From Bacillus sp. FJAT-29790 (GTDB lineage Bacteria > Bacillota > Bacilli > Bacillales > Cytobacillaceae), in contig NZ_JAHNZZ010000001.1 in the NCBI RefSeq assembly GCF_019039215.1, positions 1,647,882-1,683,735 on the forward strand: 35,854 nucleotides of DNA, read 5' to 3'. This document shows positions 1 to 35,854 of this stretch, piece after piece; the stretch's first letter is position 1, and the number at the start of each line of letters is the position of its first letter. The notes below the pieces were generated by a model that did not search any database, was not told where the DNA came from, and worked only from the letters and a program-made list of their open reading frames with translations. A program made the position numbers and the translations under genes.

Positions 1-33
1 TCATGTACGTTTTACATTTTTTATTGAAAAATC

Positions 34-158
34 TTGACAAACTATTAGCTGGTTTTGTGGAATAGCTAATATATAAGATGTTTCACTATTAAACGGTTCA
101 CCGTAGTGTATCTGAAAGATGAAACAAAAACCATCTTTTGAATGGTTTCAAAAGATGG
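34..158 (+). promoter_or_regulatory. Leader region with perfect hairpin before leader peptide and GNAT gene
   Basis: A TTGACA hexamer lies at 34-39, but no well-spaced -10 is obvious; the best AT-rich block is TAATAT at 67-72. ATTAGCT (44-50) and AGCTAAT (64-70) form an inverted repeat across this stretch. A perfect 12-bp hairpin follows, CCATCTTTTGAA (131-142) with TTCAAAAGATGG (147-158) and a 4-nt loop. No T-run follows it, so it looks like an RNA regulatory hairpin rather than a terminator. Regulation is inferred. Confidence 0.4.
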
Positions 159-191
159 ACTAATTTATAATGTTCAGAGGAGTACAAAGTA

Positions 192-275
192 ATGAATCTT
201 CAACAGGTAGAATCAATTGTACCGTTTAATCTAAAATCAAACTTTGTTAACCATATCAAACTAGAAAGTAGCTGA
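192..275 (+). CDS. 27-residue leader-like peptide upstream of GNAT
   Basis: ATG at 192 follows a good ribosome binding site (GAGGAG at about 177-182), and the frame runs 27 codons to TGA at 273-275. That is five bases before the ATG of the acetyltransferase at 281. The peptide begins MNLQQVESIVPFN and shows no signal sequence. Close coupling, its own strong ribosome binding site, and a perfect hairpin upstream suggest a regulatory leader peptide whose translation delivers ribosomes to the weakly initiated downstream gene. It could equally be the N-terminal relic of a lost gene. I recognise no family. Confidence 0.45.
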   Translation: MNLQQVESIVPFNLKSNFVNHIKLESS

Positions 276-280
276 GAGAT

Positions 281-814
281 ATGATGAAATTTCGTTTAAA
301 AGACGGAAATGAAGTAACGATAAAAGAGGCGACTAAAGAATACGCCCAACATATGATCGATTTCTATAATATCGTGGGTGGAGAAACTGATTTTCTTTCA
401 TTCGGAAAAAATGAATTTAAACGCAATAAAGAGGAATATAAAGAGTTTATAGAATCTACACGCCTGGAACAAAACTCCATCATATTACTTGCAACCATAA
501 ATGATGAAATTATTAGTATAGCATCCATTAATTCTAGCCAGAAGGACAGAATGAAACATGTTGGTACATTAGGAATCGTTATTAGCGAACAGTTTACTGG
601 ACTAGGCTTAGGCAGAAAAATGATGGAACAAATGATCCAGTGGGCATCCTCAAATGGGATAACTAACAAAATTAGTCTCGTAACTAGAGAAGATAATGTT
701 CCAGCCATTGAATTGTACGAAAAGCTCGGGTTTGAAAAAGAAGGCCTCATTAAAAAAGACAATTTAATTAATGGAATTTATTACAACACTATTTTGATGG
801 GATTATTTATTTAG
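281..814 (+). CDS. GNAT family N-acetyltransferase
   Basis: The 177-residue protein has the GNAT fold: a central strand (HVGTLGIVIS, about 93-102), the acetyl-CoA pyrophosphate-binding motif (GLGLGRKMMEQM, about 107-118) and the C-terminal NVPAIELYEKLGFEKEG block typical of RimL/PhnO-type enzymes. It should transfer acetyl from acetyl-CoA to an amine. The substrate is unknown; small-molecule amines, antibiotics or protein N-termini are all possible. No good ribosome binding site precedes ATGATG, and the stop of the 27-codon ORF lies 5 nt upstream, so translation is probably coupled. A possible terminator lies at 952-987. Confidence 0.85.
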   Translation: MMKFRLKDGNEVTIKEATKEYAQHMIDFYNIVGGETDFLSFGKNEFKRNKEEYKEFIESTRLEQNSIILLATINDEIISIASINSSQKDRMKHVGTLGIVISEQFTGLGLGRKMMEQMIQWASSNGITNKISLVTREDNVPAIELYEKLGFEKEGLIKKDNLINGIYYNTILMGLFI

Positions 815-951
815 TCTTTATTGGGCGAAATTATAGTGCATTCATGCGCTGTAGAAAGCCGATTTCAGGGATATAAAATGAACGCGCATTTACGTCTTGG
901 AACGTACTTTAGTGAACGTACCAGGTAATTGGAAAAATAGCTAAAGCTGAT

Positions 952-987
952 AAGGGATACGGAATGTAACCATACCGTACCCCTTTT
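952..987 (+). terminator. Weak intrinsic terminator
   Basis: GGGATACGG (954-962) pairs with CCGTACCCC (975-983) with one mismatch, followed by TTTT. It is placed to end the GNAT transcript, 140 bases after its stop. Confidence 0.4.
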
Positions 988-1002
988 GTCAACAAACTGA
1001 GA

Positions 1003-1021
1003 CACTAATAACTTATTAGTG
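1003..1021. repeat. 19-bp perfect palindrome at truncated LysR end
   Basis: CACTAATAA (1003-1011), centre C at 1012, TTATTAGTG (1013-1021). It contains the LysR stop codon. It may mark the breakpoint that truncated the gene, or act as a hairpin; no T-run adjoins it. Confidence 0.5.
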
Positions 1022-1678
1022 TAAGTAATTCCTTAGATATTTAATAAAGCGGTTTATTTCAAAAGAAAGGCATGGATAGTCATCTAATTCATCCAAATTA
1101 ATAGATTCTTTGTCGGATAAAGGATGTCTTTTACTAATAAATACATAAGGTTTTGCAGTAAAGAGTACTGAAAAGGTTATATTTCTTTCTCTTAACAGCT
1201 TTAATAATACGTATTTATTATAATTACTTAAATAGATAATCCCTAACTCACTTCGTAAATTTTTTACATCTTCAATGATTTCATATGTTTTCGATTCACG
1301 AAGTATAAACTCATATTCAGACGTCCCAAATTCTTTTACAAGTTCCACAAAAGCATTGGCCGCAAAAGTATAATGCTGGGTTGAAATACAAAAATGTTGC
1401 TTAGCTGTTTTTTCACTTATGTATTTTTCTTCAAGCATATTAAACTGCTGTAATACCTGTCTGGAATAACCTAGAAACTCAGCTCCTTCATTAGTAATAG
1501 TAACCCCTCTATTCGTTCTAATGAATAGAGTAATTTTAATTTCCTTCTCTAATTCCTTAATCGCATTCGACAAACTTGGCTGTGAGATGAATAAACTTTT
1601 TGCTGCTTCATTCATAGATCCCTTACTTACTACTTCTAATACATACTTTAATTGTTGTAAATTCAAACTGAACTCCAC
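1016..1678 (-). CDS. LysR-type transcriptional regulator, C-terminally truncated
   Basis: The N-terminus is a classic LysR winged helix-turn-helix (LQQLKYVLEVVSKGSMNEAAKSLFISQPSLSNAIKELEKE, about residues 7-47). The start of the effector-binding domain follows, with the HPLSDKESINLDELDDYPCLSFE segment near 183-206. The protein stops at 220 residues, whereas LysR proteins usually have 290-300, so the second half of the periplasmic-binding-like domain is missing. Homology ends near residue 206, followed by a short unrelated tail. The stop overlaps a perfect 19-bp palindrome (1003-1021). DNA binding may survive, but effector response is doubtful. No ordinary target gene sits divergently next to it. 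Confidence 0.75.
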   Translation of the reverse strand: MEFSLNLQQLKYVLEVVSKGSMNEAAKSLFISQPSLSNAIKELEKEIKITLFIRTNRGVTITNEGAEFLGYSRQVLQQFNMLEEKYISEKTAKQHFCISTQHYTFAANAFVELVKEFGTSEYEFILRESKTYEIIEDVKNLRSELGIIYLSNYNKYVLLKLLRERNITFSVLFTAKPYVFISKRHPLSDKESINLDELDDYPCLSFEINRFIKYLRNYLH

Positions 1679-1935
1679 CTTTTCAAAGCCCCTATTAATT
1701 ACTCTAACAATAGAAAAAGTTGAATCTATAACTACATCTTTTTAGCAGTAATTTTACCACTTTTTCTTTCCAACACAATCTCATCAATCGTTTAGGTTCG
1801 CAACAATAAAACTTTGTTTCAAATCTACAGGAGCGTCAGGAAGTCTTATTCCGTTCAAATAAAGGAATACCGAATTTCTCATTTTAGATGTCTAAACAAA
1901 CTGAAATGGTCCAATTTTCTGGCCGGAATAAAAAT

Positions 1936-2040
1936 TACAAGTCCCCCATATTTTGTAATATTCAAGATTATGGAAACCAATGTGGGAGAAACAGCGTAGA
2001 GTTCCTTAATGATAAACATGGATTTGGATGGGTATCTTAA
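1936..2040 (+). pseudogene. DUF347-repeat protein fragment, frameshifted
   Basis: Conceptual translation gives YFVIFKIMETNVGETA and then a TAG at 1997-1999. Restoring one base at that point continues as VEFLNDKHGFGWVS up to TAA at 2038. This matches the first DUF347 repeat of the intact gene just downstream, whose equivalent reads FWIIKVLCTTVGETFADFINFNIGLGL. It is therefore a relic of a second, diverged DUF347 paralogue, probably left by an old tandem duplication or replacement. Only one repeat is recognisable; 1746-1935 upstream shows nothing I can assign. Confidence 0.7.
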
Positions 2041-2103
2041 TTTAGAGAGTGAGAAATAAAATTAATTTGAGGGAAAAAACTTCAAAGAAAGGAAATTATA
2101 TAT

Positions 2104-3309
2104 ATGCAAGATAATCAATATAAAATGGAAACTTTACTTAACAAAGTGCCACAAGTGACAATTTTCTTTTGGATCATCAAAGTTTTGTGTACAACTGTTG
2201 GTGAAACATTTGCTGATTTCATCAATTTCAACATTGGACTTGGTTTAACTCTTACTACCATTATTATTGGAGTTGCGTTTTTTATTGTATTGTTTTTTCA
2301 ATTTAAAGCAAACAAATATGTTCCAGTTGTTTACTGGGTAACAGTTGTACTTATAAGCGTATTTGGAACACTGGTAACGGATAATCTGACAGATAATATG
2401 GGCGTACCGCTTGAGGTTAGTACAGCTGTTTTCTCCGTGCTACTAGGACTTACTTTTATATTTTGGTATCTTAGTGAAAAAACACTATCGATCCACTCGA
2501 TTTTTACTACAAAAAGAGAAGTTTTCTACTGGTTTACGATCCTTTTCACCTTTGCACTTGGAACAGCGGTCGGCGATTTATATTCCGAACAACTCGGTTT
2601 TGGTTATCTTAACACAGGATTAGGCGTTGTTATTATTATTGCTCTTGTGTTCTTAGCTTATAAATTTTTAAAACTTGACGGAGTATTAGCTTTCTGGATC
2701 GCGTATATTTTAACTCGTCCGCTTGGAGCGTCACTTGGAGATTACTTATCTCAACCAAAAGTAAATGGCGGATTAGGATTCGGGACAACCGTTACGAGTG
2801 TAATTTTTCTTATAGCTATTTTAGCGATCATTGTTTTCCTTGCCATTTCAAAAATTGATATAAACGCTAAAAGTGATATAGCAGAAACAAACCAAAGTAA
2901 TGCAAATAAGAAACATGTGCTAACACAAACGATTGTTGTACTTGTAATTTTCTTAGTTGTTAGTATAAGTGGTTATAACTGGCGCAGTAATAATATTGCA
3001 TCACAAGGCGCTGCGGAGCAAGCAACATTAGCAGGTCAATTAGACGATTTTGTTAAAATTGAAAATGACATTCTAAACGCTGTAAATAAAAACGACTTTG
3101 CATCATCAAAAAAAATTGCTGATAATTTGGAACATCAGTGGGACACACAGGAACCTAAGCTTCGAAAAATCGATGGTGCTACATGGACGAAAATTGATGG
3201 AACAATTGATGTTGTATTAGCTTCAGTTCGTTCATCGAATCCTGATGTAAACAAGTGTAAAACAGCACTTAACAATTCACTTAGTACCATAAATGCAGCA
3301 AATAAATAA
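2104..3309 (+). CDS. Multi-pass membrane protein with four DUF347 repeats
   Basis: This is a 401-residue integral membrane protein. Four tandem repeats of about 60 residues each contain a conserved aromatic/Trp and a G[TEA]..[GAT]D-type motif: VGETFADF (about 32-39), FGTLVTDN (about 86-93), LGTAVGDL (about 152-159) and LGASLGDY (about 208-215). Each repeat holds two membrane segments, as in the DUF347/COG4705 family of unknown function. A ninth membrane segment (about 275-295) leads into a helical C-terminal domain of about 100 residues, presumably outside the cell, which is an extra compared with the plain four-repeat architecture. The ribosome binding site is AAAGGA about 10 nt upstream. 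A terminator at 3318-3343 ends the unit. Its function is unknown. Confidence 0.8.
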   Translation: MQDNQYKMETLLNKVPQVTIFFWIIKVLCTTVGETFADFINFNIGLGLTLTTIIIGVAFFIVLFFQFKANKYVPVVYWVTVVLISVFGTLVTDNLTDNMGVPLEVSTAVFSVLLGLTFIFWYLSEKTLSIHSIFTTKREVFYWFTILFTFALGTAVGDLYSEQLGFGYLNTGLGVVIIIALVFLAYKFLKLDGVLAFWIAYILTRPLGASLGDYLSQPKVNGGLGFGTTVTSVIFLIAILAIIVFLAISKIDINAKSDIAETNQSNANKKHVLTQTIVVLVIFLVVSISGYNWRSNNIASQGAAEQATLAGQLDDFVKIENDILNAVNKNDFASSKKIADNLEHQWDTQEPKLRKIDGATWTKIDGTIDVVLASVRSSNPDVNKCKTALNNSLSTINAANK

Positions 3310-3317
3310 TAATCTTG

Positions 3318-3343
3318 GGAATCGCCAATCGCGGTTCCTTTTT
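3318..3343 (+). terminator. Intrinsic terminator of DUF347 gene
   Basis: GGAATCGC (3318-3325) pairs with GCGGTTCC (3331-3338), including one G-T pair, and TTTTT follows immediately. Confidence 0.8.
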
Positions 3344-3684
3344 AAATGGAACTCTTATTAAACTGCCTCGTGTATTTAAGCACATTTTTTTACAATATTC
3401 ACAAAACAATTAAAAATGTTATTCCACAATCTGGCCGTTTGTTCAATAAGCACAAAATGTGTATAAATATTAGTATTCATACAATTTATTTTTAAAAAGT
3501 CATTCAAAAATATTAGTAAACATACTGCCATAACATACATAAGTTAAGTGCCAGAAACATGATATTTCCAATAATTTATAGAACTCATAATATAAAAGTT
3601 TTAGCTAAAGCTATTCAATAATGATACACCCATAATGGGTATGCAATTACAAAATCGATTCATCAGAATTTTAAGGAGGATAAT
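3344..3684. other. Intergenic region with two dispersed-element arms
   Basis: No gene is seen in these 340 bases. An AAACTGCCTCG..TTTAAG arm near 3359-3383 and a CCACAATCTGGCCG..TTCAATAAG arm at 3424-3451 belong to the dispersed intergenic element described in the findings. The rest is AT-rich and should hold the promoter of the next gene. The ribosome binding site AAGGAGG sits at about 3672-3678. Confidence 0.5.
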
Positions 3685-5595
3685 ATGAAAAGTAACAAAG
3701 TATTGATAGGAATAATTTCTCTTATGTTTATGCTATCTGCATGTGCCACTAATAGTAATCACAATAACCTAGATAAAAATATGAAGGACATTCATTTACA
3801 TTCCAGTTCAACTGATGTTCCTGAAACTTTAAAAATAGGGCATAACATAGATAAAAATACAGAGGACAATCATTCGAATTCCAGTTCAGCTGATGTTCCT
3901 GAAACTTCAAAAATTAGGAATAATAATACCAATGCTGAAGCACAAACAACTCGTCCAACGGTAATGTCGAAGAATGGGATGGTAACAGCTCCTCATTATC
4001 TTGCGTCACAAGCGGCTTTACAAGTGCTTAAAGATGGCGGTAATGCGATAGATGCAGCCATTGCTGCGGCATCTACACTGGCAGTGGTTTATCCTGATAT
4101 GAATACGATAGGCGCAGACAACTTTTGGCTCATTTTTAATGCGAAAACTAGGGAGCTAAAAGCCTTAAATGCAAGTGGGCGTTCAGGAGAGAAAGCTACA
4201 ATCGATTTTTATAAAAGTAAAGGGTACGATAAAATTCCCATACGTGGCTATTTAAGCGCCAATACCGTTCCAGGTGCGGTATCAGGCTGGGGAGAAGCTT
4301 ATAAATACTCACAAAATGAAATGGGTAATAACTTGCCATGGAGTAAACTTCTCGATTCTGCTATTCGATATGCCGAAGACGGCTTTCCGGTATCACCGAA
4401 CCTAGAATCTTATACAAAGGTCAACATTACAAAGGAAAAAAATACATTGGACCAAGAACAACATAACTTACAACGTTTTGAAGGATTTAGAAAAACATTC
4501 TTAAAACCTGATGGGTCACCTTATAAAGCCGGAGAAATCCTAAAACAGAAAGATTTAGCGAATACATTAAAGATCATTCAAACGCAAGGGGCCGACTCTT
4601 TCTATAATGGAATTATCGCGAAGAAAATTGTAGATGATGTACAGGCGAATGGCGGCTTACTAACCCTCAATGACTTTAAACAACATACAGCGGATTGGGT
4701 TGAGCCAATTTCAGTTGACTATCGTGGTTATAAAGCGTACAATTTTCCGCCTAATAGCCAAGGGATGGCTTCACTCGAAATCTTAAATATTTTGAACAAT
4801 TATGATCTATCCACAATCAAGGAAGGATCTGCTGATTACTATCATCTGATGACAGAAGCCATCAAACAATCATTCGCTGATCGAGATAAGTGGCTCACTG
4901 ATCCGAAATTCGTGAATATTCCGCTTGATTACCTATTATCTAAAAAGCATGGTCAAGACCAGGCGAACCGTATTGATATGAGAAAAGCGGCAGAATACGT
5001 CAAGCCTCTTGATCCTAAGCAGGATACTGTGTGGCTTGGTGTGACAGATAAATACGGGAATTCAGTTTCGGTTAATCAAAGTATTTATTTTGATTGGGGC
5101 TCTGCTATTGTTCCTAAAGGTACAGGCGTCCTTCTTCAGAATCGAGGCAGCTATTTCTCATTGAACCCTAACGAGGTCAATCATTTAGAGCCTAGAAAGA
5201 GAACGTTTAGTACATTAAATCCGGCTATGCTATTTAAGAACGACAAACCGTACCTACTTTATGGAACTCAAGGAGGGGAAGGACAGCCTCAAACCCAAAC
5301 GGCTTTAGTTACTCGTATTGTAGATTACGGTTTTGGTGTCCAAAACGCCATTGATGCACCAAGATGGGTATATGGACGCACATGGGGGAATCCCTCAAAT
5401 CAACTTAAGCTCGAACCTCGTATTCCAAAACAGGTCATTGACGAATTAAAGAAGCGTGGACATGATGTAGCCATAGAAAGGGAAGAATTCTCAACGACAA
5501 TGGGGATGTCCGGAGCGATTTTGATTGATCCTGATACCTCTGTGAAATTTGGAGGCGCCGATCCACGTGGTGATGGCATGGCCATAGGGTATTAA
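3685..5595 (+). CDS. Gamma-glutamyltransferase-family lipoprotein (N-terminal nucleophile hydrolase)
   Basis: The 636-residue protein has a lipoprotein signal peptide with lipobox LSAC (Cys20), so it is anchored outside the membrane. A low-complexity linker (about 21-90) contains a 26-residue unit repeated twice. The GGT domain follows: the N-terminal large-subunit block (GMVTAPHYLASQAALQVLKDGGNAIDAAIA, about 98-127) and the small-subunit start QDTVWLGVTDKYGNSVSVNQS, where Thr448 is the expected autocleavage nucleophile. TQGGEGQPQTQ and the C-terminal GADPRGDGMAIGY are also family landmarks. The DTVW form of the active site is that of the broad GGT-like family rather than classical GGT, so glutathione, another gamma-glutamyl compound or an amide may be the substrate. 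The start is supported by AAGGAGG seven bases upstream. Confidence 0.88.
   Translation: MKSNKVLIGIISLMFMLSACATNSNHNNLDKNMKDIHLHSSSTDVPETLKIGHNIDKNTEDNHSNSSSADVPETSKIRNNNTNAEAQTTRPTVMSKNGMVTAPHYLASQAALQVLKDGGNAIDAAIAAASTLAVVYPDMNTIGADNFWLIFNAKTRELKALNASGRSGEKATIDFYKSKGYDKIPIRGYLSANTVPGAVSGWGEAYKYSQNEMGNNLPWSKLLDSAIRYAEDGFPVSPNLESYTKVNITKEKNTLDQEQHNLQRFEGFRKTFLKPDGSPYKAGEILKQKDLANTLKIIQTQGADSFYNGIIAKKIVDDVQANGGLLTLNDFKQHTADWVEPISVDYRGYKAYNFPPNSQGMASLEILNILNNYDLSTIKEGSADYYHLMTEAIKQSFADRDKWLTDPKFVNIPLDYLLSKKHGQDQANRIDMRKAAEYVKPLDPKQDTVWLGVTDKYGNSVSVNQSIYFDWGSAIVPKGTGVLLQNRGSYFSLNPNEVNHLEPRKRTFSTLNPAMLFKNDKPYLLYGTQGGEGQPQTQTALVTRIVDYGFGVQNAIDAPRWVYGRTWGNPSNQLKLEPRIPKQVIDELKKRGHDVAIEREEFSTTMGMSGAILIDPDTSVKFGGADPRGDGMAIGY
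3764..3919 (+). repeat. 78-bp in-frame tandem duplication in GGT-like linker
   Basis: Two 78-bp units (3764-3841, 3842-3919) encode similar 26-residue segments, each with a SSS[TA]DVPET core. They lie in the spacer between the lipid anchor and the catalytic domain. Confidence 0.8.
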
Positions 5596-5642
5596 ATTAC
5601 AGATTTATTTTTGATCATTCTATTCTAAACGGTTAAACTTTT

Positions 5643-5900
5643 TTAATTATCAAGACCTAAAATATAAAGGGTGGTCCACGCTATATATGTACCACCCTTT
5701 AACTTCCTTACTAGCGATTGCTGATTATAGGGGGAATCAATTTTAGTATAGCTATTATCCAAAAACCAAACCATAAAACCATGAAACAGTATAATGGGAA
5801 TACTAATAAAAAGGCCAATAATTGTCCGAATTTTAGGAAACCTCGAACAAAAGCCAATTACCAGCAATGACGAGAATATTAATAACCAAGGGAATGACAT
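5643..5900 (-). CDS. Small hydrophobic protein, probably frameshifted
   Basis: The 85-residue frame has two predicted membrane segments and a basic tail. ATG at 5900 has no ribosome binding site, and an in-frame TGA lies 12 bases upstream. A second frame starts at ATG 5928, eight bases after the stop of the upstream gene (5936-6220). It reads MSLFLKPTGYVIPLVINI... and stops after LLFEVS. Removing one base at TCCTAAAA near 5835 would join EVS to KIRTIIGLF of the listed frame, giving a more natural two-helix protein of about 94 residues. I therefore suspect a single-base insertion. The 3' end runs through a 10-bp hairpin (5666-5675 with 5691-5700). Its function is unknown. Confidence 0.4.
   Translation of the reverse strand: MSFPWLLIFSSLLVIGFCSRFPKIRTIIGLFISIPIILFHGFMVWFLDNSYTKIDSPYNQQSLVRKLKGGTYIAWTTLYILGLDN
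5666..5700. terminator. Hairpin at convergent end of GGT-like gene
   Basis: AAAGGGTGGT (5666-5675) pairs perfectly with ACCACCCTTT (5691-5700) over a 15-base loop. T-runs on either strand are weak, so it may be a terminator or an mRNA 3'-end stabiliser between convergent genes. Confidence 0.4.
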
Positions 5901-5935
5901 AGCCTGTTGGTTTCAAAAAAAGAGACATCTTTAAA

Positions 5936-6220
5936 CTATAGTCTGAAAATTACAACAATAGTAATAAGTAATAGTAATACGACGTACATCCATACCGTTA
6001 ACTGAATCATCCATACAACCCATGACTTCTTTTGCAATCCAAAATAAATGACAAGACCGAAAAATAAAATATTTGTAACAATACGTAGCCCAGAAGTTTT
6101 TCCATTATAAAAATCCACAATATCGAGACTTATACCTATCAATGAAGAAATTATAAATATGAATAAGTATAGTTTGAATTTTCTTTCTTTCCTTTCTACC
6201 TCATGACTAAATTCATACAC
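5936..6220 (-). CDS. Small three-helix membrane protein
   Basis: The 94-residue protein has a charged N-terminus (HEVERKERKFK) and three predicted membrane segments at about 16-33, 47-62 and 70-92. The start is GTG at 6220, supported by GAGGT eight bases upstream; an ATG two bases further in lies in another frame. The small hydrophobic frame downstream follows closely, so the two probably form an operon. No family is recognised. Confidence 0.6.
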   Translation of the reverse strand: MYEFSHEVERKERKFKLYLFIFIISSLIGISLDIVDFYNGKTSGLRIVTNILFFGLVIYFGLQKKSWVVWMIQLTVWMYVVLLLLITIVVIFRL

Positions 6221-6370
6221 TTAGGATTACCTCGTTTTTTTATGAGTAAACTTCAACTTCTTACTAATCCTATACTACTAATATATACTGGAAAAAACAT
6301 TAGGAAAATATTACGTTAACGTTAAGTGTTCACTTTACAACATTTCTTTTTCCCTTGAAAAATATTTTTT

Positions 6371-6438
6371 GTTCCACAATATGGCCCGATTACTGAAAAA
6401 AGCACAATTCCTCTTCAAGAATTGCACCCGCCTTCTTG
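6371..6438. repeat. Dispersed hairpin element, copy B
   Basis: Left arm CCACAATATGGCCCGATTAC, then CAATTC/GAATTG hairpin, then right arm TTGCACCCGCC. It overlaps the 3' end of the DUF5071 gene and supplies its last residues (EELCFFQ). Confidence 0.55.
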
Positions 6439-6791
6439 TCCACTTCTTCTAATTTTTCGCCCTCAGTAGGTGTTGTAATTAGCCTTATTAAGTCGTTCCT
6501 TAACGATTCTTTATAATGAGGAGGTAACTTCTTAATTAAGTACTCTAAACACCAGAATTTCCATATATCATCGTTAGTTGAAAATACATTTTTTAAATGA
6601 GGAACAATTTCTTTCGGAAAAGTTATAAGAATTTCAGCGACTTTAGGTGCTATTGGCCAATTCATATCTTGAATCCATTCAAGAAGTTCAGGTAATAGAG
6701 GAATAATATCTTTTTTCTCCATCCTTTTTATTTTATGAACTCTTTCAAAATCAAACTTATTTCTTGGAAGTTGTTCCTCAAAGTTAATCAT
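6390..6791 (-). CDS. DUF5071 domain protein
   Basis: The protein has 133 residues, taking ATG at 6791 as start, with AAAGGTG five bases upstream; a GTG at 6800 lies inside that ribosome binding site. It carries the DUF5071 signature (LPELLEWIQDMNWPIAPKVAEIL, about 32-54, and the later WCLEYLIKKLP block), a small helical HEAT-like domain of unknown function common in Bacillus accessory regions. It is acidic and soluble, with no membrane segments. Its last dozen codons come from a dispersed intergenic element, so the native C-terminus may have been replaced. Confidence 0.8.
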   Translation of the reverse strand: MINFEEQLPRNKFDFERVHKIKRMEKKDIIPLLPELLEWIQDMNWPIAPKVAEILITFPKEIVPHLKNVFSTNDDIWKFWCLEYLIKKLPPHYKESLRNDLIRLITTPTEGEKLEEVDKKAGAILEEELCFFQ

Positions 6792-6828
6792 TTTTATCAC
6801 CTTTTATTACAAAATCGAGACTGATTTT

Positions 6829-6858
6829 ATTGAACAATTGCGCCCTTTTGTTGAATAA
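6829..6858. repeat. Dispersed element, single arm C
   Basis: TTGAACAATTGCGCCC and TTTTGTTGAATAA form the right-arm type of the dispersed intergenic element. The gap 6801-6928 otherwise shows nothing. Confidence 0.45.
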
Positions 6859-6928
6859 AATATTAAACCAAATTTAAGCTTCTATATCTTAATAGAACGT
6901 AAAAAGACTATAAATACATAAAAGAAGT

Positions 6929-7597
6929 TTAGGGAAGGGTCATAAGTTTATTTAATCGATTTACCAGCAGTTCTTTCCATTCGTTAGCCAATTCTTGAAC
7001 GTCCAGCACTCTTTTTATGCCCTCAACATCCTTTTGCTTATGAAAATAAATCTCATTTCCGTAAAGAATGGACACCTGTTTTGGATGTGATTCTATTAAT
7101 CTGATTTTAGAATCTTTACGAACAATACCTTCTTCTAATACACGACACAAATAACCTGTAAAACCGGTTTGTACCATCCTTTTTAGAAGAGAAGGATTAT
7201 TAGTTCTCTTTGTAATCGTGCTACATGGAATTCTACCTTGAGTTACTTGTATAACAGCATTACCAAGGAGGAAAATGTCACCAATAAAAATATCGTTTTC
7301 TAACATATTTGTAACAGTTAAATTCTCTCCAAAAGTTGAAGATGGTAAAGGGTTCTTGAACTCTTTCTCCCAAAGCAAATAATGTTCATACGGATATACA
7401 CATACAGCACGGTCGGGACCTCCATGATACCGTAAGTCGGCAACTCCATCTCCCCGAAATCCTTCTTTTGCTAAGAAAGCTTCTTCAATTGTTTGTTTGC
7501 ATATTCCCGTTTCTATTTCTTTATCATACCCATACTTCATTTTTTTTGGTAATCCAATTGAAAAATTTTTAAGTTCAATAACTTTATTATTTCCCAT
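6929..7597 (-). CDS. MOSC domain protein, YiiM-like
   Basis: The 222-residue protein belongs to the MOSC family (molybdenum cofactor sulfurase C-terminal domain). Visible landmarks are GDGVADLRYHGGPDRAVCVYP (about 49-69), FGENLTV (about 89-95) and the QGRIPCSTI block (about 120-128) with the conserved Cys expected to handle sulfur. The C-terminal helical extension matches the YiiM type. YiiM proteins are linked to molybdenum-dependent reduction of N-hydroxylated bases. The ribosome binding site is weak (GAAAGTGAG). The gene stands alone between dispersed-element copies, so its reaction here is inferred from the family only. Confidence 0.85.
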   Translation of the reverse strand: MGNNKVIELKNFSIGLPKKMKYGYDKEIETGICKQTIEEAFLAKEGFRGDGVADLRYHGGPDRAVCVYPYEHYLLWEKEFKNPLPSSTFGENLTVTNMLENDIFIGDIFLLGNAVIQVTQGRIPCSTITKRTNNPSLLKRMVQTGFTGYLCRVLEEGIVRKDSKIRLIESHPKQVSILYGNEIYFHKQKDVEGIKRVLDVQELANEWKELLVNRLNKLMTLP

Positions 7598-7763
7598 TTA
7601 ATATGTACTCACTTTCTATTATTAGTTATAGCTGATTATAGTTAAAATTCTAACACTTATAAAATCCATTTGCATGGAGACTGTTTTACTAACCAGCATT
7701 TGTTTATGTGCAACTTTTACAATCTCAGATTTGCGTAAATAACCAATTGTTTTCGGAGGTTTT

Positions 7764-7834
7764 CCTCGACAATATGGCCCTTTTCATGAAGAAAGACGCT
7801 TTCCTTATTTCAGAAAAGCGCCCTTTATGTTGAA
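7764..7834. repeat. Dispersed hairpin element, copy D
   Basis: Left arm CGACAATATGGCCC..TTCATGAAG, hairpin GCTTTCCT/AGAAAAGC with one C-A mismatch, right arm GCGCCC..TTATGTTGAATA. It lies 26 bases from the stop of the DUF4190 gene, in the 262-base gap 7598-7859. Confidence 0.6.
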
Positions 7835-7859
7835 TATTGTTATTGAAGTAAAGCCCCCG

Positions 7860-8141
7860 TTAGATGAAAAGCAACTCACCAGTAGTAATTGAAATTAATA
7901 TCGTGAGGAATATTCCAAATAGACAACAAATAATACCTGTTACAGCTTTTCTTTTTCCATTTTGTTTAAAACGGTTAATTTGTCTTAACCCTATAACACC
8001 ATAAATTAACCCAACAATCCCAAGTATAACGCCTACTGCGACAATAGAAGTAACAATTGAAAGAATACCAAGAACCAGTGATACTGTACCTTTGTTATTA
8101 GTCTTAATATCAATATCATTCGATACATCAAGATTACTCAT
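7860..8141 (-). CDS. DUF4190 domain membrane protein
   Basis: The 93-residue protein starts with a hydrophilic segment (MSNLDVSNDIDIKTNNKG) and continues with the DUF4190 pattern: a Gly-rich double membrane segment (SLVLGILSI...GVILGIVGLIYGVIGL, about 21-52), a basic cytoplasmic turn (RQINRFKQNGKRKA) and a final helix. The family occurs widely in Gram-positive bacteria, and its function is unknown. The ribosome binding site AAGGGGG lies well spaced before ATG 8141. It appears monocistronic. Confidence 0.8.
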   Translation of the reverse strand: MSNLDVSNDIDIKTNNKGTVSLVLGILSIVTSIVAVGVILGIVGLIYGVIGLRQINRFKQNGKRKAVTGIICCLFGIFLTILISITTGELLFI

Positions 8142-8156
8142 TTTTAACCCCCTTTT

Positions 8157-8188
8157 AAACTAAACTGCCCCGATAGTTCAATACCTTA
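8157..8188. repeat. Dispersed element, single arm E
   Basis: AAACTAAACTGCCCCGATAG followed by TTCAATA is a left-arm-type copy between divergent genes. Confidence 0.4.
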
Positions 8189-8247
8189 CGTTTCCACTTC
8201 TACAATCAAGGCAATAATTCCTCCAATACGAAAAGGAGGAGATTTTT

Positions 8248-8601
8248 TTGTTGTTATTAAGAACTTGGGAATTATATGAATCGGATAAAAAGATCGAAGG
8301 ATTCTCCCCTCAGACATTAAAAGCATATAAGCTCCAATCTAAGCTACTTATCCAATACTTTGACGATGTGAATATTGAATCATTGACTACTGATCGGCTT
8401 AAAGAATACTTGGCAAAATCCAGTGAACACCTCAAGCCATCAAGTTTGGCTCATCGAATTCGATTTATTAAATCGATATTTCGTTGGTCACACAATGAAG
8501 GGCATATACCGAAGAATCCTGCTGCGAAAATCAAAGAACCTAAACAAGGAAGAGGATTGCCGCAGCAATCCTTACTTAAGCTCAAGCACCCGTTAGTTTA
8601 A
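8248..8601 (+). pseudogene. Truncated tyrosine recombinase (N-terminal domain only)
   Basis: Residues 1-100 match the SAM-like core-binding domain of XerC/D-type integrases (FSPQTLKAYKLQSKLLIQYF ... LKEYLAKSSEHLKPSSLAHRIRFIKSIFRWSHNEGHIPKNPAAKI). The whole catalytic domain, with the R..HxxR..Y residues, is absent: the frame stops at 117 residues against the usual 290-330. The last residues (LLKLKHPLV) come from an AAGCACCCGTTAG arm of the dispersed intergenic element. The start is TTG at 8248, with AAGGAGGA eight bases upstream. It can have no recombinase activity by itself and is a relic of a mobile element or cassette-type integrase. Confidence 0.75.
8573..8601. repeat. Dispersed element, single arm F
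   Basis: CTCAAGCACCCGTTAG followed by TTTAAG overlaps the premature stop of the recombinase. Confidence 0.45.
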
Positions 8602-8726
8602 GTGAAACTGTTCATAATCATTTTATTGTATAGAACCTATAACAATTATATTTTCTAATACATAATAGCCATGCATTAATGGCACAATGTATAATGTTTA
8701 GAATTTATCATATAGTTGGTGCAAAA

Positions 8727-8906
8727 ATGAATGAGAAATTTGATAAAGAGAAAGAACTTTGGAATAAAATCCACCTACTTCGTGAAGAAATGGTTCGAAC
8801 AGCTTACAATAAGAAGTTAGATTTTCTTGATGAAGAAGTTTTATCATTGAGTCAAGGTTTAAACAAACTTTTAAACGAATATGAAAAATTATTACACAGA
8901 AAATAA
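8727..8906 (+). CDS. Spo0E-like aspartyl phosphate phosphatase family protein
   Basis: The protein has 59 residues, taking ATG at 8727 (MNEKFDKEKELWNKI). It has the size and two-helix layout of Spo0E-family regulators, which dephosphorylate Spo0A~P and delay sporulation. The family signature is a SQELD-like core in helix 2; here the equivalent is SLSQGLNKLLNEYE, so the conserved Asp is Asn (residue 46). The first helix (ELWNKIHLLREEMVRTA) fits well. Either the specificity or the phosphatase activity may be altered. The ribosome binding site is poor, and a frame extending upstream to 8679 lacks a convincing start. Confidence 0.7.
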   Translation: MNEKFDKEKELWNKIHLLREEMVRTAYNKKLDFLDEEVLSLSQGLNKLLNEYEKLLHRK

Positions 8907-8956
8907 GGGAATTAGCACCTCTAGAATGTGAATACATCCTACGCCGCTGTAACCCC

Positions 8957-9015
8957 GTGTTCAACTAAAGCACCCGTTAGCCATCCATGAAGCGCAAAAG
9001 CCAGCGCTTCACCAC
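8957..9015. repeat. Dispersed hairpin element, copy G
   Basis: TTCAACTAAAGCACCCGTTAG arm parts at 8960-8980, then perfect hairpin TGAAGCGC (8988-8995) with GCGCTTCA (9004-9011). It follows the Spo0E-like stop by about 50 bases. Confidence 0.5.
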
Positions 9016-9042
9016 AGAGAATGAAAATGGATACCCCTGTCT

Positions 9043-9083
9043 ATACTGTTTCTACGGCTGACGAAGAAGGCTCAGCCTTTTTT
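9043..9083 (+). terminator. Intrinsic terminator inside a 28-bp direct repeat
   Basis: GGCTGA (9056-9061) pairs with TCAGCC (9072-9077), followed by TTTTTT. Bases 9043-9070 are identical to 9870-9897, where the downstream stem half and T-run are missing. Confidence 0.65.
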
Positions 9084-9278
9084 AAAAAGCGTTTTTACTA
9101 GGTCCATTTTGTTATGCGTTTTTCTTGGTTTTGAGCTTTTTTTATTTTCACGGGAGATTTCCGCTAAAATAGACATTCTACTGTCCTATAAGATAAGTAA
9201 CAAAATACAAATCGTTGTAAAACCTCACTTTTCTGACGCCCATCTTTTATACAGAAGAAAAACATTAACCTTTACATC

Positions 9279-9345
9279 CACTCACGCAATTCTCATCATA
9301 TTCTCATTTTATTATCCGAATCTCCTCATTTTCGCAAGTTATTAT
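9279..9345 (+). promoter_or_regulatory. Phased TTCTCAT repeats upstream of PepSY gene
   Basis: TTCTCAT occurs at 9290 and 9301, with related words CACTCAC at 9279 and TCCTCAT at 9323, all on an 11-base spacing (9312 is degenerate). A TATTAT-like -10 lies near 9339-9344. Direct repeats with 11-base periodicity are the usual footprint of OmpR-family response regulators. The intergenic stretch 9084-9379 holds no convincing gene. Confidence 0.5.
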
Positions 9346-9379
9346 ATGAATAACAGCAAAACAGAGGAGGATTTATTTC

Positions 9380-9721
9380 ATGATACGTAAATTATTCTTT
9401 ACAAGTATGATTGGTTTAGTTTTTATGGGGAAAGCGGTCGGCGTAGGTGCCATTTCAGAAAATAATCAAATTGAAAATAACGGAAATATACAATTCATGG
9501 AATATGAAAAAAAAATTGCCGTTAATGGAGTGAACAGGAGTAATATATCAAAAGTGGAAGCAATGGCAATAGCTGAAAAGGAAGAAAAAGGTAAAGTAAT
9601 GGATGCTGTTTTTCATCCTGAGGAAGAATTTTATCAAATTGGATTCACAAAACTCGGACATAACGTCGTTATTAAAGTTGATTCGCATAATGGAAAAATT
9701 CTTGAAAAGAAAATTTTATAA
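9380..9721 (+). CDS. Secreted PepSY domain protein
   Basis: The 113-residue protein has a signal peptide (MIRKLFFTSMIGLVFMGKAVGVGA, about 1-24) and a single PepSY domain at about 56-113, with the ISKVEAMAIAEKE helix, a central strand and the VDSHNGKILEKK end. PepSY domains are often inhibitory or accessory modules of secreted peptidases and of envelope-stress systems. GAGGAGG lies eight bases before ATG. Phased TTCTCAT repeats upstream suggest two-component control, but no kinase or regulator gene is in the window. Confidence 0.8.
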   Translation: MIRKLFFTSMIGLVFMGKAVGVGAISENNQIENNGNIQFMEYEKKIAVNGVNRSNISKVEAMAIAEKEEKGKVMDAVFHPEEEFYQIGFTKLGHNVVIKVDSHNGKILEKKIL

Positions 9722-10031
9722 AATTAATGATACAAATCTGAGGCGTATTAATATAAGAATCCTCCTGAAGATGCCCTAGCAGTGTGTGGAAGTCTATCCA
9801 ATGATGAAATGATTGTGCTTAGTTGTGGATTTGTTTCTTCTTTAGGTTTCTTGATACCGATCCCAGCCAATACTGTTTCTACGGCTGACGAAGAAGGTCG
9901 ATACACTATGGTGCAATAGAGCCCATCCGTTAGTCTGACTCCAAGGATCACGGTGTACCACCGACTGTCGCGCCCTATATGGGTAGCACTCATGGGAGTT
10001 CAAGAGGAAAATTCCTTAGTAGCATCCATTA
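9722..10031. other. Region open on both strands; possible gene relic
   Basis: On the + strand, an open stretch from about 9755 to TAG 9917-9919 reads ...EDALAVCGSLSNDEMIVLS... and ends TADEEGRYTMVQ. On the - strand, 9748-9993 is open for 81 codons. Neither has a ribosome binding site, and I recognise neither. Bases 9870-9897 repeat 9043-9070 exactly, and a TAGAGCCCATCCGTT arm at 9916-9930 recurs near 16555. I treat it as debris. Confidence 0.35.
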
Positions 10032-10391
10032 TTAACCCCAACCAAAACCCAGTTTGTCTTGATTTAACTTACTCTCATTGCATTCTAAAATTCCTTCTCC
10101 CTCTTCAATCCCTTGTTCTTCCATTTCTTTTTTATAAAACGCAATAATCTTATTACGTTTTTCTTTGTCTTGCGGTAAATCTACAATCAGGGACGTAGCG
10201 TATGGTCCACCTTCATCTTCTATTCGTTCTGCTTCATCCAGAATACCTATAACATTTACCTTTATTGCACCAAGTTCATAAAGTTTTTCAACAAATTTGA
10301 TTGCATTCACAGTTTCGCCAAAACGATTAGACGCTAATGCTGAAGGATTGTTGTTATTATTAAGCCATTCTAAGGCTTCATATGTTTCCAT
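10032..10391 (-). CDS. Conserved-looking hypothetical protein
   Basis: The protein has 119 residues, taking ATG at 10391, where AAGGAGTG lies seven bases upstream; the GTG at 10400 lies inside that site. It is acidic, soluble and probably alpha/beta (METYEALEWLNNNNNPSALASN ... AIKVNVIGILDEAERIEDEGGPYATSLIVDLPQDKEKRNKIIAFYKKE). The predicted helix-strand-helix pattern and its place beside the DUF3885 gene resemble small standalone genes of Bacillus accessory islands. No family is recognised. The last 15 residues may be extraneous. Confidence 0.6.
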   Translation of the reverse strand: METYEALEWLNNNNNPSALASNRFGETVNAIKFVEKLYELGAIKVNVIGILDEAERIEDEGGPYATSLIVDLPQDKEKRNKIIAFYKKEMEEQGIEEGEGILECNESKLNQDKLGFGWG

Positions 10392-10461
10392 TAAAATCAC
10401 TCCTTAAATTCCTTGTTTTACTTATGTACGCTCTAAACCCTATTATTAATAAGGACTTATT

Positions 10462-10537
10462 AAACTATTCTGCCAGTACTTCAAGAAGAAAATGCGTCTC
10501 CACTTATTGTAGAAACGCTACCTGTTCGTTCAAAAAG
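10462..10537. repeat. Dispersed hairpin element, copy I
   Basis: Left arm AAACTATTCTGCCAGTACTT CAAGAAG, hairpin GCGTCTCCAC/GTAGAAACGC (8 of 10 pairs), right arm CTACCTGTTCGTTCAA. It ends nine bases from the stop of the DUF3885 gene. Confidence 0.6.
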
Positions 10538-10546
10538 AATTAATTC

Positions 10547-11188
10547 TTATTTAAACACTTTATCTATTTCGTCCTTGTCGTAATCTAATATCCAATCATT
10601 GTATGTATTATAAATGTCTCGAATAGATTCAGGTGAGGTAGCAAGCAAATCACATCCTCTATCATCGTACACATGAAAAATGGTTTTCCTTTTGATATTT
10701 AAAAAATATATCCTATGAAAAATACTTGGTTGGATTCCTAAATCCTGATTACATACTGCTTTTAATAATGGAATGTATTTCATATCAGATACTTTGCATT
10801 CAAGGGTAAACCTATGTGTTTTATATTTTCCGTTTTCATCATCTTCAGGAAAAATATAAGGCATTTCTGTATGCTTCAATTTATATAACACTGATTTTTC
10901 ATAGATATATGGAGAAAAAATCCTTGCTTTGTGCTTATAGGTTTTTTCATCTCCAAAATCATTCACATCTACTACAATAAAAATTTCCTCGTCTTGTGAA
11001 TGTAATGATTCAAACAACAGGACAGCCCTTTTATAAACCTCCTGTACATAAGGACTGTTTTCATAATCGTATTCTCTATCCCACTCTACTCCTAACTCGA
11101 ACCGTATGCCGATTTCCCAGTTATAAAACAAAGGTGGTCTAAGATTTAAGTTAGGAAAATTTTCATTCATATAGTCATTTAAAAGCAT
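10547..11188 (-). CDS. DUF3885 domain protein
   Basis: The 213-residue protein has the DUF3885 hallmark near the N-terminus (LNLRPPLFYNWEIGIRFELGV, about 14-34) and its C-terminal block HRIYFLNIKRKTIFHVYDDRGCDLLATSPESIRDIYNTYNDWILDYD (about 157-203). The family is common in Bacillus, soluble and of unknown function. Synteny with lone hypothetical genes has led others to suspect roles in inter-strain competition or immunity, but nothing here proves it. GAGGTG precedes ATG 11188 by five bases. It appears monocistronic, with a dispersed-element copy on each side. Confidence 0.8.
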   Translation of the reverse strand: MLLNDYMNENFPNLNLRPPLFYNWEIGIRFELGVEWDREYDYENSPYVQEVYKRAVLLFESLHSQDEEIFIVVDVNDFGDEKTYKHKARIFSPYIYEKSVLYKLKHTEMPYIFPEDDENGKYKTHRFTLECKVSDMKYIPLLKAVCNQDLGIQPSIFHRIYFLNIKRKTIFHVYDDRGCDLLATSPESIRDIYNTYNDWILDYDKDEIDKVFK

Positions 11189-11230
11189 ATCTGCACCTCA
11201 ATTTGTTTCTTTAATTTTACCATTTTTTCT

Positions 11231-11305
11231 TCAACTAACCTGCCATTTACTTGAATAAGGAAAAAGCGTTCCTGCTTTTTTCAGAAACGCGCCCGATTGC
11301 TGAAA
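11231..11305. repeat. Dispersed hairpin element, copy J (best preserved)
   Basis: Left arm TCAACTAACCTGCC then TTTACTTGAATAAG; hairpin GCGTTCCTG/CAGAAACGC with one C-A mismatch; right arm GCGCCCGATTGCTGAA. It lies in the 225-base gap 11189-11413, downstream of the oxalate decarboxylase gene. Confidence 0.65.
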
Positions 11306-11413
11306 TCGATTATTTGTTTTCCTTTTTTATTTTTAACATAATATTTGAAATTTCATATAGAATAAAAAAACTTGTATTTTAACCAAAAGCAATTTCAAAA
11401 TTGGCAATCAAAT

Positions 11414-11929
11414 CTACTTTTGTCTATCTTTTTTTGGATAGTAGGAAAACCCTGGATATTTAACAACAGGCCATTTCTCCTTGCGAAGAGAATCGATCAA
11501 TTCTGATCCAACATTTAAGTTGCTCTTAACTAATTCTTTAGGAGTCAATGCCATCCATTGATTCAGTGACACATCTACAAAGCGGTTGCTTTTGAACATC
11601 TCTAAAAACCATAATGTTTCATTACCGGTGTTTTGAATATAATGCCCAGTAGCAAACGGAACATATCCGACATCACCAGCTCTGTAATCAAATGTACGTG
11701 CTGCACCGTTTCCAGCAAATACAGTCATTCGCCCTTCTCCGGTAAGGTAATACTGCCACTCGTCGTTATTGGGATGCCAATGAAGTTCTCTCATCGCACC
11801 CGGTTCAATCTCAACGAGTGCTGCGGCGATGGTTTTTGATATCGGAAAGTTAGAAGAGTCCACTATTCGAACGCTACCACCAGACGTTTTAATTGGTGTT
11901 TGTTTCAACAGCTCGTGCTTGAATGTCAA
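11414..11929 (-). pseudogene. Oxalate decarboxylase, C-terminal cupin half (frameshifted gene)
   Basis: The 171-residue frame is the second cupin of a bicupin oxalate decarboxylase (OxdC/OxdD type). Its Mn-binding motif is intact: [15 protein letters not shown] (two His and the Glu) and later GHYIQN (third His). The frame starts at TTG 11929, whose TG overlaps the TGA stop of the N-terminal half. Restoring one T in CCTTG to give CCTTTG rejoins the halves as [12 protein letters not shown], matching the spacing of OxdC. A ribosome might reinitiate at this TTG and make a split enzyme, but the simplest reading is a single-base deletion, either in the genome or in the assembly. Confidence 0.8.
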
Positions 11930-12618
11930 GGAACTTCTCCGTATGGTGAATGGACTTCTTGATTTTCCAATGAACCTGGCACCTCCCGCTGATAGATATA
12001 TACCTGTTCAGAAGGAATGGAGTTAAAAGCACTCTCTGGTACTCCGAAATTGGCCGACAGAACATCTTTTGGGGTATGTGAAAACCAATCTGAGATGGAC
12101 AAGGTAGAAAGGTCAGAAAAGTTTCCGTCATCGAAGACGAGCAGAAATTCACAATGTTCCAATCCTTGAATCGAATGAGGGATACCTGGTGGAAAGTACC
12201 AAAGATCACCTGGGGCAACGTCGGCAATGAAATTTCGACCTCGCTGGTCAACTGCGGTTATACGTGCCCTTCCTAATAGCATATAAGACCATTCTGCTTG
12301 TTTATGCCAATGGAGTTCACGTACTCCACCGGCCGTTAAACTCATATTTACTCCTGCAAGGGTGGTGGCGATAGGAAGTTCCCTAACCGTGATCTCACGG
12401 GACCATCCCCCTTGATCTAATTTCATAGAAGTATCTGAGAATGAAAATTTCAAATTAGGGAGCAAGCCTGCATCCGTAATAGGTGGGACGAGCATATTTG
12501 GATTTTGAAGATCCCGCATAATATTACGAGGTCCTGAGTCAATGCCTCCAGCTCCATCACTTCGAATAGGTTGAGGCACATTCCCAACCATTTGATTCAT
12601 GGTTCGTTTTTCCATCAT
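11926..12618 (-). pseudogene. Oxalate decarboxylase, N-terminal cupin half (frameshifted gene)
   Basis: From ATG 12618 or 12615 (AAAGGAG four or seven bases upstream) the frame runs about 230 residues to TGA at 11926-11928. It contains the catalytic cupin: Arg99, His102, His104, Glu108 and His147 (numbering from the second ATG) in [15 protein letters not shown] and GIPHSIQG. The active-site lid of Bacillus OxdC (SENST) reads SDLST here, so the essential lid Glu is Asp. With the downstream half it would form a protein of about 400 residues, the family's usual length, converting oxalate to formate and CO2. The long frame extending to 12750 has no support. The 12619-12936 gap holds no gene. Confidence 0.8.
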
Positions 12619-12887
12619 TACGCTCCTTTTTTTTGGGATTAACAAGGGAAAATTCTTTTTCTTAGTGTATGACTTGGGCTTAAAAAGGTTACTTTGCCTA
12701 TTGATAAAAAAATCAGGAGCATCCCTAATTAAAGTAATACCCCCGTCCACTTCTAAAATTTTTGATTCTAAGAAAAAATTTGTTACTTTAACTGTGCAAC
12801 CCCGCTTGTTACGTATAAACCTTCAGGATTTCTTTTTTGTGAAAGTAGACGGTTATTAAGAATATGTTGGAAATTAATAAATTTTAT

Positions 12888-12925
12888 ACAAAAAAACGTC
12901 ATTTTAATCGTAATAATGACGTTTT
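12888..12925 (-). terminator. Intrinsic terminator of catalase gene
   Basis: AAAACGTCATT (12893-12903) and AATGACGTTTT (12915-12925) pair perfectly; on the minus strand the stem is followed by a T-run. Confidence 0.85.
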
Positions 12926-12936
12926 GAATCTTCTTT

Positions 12937-14316
12937 TCACTTTTTCAATTCAATTTCAATTCTCTTTGCTAAGTCAGATGATACTTTATCGAAATACTCC
13001 ATAACTTTCTTTCTAATATCATAAGATATGACTTTCAAATCAGTAGCTAAATTTTCGACAAGATGTTCTTTTTCTATTTGGGTTAACCTCGTATAGAATT
13101 CACCAGCCTGCCCAAAATCGTCTTGCTTTGTAATAGAAGCTCTTTCTAGTTTGCCTCCAACATATCTTCCATTACCACTTGAAATTTGATTTGCTGGTGT
13201 CCAATTTTGCTGTTGGTTAACCGGTAATTTACGAAATTCAGCTCCAATTCTTCTTCTTTGAGAATCACTATAAATATTGGCACGGCCCTGCAGTATTTTA
13301 TCATCAGATAATTCTGCGCCGTCTAGTAAATTAGAAGGGGCGAAGGCGACTTTTTCTACTTGTTCCATATAATTATCAGGATTTTTATTTAATACCATTT
13401 TACCTACTGGTATTAGGGGATACTCTTTTTCATCCCACACTTTTGTATCGTCTAAAGGATCATAAGAAAGATTTGCTTCATCCTTTGGGTCCATGAGCTG
13501 GACATATAAGCCATATTCCACCGGTTTGCCTCCTGCAATCGCATCGTATAAATCTTTACCAGCGTAATCAGGATTTTCAGCGGATAGTCTATTTGCTTCT
13601 TCGCGACCAATGTATTGCACACCTTCAAATGGGTACCAATGGTATTTAACATACTTTCTAATACCTTGAGCATTTCTCCAAACATATGTATTTACACTAT
13701 GTCCTGGAGTGTGGAGAAAACTTTTTACCGTACCGGCATCAGAGAATAAACGTACAACAAAATGAATCGATTCAGGCGCTCTTGCTACGAAGCTCCAAAA
13801 CCTATTAGGATCAATTAAATTATTTTTTGGTGAAGGTAAGAATGCTTTAATAAATTCCGGAAATCGTATCGCATCACGAATAGAAAAGACAGGAATGTGA
13901 TTACATATTAGGTCAAAAACGCCTTCTTCTGTATAAAATTTTGTAGCAAAACCACGTACATTTCTAGATGTATCAGGTGTTCCTTTCGTACTGACGGCTA
14001 ACGAAAAGCGAACCATAACAGGAACTGTCTGATTAGAATTTTGTAAAAAACTCAGTTTTGTATGTTCGGCCATCGAATATATCGTTTGAAAATAACCAAA
14101 TGCACCAAATCCTTTTACATGAACAGGTCTTTCTAAAATCTTTTCATGAATAAATTCTTGTAAGGTTTCGTGTAGTACACCATCTTGTTCCAGTACAGGT
14201 CCCCTAGAACCGATCGTCTGGGAATGAAGTTTAGCTGGCTCATTGGAGAGGTCCCGATTCTCATAATGGATTTCCTCTAATAAAGTTTGCCTCTGTTTAT
14301 GATGTTTTTCATTCAT
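12937..14316 (-). CDS. Heme catalase
   Basis: The protein has 459 residues, starting at ATG 14316, with TGGAGG seven bases upstream; the TTG at 14331 overlaps that site. It is a monofunctional catalase decomposing H2O2. The distal His66 lies in ERPVHVKGFGAFGYF, Ser105 in VRFSLAV, and Asn139 in FDLICNHIPVFSIRDA; the His-Asn spacing of 73 equals the family standard. The proximal heme ligand Tyr lies in GRANIYSDSQRRRIG near 328. The length fits small-subunit catalases. It is transcribed on its own (terminator at 12888-12925), upstream of the broken oxalate decarboxylase. No clear PerR box was found. Confidence 0.93.
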   Translation of the reverse strand: MNEKHHKQRQTLLEEIHYENRDLSNEPAKLHSQTIGSRGPVLEQDGVLHETLQEFIHEKILERPVHVKGFGAFGYFQTIYSMAEHTKLSFLQNSNQTVPVMVRFSLAVSTKGTPDTSRNVRGFATKFYTEEGVFDLICNHIPVFSIRDAIRFPEFIKAFLPSPKNNLIDPNRFWSFVARAPESIHFVVRLFSDAGTVKSFLHTPGHSVNTYVWRNAQGIRKYVKYHWYPFEGVQYIGREEANRLSAENPDYAGKDLYDAIAGGKPVEYGLYVQLMDPKDEANLSYDPLDDTKVWDEKEYPLIPVGKMVLNKNPDNYMEQVEKVAFAPSNLLDGAELSDDKILQGRANIYSDSQRRRIGAEFRKLPVNQQQNWTPANQISSGNGRYVGGKLERASITKQDDFGQAGEFYTRLTQIEKEHLVENLATDLKVISYDIRKKVMEYFDKVSSDLAKRIEIELKK

Positions 14317-14331
14317 TATTATAGCCTCCAA

Positions 14332-14760
14332 AATTTAATTTCCATCAATCGTTACTAAATATGATTTTTAAGGCTCGAATATGAATCTACTTCTTTTATT
14401 TTCAACATTCATTAGAAATATAGTTTTTTAAAGTTAGTAGCATTTTAAGGGAATTGCAATATAAAGTGAATTTGAACCGATGTGAGAACAGAAAGAAAAC
14501 TCCTATGCAGTGACCTTATTAAACAAGTAGAATTATGCAAAGATGAATTTGAAGAAGGAAAAGCTTCTTAAAATAGAAGCTTATTTTTGTGTGGTAAAAG
14601 AACAGAATTTTTTATAAATAATACATCTAGATATAATATATAAAAATCCATTTTGATTAATCTTATTCAAAATGGATTCTTTTTGGTTCTCACAAAATAA
14701 GGGTTTGCAAAGCATTTTTGAACAAACTTTATTCCAAACCAACATTGAAAACGGTGAGTG
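14332..14760. other. Intergenic region with two terminators and a short relic frame
   Basis: A frame ending ...LIKQVELCKDEFEEGKAS at TAA 14568-14570 (from GTG near 14480, no ribosome binding site) may be a gene tail. It runs into hairpin AAGCTTCT/AGAAGCTT (14561-14582) followed by ATTTTT. The promoter of the catalase gene should lie just left of centre. No other gene is seen. Confidence 0.35.
14645..14684. terminator. Strong bidirectional terminator
   Basis: AATCCATTTTGA (14645-14656) pairs perfectly with TCAAAATGGATT (14667-14678), with T-runs on both strands. Confidence 0.7.
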
Positions 14761-14929
14761 GATTGGAGCGGAAGGCACTTGATTCCTGCGGGAGATAGAG
14801 GAAAAGTCGAGACCCCGCAGACGGAACGTCGAGGAGGCTCGACTTCCTCCCCGCGGAAAGCAAGTGCCTGTAGCGGAAAGAAACGGGCATTGTTTATTCC
14901 TGATAACAACAAACTTTACGAAAACAGCC
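14745..14929 (+). repeat. MITE-like repeat, copy 1
   Basis: A G+C-rich core (GGATTGGAGCGGAAGGCACT, then CCCGCGGAAAGCAAGTGCC and AACGGGCA) ends at TTACGAAAACAGCC. The core recurs at 22083-22374 and, inverted, at 30515-30756. The left terminus is not recognisable in this copy. The core sharply exceeds the surrounding G+C content. Confidence 0.75.
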
Positions 14930-15013
14930 AATAATTATTCACATTCTTGTTTGTGCTTTCCCCCCTGCCAAATGTAACTATGGACAAAGGACCAGTATAG
15001 GAGGGGATTAAAA

Positions 15014-15568
15014 ATGAATAATGGCTTTAGCGGTTATTACCGTCAACATCACGGCCTTCATCCAATTTTAGATCAAATTTTGGAAAAGTGGACTGGGGAA
15101 CCCAAAAAGACAGTTTATTTGTTAGTCAATAAATATGGTTTACCTAATGAAGCAAGTTCGAGAAGAATTATCTGGTATAACAACGGTCCTTGGAAGCGTA
15201 CGATTGTTCATCTTGATACAGTACTTCATAACGCTCCGCTCCCCCATCTTGATTATTTAGAACAAACCATTGATTATAAAGTTCCTGTTCAATTCTTTGA
15301 TGAATTAGCACAGTTTGATGGTAGTTTATATCCAGACCGAACGGCTGGTGAGGCTACGGCTAAATGCGATCATGAATCGACGAATATTATGGCTTTAAAC
15401 TTGATGCACGATATTGTGACTGGCAAGCGAACCGCAAAAGATGCAATGCGTGCTGCGGTTGAAATTGAAAAAGCTTTGCGATTAAAAGGTCAATCGTCAC
15501 CTTACACCAGAGGATTCCTATTCCCAAAACAATATCATACTGCTGATCCCGGTGTCGCCGCTTTTTAA
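15014..15568 (+). CDS. Hypothetical protein, 184 residues
   Basis: ATG 15014 is preceded by AGGAGGGG. The protein is soluble and His/Tyr-rich at the N-terminus (GFSGYYRQHHGLHPILDQILEKWTGEPKKT), with a mid segment RRIIWYNNGPWKRTIVHLDTV and a striking GEATAKCDHESTNIMALNLMHDIVTGKRTAKDAMRAAVEIEKAL block (about 117-160) that looks conserved. A Cys-Asp-His cluster could bind metal, but this is only a guess. No signal peptide or membrane segment is visible. It stands alone, with a terminal dispersed-element arm immediately after the stop. I cannot assign a family. Confidence 0.75.
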   Translation: MNNGFSGYYRQHHGLHPILDQILEKWTGEPKKTVYLLVNKYGLPNEASSRRIIWYNNGPWKRTIVHLDTVLHNAPLPHLDYLEQTIDYKVPVQFFDELAQFDGSLYPDRTAGEATAKCDHESTNIMALNLMHDIVTGKRTAKDAMRAAVEIEKALRLKGQSSPYTRGFLFPKQYHTADPGVAAF

Positions 15569-15595
15569 GCCCAACTAAATCGGCAGGTTGGTTCC
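15569..15595. repeat. Dispersed element, inverted arm
   Basis: Read on the minus strand this gives AACCAACCTGCCGATTTAG, the left-arm type, opposite in direction to the other copies. It begins right after the stop of the plus-strand gene. Confidence 0.45.
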
Positions 15596-15634
15596 ATTAT
15601 TGGAAGTGTGCTGTCTTCCTATAATTATTTTACT

Positions 15635-15712
15635 TTAACTAACCTGCACGTTACTTGAAGAAGATGAAAGGAGCATTACCATTGTTCCGGTGATGCACCT
15701 TGTTATTGCAAG
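15635..15712. repeat. Dispersed hairpin element, copy K
   Basis: Left arm TTAACTAACCTGCACG then TTACTTGAAGAAG; hairpin GCATTACC/GGTGATGC; right arm CACCTTGTTATTGCAAG. It lies in the gap between convergent genes, 37 bases from the stop of the minus-strand gene. Confidence 0.6.
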
Positions 15713-15748
15713 AGAATTATGATTATCTCACGACTTTAATTGTATCCT

Positions 15749-16303
15749 TTATTTAAATGGTTCAATCGTTTTAAGCCGACCTTTGTTAGGTGATCGTGAA
15801 TTCCAAACAAAGCTTACTAAATACTGTTGATTAACTTCAACTAATTGAAATTCATTCACAGATACGCTAATCTTTTTATCATCGAATACTAAATAATACT
15901 TTCCTTCCTCATGAAGTTTCTGTTTTAACACAAATATTCCTCCAGTCGATACTTCATGAAATTGATGATTTGTTATTGAAAAAATAAAGATGATAGAGAT
16001 GATTACCATTATAGCTTTTACCTTCGTTTTTAGATTGCCCTTTTGTCTTCTCCTTTTTCGTAAGTATTTAATTACATGGTACAAGTAGATGAGAAACACA
16101 ACGGGTACAAGGAAGATTGCCAAATTAAATGGGACATACAATATTTCGTGTAAACTATAATTGAAATCTGCAATAGCTTGAATTCTGCCAAGCTGTAAAC
16201 CTATAAATCCTGAATAAATAAGTCCTAACAACCAATATAATGCCAACTTCTGAGCTCTAAATAATTTTTGATTGTCTTTTCCCTCTTCATTATTTAGATT
16301 CAT
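15749..16303 (-). CDS. Membrane protein of unknown function
   Basis: The 184-residue protein has a cytoplasmic N-terminus, three predicted membrane segments (about 20-40, 56-76 and 96-113) with a strongly basic loop between the second and third (KYLRKRRRQKGNLKTK), and a C-terminal domain of about 70 residues rich in beta-strand character (KYYLVFDDKKISVSVNEFQLVEVNQQYLVSFVWNSRS). The ribosome binding site GGGAGG precedes ATG 16303. No family is recognised. It looks monocistronic, bounded by a dispersed element at its 3' side and by a terminator at 16372-16405 at its 5' side. Confidence 0.65.
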   Translation of the reverse strand: MNLNNEEGKDNQKLFRAQKLALYWLLGLIYSGFIGLQLGRIQAIADFNYSLHEILYVPFNLAIFLVPVVFLIYLYHVIKYLRKRRRQKGNLKTKVKAIMVIISIIFIFSITNHQFHEVSTGGIFVLKQKLHEEGKYYLVFDDKKISVSVNEFQLVEVNQQYLVSFVWNSRSPNKGRLKTIEPFK

Positions 16304-16371
16304 TTAATAACCTCCCACAAAATCAACTCTTTTGCTTTAACTCTATTAAATTTAAATGTTGATAATTAGAT

Positions 16372-16405
16372 AAAATTAAGGAAACCCACTTTCAATTGGT
16401 TTCCT
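16372..16405 (-). terminator. Hairpin downstream of XRE/membrane operon
   Basis: AGGAAACC (16379-16386) pairs with GGTTTCCT (16398-16405); the minus strand continues TTAATTTT. Confidence 0.55.
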
Positions 16406-16548
16406 AAAAATCTTAATTAGTTAGCCCTAGATAGTGAAATTTTGCATTTAGCAAGGTATTACTTAAATCCACTGATGCCTCAAAGGCAATATATAATGTA
16501 ATAATACCCGTTAATACAGCTGGGAGAGGAAGGTCACTTAACTAAGGT

Positions 16549-16570
16549 GCGTTAGAGCCCATCCGTTGAT
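16549..16570. repeat. Dispersed element, single arm L
   Basis: GCGTTAGAGCCCATCCGTTG, sharing TAGAGCCCATCCGTT exactly with 9916-9930; 22 bases from the next stop codon. Confidence 0.4.
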
Positions 16571-16591
16571 TTTTATAATTTCGTCATTATT

Positions 16592-16990
16592 TTAACGGTA
16601 CTTTTTTGAAACAACGAACTCAGTAATTGGCATGGTTATCAACGCAAGTCCAATTACTATAACGAGTGGGATATTTTTTATGTCATTCATTGCAGTTACT
16701 CTTTCCGATACAACTAAAACGATCAACATCAATAAAAGCAATAGATAATAACTTATTTTTGAACTTGTCAGTGTTATATGTTTCTCCAATTCATCTTTTT
16801 CTCCTTCATGTTTTCCCTCCATTTCACCCCAAGTTATAGATTGAAAGAAGAAACCAATTCCTAAAAATACAAAGAAGAGTGTAGAAGCGTTAATCATTTC
16901 TTTTGTAATCCATTCATATACACCAAAACCACCAATTGCAATAATAAGAATGAAAGAACAGATTATACTAACTTTTTTTACAGTGTTCAT
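16592..16990 (-). CDS. Four-helix membrane protein paired with XRE regulator
   Basis: The 132-residue protein has four predicted membrane segments (about 7-27, 36-54, 80-97 and 108-126) and a charged central loop (GEMEGKHEGEKDELEKHI). The ATG overlaps the last codons of the XRE gene (4-base overlap, translational coupling). Small membrane proteins encoded directly after a YozG/YvaO-like HTH protein are common in Firmicutes, where the regulator often represses the pair. The role of the membrane partner is unknown. Confidence 0.7.
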   Translation of the reverse strand: MNTVKKVSIICSFILIIAIGGFGVYEWITKEMINASTLFFVFLGIGFFFQSITWGEMEGKHEGEKDELEKHITLTSSKISYYLLLLLMLIVLVVSERVTAMNDIKNIPLVIVIGLALITMPITEFVVSKKYR

Positions 16991-17199
16991 TTATTCTCAT
17001 CCCTTTCGTATTTGAAAATAAATAATTCTTCGATTGAAAGTCCTAAAACGTAAGACAAAGTAAATGCCAACTGTAAACTTGGGTCATATTTGTCGTTTTC
17101 AATGGCATTAATCGTTTGTCTCGACACTTTGCATTTCTGTGCAAGCTCTTCTTGCGATAATCCCTTCGATTTCCTTAGAGCTTGAATTCTATTTTCCAA
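16987..17199 (-). CDS. XRE-family helix-turn-helix regulator
   Basis: This is a compact one-domain repressor of about 70 residues (LSQEELAQKCKVSRQTINAIENDKYDPSLQLAFTLSYVLGLSIEELFIF), nearly all helix-turn-helix. I prefer the TTG start at 17199 because AGGTGA lies five bases upstream; the GTG at 17208 lies within that ribosome binding site and has none of its own. Its promoter has TTGACA (17261-17266, complement). A perfect inverted repeat ATGTAAA-N6-TTTACAT at 17217-17236 lies between promoter and start, so autorepression is likely. It is cotranscribed with the membrane protein. Confidence 0.85.
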   Translation of the reverse strand: MENRIQALRKSKGLSQEELAQKCKVSRQTINAIENDKYDPSLQLAFTLSYVLGLSIEELFIFKYERDENK

Positions 17200-17216
17200 A
17201 ATATTCACCTACAAAT

Positions 17217-17280
17217 ATGTAAAGAAGATTTTACATTTACTTTAACAGAAATTAGCATTATGTCAAACGTGCTTTACATA
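17217..17280 (-). promoter_or_regulatory. Promoter and operator of XRE gene
   Basis: On the minus strand TTGACA (complement of 17261-17266) is followed after 16 bases by TAAAGT. ATGTAAA (17217-17223) and TTTACAT (17230-17236) form a perfect inverted repeat. A second imperfect copy, ATGTCAAA..TTTACAT, lies at 17260-17279 across the -35. Confidence 0.55.
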
Positions 17281-17618
17281 AAACACACAGTAATACAGCA
17301 TTAATTTTCAGTGTATTGTTGAACTAGCCTATTCTCCGTTACTTTAGGTACAATTCTTCGCATACACATCTAAGAATAAATATCTAATTTTCTTTGAAGG
17401 TTTTATTCATAAAATTGCCCATTGATTGAACAACAAGACGGGGAAGTTTGACTATGCTTAATCAATTTGGAATGAATAGATAGTGGAGTAAAACTCGTAA
17501 CGAAAACATATAGCAGAAACGATAAAGTGCTATAACCTTTATTCAAGTAATGCACAATCATAAATATATTCTCCTCCTTTGGTATTCTAAATTTTATTAA
17601 AAGGCTTATTTAGCGCAA
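17281..17618. other. Intergenic region with element arms
   Basis: Arms resembling the dispersed element occur near 17319-17345 (TTGAACTAGCC..CCGTTACTTTAG) and 17405-17432 (AAAATTGCCCATTGATTGAA). No gene is seen. Confidence 0.4.
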
Positions 17619-17653
17619 TAAAAAAGAAACAGAGTTGCCGTAACCCTGTTTCT
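17619..17653 (-). terminator. Intrinsic terminator of MaoC gene
   Basis: AGAAACAG and CTGTTTCT pair (17625-17632 with 17646-17653); the minus strand continues with TTTTTT. A GCACCCATCAGTTGAAG arm lies just after, at 17663-17679. Confidence 0.75.
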
Positions 17654-17693
17654 AGAACTCTTGCACCCATCAGTTGAAGAAAGTATAAAGAAT

Positions 17694-18071
17694 TTAAAGT
17701 ATTACACCTGAGAAATCCCCTTTTAATACTTCTTTTTCATTCTGATTTTTACATAAAAAGGATGCAACAATGGCTGTTCTATTATTTTCTTGCCTTTCGT
17801 ATTTTTCAATTTCAACATCACAAATTATGGTATCCCCCGTAAACACAGGTCTTAAAAACTCAAAATTCATATTACGAGCCAGTACGTTATGATCTCCACC
17901 TACTTTTGTTGGTAGAGTTGCCGTTAATAACCCTTGAACTACAAGTCTTCCCTGTTCATCTGGGGTAATATGATGAATCCCTTCATCACCTGAAATCTCT
18001 GTAAATAATTCAATATCCCTTACTGTAAAAGTCCGTTCAAACGTAATTATATCTCCTACTTTTAATGACAA
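17694..18071 (-). CDS. MaoC-like hot-dog dehydratase family protein
   Basis: The protein has 125 residues, starting at TTG 18071 (MSLKVGDIITFERTF), with a strong GGGGGGAG seven bases upstream; the longer frame to 18101 would start inside untranslated sequence. The MaoC/(R)-enoyl-CoA hydratase pattern is visible: FTEISGDEGIHHITPDEQGRLVVQGLL, with the catalytic Asp and His of the SGD..xH hydratase motif, then the RPVFTGDTI strand. A role in hydrating enoyl-CoA or binding an acyl-CoA intermediate is likely, but no pathway genes adjoin. Confidence 0.8.
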   Translation of the reverse strand: MSLKVGDIITFERTFTVRDIELFTEISGDEGIHHITPDEQGRLVVQGLLTATLPTKVGGDHNVLARNMNFEFLRPVFTGDTIICDVEIEKYERQENNRTAIVASFLCKNQNEKEVLKGDFSGVIL

Positions 18072-18341
18072 ATAACTCTCCCCCCTGAAGGCTATAAGCA
18101 CTAATTATATATTCCATATTGAATTCATAATTTCCTTTTCCAATGTCTGTTTTATTTATTCCCATCCTCCTAGTGATATTCCTTTCTCTTTAATTAACCT
18201 GCTTCCTCCGCATGAAGCATGCAACATTTTTTTCTTTACTAATTTGGTCTAAATCGAACGATAATCATATATTTTATATGAAGGATGCAAGATGAGTATT
18301 TTTCATGTAACACATTCCATATGAAATAGGTGAGACAAAAA

Positions 18342-18566
18342 ATGATTGCTGTACATTTTTTTGAAAACAAAATCCTGTTATTAAGTCAGCTACTTAATCG
18401 TGTTCCATCCGCAGGTGATGATTTAACAATTAAAGGTCGTAAAGGAAAGGTTTCAAGTGTTAAAAGTATGGATGAAAAAAATATTCATGTGCAAGTTATC
18501 TTTGAAATCATTAATAATAAAAATAAACCCGTTGTCGATCATTCGAAAAAGAAAAAAGGGAAATAA
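18342..18566 (+). CDS. Small hypothetical protein, Lys-rich tail
   Basis: The protein has 74 residues, starting at ATG 18342 after AGGTGAG; the GTG at 18330 is part of that site. A predicted alpha/beta body (IAVHFFENKILLLSQLLNRVPSAGDDLTIKGRKGKVSSVKSMDEKNIHVQVIFEII) ends in HSKKKKGK. The GDDLTIKGRKGKV stretch looks like a small beta-barrel turn, possibly nucleic-acid-binding, but this is a guess. It is monocistronic, with an 18-bp perfect terminator 80 bases after the stop. No family is recognised. Confidence 0.65.
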   Translation: MIAVHFFENKILLLSQLLNRVPSAGDDLTIKGRKGKVSSVKSMDEKNIHVQVIFEIINNKNKPVVDHSKKKKGK

Positions 18567-18641
18567 ATATATGATTTTGCGGGATACAGCATTTTACCCT
18601 TATATTGGCGATTTTTAGACTAGGAATCGCGATATCCCAAT

Positions 18642-18686
18642 AAAAAATGACTATCAATTTAGCATACAATTGATAGTCATTTTTTT
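18642..18686. terminator. Very strong bidirectional terminator
   Basis: An 18-bp perfect stem (18642-18659 with 18668-18685, core TGACTATCAATT) with an 8-base loop and a T-run. Confidence 0.9.
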
Positions 18687-18791
18687 CGAAAGATAAACCC
18701 TTGGTAGCGAAAGGCTTTTCCGTCTGTTTTTATTTGTACCTTTGTTATAATATTAATGCTAAGCTTTATTATATGAATAGAGTGGTCTGTA

Positions 18792-18988
18792 ATGAATAAA
18801 AACAAATGAAAAATGCTTATCACAGTAATGGCCACCATCACTATACTATCAATCGGGACTATAAGGGGTATCCAAATTGAAAGAAATTACCAAACGAACA
18901 AACCTATATTAGAAGCGTGCATAATGAAGGCACTGTGGTGATAGCACAGAAGCATTTCTGGTCTCTTACATCAGCTACTTGTGAATAA
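18792..18988 (+). pseudogene. Decayed small secreted/membrane protein gene
   Basis: ATG 18792 opens MNKNK, then TGA at 18807. Reading on gives a hydrophobic signal-like segment (MLITVMATITILSIGTI) and then IERNYQTNKPILEAC. One missing base near 18922 shifts the frame, after which NEGTVVIAQKHFWSLTSATCE runs to TAA 18986-18988. The two Cys and the EGTVV..FW..TCE pattern resemble the small single-helix proteins of Bacillus that end in a paired-Cys domain. A stop and a frameshift make it a pseudogene. A TATAAT at about 18744 could be its old promoter. Confidence 0.6.
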
Positions 18989-19048
18989 GATTAAATTTTT
19001 TTAACCTGATATCCGAAGTCTTTTATTATGCCTTCTTATCTTCTAACG

Positions 19049-19067
19049 AACAGTGCTAGGCACTGTT
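19049..19067. repeat. Perfect 8-bp inverted repeat
   Basis: AACAGTGC, TAG, GCACTGTT. No T-run follows; its role is unclear. Confidence 0.5.
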
Positions 19068-19111
19068 TGCTAGATCTCCGTTGCTTTACCGCTTTTCCCT
19101 TTTCGAGTAGA

Positions 19112-19250
19112 TTCCGGGCATCAATAACCCCCAATGGTGACCGCATTCACTCCTTTTTTCCAATTCCGGACATCATCAGCCACTCATGATGACCACTTTT
19201 GCGATTTCCCAATGTTTCCGGGCACCATCAGTCCTATGTAATCATACTTC
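19112..19250. repeat. Three diverged 52-bp tandem repeats
   Basis: Units begin TTCCGGGCATCA (19112), TTCCGGACATCA (19164) and TTCCGGGCACCA (19216), exactly 52 bases apart, and share a later ATGRTGACC word. They lie directly downstream of the stop of the two-PepSY gene. Otherwise 18990-19254 holds no gene. Confidence 0.65.
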
Positions 19251-19254
19251 AACC

Positions 19255-19842
19255 CTAATCCACTTCGTCATATCTCAATACTTCTCCAGTGGTTGCATCC
19301 ACAATTACACCCGCTTCAAGGCGATGGGTTGTACTTATTTCTATATCATAAACTAAGCGATTGTTATAGGTATCCAAATGTATTTCGGTTACAGCTCCTC
19401 TTACCCTGTTTAATGCGATTTGCTTTGCTTCTTCGATAGAAATGGTTGCTGCGACGCTTTCACTTTGAAGCTTACTATGAGTGATTTCCAAAATCTTACC
19501 TGTTGAGGCATCAATATCCACTTCATAAATTCGATCGTCTTTCAAAATTGTCACTTCGAATTCTTTCGACCCGTCATTATTTACTTCTATATGACTAGCC
19601 TTTACAAGACCGCCTTTTAATACGTCTAAAGCAATTTGCTCTGCTTTGACTTCATTAATTATTTGTTTGGTCTCATTCATTTCGACAGTTCTATTTATTC
19701 CTGCAGATTCATTCGTTTGCATCGGTTTATTTAATTGTGCGGTTTCATTTGTTTGTTCAGTTTTAGGATTGACACCTTTAATAGCATATACACTAACACC
19801 TGCTACGATAGCAGCGATAAGTATTTTTGTTTTTATTTTCAT
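19255..19842 (-). CDS. Membrane-anchored protein with two PepSY domains
   Basis: The 195-residue protein has an N-terminal uncleaved or signal helix (TKILIAAIVAGVSVYAI, about 4-20) and an Asn/Glu/Thr-rich linker with NET/NES words. Two PepSY domains follow: residues 62-118 (INEVKAEQIALDVLKGG ... YEVDIDASTGKILEI) and 130-193 (ATISIEEAKQIALNRVRG ... AGVIVDATTGEVLRYDEVD). Each ends in the typical D.xTGx[IV]L motif. GGGAGG precedes ATG 19842. It is an extracellular protein, probably an inhibitory or sensory module; the partner is unknown. Confidence 0.85.
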   Translation of the reverse strand: MKIKTKILIAAIVAGVSVYAIKGVNPKTEQTNETAQLNKPMQTNESAGINRTVEMNETKQIINEVKAEQIALDVLKGGLVKASHIEVNNDGSKEFEVTILKDDRIYEVDIDASTGKILEITHSKLQSESVAATISIEEAKQIALNRVRGAVTEIHLDTYNNRLVYDIEISTTHRLEAGVIVDATTGEVLRYDEVD

Positions 19843-19929
19843 GCCGAAAACCTCCCCTTGATGTTACAGGATGTTTTTAGTGTCTCCAGCATCTAGTGTT
19901 TCTATTTTTAAAAAAATCGGTTGTCTTTG

Positions 19930-19973
19930 AAATTGTCGGCCGTCTCACTATCAAATAAGCCGACCGACAATTT
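19930..19973 (-). terminator. Hairpin after DUF4870 gene
   Basis: AAATTGTCGG (19930-19939) and CCGACAATTT (19964-19973) pair perfectly around a 24-base loop; the T-run is weak. Confidence 0.45.
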
Positions 19974-20004
19974 ATGATTATTAACCGCAGACCATTAAAT
20001 CCCC

Positions 20005-20328
20005 CTACCGAATGATCCGAAACACAAACGGAATTTCGTATTCCTTCCCTTCGTATGCTTTCACTGCTGCAATAATTGTAAAAACAAAGGCGAGTATACC
20101 GACGATCCAAATCGTCACAAATCCAATCAAAATAACCATAAGAATCGTGCTGATTATACTATAAACCCCGTAGGAAATAAGGAAGTTGAAATACTCTTTC
20201 CCGTGGTAATCAACAAACGATGATTCGTTTTTCTTTAGGAGCCAGATCACTAGCGGTCCGATGAATGTAGTAAAGAAGCTTGAGACATAAATGGCTGCAG
20301 CTAACAGCCTCTCATCATTTGATGGCAT
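20005..20328 (-). CDS. DUF4870 domain membrane protein
   Basis: The protein has 107 residues, taking ATG 20328 (MPSNDERLLAAAIYVSSFF); GGAGG lies eight bases upstream, and the ATG at 20343 would include that site. The family signature is clear: DERLLAA..YVSSFF, IGPLVIWLLKKNESSFVDYHGKEYFNFLISYGVY, then a third helix and KAYEGKEYEIPFVFRIIR. Three to four membrane segments are present. The function is unknown. The gene is divergent from uppP. Confidence 0.85.
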   Translation of the reverse strand: MPSNDERLLAAAIYVSSFFTTFIGPLVIWLLKKNESSFVDYHGKEYFNFLISYGVYSIISTILMVILIGFVTIWIVGILAFVFTIIAAVKAYEGKEYEIPFVFRIIR

Positions 20329-20500
20329 TTTTAATTCCTCCATTACATTTTTTGATAAGGATTTTCCTTAGTGGTTTTCTAAAAAGAGCGAATGATTTCT
20401 TCTTATTATCTTATTTACGCCATAAACATCAAAAGGTTTCGTACTTTTTCAAAAAACATCTAGCCTCTTAGGTTCAGCACACTTCTTTTCCTGTTCTTGT

Positions 20501-20581
20501 TTGGGACAACATGAATAAACTGATATAGACAACCATTTCATTTAACTGATCGAATGATTGCTTTCCTGCAAGAAAGCAATC
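20501..20581 (+). promoter_or_regulatory. uppP promoter and leader hairpin
   Basis: TTGGGA (20501-20506), a 17-base spacer and an extended -10 TGATATAGA (20521-20529) form a plausible promoter. In the transcribed leader GATTGCTTTC (20556-20565) pairs perfectly with GAAAGCAATC (20572-20581), without a T-run. Confidence 0.5.
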
Positions 20582-20625
20582 TCATACGGAAGCTAAATTT
20601 ACGTTTTCAAAAAGGATGATCTTAT

Positions 20626-21408
20626 ATGATGTCTAAATTAGAAGCCTTTATCCTTGGAATTATCCAAGGACTTACTGAGTTTCTTCCCATCTCCAGCACT
20701 GGGCATTTATATCTCGGCAGGCACTTATTCGGGCTTGATGAAGCCGGGCTTTTTCTAGATACGATGCTTCACGTTGGTACATTGCTTGCGGTTCTTGTAA
20801 TATATAAGAGTGAATTGCTTCAGATCCTAAAAAAACCATTCGGGAAGCTTTCGATGCTTCTCGTCATCGGGACGATTCCAGCGGTGATTGTCGGTGTTTT
20901 ATTTAGTGATTTGTTTGATTCGATATCAAAATCGGGGATTACGATTGGATGGGAGTTTTTATTTACTGGATTGATTCTTTGGATGGCAGACAGGATTAAA
21001 AACGGTTCCAAGAGAATGGACACGATTGGATTCGGAGACGCTTTATTTATCGGTACTTTCCAGGCGTTCGCGATATTCCCAGCTGTTTCAAGGTCTGGAC
21101 TTACGATTGCGGCAGGGTTATTTAGAAAATTAGACAGAGAAACGGCAGCCTATTTCTCCTTCTTATTATCGATTCCCGCGATCGCCGGAGGAATTGTTTT
21201 TCAATTTGGCGAAATGTTATCAAGTCGGTCTGAAGCGATGTCCTTCAGCAGCTTATTAATCGCTACCATTTCCTCCGCGTTATTCGGCTATATGGCGGTT
21301 GTCTGGATGATTAACTTTCTGAAAAGGAAATCGCTGAAAATATTTGCGATATATGTCTGGATCCTCGGCATTCTCATCCTATTCCTACAAATGACGGGGA
21401 TATTCTAA
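20626..21408 (+). CDS. uppP: Undecaprenyl-diphosphatase UppP (BacA)
   Basis: The 260-residue, multi-helix integral membrane phosphatase dephosphorylates undecaprenyl pyrophosphate outside the membrane to regenerate the lipid carrier for peptidoglycan. The two family motifs are complete: the Glu-rich QGLTEFLPISSTGHL (about 14-28) and PAVSRSGLTIAAG (about 152-164) with the catalytic Arg-Ser. The length is normal. AAAGGATG precedes ATG 20626. A DedA-family gene follows 36 bases downstream and shares its terminator, consistent with a recycling operon. Extra UppP copies often give bacitracin tolerance. Confidence 0.96.
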   Translation: MMSKLEAFILGIIQGLTEFLPISSTGHLYLGRHLFGLDEAGLFLDTMLHVGTLLAVLVIYKSELLQILKKPFGKLSMLLVIGTIPAVIVGVLFSDLFDSISKSGITIGWEFLFTGLILWMADRIKNGSKRMDTIGFGDALFIGTFQAFAIFPAVSRSGLTIAAGLFRKLDRETAAYFSFLLSIPAIAGGIVFQFGEMLSSRSEAMSFSSLLIATISSALFGYMAVVWMINFLKRKSLKIFAIYVWILGILILFLQMTGIF

Positions 21409-21444
21409 ATCCCTCACTATTGGTCAACTTAGGGGGTTAGCATA

Positions 21445-22038
21445 ATGAAGGAATTGATTCTTTCGATTTTTGACATTTTGTCACAGCTTGGCTATTTTGG
21501 CATTGCGTTAGGCTTAATGGTTGAAGTTATTCCAAGCGAAATTGTTTTAAGCTATGGAGGCTATTTAATCAGCACCGGAAAAATTAATTTCTTGGGCGCT
21601 TTGATAGCAGGTATCATCGGAGGTACGTTTGCCCAGCTTTTCTTATATTGGATCGGTGTATATGGAGGGCGCCCGTTTCTTGACAAGTATGGGAAATTTC
21701 TATTGATTAAGAAGTCTCATTTAGATGCTTCTGAAAAATGGTTCCAAAAATATGGGACAGGCGTTATTTTTTCAGCTCGTTTTGTTCCGATCATTCGTCA
21801 TGCAATTTCGATCCCTGCAGGTATTGCAAAAATGCCGCTCTCCACTTTTACGATCTATACCGTTGCAGCGATGGTTCCTTGGACCGTTTTGTTTTTGTTA
21901 TTGGGCATGAAGCTTGGGGAACACTGGAGAGATATTAAACAATTTGCACAGCCTTACATCTTGCCAATTATCATCATTGCCGTTGTTTCTATCGTCATTT
22001 ATTTTCTCTATAAAAAATGGAAAGAAAGAGCACGTTAA
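21445..22038 (+). CDS. DedA family membrane protein (putative undecaprenyl phosphate translocase)
   Basis: The 197-residue protein has the DedA/SNARE-associated fold: a reentrant VEVIPSEIVLSYGGYLI segment (about 27-43) with the conserved acidic pair, YGGRPFLDKYGKFLLIKKSHLD (about 73-94), and the FSARFVPIIRHAISIPAGIAKMP motif (about 110-132) with essential Arg residues. Members such as UptA flip undecaprenyl phosphate back across the membrane. Its position directly after uppP makes that role likely here, with UppP generating the substrate on the outer face. AGGGGG precedes ATG 21445. Confidence 0.9.
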   Translation: MKELILSIFDILSQLGYFGIALGLMVEVIPSEIVLSYGGYLISTGKINFLGALIAGIIGGTFAQLFLYWIGVYGGRPFLDKYGKFLLIKKSHLDASEKWFQKYGTGVIFSARFVPIIRHAISIPAGIAKMPLSTFTIYTVAAMVPWTVLFLLLGMKLGEHWRDIKQFAQPYILPIIIIAVVSIVIYFLYKKWKERAR

Positions 22039-22043
22039 TTAAG

Positions 22044-22077
22044 AGGCTGACTCCAGATCAAACGGAGTCAGCCTTTT
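22044..22077 (+). terminator. Terminator of uppP-dedA operon
   Basis: AGGCTGACTCC (22044-22054) pairs with GGAGTCAGCCT (22064-22074), followed by TTT. Confidence 0.9.
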
Positions 22078-22082
22078 AGTTA

Positions 22083-22374
22083 AGCTGTTTTCGTAAACCT
22101 TGTTGCTTTTTTAGTGTGATTTTATATAAATATCTGAGTTGATTGGAGCGTAGGGCACTTGACTCCTCGAAAATGCTATCGCATTTCCTTCGTGCGTGGG
22201 CAGATTCAAGGATGTAAATTCAGTGTCCTGCGTGGAATAGAGGGAAACGGGAGACCCCACAGGCGGTAACGCCGAGGAGGCTCCCGTCCCTCCCCGCGGA
22301 AAGCAAGTGCCCGCAGCGGAAATCAACGGGCAATCTTTGAAGACTAAAAACAATAATATATGCGAAAACAGCCT
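22083..22374 (+). repeat. MITE-like repeat, copy 2, with terminal inverted repeats
   Basis: The left end AGCTGTTTTCGTA (22083-22095) mirrors the right end TGCGAAAACAGCCT (22361-22374). The body shares the G+C-rich core of copies 1 and 3. With copy 3 it also shares an internal CTCGAAAATGC..TCGCATTTCCTTC insert that is absent from copy 1. Confidence 0.8.
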
Positions 22375-22488
22375 TTTTTAAAAAAACAATCCCTAAAATT
22401 AATCTATTTCGGAAAATTCTTTCTCATTTTAGTGTTGCTCTTGATATGATATTAATAAAACATTATTTTGCAACAAGGAAGGATCCTC

Positions 22489-23613
22489 ATGTCAAAATTA
22501 TTATTAAAAAATGCAAGGATTTATCCCATTACTTCATCTCCTTTTCTTGGCGATGTGTTGGTCGAGAACGGAAAAATAGTGAAGACGGATAAATATATTC
22601 AAACCGATTCAGATGTGAAAATAATTGATTGCAACAACCAGTATTTGCTGCCAGGATTTATTGATGTCCATACTCATTTAGGTCTTTATGATGAAGGCAC
22701 CGGCTGGGCTGGAAATGATGCCAATGAAACGGCTGAATTAATGAGCCCGCATGTCCGTGCCATGGACGGGGTCTATCCACTTGATCCAGCTTTTACGGAC
22801 GCTGTTAAATTTGGCATTACAACTGTCCATATTATGCCAGGCAGTTCCAATGTGATCGGCGGTACAACATCCGTGATTAAAACAGCAGGAAAAAACATCA
22901 AAAAAATGCTTGTTCAAGAAACCGCTGGATTAAAAATTGCCCTTGGAGAGAATCCGAAACGAATCCACAGTCAGGGAAATAAAGACTCCATTACACGAAT
23001 GGGAATCATGGGTATGTTAAGAGAAACATTTTATGAAGCCAAACGTGGAGATCATTCTGATTCACTACGAACAGCGCCGATCATCCAAGCACTTAACAGA
23101 GAAATTCCCGTAAGAGTCCATGCTCACCGTGCAGATGATATCGTCTCTGCCATTCGATTTGCCGAAGAGTTCGATCTTGATTTACGCATTGAACATTGTA
23201 CAGAGGGTCATCTGATCGCTGATGAACTAGCTGGGATTGGCTTAAAAGTGTCAGTCGGCCCGACATTAACTAGACGATCTAAGGTCGAATTAAAAAACAA
23301 AACGTGGAAAACATACCAGGAGCTAACGGATCATGGAGTGGAGGTTTCGATCACAACCGATCATCCTTACACCCCGATTCAATATTTAAATTTATGTGCA
23401 GCCATCGCCGTTCGTGAAGGCATGCCTGAGCAAAAAGCTTTGGAAGGCATCACCATCCTTCCAGCAAAAAATCTCCGTATTGACAAGCAGCTCGGCAGTA
23501 TTGAAGCTGGAAAAGATGCCGACTTAGTGCTTTGGAGTCATCATCCTTTTCATTATTTAGCCAAGCCAAAATGGACAATGATTGAAGGAAACTTTGTCTA
23601 TAAAGAATTGTAA
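22489..23613 (+). CDS. Amidohydrolase (imidazolonepropionase-like)
   Basis: The protein has 374 residues, taking ATG 22489 (MSKLLLKNARIYPIT), with GGAAGGA seven bases upstream. The TIM-barrel metal-dependent hydrolase signatures are complete: PGFIDVHTHLG (about 54-64), VHAHRADD, IEHCTEGH, and the STTDHPYTP Asp, followed by the composite-domain end LGSIEAGKDADLVLW. This set indicates a binuclear or mononuclear Zn/Fe hydrolase acting on a cyclic amide or similar bond. It is closest in layout to the imidazolonepropionase-like enzymes common in Bacillus. No hut or other catabolic genes adjoin, so the substrate is unknown. Confidence 0.9.
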   Translation: MSKLLLKNARIYPITSSPFLGDVLVENGKIVKTDKYIQTDSDVKIIDCNNQYLLPGFIDVHTHLGLYDEGTGWAGNDANETAELMSPHVRAMDGVYPLDPAFTDAVKFGITTVHIMPGSSNVIGGTTSVIKTAGKNIKKMLVQETAGLKIALGENPKRIHSQGNKDSITRMGIMGMLRETFYEAKRGDHSDSLRTAPIIQALNREIPVRVHAHRADDIVSAIRFAEEFDLDLRIEHCTEGHLIADELAGIGLKVSVGPTLTRRSKVELKNKTWKTYQELTDHGVEVSITTDHPYTPIQYLNLCAAIAVREGMPEQKALEGITILPAKNLRIDKQLGSIEAGKDADLVLWSHHPFHYLAKPKWTMIEGNFVYKEL

Positions 23614-23764
23614 AAAATTTATAAATTTAATGTTGAAATTTGACACAAAATCTTAATAAAAATAAACCAAAAAAACTATTCCCTTTTTTATTTTTTTTTA
23701 GTATTATACGATTGTAAAAGATGTTTTTCTGGAAAAATAAATATCTGAAACGATAGCTAGGGAA

Positions 23765-23820
23765 GGCAAATGGTGCGCCACCAGTCATACTGGTTCTAGT
23801 GGGTTCGATTCCCACCCCGA
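23765..23820 (+). tRNA. tRNA-like 3' fragment (CAT-anticodon-like arm and TΨC arm)
   Basis: GTGGG-TTCGATT-CCCAC (about 23799-23815) is a textbook TΨC arm with conserved GTTCGA. Before it, ACCA-GTCATAC-TGGT (about 23781-23795) can form an anticodon-like arm with a 7-base loop, T before CAT and A after. No matching 5' acceptor strand exists, and the variable loop would be short. It is therefore a tRNA relic or tRNA-like domain, not a normal tRNA. Confidence 0.35.
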
Positions 23821-23862
23821 AATTTTTTAGCAACATTACAAAAAATTTCGAGGGTGGACCGG
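23811..23862. repeat. Long imperfect hairpin after tRNA-like fragment
   Basis: CCACCCCGAAATTTTTT pairs with AAAAAATTTCGAGGGTGG (about 23845-23862) around an 11-base loop, one bulge. It may terminate the upstream transcript or mark an integration scar. Confidence 0.55.
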
Positions 23863-23913
23863 AGTCTCTATTTGGCATGGAGTAGGACTGTCCTCATTTT
23901 GGAGGGATAACCT

Positions 23914-24474
23914 ATGATCAAGAAACGTGATTTTCATGAATGCCATATTTTGTTTGATTTAATGACGCATCCAGATGTCTTCCCTTATGTGCGTCAAAAG
24001 GCCAATTGCTATGATGAATTTATTTTTATGACAAAGCAAACAATTGAAGCGGAGGAACGTGGCGAACTCATATCACGCACGATTCTTGACGAATGGGGCG
24101 CTCCAATTGGGACGATTAATTTATTTGATATTAGCGAGAATGCAGGATTTTTAGGGACTTGGCTAGGAAAACCTTATCACGGAAAGGGTTATAACCAATT
24201 AGCAAAGGACGCCTTTTTCAATGAACTGTTCTACGAAGTAGGTATTGAAACCATTTACATGCGAATTAGAAAAGTAAACATCCGATCCCAGAAAGCCGCG
24301 GAAAAACTCCCATACGTCATTCACGCAAATGAAACAAGCAAATCCATATATGACCAATTAAATGTCAATGGGCCAATTTATGATCTATATGAAATTCCCA
24401 AGGATTTATATACGCTCCATGTCTTACGTAACGGTGCGGAAAACCAAGAATCGTCTCATTTAATGGAAGCCTAA
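23914..24474 (+). CDS. GNAT acetyltransferase, RimJ/RimL-like
   Basis: The 186-residue protein starts IKKRDFHECHILFDLMTHPDVFPYVRQK, the RimJ/RimL-type N-terminus. It has acetyl-CoA motif A in the region FLGTWLGKPYHGKGYNQLAKDAFF (about 94-117), followed by ETIYMRIRKVNIRSQKAAEKL (about 134-154). It would acetylate a protein N-terminus or a small amine. GGAGGGAT precedes ATG 23914. The tRNA-like fragment lies immediately upstream, and a terminator at 24490-24519 closes the unit. Confidence 0.88.
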   Translation: MIKKRDFHECHILFDLMTHPDVFPYVRQKANCYDEFIFMTKQTIEAEERGELISRTILDEWGAPIGTINLFDISENAGFLGTWLGKPYHGKGYNQLAKDAFFNELFYEVGIETIYMRIRKVNIRSQKAAEKLPYVIHANETSKSIYDQLNVNGPIYDLYEIPKDLYTLHVLRNGAENQESSHLMEA

Positions 24475-24489
24475 TAAATAATACATGCC

Positions 24490-24519
24490 AAAAGCCAATT
24501 TATTTTAAATTGGCTTTTT
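24490..24519 (+). terminator. Intrinsic terminator of GNAT gene
   Basis: AAAAGCCAATTTA (24490-24502) pairs with TAAATTGGCTTTT (24506-24518). The 24520-24645 stretch holds no convincing gene. Confidence 0.85.
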
Positions 24520-24644
24520 ATTTAGCCTCATTTCGAGGAGATTGTTGAAGAGATTTCGTACCACACCCCCTTTGCGTGACCGTTTTCACCTTTTCAATAT
24601 GATTCATATCGTTCAAAAAAAAAAGCTTTCTAAAACAACCTTCC

Positions 24645-24672
24645 ATTAAAAATAGCTGCACATATGTGCAGC
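24645..24672 (-). terminator. 18-bp palindromic terminator
   Basis: GCTGCACATATGTGCAGC (24655-24672) is a perfect palindrome; on the minus strand TATTTTTAAT follows. Confidence 0.8.
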
Positions 24673-24675
24673 CAT

Positions 24676-24834
24676 TTAATCTGTAACATTCGTATCAAAA
24701 CCATCCGGTATTTCGCTAATGCCCATTTGTGCTAACATCTCATCTAGTTCTTCATTCGTCAGGGTTTCAAAGCGACCATCGTGAAACATGACCTGTGTTT
24801 GATTTGGATTAATCCGGTTTAAGTTAAAGCTCAT
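24676..24834 (-). CDS. Small conserved-looking protein, 52 residues
   Basis: ATG 24834 follows GGAGCGAGGATC. The acidic 52-residue product (MSFNLNRINPNQTQVMFHDGRFE... ending GFDTNVTD) has a central TNEELDEMLAQMGISE helix. Good ribosome binding site, in-frame codon use and a dedicated palindromic terminator four bases after the stop support a real gene. The function is unknown; it has the look of a small regulatory or adaptor protein. Confidence 0.75.
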   Translation of the reverse strand: MSFNLNRINPNQTQVMFHDGRFETLTNEELDEMLAQMGISEIPDGFDTNVTD

Positions 24835-25054
24835 GATCCTCGCTCCTTTGGGGTGAATGTATTAGAAAGGACAATGACTAGCGAAAAAACAATTGATTAC
24901 TATCTATATTTCACATAAGAAGCTGCTTTCATTCATGGTTTTCAAAAGTTCACATAATTGCAAAATAAATATGACAAATTTATAAATGATCTTTTTTTGT
25001 TGACGAATGGCATACAATGAATCTAAACAAGCATTTATCGGCGCAAACGCTAAA

Positions 25055-25090
25055 AATAAAAAAGTTCCCTAGCCAATGAAGGGAACTTTT
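25055..25090 (-). terminator. Intrinsic terminator of DUF2639 gene
   Basis: AAAAGTTCCCT (25060-25070) pairs with AGGGAACTTTT (25080-25090); the minus strand ends in TTTTTTA. The 24835-25054 region holds no gene. Confidence 0.85.
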
Positions 25091-25094
25091 CCTC

Positions 25095-25250
25095 TTATTT
25101 TTCTGTATCCTTGCTTACCAGTTCTAAATATAGATTTCGAACAACAAATGTTTTATACAGTTCAAGTTTCCTGAATTCAACCGGGTGTTTTGTCATGCCT
25201 GCTTCCTTTAATTTTTGAATGTACCAGCCTTTTGACCCCTGATAAGCCAT
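25095..25250 (-). CDS. DUF2639 (YflJ-like) small protein
   Basis: The 51-residue protein starts MAYQGSKGWYIQKLKEAGM and continues HPVEFRKLELYKTFVVRNLYLEL, the DUF2639 pattern seen in B. subtilis YflJ and many Bacillaceae. AAGGAGGAG lies eight bases before ATG 25250. The basic, aromatic helical protein has no known role. It is too short for ordinary gene callers, but the ribosome binding site and terminator on both sides make it secure. Confidence 0.85.
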   Translation of the reverse strand: MAYQGSKGWYIQKLKEAGMTKHPVEFRKLELYKTFVVRNLYLELVSKDTEK

Positions 25251-25435
25251 TACCCATCTCCTCCTTATTGCTTGTCCATTTAACTATATGCTTGAGATGA
25301 GCGTTCATGACTTTTTTAGGAGATCTTTTCATGTTTGAAAGCAAGCTTTGAGATAAGGGATTCTATTGAATTTCGCAAAAATGACCTACTATGTAATACA
25401 AGTTCAAAAAAAAGAAATTTGTTTCTCATCAAATG

Positions 25436-25444
25436 TGATATAAT
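25436..25444 (+). promoter_or_regulatory. Extended -10 promoter of MATE gene
   Basis: TGATATAAT at 25436-25444; a weak AATTTG -35 lies 17 bases upstream. The preceding 25251-25435 holds no gene. Confidence 0.55.
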
Positions 25445-25480
25445 TTCCTATTGTTATCTAATTAGAAAGAGGACTGTATC

Positions 25481-26851
25481 ATGAATCAAACATTTTCAAA
25501 AAAAGCGAAACTACAGCAGCTGCTGTTCATTTTAATCCCGATTCTAATTACACAGCTTGCGATGTTTTCGATGAGTTTTTTTGACACGATGATGTCGGGG
25601 CATTACCGTTCAAAAGATTTGGCAGGTGTCGCGATTGGTTCTTCGATTTGGCTGCCTGTGTATACGGGTTTGAGTGGAATTCTGCTATCGATTACACCGA
25701 TTGTCGCTCAGCTTATCGGAAGCAAAAAGCGGAGCGAAGTTGCCTATTCCGTCATTCAAGGAGTTTATCTTGCCGTCATTATGGCTGTTATCGTATTGAT
25801 TGCCGGTGCTTATACCCTCAATCCACTTTTAAATGGAATGAGTCTTGAACCCGAGGTACAACAAACGGCGCACGATTTTTTAGTTGCTTTAAGCTTTGGA
25901 ATCATTCCATTATTCATTTATAATGTCATTCGTTCTTTTATCGATGCCCTCGGCAAAACGCGTGTATCGATGATTATTACGTTACTGGCTCTCCCAATAA
26001 ATATTGTTTTTAATTACCTGCTGATCTTCGGAAAATTCGGCTTTCCAGAGCTTGGAGGTGTCGGCTCAGGGTACGCAACCGCGATTACCTACTGGCTGAT
26101 TACCGCTTATTCCATTTATGTTGTTCACAAGCACAGCCCTTTTTCTGCTTTTGGTATTTTTCATCGGTTCTATGCCATTTCATTAGCAAAATGGAAGGAA
26201 ATCCTACTGATCGGTGTCCCTATTGGGTTATCGATCTTCTTTGAGACGAGTATTTTTGCGGCAGTGACCTTGTTCATGAGTCATTTTAATACAGCGACAA
26301 TCGCCGCCCATCAAGCGGCACTTAATTTTGCTTCATTACTTTATATGGTCCCGCTGAGTATTTCGATGGCATTAACAATCGTCGTTGGATTTGAAATCGG
26401 GGCTAAGCGATTTAAGGATGCAAAGGCCTATAGCTGGATCGGGGTTTCGATTGCGGTCCTATTGGCTTTCATCTGTGGATTCATCTTATTCATGCTGCGG
26501 ACGGAAGTTGCTGGCATTTATACGAAGGATCAGGAGGTCATTAATTTAACCGCACAGTTTTTGTTATATGCGATATTCTTCCAACTTTCAGATGCCATTC
26601 AAGCTCCTATCCAAGGGGCATTAAGGGGATATAAGGACGTCAATGTCACATTTGTTATGTCCCTTATTTCTTACTGGGTAATCGGGCTTCCATTTGGATA
26701 CTATCTAGCAAATAACACGAGCTGGGGAGCGTTCGGTTACTGGATCGGCCTAATCACAGGCCTGGCAGCAGGTGCTATTTGCTTATTAGGCAGGCTCATC
26801 TATATACAAAAAAAGTACGCCCGTACAAAGTCGGCACTTGCTATAAAATAA
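25481..26851 (+). CDS. MATE family efflux transporter (NorM-like)
   Basis: The 456-residue protein has twelve predicted membrane helices in two six-helix halves. Each half carries the MATE block: LAGVAIGSSIWLPVYTGLSGILLSITPIVAQLIGSK (about 43-78) and IAAHQAALNFASLLYMVPLSISMALTIVVGFEIGAKR (about 271-307). The D-rich helix 1 (FSMSFFDTMMSGHY) fits the cation-binding NorM type. It exports cationic drugs and metabolites by Na+ or H+ antiport. The length is normal. Its ribosome binding site (AGAAAGAGGA) and an extended -10 promoter lie upstream, and a shared terminator lies downstream. Confidence 0.92.
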   Translation: MNQTFSKKAKLQQLLFILIPILITQLAMFSMSFFDTMMSGHYRSKDLAGVAIGSSIWLPVYTGLSGILLSITPIVAQLIGSKKRSEVAYSVIQGVYLAVIMAVIVLIAGAYTLNPLLNGMSLEPEVQQTAHDFLVALSFGIIPLFIYNVIRSFIDALGKTRVSMIITLLALPINIVFNYLLIFGKFGFPELGGVGSGYATAITYWLITAYSIYVVHKHSPFSAFGIFHRFYAISLAKWKEILLIGVPIGLSIFFETSIFAAVTLFMSHFNTATIAAHQAALNFASLLYMVPLSISMALTIVVGFEIGAKRFKDAKAYSWIGVSIAVLLAFICGFILFMLRTEVAGIYTKDQEVINLTAQFLLYAIFFQLSDAIQAPIQGALRGYKDVNVTFVMSLISYWVIGLPFGYYLANNTSWGAFGYWIGLITGLAAGAICLLGRLIYIQKKYARTKSALAIK

Positions 26852-26852
26852 A

Positions 26853-26881
26853 CAGGGAAAGATTCACTCTTTCCCCGTTTT
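26853..26881. terminator. Terminator between convergent MATE and SDR genes
   Basis: GGGAAAG (26855-26861) pairs with CTTTCCC (26869-26875), followed by CGTTTTC. It overlaps the SDR stop codon. Confidence 0.7.
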
Positions 26882-27688
26882 CAACCTTTCTCGATTCCCA
26901 ACAACATCTTGCCCTTCCCCGCGGGCAACTTTCCCTAAAACGTCTTTCCCGCCGGTAACTGGAATGATACTTCCAGTAATAAAATCAGAGCTTTCGTCAA
27001 CTAAAAAGGAAATCACTCTTGCGATATCCTCCCCTGTTCCCGGTCTGCCCACTGGTGTCGCATTGTCAATGATATCAGCAGCATGGACAATCTCTTTTTC
27101 TTTCCAATCCCCAATAATATCTCCAGGGCAAACCATATTTACGGTAATGCCATGATTCGCTTCTTCAAGAGCAATCGTTTTTGTTAATGAAGCAGCACCG
27201 CTTTTTGCAGCGGCAAAAGCAGAGCGATAAATCCAGCCTGGTGCTGTTTCTACCCGGTCAAACCCAACGGTAATCATTCGTCCCCACCGATTTTCTCTCA
27301 TCCCAGGAATTAGTAATTTTGATAAATAAAAAATGGCATTTAAATTTCCGTTGATTAAATAATTCCATTCCTCAAACGAATAATCCGTCATTGTTTTTCT
27401 TTCGTGTATATAGGGACCTGCATTATGAATAAGAATATCAATGACAGGAAAGAAGGATAATGCTTCCTCTACAAACTTCTGACAATCATCAAGCTTTGTG
27501 ATATCTCCATTTAGAGCGATATTTCTAGTCCCAAATCTTGCTGTTAATTCATTCGCAAGGGCGATCGCTTCCATTTTGCTTTTATTATAATTGATGGCTA
27601 GATGAACACCCTTTTCAGCCAGCTGAAACGCTGTCCTTTTGCCGATGCCGGTTGCTCCTCCCGTTATTAATGCAGTTTTTTCTCGCAC
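26864..27688 (-). CDS. Atypical short-chain dehydrogenase/reductase
   Basis: The protein has 274 residues from GTG 27688 (AGAGG seven bases upstream; ATG 27694 would be too close to it). The NAD(P)-binding motif TGGATGIG and the structural HNAG motif are intact. In the catalytic region the line MITVGFDRVETAPGW...SAFAAAKSGAASLTK shows the conserved Lys but Phe where the catalytic Tyr (YxxxK) should be, and no clear Ser about 13 residues earlier. It may be a non-catalytic or altered-chemistry SDR; VCPGDIIGD and GSIIPVTGG are otherwise normal. The tail after GGKDVLGKVARGEGQ is longer than usual. Confidence 0.85.
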   Translation of the reverse strand: MREKTALITGGATGIGKRTAFQLAEKGVHLAINYNKSKMEAIALANELTARFGTRNIALNGDITKLDDCQKFVEEALSFFPVIDILIHNAGPYIHERKTMTDYSFEEWNYLINGNLNAIFYLSKLLIPGMRENRWGRMITVGFDRVETAPGWIYRSAFAAAKSGAASLTKTIALEEANHGITVNMVCPGDIIGDWKEKEIVHAADIIDNATPVGRPGTGEDIARVISFLVDESSDFITGSIIPVTGGKDVLGKVARGEGQDVVGNRERLKTGKE

Positions 27689-27754
27689 AATCATACCTCT
27701 CAATTTTTGACATTTTAGTTTTTTAATAAAAAGTGTTCTTGTGTACCTAAGCAT

Positions 27755-28154
27755 TCTTGTATGACTTGTGAAGAGGTCAAGGTTAAGTCAATAGGCAATC
27801 AAGGATCACCGATCGCCTTTATTAAATTCCATCTTAACATTAAAAGCGAAATTCAGTTGTATAAACCCCATTAATCATTTCATTAATATCATTATATTAG
27901 TAAGGACCTACATCATATGCAAATATAATGCAATCCACCATCTGCATAAAGTGAAGCTTCCATCGGTGGGGGTTTTACTGTCCGTTAATCTGCGATAAAT
28001 TTTTTCTTAACGAATAGGCATTTATTTGCATAGGATAAAGTGAAACTTCATCCATTGAGGTTTTTGCAATACACAAGATCATATTCTCACTCTCCGACGC
28101 AAAAAATTGACAGATAACTGACTTTTCTTTGTTTTTTTGAAAGGATGATCGCGC
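27755..28154. other. Intergenic region with two imperfect repeats
   Basis: AAAGTGAAGCTTC..GGGGGTTTT (27948-27976) recurs as AAAGTGAAACTTC..GAGGTTTT (28037-28065), 89 bases apart, directly before the Hsp20-like pair. They may be operators or relics of a longer tandem array. No gene is seen. Confidence 0.5.
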
Positions 28155-28625
28155 ATGTTCCCTTGGAATTTATTCCCGGTTAATAAGGATACAAAAAAGA
28201 TGATGCAGCAGGTGAAGCCTGAGGAGATCGACAAGTATGTCAAAAACATCATGGGGCAAATGATTCCCCAACATATGCAAGGGATGATGAATCCGCAAGA
28301 ATATATGCAAGGGTTTGGCAACCAGGCAAGTCCAGATGTCCAAACATCCACTCTGCCTTCTTCCGTATTCGAGACACATGATCATGTATATGTCAGAGTG
28401 GCCATAAAAAAAGAAGAATGGCTGAAAGAAATGAAACTTTATCATACGTCTAACCAAATGATAATCGAACATATCCCTGAATTAAACGACAAGCATACGA
28501 TCACGCTGCCTGCACTAGTCAGAAAAAAAGGCACAACTGCCAATTTTAAAGAAGGTACCTTAGAAATAAAAATCCCGAAAAATGTTGATATGCAATTCTC
28601 TGAAATTGACGTGACAGAAATATAA
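28155..28625 (+). CDS. Hsp20-like protein, possible spore coat component
   Basis: The 156-residue protein has a Met/Gln-rich N-terminus (MFPWNLFPVN...MMQQVKPEEIDKYVKNIMGQMIPQHMQGMMNPQEYMQG) and a C-terminal alpha-crystallin-like beta domain (about 70-150: FETHDHVYVRVAIKK ... GTTANFKEGTLEIKIPK). The Met-rich extension resembles the GerT/CotP-type coat proteins of Bacillus. AAAGGATG precedes ATG 28155. It ends ten bases before an alternative upstream start of the next gene, so the two are cotranscribed. Chaperone or coat-assembly role is inferred from the family. Confidence 0.75.
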   Translation: MFPWNLFPVNKDTKKMMQQVKPEEIDKYVKNIMGQMIPQHMQGMMNPQEYMQGFGNQASPDVQTSTLPSSVFETHDHVYVRVAIKKEEWLKEMKLYHTSNQMIIEHIPELNDKHTITLPALVRKKGTTANFKEGTLEIKIPKNVDMQFSEIDVTEI

Positions 28626-28664
28626 TAATTTTGTATGATTCCTAAAAACGGAGGGCAGAGTCCG

Positions 28665-29165
28665 ATGGATATCGAAAAATTGCAGCAGCTGATGAGTTTA
28701 TCAAATCAGTACAAAGCGCAATACTTTTGGAAAGATGTATTTGCAAGTGACAATATATGTATGGATCATATGCATCCGTCCGATACTGCGAAACAGACGG
28801 AGGCTTTTTTTTCGAAGCAGGATGTTTTCCCCCGCTGTGATGTATATGCAACGAACGAAAGTCTAGTGATTGATGCCGAACTCCCTGGTGTTGAGAGAAG
28901 TGAAATTAAAGTCTTTCTATATCAGGAGGAACTTGTGATAACAGGGGAATGTAAAACACTGAAATCAGGACTGCAATATTATATCAAGGAAAGACCAAAC
29001 AGGAAATTTGAAAAAAAGCTAACCATTCCCGTGTCCATAAACAGAAGTGCAATTGAAACGCATTTTACCAATGGCATCCTCACCATTATCTTGCCAATCA
29101 TGAAAGAGGATGCTGAAAAGATACCAATTAAGGTTGACGAAGATGAATCTAGTTCTAGTGAATAA
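28665..29165 (+). CDS. Hsp20/alpha-crystallin family protein
   Basis: The protein has 166 residues from ATG 28665 (GGAGGG eight bases upstream; the ATG at 28635 lacks one). It has a Gln-rich helical N-terminus (MDIEKLQQLMSLSNQYKAQYFWKD), the alpha-crystallin domain (about 60-150: RCDVYATNESLVIDAELPGVERSEIKVFLYQEELVITGE ... KKLTIPVSINRSAIETHFTNGILTIILPI) with the ELPG and the IxI-type ILTIILP element, and an acidic, Ser-rich tail. It is the partner of the preceding Hsp20-like protein, the two perhaps forming mixed oligomers or coat structures. Confidence 0.85.
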   Translation: MDIEKLQQLMSLSNQYKAQYFWKDVFASDNICMDHMHPSDTAKQTEAFFSKQDVFPRCDVYATNESLVIDAELPGVERSEIKVFLYQEELVITGECKTLKSGLQYYIKERPNRKFEKKLTIPVSINRSAIETHFTNGILTIILPIMKEDAEKIPIKVDEDESSSSE

Positions 29166-29184
29166 AACGACTTCTTAAGAGAAA

Positions 29185-29222
29185 AATAAAATAGAACAGC
29201 CCTCCATTAGGAGAGCTGTTCT
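29185..29222. terminator. Terminator between Hsp20 and CAP genes
   Basis: AGAACAGC (29193-29200) and GCTGTTCT (29215-29222) pair and extend through CTCC/GGAG around an ATTA loop; the T-rich side lies on the minus strand. Confidence 0.75.
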
Positions 29223-29236
29223 GCTAAAATAGCCGA

Positions 29237-30004
29237 TTATTTACCGATGAACATTTGTGTCCAGTAGTTACCTTCCGCTACATGTCCAACACCGATATGT
29301 GTAAAGCTTGGGTTTAGGATATTTTTACGGTGACCTTCACTGTTCATCCAAGCATTGACAACTTCTTGAGGTGATTGTTGACCCATGGCAATGTTTTCAC
29401 CTGCACTGCTATACGAGATCCCGAATTGTTTCATCATATCAAACGGTGATCCGTAAGTTGGGCTATTATGGTCAAAATAACCTTTTGCTTTCATATCACT
29501 TGATTTCGCACGTGCCACCTTGCTTAATTCATTATCAAGCTTGAGAGCTGGTACCCCATTTTTTACACGTTCTTGATTCGTTAATTCAAATACCTGTTGT
29601 TCGAATGCACTTACTAATGAAGCAGTTGGTGTTTCTGCTTTTGGCTGTGCAGCTTGTGCCGGCTGCTGTTGTACAGGTATTTGTGCCGGTGCTTGTACAG
29701 ATGGCTGTTGCTGAACTGGTGCTTGTCCTGCTGGAGCTTGTACAGGTTGCTGATATTGATATTGTGGCGGTTGCATTTGCTGACCGAATCCTTGGAAACC
29801 GTTCAATTGAATATTGAAATCTTTCATAAATTTCTGAAGCATGCTATTCACTTGATTAAAATCAATATTAGTAGATTGAGAGGAATTTTCTTTTCCTTGT
29901 TCAGGAATAGGACAATTGGAAGCTGCGTCCGCCTTGTTTAATACCGGATTAGAAACTAGTAAGGCTGCTGCCGCTGCTACTGAAAAAAACATTTTTTTCT
30001 TCAT
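29237..30004 (-). CDS. Secreted CAP/SCP domain protein (YkwD-like)
   Basis: The protein has 255 residues from ATG 30004, with GGGAGG nine bases upstream; the frame to 30106 is unsupported. The signal peptide MKKKMFFSVAAAAALLVSNPVLNKADAAS is followed by a Gln/Pro/Val linker (QAPAGQAPVQQQ... about 107-150). The CAP domain spans about 165-255: FELTNQERVKNGVPAL, the HNSPTYGSPFDMMKQFGI His, SAGENIAMGQ, and GHRKNILNPSFTHIGVGH. CAP proteins of Bacillus spores (YkwD, SafA-associated) are secreted and bind or modify other envelope components. Enzymatic activity is unproven. Confidence 0.88.
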   Translation of the reverse strand: MKKKMFFSVAAAAALLVSNPVLNKADAASNCPIPEQGKENSSQSTNIDFNQVNSMLQKFMKDFNIQLNGFQGFGQQMQPPQYQYQQPVQAPAGQAPVQQQPSVQAPAQIPVQQQPAQAAQPKAETPTASLVSAFEQQVFELTNQERVKNGVPALKLDNELSKVARAKSSDMKAKGYFDHNSPTYGSPFDMMKQFGISYSSAGENIAMGQQSPQEVVNAWMNSEGHRKNILNPSFTHIGVGHVAEGNYWTQMFIGK

Positions 30005-30514
30005 GTTTGATATCCTCCCTGGATGTTTAATTTTTTTTTGGTGCTGTGTAACTTGCACAATCATCATAACACGGTGTTTCTCGTAATATTTTAGGAAGGA
30101 TTTCACATTTCACTAGACTAGTAGACATTTTTAGGGTTTCAAAGAATGAAATTGTACAAGAATGTAAGCAAATCCCCGATTTAATTGAGTTTTGCTAAAA
30201 TCTAATTGGATAATGCTGTTATGGGTTAAATATACATATGTGGAAGATGGCGATAATGCATTCCATATTAATACTAAAAGATCGCTGTTGACAGGTTTTT
30301 TGAGAGCGAATTTCCTTTACTTTTGTTACATAGGCGTTACAAATATGAAGAAATTATAAAGAGGAATTGAGTATGGAGGAAGAGTAAAAGTAACCTAAGA
30401 CTAACCTGTTTCATTGTCACAAAAATGAATAAAGAAAAGGTGCATTACAGTTAAGTAACACACCTTCGGTTTAAAAGACGTTTTAAAAGACTGAGTCATC
30501 TTTCTATTCATCAT
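30005..30514. other. Intergenic region, no convincing gene
   Basis: A 48-codon frame at 30213-30359 has no ribosome binding site. GTTAC-N6-GTTAC lies near 30324-30339. Nothing else is seen. Confidence 0.4.
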
Positions 30515-30756
30515 GGCTTTGTTAAACGTAGCTGTTGATTTCCGCTGCAGGCACTCGCTTTCCGCGGGCGGTCGGGGAGCCTCCTCGTCGCTAACGCTCC
30601 TGCGGGGTCTCCCCTGACACGCTTTTCCCGCAGGACTTTGAATAATCATCTGCGAATAAACACCGCAAGAAGGAAATGCGAATGCATTTTCGAGGATCTC
30701 GTGCCTTCCGCTACAATCAACAGGTGCAATTATCAACATTAAGCTTTAACACAGCC
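30515..30756 (-). repeat. MITE-like repeat, copy 3 (inverted)
   Basis: GGCTTTGTTAAA (30515-30526) and TTTAACACAGCC (30745-30756) form terminal inverted repeats (11 of 12). The inside carries the same G+C-rich core and internal insert as copy 2, in reverse orientation. Confidence 0.8.
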
Positions 30757-30764
30757 TAAACAAT

Positions 30765-30813
30765 AAAAAGAATAGTAGATCCTCTGTCATATTCAACATA
30801 GGATCCACTATTC
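30765..30813 (-). terminator. Terminator of YtkA-like lipoprotein gene
   Basis: GAATAGT and ACTATTC flank GATCCT/AGGATC (30770-30783 with 30800-30813, one mismatch); CTTTTTATTG follows on the minus strand. Confidence 0.8.
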
Positions 30814-30844
30814 ATCATTGTACGGTAAATATGAGGCTGTCAAA

Positions 30845-31297
30845 TTAATGACTGCTATGATCCCCTTCGTCCTCCATTCCTGTAGAAGACGAATTTTCCT
30901 CATGTTCACTTGGCTGGTCAATGATGAACTCTTTTTTAGGCATATTGTGCATGTTCCTTGCTGTTACATGTGAATAAATATAATACGTACCTTCTTCTGC
31001 AAAGCTTTTTTCCAAGCGGTAAATGCCATTTTCCGCATGTTCGACATTTATTTTTTCGTGGTTTTCATCATTCGCACGCCAAATTTCTAATTTCACATCT
31101 TCCGCATCCGTTACTGCCTCATCCCCATATATAACCTTTGCTTCAAAAACAACTGGATCATTCACTTCAGCCTTCTCAGGGGTAATCGTCAAGTCAACTT
31201 CAAGGAATTGGGGCTCTTCCTCTTTACTTCCTGCTGTACATGCTGTGATAAAAACGGACATAAACAGCAATGACAGGAACCAAAACCTTTTCTTCAT
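30845..31297 (-). CDS. YtkA-like lipoprotein
   Basis: The protein has 150 residues from ATG 31297 (GGAG eight bases upstream). The signal peptide MKKRFWFLSLLFMSVFITAC has lipobox ITAC, so the protein is lipidated on Cys20. The mature part is one Ig-like beta domain (LEVDLTITPEKAEVNDPVVFEAKVIYGDEAV..., with GIYRLEKSFAEEGTYYIYSHVTARNMH near the end), the YtkA/FixH-like family associated with copper or redox processes at the envelope. The tail is rich in Glu and His (EHEENSS...GDHSSH), a plausible metal-binding site. It is monocistronic. Confidence 0.85.
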   Translation of the reverse strand: MKKRFWFLSLLFMSVFITACTAGSKEEEPQFLEVDLTITPEKAEVNDPVVFEAKVIYGDEAVTDAEDVKLEIWRANDENHEKINVEHAENGIYRLEKSFAEEGTYYIYSHVTARNMHNMPKKEFIIDQPSEHEENSSSTGMEDEGDHSSH

Positions 31298-31645
31298 ATG
31301 AATATTCTCCTTTATTCGATTCACTTTACACTAATGATAACTGTTAATTGTGAGGTATACGTGAAAACTTTATCAATAACCTGAAACAATCAGCTTATAT
31401 TTTTAATTAAATTATAGCATTTTTTTAAACCTCTCCAATCTGTTGTTTAAGTTAAAAAAAGCTTATTTAAGATATTTCATTTTTTTATCCTCTCTTCAAG
31501 TAACTATAAAATCCTATCCTATTATATGGACAGGAATGGGAATAAGCACCTCTTCCTTTTACCTTTTAATATGTAATGGATCTATTAAGAATCCCTATAT
31601 TTTATTAGATAAAAAATTCAATTACTTATAAAAACTTATGCAAAC

Positions 31646-31690
31646 TTGCATTATTACTTAAATTTCGTATAATTACTTATAAACACTTAA
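31646..31690 (+). promoter_or_regulatory. DeoR-gene promoter with ATTACTTA repeats
   Basis: TTGCAT (31646-31651), 16-base spacer and TATAAT (31668-31673). ATTACTTA occurs at 31653 and 31672, flanking the -10, with more copies at 31621 and a related ACACTTAA at 31683. These are candidate operators for the DeoR product. The 31298-31645 region holds no gene. Confidence 0.55.
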
Positions 31691-31706
31691 TAAGCAGGTG
31701 GATTTT

Positions 31707-32483
31707 TTGTATCAAGAAGAAAGATTAATATTAATTATGGATTTCTTAAAAAAGCATAATAGGATTTCTGTTGAACAAATCTGCTCCCTTTTTGATGTGT
31801 CTAGAGATACTGCTAGAAGGGATCTTATTAGGCTGGAAGAAGAAAAATCTATTGTGAGAACACGAGGGGGAGCTATCCTTCCATCCGTTCATGTTGAAAT
31901 CAAAAACTATACAAATCGCTTAAATACCGTAACGGAAGAAAAAAAGATTATTGGAAATAAGGCTTCATCATTAATTTATCCAGGTGATAGGGTGATCTTG
32001 GATACCTCGACAACCGTTCAACAATGTGCGGAGCAGATGGAAAACATGGATTGCACAATTATAACCAATTCGATTAACCAAGCTGAAATATTATCCTCCA
32101 AGTCAAAAGTCAATATCCAGCTCCTAGGAGGCACACTTCAAAAAGAGCACCGTTTTCTTTACGGCTCGACTGTTTTAGAAAAACTATCGAAATACCATGT
32201 AGATAAAGTGTTTATCGGAGTGGTAGGAATATCGGAAAATGGCTTAACGATCGCTCATGAGGAGGATGGCCTCGTCAAACGAAAAATGATCCAGCAAGCA
32301 AAGCAAGTGATCGTATTAGCTGATTGTACAAAATTAGGACGCACGGATTTTTTCCGTTTTGCTGATTTACAGGATATTGATCTTCTGATTACAGACCAAA
32401 CTCCTCCAAAGGAGTTTAGAGAGCTGTTGCGTAAAAACAATGTCGAACTTTTAACCGCTAACCTTGAAGAGGGAGATGAATAA
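31707..32483 (+). CDS. DeoR family transcriptional regulator
   Basis: The protein has 258 residues from TTG 31707 (AGGTGG six bases upstream). The N-terminal DeoR helix-turn-helix (MDFLKKHNRISVEQICSLFDVSRDTARRDLIRLEEEKSIVRTRGGAIL, about 11-58) is followed by the sugar-phosphate sensor domain (DRVILDTSTTVQQCAEQM, GGTLQKEHRFLYGSTVL, HVDKVFIGVVGISENGLT, about 90-180). Its effector is probably a phosphorylated sugar. It is translationally adjacent to a HAD phosphatase (five bases apart), which may act on the same sugar phosphate. Repeats around its promoter suggest autoregulation. Confidence 0.9.
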   Translation: MYQEERLILIMDFLKKHNRISVEQICSLFDVSRDTARRDLIRLEEEKSIVRTRGGAILPSVHVEIKNYTNRLNTVTEEKKIIGNKASSLIYPGDRVILDTSTTVQQCAEQMENMDCTIITNSINQAEILSSKSKVNIQLLGGTLQKEHRFLYGSTVLEKLSKYHVDKVFIGVVGISENGLTIAHEEDGLVKRKMIQQAKQVIVLADCTKLGRTDFFRFADLQDIDLLITDQTPPKEFRELLRKNNVELLTANLEEGDE

Positions 32484-32487
32484 GGTG

Positions 32488-33351
32488 ATGAAATTAATCG
32501 CTATCGATTTGGATGGCACGTTACTAAATGAAGAAAACCAAATTAGTAAGAAAAATTTGGAGGCGATCAAATTCGCCCAATCCAATGGGGTTGAAGTCGT
32601 TATTGCTACTGGACGGGCCCATTTTGATGTCCAAACCATTTTTAAAGAAACTGGATTAAGAACCTGGATTATTGGGGCCAATGGAGCGACAATTCACCAG
32701 CCAAACGGAGAACTGTTCCATTCTGTTTCGATAAATCAGCAGGATGCATTCCAAATCTTGAACTGGCTAGAGCAAGAAGAATACTATTATGAAATTTTCA
32801 GTAATGATTCCATATTGTCCCCACAGAACGGTCGAGAACTTTTAGCTATCGAAATGGATAGAATCAAAAGCGCAAATCCAGAAGTAAATATTAATCAGCT
32901 CATAGAGGCTTCTGAGAAGCAATATAGCCAAACCGGATTTTCCTTTATACCGTCCTATAAAGAACTGATCAATACCGATGTTGATGTTTATAATATACTT
33001 GCCTTTTCGTTTGATGAGGAAAAGCTCCATAAAGGGAAGGAACAATTTAAGGATATGAAAAATGTCACGATGGTTACGTCTGCTAAGCATAACTTTGAAT
33101 TCGAACACAAAAAGGCATCAAAAGGAATTGCCTTAGAAATTTTGGCTAAAAAGCTTGCGATGAACCTAGCGGATACGGCTGCGGTTGGTGACAATTTTAA
33201 TGATTTATCTATGCTCCAAATGGCTGGAAGAAGTGCCGCCATGGGAAATGCGCCAGAGGAAATCAAGAATTCCTGCCAAGAAGTAACACTGACGAATATT
33301 GATGACGGAGTGGCTCATTTTATTTACTCTTTACTGCGGGGCCCATTGTAA
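32488..33351 (+). CDS. HAD superfamily Cof-type sugar-phosphate phosphatase
   Basis: The protein has 287 residues from ATG 32488 (GTG 32485 is possible; GGGAG lies about ten bases upstream). HAD motif I is IDLDGTLL, motif II is VIATGR, motif III includes the Lys of KASKGIALEIL, and motif IV is VGDNFNDLSMLQMAG. With the large Cof-type (C2B) cap this is a Mg-dependent phosphatase of the YkrA/YwpJ type acting on sugar phosphates or flavin-like compounds. It is the second gene of the DeoR operon. A 21-bp perfect inverted repeat lies 20 bases after the stop. Confidence 0.9.
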   Translation: MKLIAIDLDGTLLNEENQISKKNLEAIKFAQSNGVEVVIATGRAHFDVQTIFKETGLRTWIIGANGATIHQPNGELFHSVSINQQDAFQILNWLEQEEYYYEIFSNDSILSPQNGRELLAIEMDRIKSANPEVNINQLIEASEKQYSQTGFSFIPSYKELINTDVDVYNILAFSFDEEKLHKGKEQFKDMKNVTMVTSAKHNFEFEHKKASKGIALEILAKKLAMNLADTAAVGDNFNDLSMLQMAGRSAAMGNAPEEIKNSCQEVTLTNIDDGVAHFIYSLLRGPL

Positions 33352-33370
33352 TATCTTTCTTAAAGAACCC

Positions 33371-33435
33371 GGTTAGCCTAAAGCCACATTGGCGTAACGC
33401 AATAAGCGGCGTGACAATGTGGCTTTAGGCTAACC
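33371..33435. repeat. 21-bp perfect inverted repeat after HAD gene
   Basis: Bases 33371-33391 (starting GGTTAGCCTAAAGCCACATT) pair with 33415-33435 without a mismatch around a 23-base loop. No T-run follows on either strand. Confidence 0.75.
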
Positions 33436-33537
33436 TGTGTATTCTACGATCATCCGAAGTAATTGGATGGCGATGCCACAAGTGGAAAAGTGGAAGGGAA
33501 CATAGAAAAGTAATGCATTCGCTTTGATATTTTCCAT

Positions 33538-33779
33538 TTAAAAACGCGATGTTTCCAAAGGTTTGGTTACAAACTCAATATCACGTTCCTCTTTCAAAAT
33601 TCGCTTCACATAAACAAGGACCTCTTAGCTTTCGCTAGCTGGTACAACCGTAAATCCATGCTTATTTTTGTTCATGAAGTAACAGGATTCATTACTCGTA
33701 AACCAGCAAGCGTTTCCGCTACTGGTGAAGACTCTAAATCACCCGTAGACACATTTTTAAAATCAGCGAAATAAGGCAT
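33538..33779 (-). pseudogene. Broken hypothetical gene upstream of the DeoR-HAD 3' end
   Basis: ATG 33779 (GGAAGG six bases upstream) opens MPYFADFKNVSTGDLESSPVAETLAGLRVMNPVTS, then TGA at 33672. In the next frame the sequence continues FMNKNKHGFTVVPASES, TAA (33625-33627), then EVLVYVKRILKEERDIEFVTKPLETSRF to TAA 33538. One frameshift and one stop interrupt what looks like a single protein of about 80 residues. It sits 14 bases after the effector-binding gene, probably its former operon partner. No family is recognised. Confidence 0.6.
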
Positions 33780-33793
33780 TTTCATCCTTCCTT

Positions 33794-34234
33794 TTAGCCG
33801 TTTCGCTGCCCCATCTCAACCGTTGCATTTGGCCCTCCCACATAGGCAAAATTCTTTGCTTCTGGCAACACTTGTCCAAAGGCAATGCCAGTAAGCATAT
33901 TACTCAACTCATCAGCCGTCTTTCCTTCCCCTTTAATAACAAGGTATTCTCCCTTAGGAAATTGAATAACTCTAGATTCCTCTGGTACTGACGCCTCTGT
34001 CATGACGCCAGCATAATGCATCATCTTGTTATTCACCGCCTCGTTCACGGCAAAAATATAGCCATTTGTGGCTATGGCTTTTAAAGTGTCAAGTCTTCCA
34101 TCTTGTTTGACAGCCCTCCAAAAGTCTGCTTTCTCTTTGATTATGCCAGCAAAGTCTGTGTAATCGCTCTTTAGCTCAGTTCCAATGCCCAAAACAGTAA
34201 AGCCCTCTTTTGTTGGTTCAATAAGGAATTTCAA
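33794..34234 (-). CDS. Effector-binding (GyrI-like) domain protein
   Basis: The protein has 146 residues from TTG 34234 (CGGAG five bases upstream; the frame to 34264 starts right after a stop). It carries the AraC-effector-binding/GyrI-like domain: LIEPTKEGFTVLGIGTEL, NKMMHYAGVMTEASVPEESRVIQFPKGEYLVIKGEGKTADELSNML, and FAYVGGPNATVEM. Such domains bind small hydrophobic cations or act as stand-alone drug binders. No DNA-binding domain is attached. The gene was probably the first of a two-gene unit with the broken 33.6 kb gene. Confidence 0.8.
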   Translation of the reverse strand: MKFLIEPTKEGFTVLGIGTELKSDYTDFAGIIKEKADFWRAVKQDGRLDTLKAIATNGYIFAVNEAVNNKMMHYAGVMTEASVPEESRVIQFPKGEYLVIKGEGKTADELSNMLTGIAFGQVLPEAKNFAYVGGPNATVEMGQRNG

Positions 34235-34354
34235 TTTAACTCCGAACTTTTTCCAAAAAAACACTTATTTCAGCGTGTCAATAACCGAATAAAATAACAG
34301 TTAATACCTTTAGAGGCATAGCGTAGACTGTATCAAAACTTTACCTAAGTTCAT

Positions 34355-34709
34355 TCAATTATTAAAACTTTTTTTGTTTATATTTGCTTTATATAGTTTG
34401 TCATTAACTTGAATTGCTATTCCCTCTTCGAAATTTATATCCTTTACTTTAAAAATTTTACTTGGACTTTTATATGGATTTTGGTCTTCCGAGTAAGACA
34501 CAATTGCTTGAATTTGAATAATTTTACCTATTTGTTCTTCAACCTCGTTAGTAGATAAAACTTCACCAGTCATTAGATAGGTAAAGTTATCTATTTTAAT
34601 TACGGCCGGTGTAAGGTTAGTGAATTCAGCACTACTTAATTTGTTCGTGTTACATTCTGAAAGTAAAATAGAAACAAAAATTAAAACTATTATAATTGCT
34701 TTTTTCTAT
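34355..34709 (-). pseudogene. Lipoprotein gene with destroyed start codon
   Basis: In frame, AAAAAAGCAATTATAATAGT codes for KKAIIIVLIFVSILLSEC, a lipoprotein signal with lipobox LSEC, followed by NTNKLSSAEF...MTGEVLSTNEVEEQIGKIIQIQAIVSYSEDQ... to 34355. The codon before KK is TAG (34706-34708), where GGGGTGAATAC positions a start exactly; ATAG looks like ATG with one extra A. No other start lies before the internal ATG of the 72-residue frame (34573). Either an insertion killed the gene or the base is an assembly error. The mature protein, one small beta-rich domain, is unrecognised. Confidence 0.55.
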
Positions 34710-34885
34710 GTATTCACCCCTTTCTTCAGACTTATTAACTTCAATAACTTCCCATAAATATACCACTTCAACATACAATAAAAAAACATCTTCTTATTGA
34801 CTTTTTTGACTATAACATCAAACCATTGTGTCACTTTAGGTGTTATTTTGCACCTATTTTAAGCACTATTTTGCACTATAAAAAA

Positions 34886-34932
34886 ATATAAAAAGCCCAA
34901 TTTCTTAACATTCAAATTAAGAAATTAGACTT
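34886..34932 (-). terminator. Intrinsic terminator of right-end GNAT gene
   Basis: AATTTCTTAA (34899-34908) pairs with TTAAGAAATT (34917-34926); on the minus strand GGGCTTTTT follows. Confidence 0.8.
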
Positions 34933-34966
34933 TTATCATTACCTCAGAATAGCACCCATTTCTGGA

Positions 34967-35500
34967 TTATCGTAGATCAAGGGCATAGAATATTGTGTCG
35001 TATCGAGCAGTTCCGACGGCTACAAAACGGGGCAATCTACCGTATTCCGAGAATCCTAGGGATTTGTACAGTTTGGCAGCCCGCGCGTTGTCACCACGGA
35101 AGTCAAGGGTTAGCACCTCAATCCCAGCATTGTCAGCAGCAGAGATCAACTGATTCATGAGTCGGCGCCCTAGGCCATGACCTTGATACCGTGGGTCGAT
35201 TGCCACCTTTTCTATGTCGGCATGGGGATGATGGGTTGGACGATTGTAGCGTCTCCAGTACCCAATGCCAGCAAGATCTTGATCGACCCAAATTGCAATT
35301 AAGCATGCATTATTCTTTTCACTTGCAATGGCCAACTCTCGCAGTAGGCAACCCACCTCTTCTGTTGAGGGTGGATCAACCCACCCAATTGCTGCACCGT
35401 TTGAAACGAGTTCCTGTAATAACCGTGCCGCATTTTTTAAAAACGATAAGTCTTCTACGTTCCCTGCACCTACCGTACGTAACACAATGGAATTTTTCAT
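34967..35500 (-). CDS. GNAT family N-acetyltransferase, G+C-rich
   Basis: The protein has 177 residues from ATG 35500 (GGGGGAG four bases upstream; the GTG at 35515 is within it). GNAT motif A reads VAIDPRYQGHGLGRRLMNQLISAADNAG, followed by LDFRGDNARAAKLYKSLGFSEYGRLP; the N-terminus has SNGAAIGWVDPPS. It is a small-molecule or protein acetyltransferase of unknown substrate. The gene is about half G+C in sampled lines against about one third around it, with many CGN/GCC codons, a sign of recent transfer. Confidence 0.85.
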   Translation of the reverse strand: MKNSIVLRTVGAGNVEDLSFLKNAARLLQELVSNGAAIGWVDPPSTEEVGCLLRELAIASEKNNACLIAIWVDQDLAGIGYWRRYNRPTHHPHADIEKVAIDPRYQGHGLGRRLMNQLISAADNAGIEVLTLDFRGDNARAAKLYKSLGFSEYGRLPRFVAVGTARYDTIFYALDLR

Positions 35501-35809
35501 TGGGCTCCCCCTCACTTATAATTATTCGATGAAAACAGGTAGTTTAGAAGCTATTCTTAACATTATAAATTCGAATTTCACTAAGTTTATTCAACAATCG
35601 GCCAGTTTCCACAATATAGGGTGCTCCCCCGCCCCTCCCTAAGAAGGGTTTACCATTGCAAAGCGATCTCCCGGCTGCAATTTTTTTGCTTAATTAACAC
35701 ATTAACTCCCACCCTTTTATTGCTTGATTATCTACGTATGGGTTTTTAAATTCTATGTAATCATCAAAATTACCTGCTTTTATTCAAGTTAATGGCCCGA
35801 TCGTAATAT
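35501..35809. other. Right-end intergenic region with element arms
   Basis: Arms of the dispersed element occur at about 35583-35612 (TTCAACAATCGGCCAG, CCACAATA) and 35770-35805 (ATTACCTGC..TTCAAG, AATGGCCCGATCG). No gene is seen. Confidence 0.45.
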
Positions 35810-35843
35810 AAGGTTAGCCAGATTTTTCTGGTTGACCTTTTTC
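35810..35843. terminator. Intrinsic terminator near window end
   Basis: AAGGTTAGCCAGA (35810-35822) pairs with TCTGGTTGACCTT (35827-35839), including G-T pairs, followed by TTT. It probably ends a gene outside the window. Confidence 0.65.
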
Positions 35844-35854
35844 TTTATGGTCTT

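Follow-up and report, generated by a model that had tools for sequence, protein, structure and literature searches.

A probable eroded, integron-like gene-cassette array in Bacillus sp. FJAT-29790, read from paired recombination-site-like elements

Hairpin elements recur close to stop codons in a 35,854-nucleotide stretch of the Bacillus sp. FJAT-29790 genome (the window), raising the question of whether they belong to mobile gene cassettes or to a dispersed repeat family that doubles as a terminator. We addressed this question with site matrices, rather than a covariance model, trained almost wholly on other loci (the window supplied 1/77 of the rows). The window contained 15 merged sites of at least 17 bits, all on the plus strand (Table 1), whereas 40 first-order Markov resamples of it gave a mean of 0.1 sites and a maximum of 1, indicating that the repeated family of the original prediction is real and larger than first described. 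Among the copies listed there as near-complete, B, D, I, J, and K stood (the right end of I fell below threshold and was recognised by eye), while G, at 8957, turned out to be a right site joined to a different dispersed repeat. Copies had been said to supply the last codons of genes, and ORFs 6390-6800 (-), 7860-8141 (-), and 8248-8601 (+) do end inside elements. The arm behind the plus-strand gene 15014-15568 was indeed reversed, as a marginal left site on the minus strand (17.0 bits) that is not among the 15. The family was also described as absent from 18.3-35.5 kb and then returning; we found no site of at least 17 bits within 18.2-35.7 kb, where weaker matches such as 31768 (15.7 bits) and 34942 (16.9 bits) are about what chance would give, and one site at 35780. 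An Rfam scan of the window at gathering scores returned no family, and ARAGORN returned no tRNA.

Table 1. Sites, elements, and associated genes in the window
Positions	Strand	Feature	Score or match
3419-3450	+	B-type left site (TTATTCCACAATCTGGCCGTTTGTTCAA)	25.2 bits
6369-6439	+	Element B, B-type: left site, hairpin, degenerate right site	left site 28.8 bits
6390-6800	-	DUF5071 ORF, stop codon in element B	
6830-6861	+	Right site behind MOSC gene 6929-7597 (-)	33.8 bits
7762-7834	+	Element D, B-type: left site, hairpin, right site	left 22.7, right 13.8 bits
7843-7874	+	A-type right site, contains stop codon of DUF4190 ORF 7860-8141 (-)	32.6 bits
8152-8185	+	attI-like left site ahead of recombinase remnant	22.2 bits
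8248-8558	+	int remnant, N-terminal part of tyrosine recombinase	Phage_int_SAM_1
8554-8607	+	Hairpin (8554-8571) and right site, fused to int remnant	31.8 bits
8960-8991	+	Right site G, joined to a different dispersed repeat	18.1 bits
10457-10533	+	Element I, A-type: left site, hairpin, degenerate right site	left site 21.0 bits
10527-11235	-	Gene module: DUF3885 gene 10547-11188 between elements I and J	
11227-11310	+	Full element J: left site 11227-11244, hairpin, right site 11279-11310	29.1, 33.1 bits
15570-15599 (match 15582-15599)	-	Left site directly behind + gene 15014-15568	17.0 bits, marginal
15631-15711	+	Element K: left site, hairpin, degenerate right site	left site 19.4/20.7 bits
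17653-17684	+	Right site behind ORF 17694-18101 (-)	26.8 bits
18186-18205	+	Left site upstream of ORF 17694-18101 (-)	18.6 bits
35780-35798	+	B-type left site, family returns here	21.8 bits

Comparison across loci revealed a common site anatomy and polarity. A full element consists of two predicted recombination sites, L and R, with a terminator-like hairpin between them that faces the gene. Each site is built from inverted half-sites of ~10 bp (TTNAACTAAC and GTTAGTTGAA) around a 6-7 bp spacer, which is CTGCCCC in L and GCACCC in R; L reads AACTAACCTGCCCC followed by GTTAGTT, R reads GCACCC followed by GTTAGTTGAA, and their direction is nearly always one. The stretch from R to the next L is a cassette, which as a rule holds a single gene on the opposite strand, and the stretch from L to R holds either a short terminator-like hairpin or a recombinase gene. 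The motif TTTAAGT...TTCACAA follows 141 of 580 R sites.

The same comparisons placed the module borders. The longest ORF of an R-to-L module lay opposite to the sites, with its stop near R, in 202/241 modules (p 1e-27); counting against a cassette reading, it lay on the site strand in the other 39/241. We compared 186 non-int homologous segments among 100 loci, which are mutually non-independent, include paralogous arrays of one strain, and may include separate loci from one genome (L152 was removed as a duplicate of L041/L042); 58 of the 359 segment ends had a site no more than 20 bp away in both loci, against 0.45 at random positions, with 74 at a site in one locus and, counting against the sites as borders, 227 at a site in neither. 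In the window, a segment 85% identical to G013 starts at 6867, by the right site 6830-6861, and the module 10527-11235 is 90% identical in G062, from another genus, where both flanks differ. Different genera share R-to-L gene segments that have other DNA on either side. The module that carries the recombinase gene int kept high identity inside its sites (leader 0.85, int stop to R 0.80) and stood near the random level of 0.50 beyond them (0.53 and 0.55). The excess of identity switches at the edge between spacer and right half, the breaks lying within a few bp of one point, which would be compatible with, rather than proof of, a single strand exchange.

The arrays themselves encode a recombinase, Int, a 279-aa Xer-like tyrosine recombinase. 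Residues R138, K162, H228, R231, H254, and Y263, which we take to be catalytic, were invariant in 15 aligned rows. Its nearest profiles were NF040815 (211.7 bits, cut-off 220), XerC (205.9), and XerD (200.2), each below its cut-off, and the nearest solved structure by sequence was XerD 1a0p. We rejected assignment to IntI integrons because Int scored only 96.1 and 93.2 bits against the IntI profile TIGR02249 (cut-off 265), which none of 151 relatives passed. A phage origin was likewise unsupported: the integrases in 4 phage records were only 33-35% identical, and the exact left-site pattern had 0 matches in viral contigs. The window holds only a remnant of int, with about 95% DNA identity to the int of G021 and G018 that ends at 8558; the left site ahead of it stands where intact int genes have their L site, and the right site fused to it provides the final codons and stop of ORF 8248-8601. 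The same genome also carries an intact int, from another clade, on contig 3. By its sequence, the site-bearing region is to all appearances an eroded cassette array.

New cassettes appear to enter next to int. In presence/absence comparisons between species and between arrays (one genome per species), arrays carried extra cassettes exactly at the L site ahead of the int start: L112 over L140 (two arrays of Neobacillus sp. DY30), L105 over L131, and L041 over L112. In two of the three comparisons the ints are only 72-73% identical, so one cassette may have moved independently. An L-type site occupied this attI place in only 38/77 int loci.

Two units could be mobile, the gene between elements and the int module itself, consisting of L, int, terminator, and R. 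The latter could be an autonomous mobile element; the hairpins would then be MITE-like copies that have lost its interior and insert behind genes, and the genes in between would not move as units. Consistent with this, int stood between an L and an R site in 31/36 loci, where hairpins stand elsewhere; L-to-R lengths were mostly 40-80 bp, with a second group at 900-1200 bp and some between; the window's remnant, fused to a hairpin and R site, resembles a deletion step; and inner modules were also exchanged as units (L088/L095). However, this account leaves aside the gene segments found in different genera with changed flanks, and the extra DNA at attI consists of gene-bearing segments. We consider it unlikely as a whole, but deletions in the recombinase module may well have given rise to the short hairpin modules.

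Sites go with the recombinase clade in both orientation and sequence, as far as sequence comparison can tell. Among the best 80 int loci in our matches, 642 of 671 sites in 66 clade 1 loci were on the int strand and 56 of 63 sites in 13 loci of other clades were on the opposite strand; A/B site types numbered 589/82 in clade 1 and 5/40 in clade 3. In 11 of the 80 loci int is not intact and lies outside the tree; these loci were assigned by identity, clade 1 requiring at least 72% to the query, which excluded L157 (67%). Sites flanked int on either side, with 385 + and 34 - ahead of it and 346 + and 37 - beyond it in the same best 80 loci. Xer sites consist of a half-site, a 6-7 bp spacer, and a half-site; the elements share this plan and are present in genomes without a close int, so host XerC/XerD might move the modules, as with dif modules, leaving Int a bystander. 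The match between site and Int clade argues against this, as do the single direction of the sites and the tree, in which a long branch separates the Int clade from the eight Bacillales Xer proteins included, and we regard host Xer as a very improbable agent.

The hairpins themselves looked like terminators. On the gene strand, 100/209 copies had by sequence a G+C hairpin and, downstream of it in the direction of the gene, a T-run (shuffled 1.2), against 8/209 on the other strand. The arms are conserved as sequence: outer arms showed no covariation within loci (z -1.2) and inner arms only weak covariation (z 2.5), so that covariation by itself lends no support to a folded-strand model. When nine strands were folded freely, z-scores ranged from -0.4 to -4.3 and the structures were mixed, so the family is not defined by a single RNA fold. 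That the elements are mere terminators or REP-like repeats, serving as points for homologous recombination between genomic islands, is the least probable account despite these hairpins, since the homology comprises only tens of degenerate bases, the breaks lie within a few bp of one point, and a recombinase with matching sites is located in the arrays.

These results bear on the remaining claims of the original prediction. Its gene-cassette reading was borne out by single-gene segments common to several genomes with breaks at the sites, its claim that orientation follows the gene by the ORF counts, and the covarying recombinase that it proposed to look for by the clade-matched sites; the core departs, as it said, from the integron core, GTTAGTT mismatching GTTRRRY at the sixth base. 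Its alternative, a MITE/REP family acting as terminator, held for the terminator, the hairpins being terminator-like on the gene strand, and failed for a pure MITE/REP family, which is insufficient given single-gene segments with both flanks changed. In the covariance check it suggested, the outer arms gave a negative result and the inner arms a weak one.

We consider it highly probable that the site-bearing region of the window is an eroded mobile gene-cassette array, into and out of which Int moves cassettes at L and R, acting as tyrosine-recombinase sites. We infer that Int is the catalyst of recombination at these sites. It would exchange DNA at the right edge of the spacer, between CCC and NTTAG, and in this way add and remove cassettes, with the clearest case at the attI-like L site that precedes int. 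Cassette circles would be the likely intermediates, and the terminator hairpins presumably insulate individual cassettes. More tentatively, and with slightly less conviction for than against, this could be an independently evolved integron: a Bacillales Xer-like lineage that acquired cassette capture apart from IntI, with a single strand exchange at the spacer's right edge, which would allow L and R to recombine in spite of different spacers, and with terminators moved as separate modules between cassettes.

The recombinase was present in 76 of 397 genomes sampled from Bacillales and on eight plasmid records. At E 1e-60, 44/151 genomes had int, counting broken copies and two relatives at only 42-43% identity. 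The R-site pattern, which detects A-type sites only, gave 264 matches in 89 genomes, including at least one in 53/107 genomes without a close int, and none in 8/44 with int. PMC9024848 reports integrons as very rare in Firmicutes, where IntegronFinder 2.0 found one complete integron (Limnochorda pilosa) and a few integrase-less clusters. Searches in one open-access library turned up no description of the present cassette system. In soil bacilli, such a system would make single accessory genes, many without assigned function, available as a common pool. It would also offer a second case, based on another enzyme, in which to ask what cassette capture requires among the features of integrons (attI, one polarity, strand choice, insulation by terminators).

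We read this as an integron-like cassette system whose recombinase falls outside IntI. Like integrons, it has tandem cassettes mostly of one gene each, a structured site behind the gene, one polarity, and a tyrosine recombinase with an attI-like site ahead, next to which new cassettes stand; arrays without a close integrase resemble attC clusters lacking one. Unlike integrons, where the array lies on one side of a fixed integrase platform, sites flank int on both sides, int itself lies inside a site-bounded module, and each element has two predicted working sites around a terminator; the recombinase scores 96 bits against the IntI cut-off of 265, and the core is NTTAGTT, whereas attC has GTTRRRY / RYYYAAC. 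Dif modules are bounded by XerC/XerD sites in alternating orientation and moved by host Xer. The dif (pdif) modules of Acinetobacter plasmids, as described, likewise have gene modules between short Xer-like sites, shuffled between replicons; the present arrays differ in their single polarity, dedicated recombinase, and largely chromosomal location. XerA, XerC, and XerD supply the profiles and structure nearest to Int, which differs in falling below each cut-off, in its separate clade, and in its place in cassette arrays. The bcr repeats and other MITE/REP-like families of bacilli are also described as short, dispersed, and structured; the present elements would differ in bounding apparently mobile gene modules and in matching a recombinase.

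The dispersed hairpins of the original prediction are real: scanning the window with site matrices trained almost wholly on loci outside it, we detected 15 sites, every one of them on the plus strand, whereas 40 resamples averaged 0.1. In a full A-type element, a hairpin separates a left site (L, TTCAACTAAC-CTGCCCC-GTTAGTTCAATAAG) from a right site (R, CTTGAACTAA-GCACCC-GTTAGTTGAA); the B-type core is AACAATC / GATTGTT. CT in CTGCC, C and CC in GCACCC, and one T in each GTTAG (left and right) were invariant across 38 aligned elements. At one mismatch or fewer, the R-site pattern, which sees A-type sites only, gave 264 matches in 89 of 151 genomes (reversed control, 13), many of them held in one-directional clusters. 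The predicted hairpin plan implied covarying arms; across 209 elements this held weakly for the inner arms (z 2.5) and failed for the outer arms (z -1.2 within loci). As the outer arms are parts of different modules, this outcome is compatible with folded as well as with double-stranded substrates. Across the retrieved loci, a conserved motif, TTTAAGTACATTYCTTCACAA, came after 141 of 580 R sites, TTCACWA being present in 111 of these 141 versus 31 of the remaining 439; the motif, also seen upstream of several clade-2 recombinase genes, is possibly an accessory binding site.

Taking a cassette as the DNA from one R to the next L, we found its longest ORF opposite to the sites in 202 of 241 modules of 300-1500 bp and on the same strand in 39. 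For the 175 opposite ORFs of at least 80 aa, the stop lay a median of 51 bp from R, confirming that orientation follows the gene, and the start a median of 97 bp from L, a distance that leaves room for a promoter inside each cassette. Of 209 element hairpins, 100 resembled a terminator when read on the gene strand (shuffled, 1.2) and 8 when read on the opposite strand (shuffled, 0.2), bearing out the earlier terminator suggestion.

BLAST among 100 loci (at least 200 bp and at least 80% identity) returned 492 shared segments, 186 of them without contact to the recombinase. Of the 359 usable ends of these 186, 58 had a site no more than 20 bp away in both loci (0.45 for random positions), 74 in one locus (random, 24.8), and 227 in neither. 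In nine segments, each end coincided with a site in both loci. A 0.4-kb module was common to Mesobacillus maritimus, Virgibacillus indicus, Gracilibacillus timonensis, and Paucisalibacillus globulus at 90-99% identity. The cassette reading is supported, and a recombinase, an attI-like site, and precise borders can be added to it. Separately, two loci shared a 6.2-kb stretch reflecting either recent transfer or mixed DNA.

Coordinates of features, in the window (C1:1647882-1683735 of the 4.55-Mb genome) unless a contig of that genome (C1, C3) or a compared locus (L number) is named
Feature	Position	Remarks
Segment bounded by a site at each end, in both loci	L040 10448-11292	Window's own genome; 98.6% in genome G021
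DUF3885 module	10527-11235	90% identity in genome G062 (other genus), both flanks different; right end inside L site, left end at degenerate R site missed by matrix
6.2-kb shared stretch	L116 10884-17133; L126 12548-18784	99.7% identity; Paucisalibacillus globulus / Gracilibacillus timonensis
Recombinase remnant ORF	8248-8601	N-terminal part of tyrosine recombinase
Intact int, another clade	C3:313572	
Broken int	C1:1987778	
Joints, L left half + typical R right flank	L040 11967; L040 16481; L052	
TTTAAGTACATTYCTTCACAA motif	8592-8617	Partial
Dispersed repeat	8960-9070; 9861-9998	75-95% identity in dozens of related genomes; left end begins at R site (GCACCC/GTTAGCCATCC)
Second copy of this repeat	C1:949313-950450	With 96% copy of window 9185-9790
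Third dispersed repeat (CGCGGAAAGCAAGTGCC)	14755-14929; 22138-22374; 30534-30721	~150-240 bp; also in L037, L038, L039, L047
Perfect 21-bp inverted repeat	33371-33435	23-bp gap; outside array

At the DNA level, the window's own recombinase ORF matches genes in two other genomes (G018 and G021) with ~95% identity as far as 8558, where the remnant runs into a fused hairpin and R site, the latter providing its stop. Its relatives (Int, gene int) have 279 aa, with R138, K162, H228, R231, H254, and Y263, which we take to be the catalytic residues, invariant in 15 rows. Int was nearest the XerA/C/D profiles, under each of their cut-offs, and far under that of IntI; no IntI above cut-off was found in the 151 genomes or in the 14 control genomes. 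Relatives at E 1e-60 occurred in 44 of the 151 genomes, broken copies counted. Wider sampling gave a relative in 76 of 397 genomes of the order and 4 of 398 of the phylum (the window's order accounting for three of these four), and eight plasmid records carry one. One plasmid, Sporosarcina psychrophila pSP10-266k, carries int with opposite-strand genes on both sides, including merA, merR, and a GNAT acetyltransferase. A Bacillales-type int with sites on a contig named Chryseobacterium sp. ISL-80 is probably contamination. One same-class relative from another order had, by eye, site-like sequences on both sides with reversed polarity.

The recombinase co-varied with the element family, a point that the original prediction had put up for testing. 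Among the best 80 of the int matches listed, 642 of 671 sites in 66 clade-1 loci lay on int's strand, and 56 of 63 in 13 loci of other clades lay opposite; A/B site counts were 589/82 for clade 1 against 5/40 for clade 3. In the tree of the intact ints, a 57-row clade contained all 53 plus-labelled rows, three unlabelled, and one uncounted, and the 12 int rows outside it were nine minus and three unlabelled. Of the 44 genomes with int, 36 had elements, versus 53 of the 107 lacking it (Fisher p 1.7e-4); because many genomes have elements without a close int, int is not needed for keeping them.

Within the same best 80 loci, an L-type site (attI) lay 55-125 bp ahead of the int start in 38 of 77 with enough upstream DNA, and an R site followed the stop within 190 bp, mostly at ~50 bp, in 31 of 36 attI loci with enough downstream DNA. 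Leader identity was 0.85, falling to 0.53 in the 70 bp beyond attI (random, 0.50; 102 pairs, six exceeding 0.6); after the stop it was 0.80 before R and 0.55 beyond (71 pairs). Extra DNA lay exactly at attI in three comparisons: 1.25 kb in L112 over L140, two Neobacillus sp. DY30 arrays with segments 99% and 92% identical, and 1.7 kb in L105 over L131 and 0.5 kb in L041 over L112, both weaker because their ints are 72-73% identical. In other comparisons, it lay at the R site after int. We infer from these sequence comparisons that Int is the putative catalyst of cassette exchange.

In three classes of module ends (n = 131, 61, and 17), excess identity over unrelated sites began or ended no more than a few bp from the spacer/right-half edge, CCC/NTTAG; a fourth class (n = 28) was blurred by the 6/7-bp spacer. 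Although L and R spacers differ, joints that combine an L left half with the right flank typical of R occur in L040 and L052, and a single exchange at this edge would permit them.

We found no recognizable description of the system in open PubMed Central papers; subscription papers and preprints lie mostly outside these, and a prior description elsewhere is possible. Tentatively, the system could be an independently evolved integron, in which an Xer-like Bacillales lineage would capture cassettes apart from IntI, by single exchange, with terminators as separate modules; we hold this reading below even likelihood, and the lesser weight of two among the three attI comparisons lowered it slightly. 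It resembles integrons in its way of working, but its recombinase scores far below the IntI cut-off, its sites flank int on both sides, and its array sites lack the GTTRRRY core, as originally predicted. With dif modules it shares the site plan, but its arrays have one polarity and their own recombinase.
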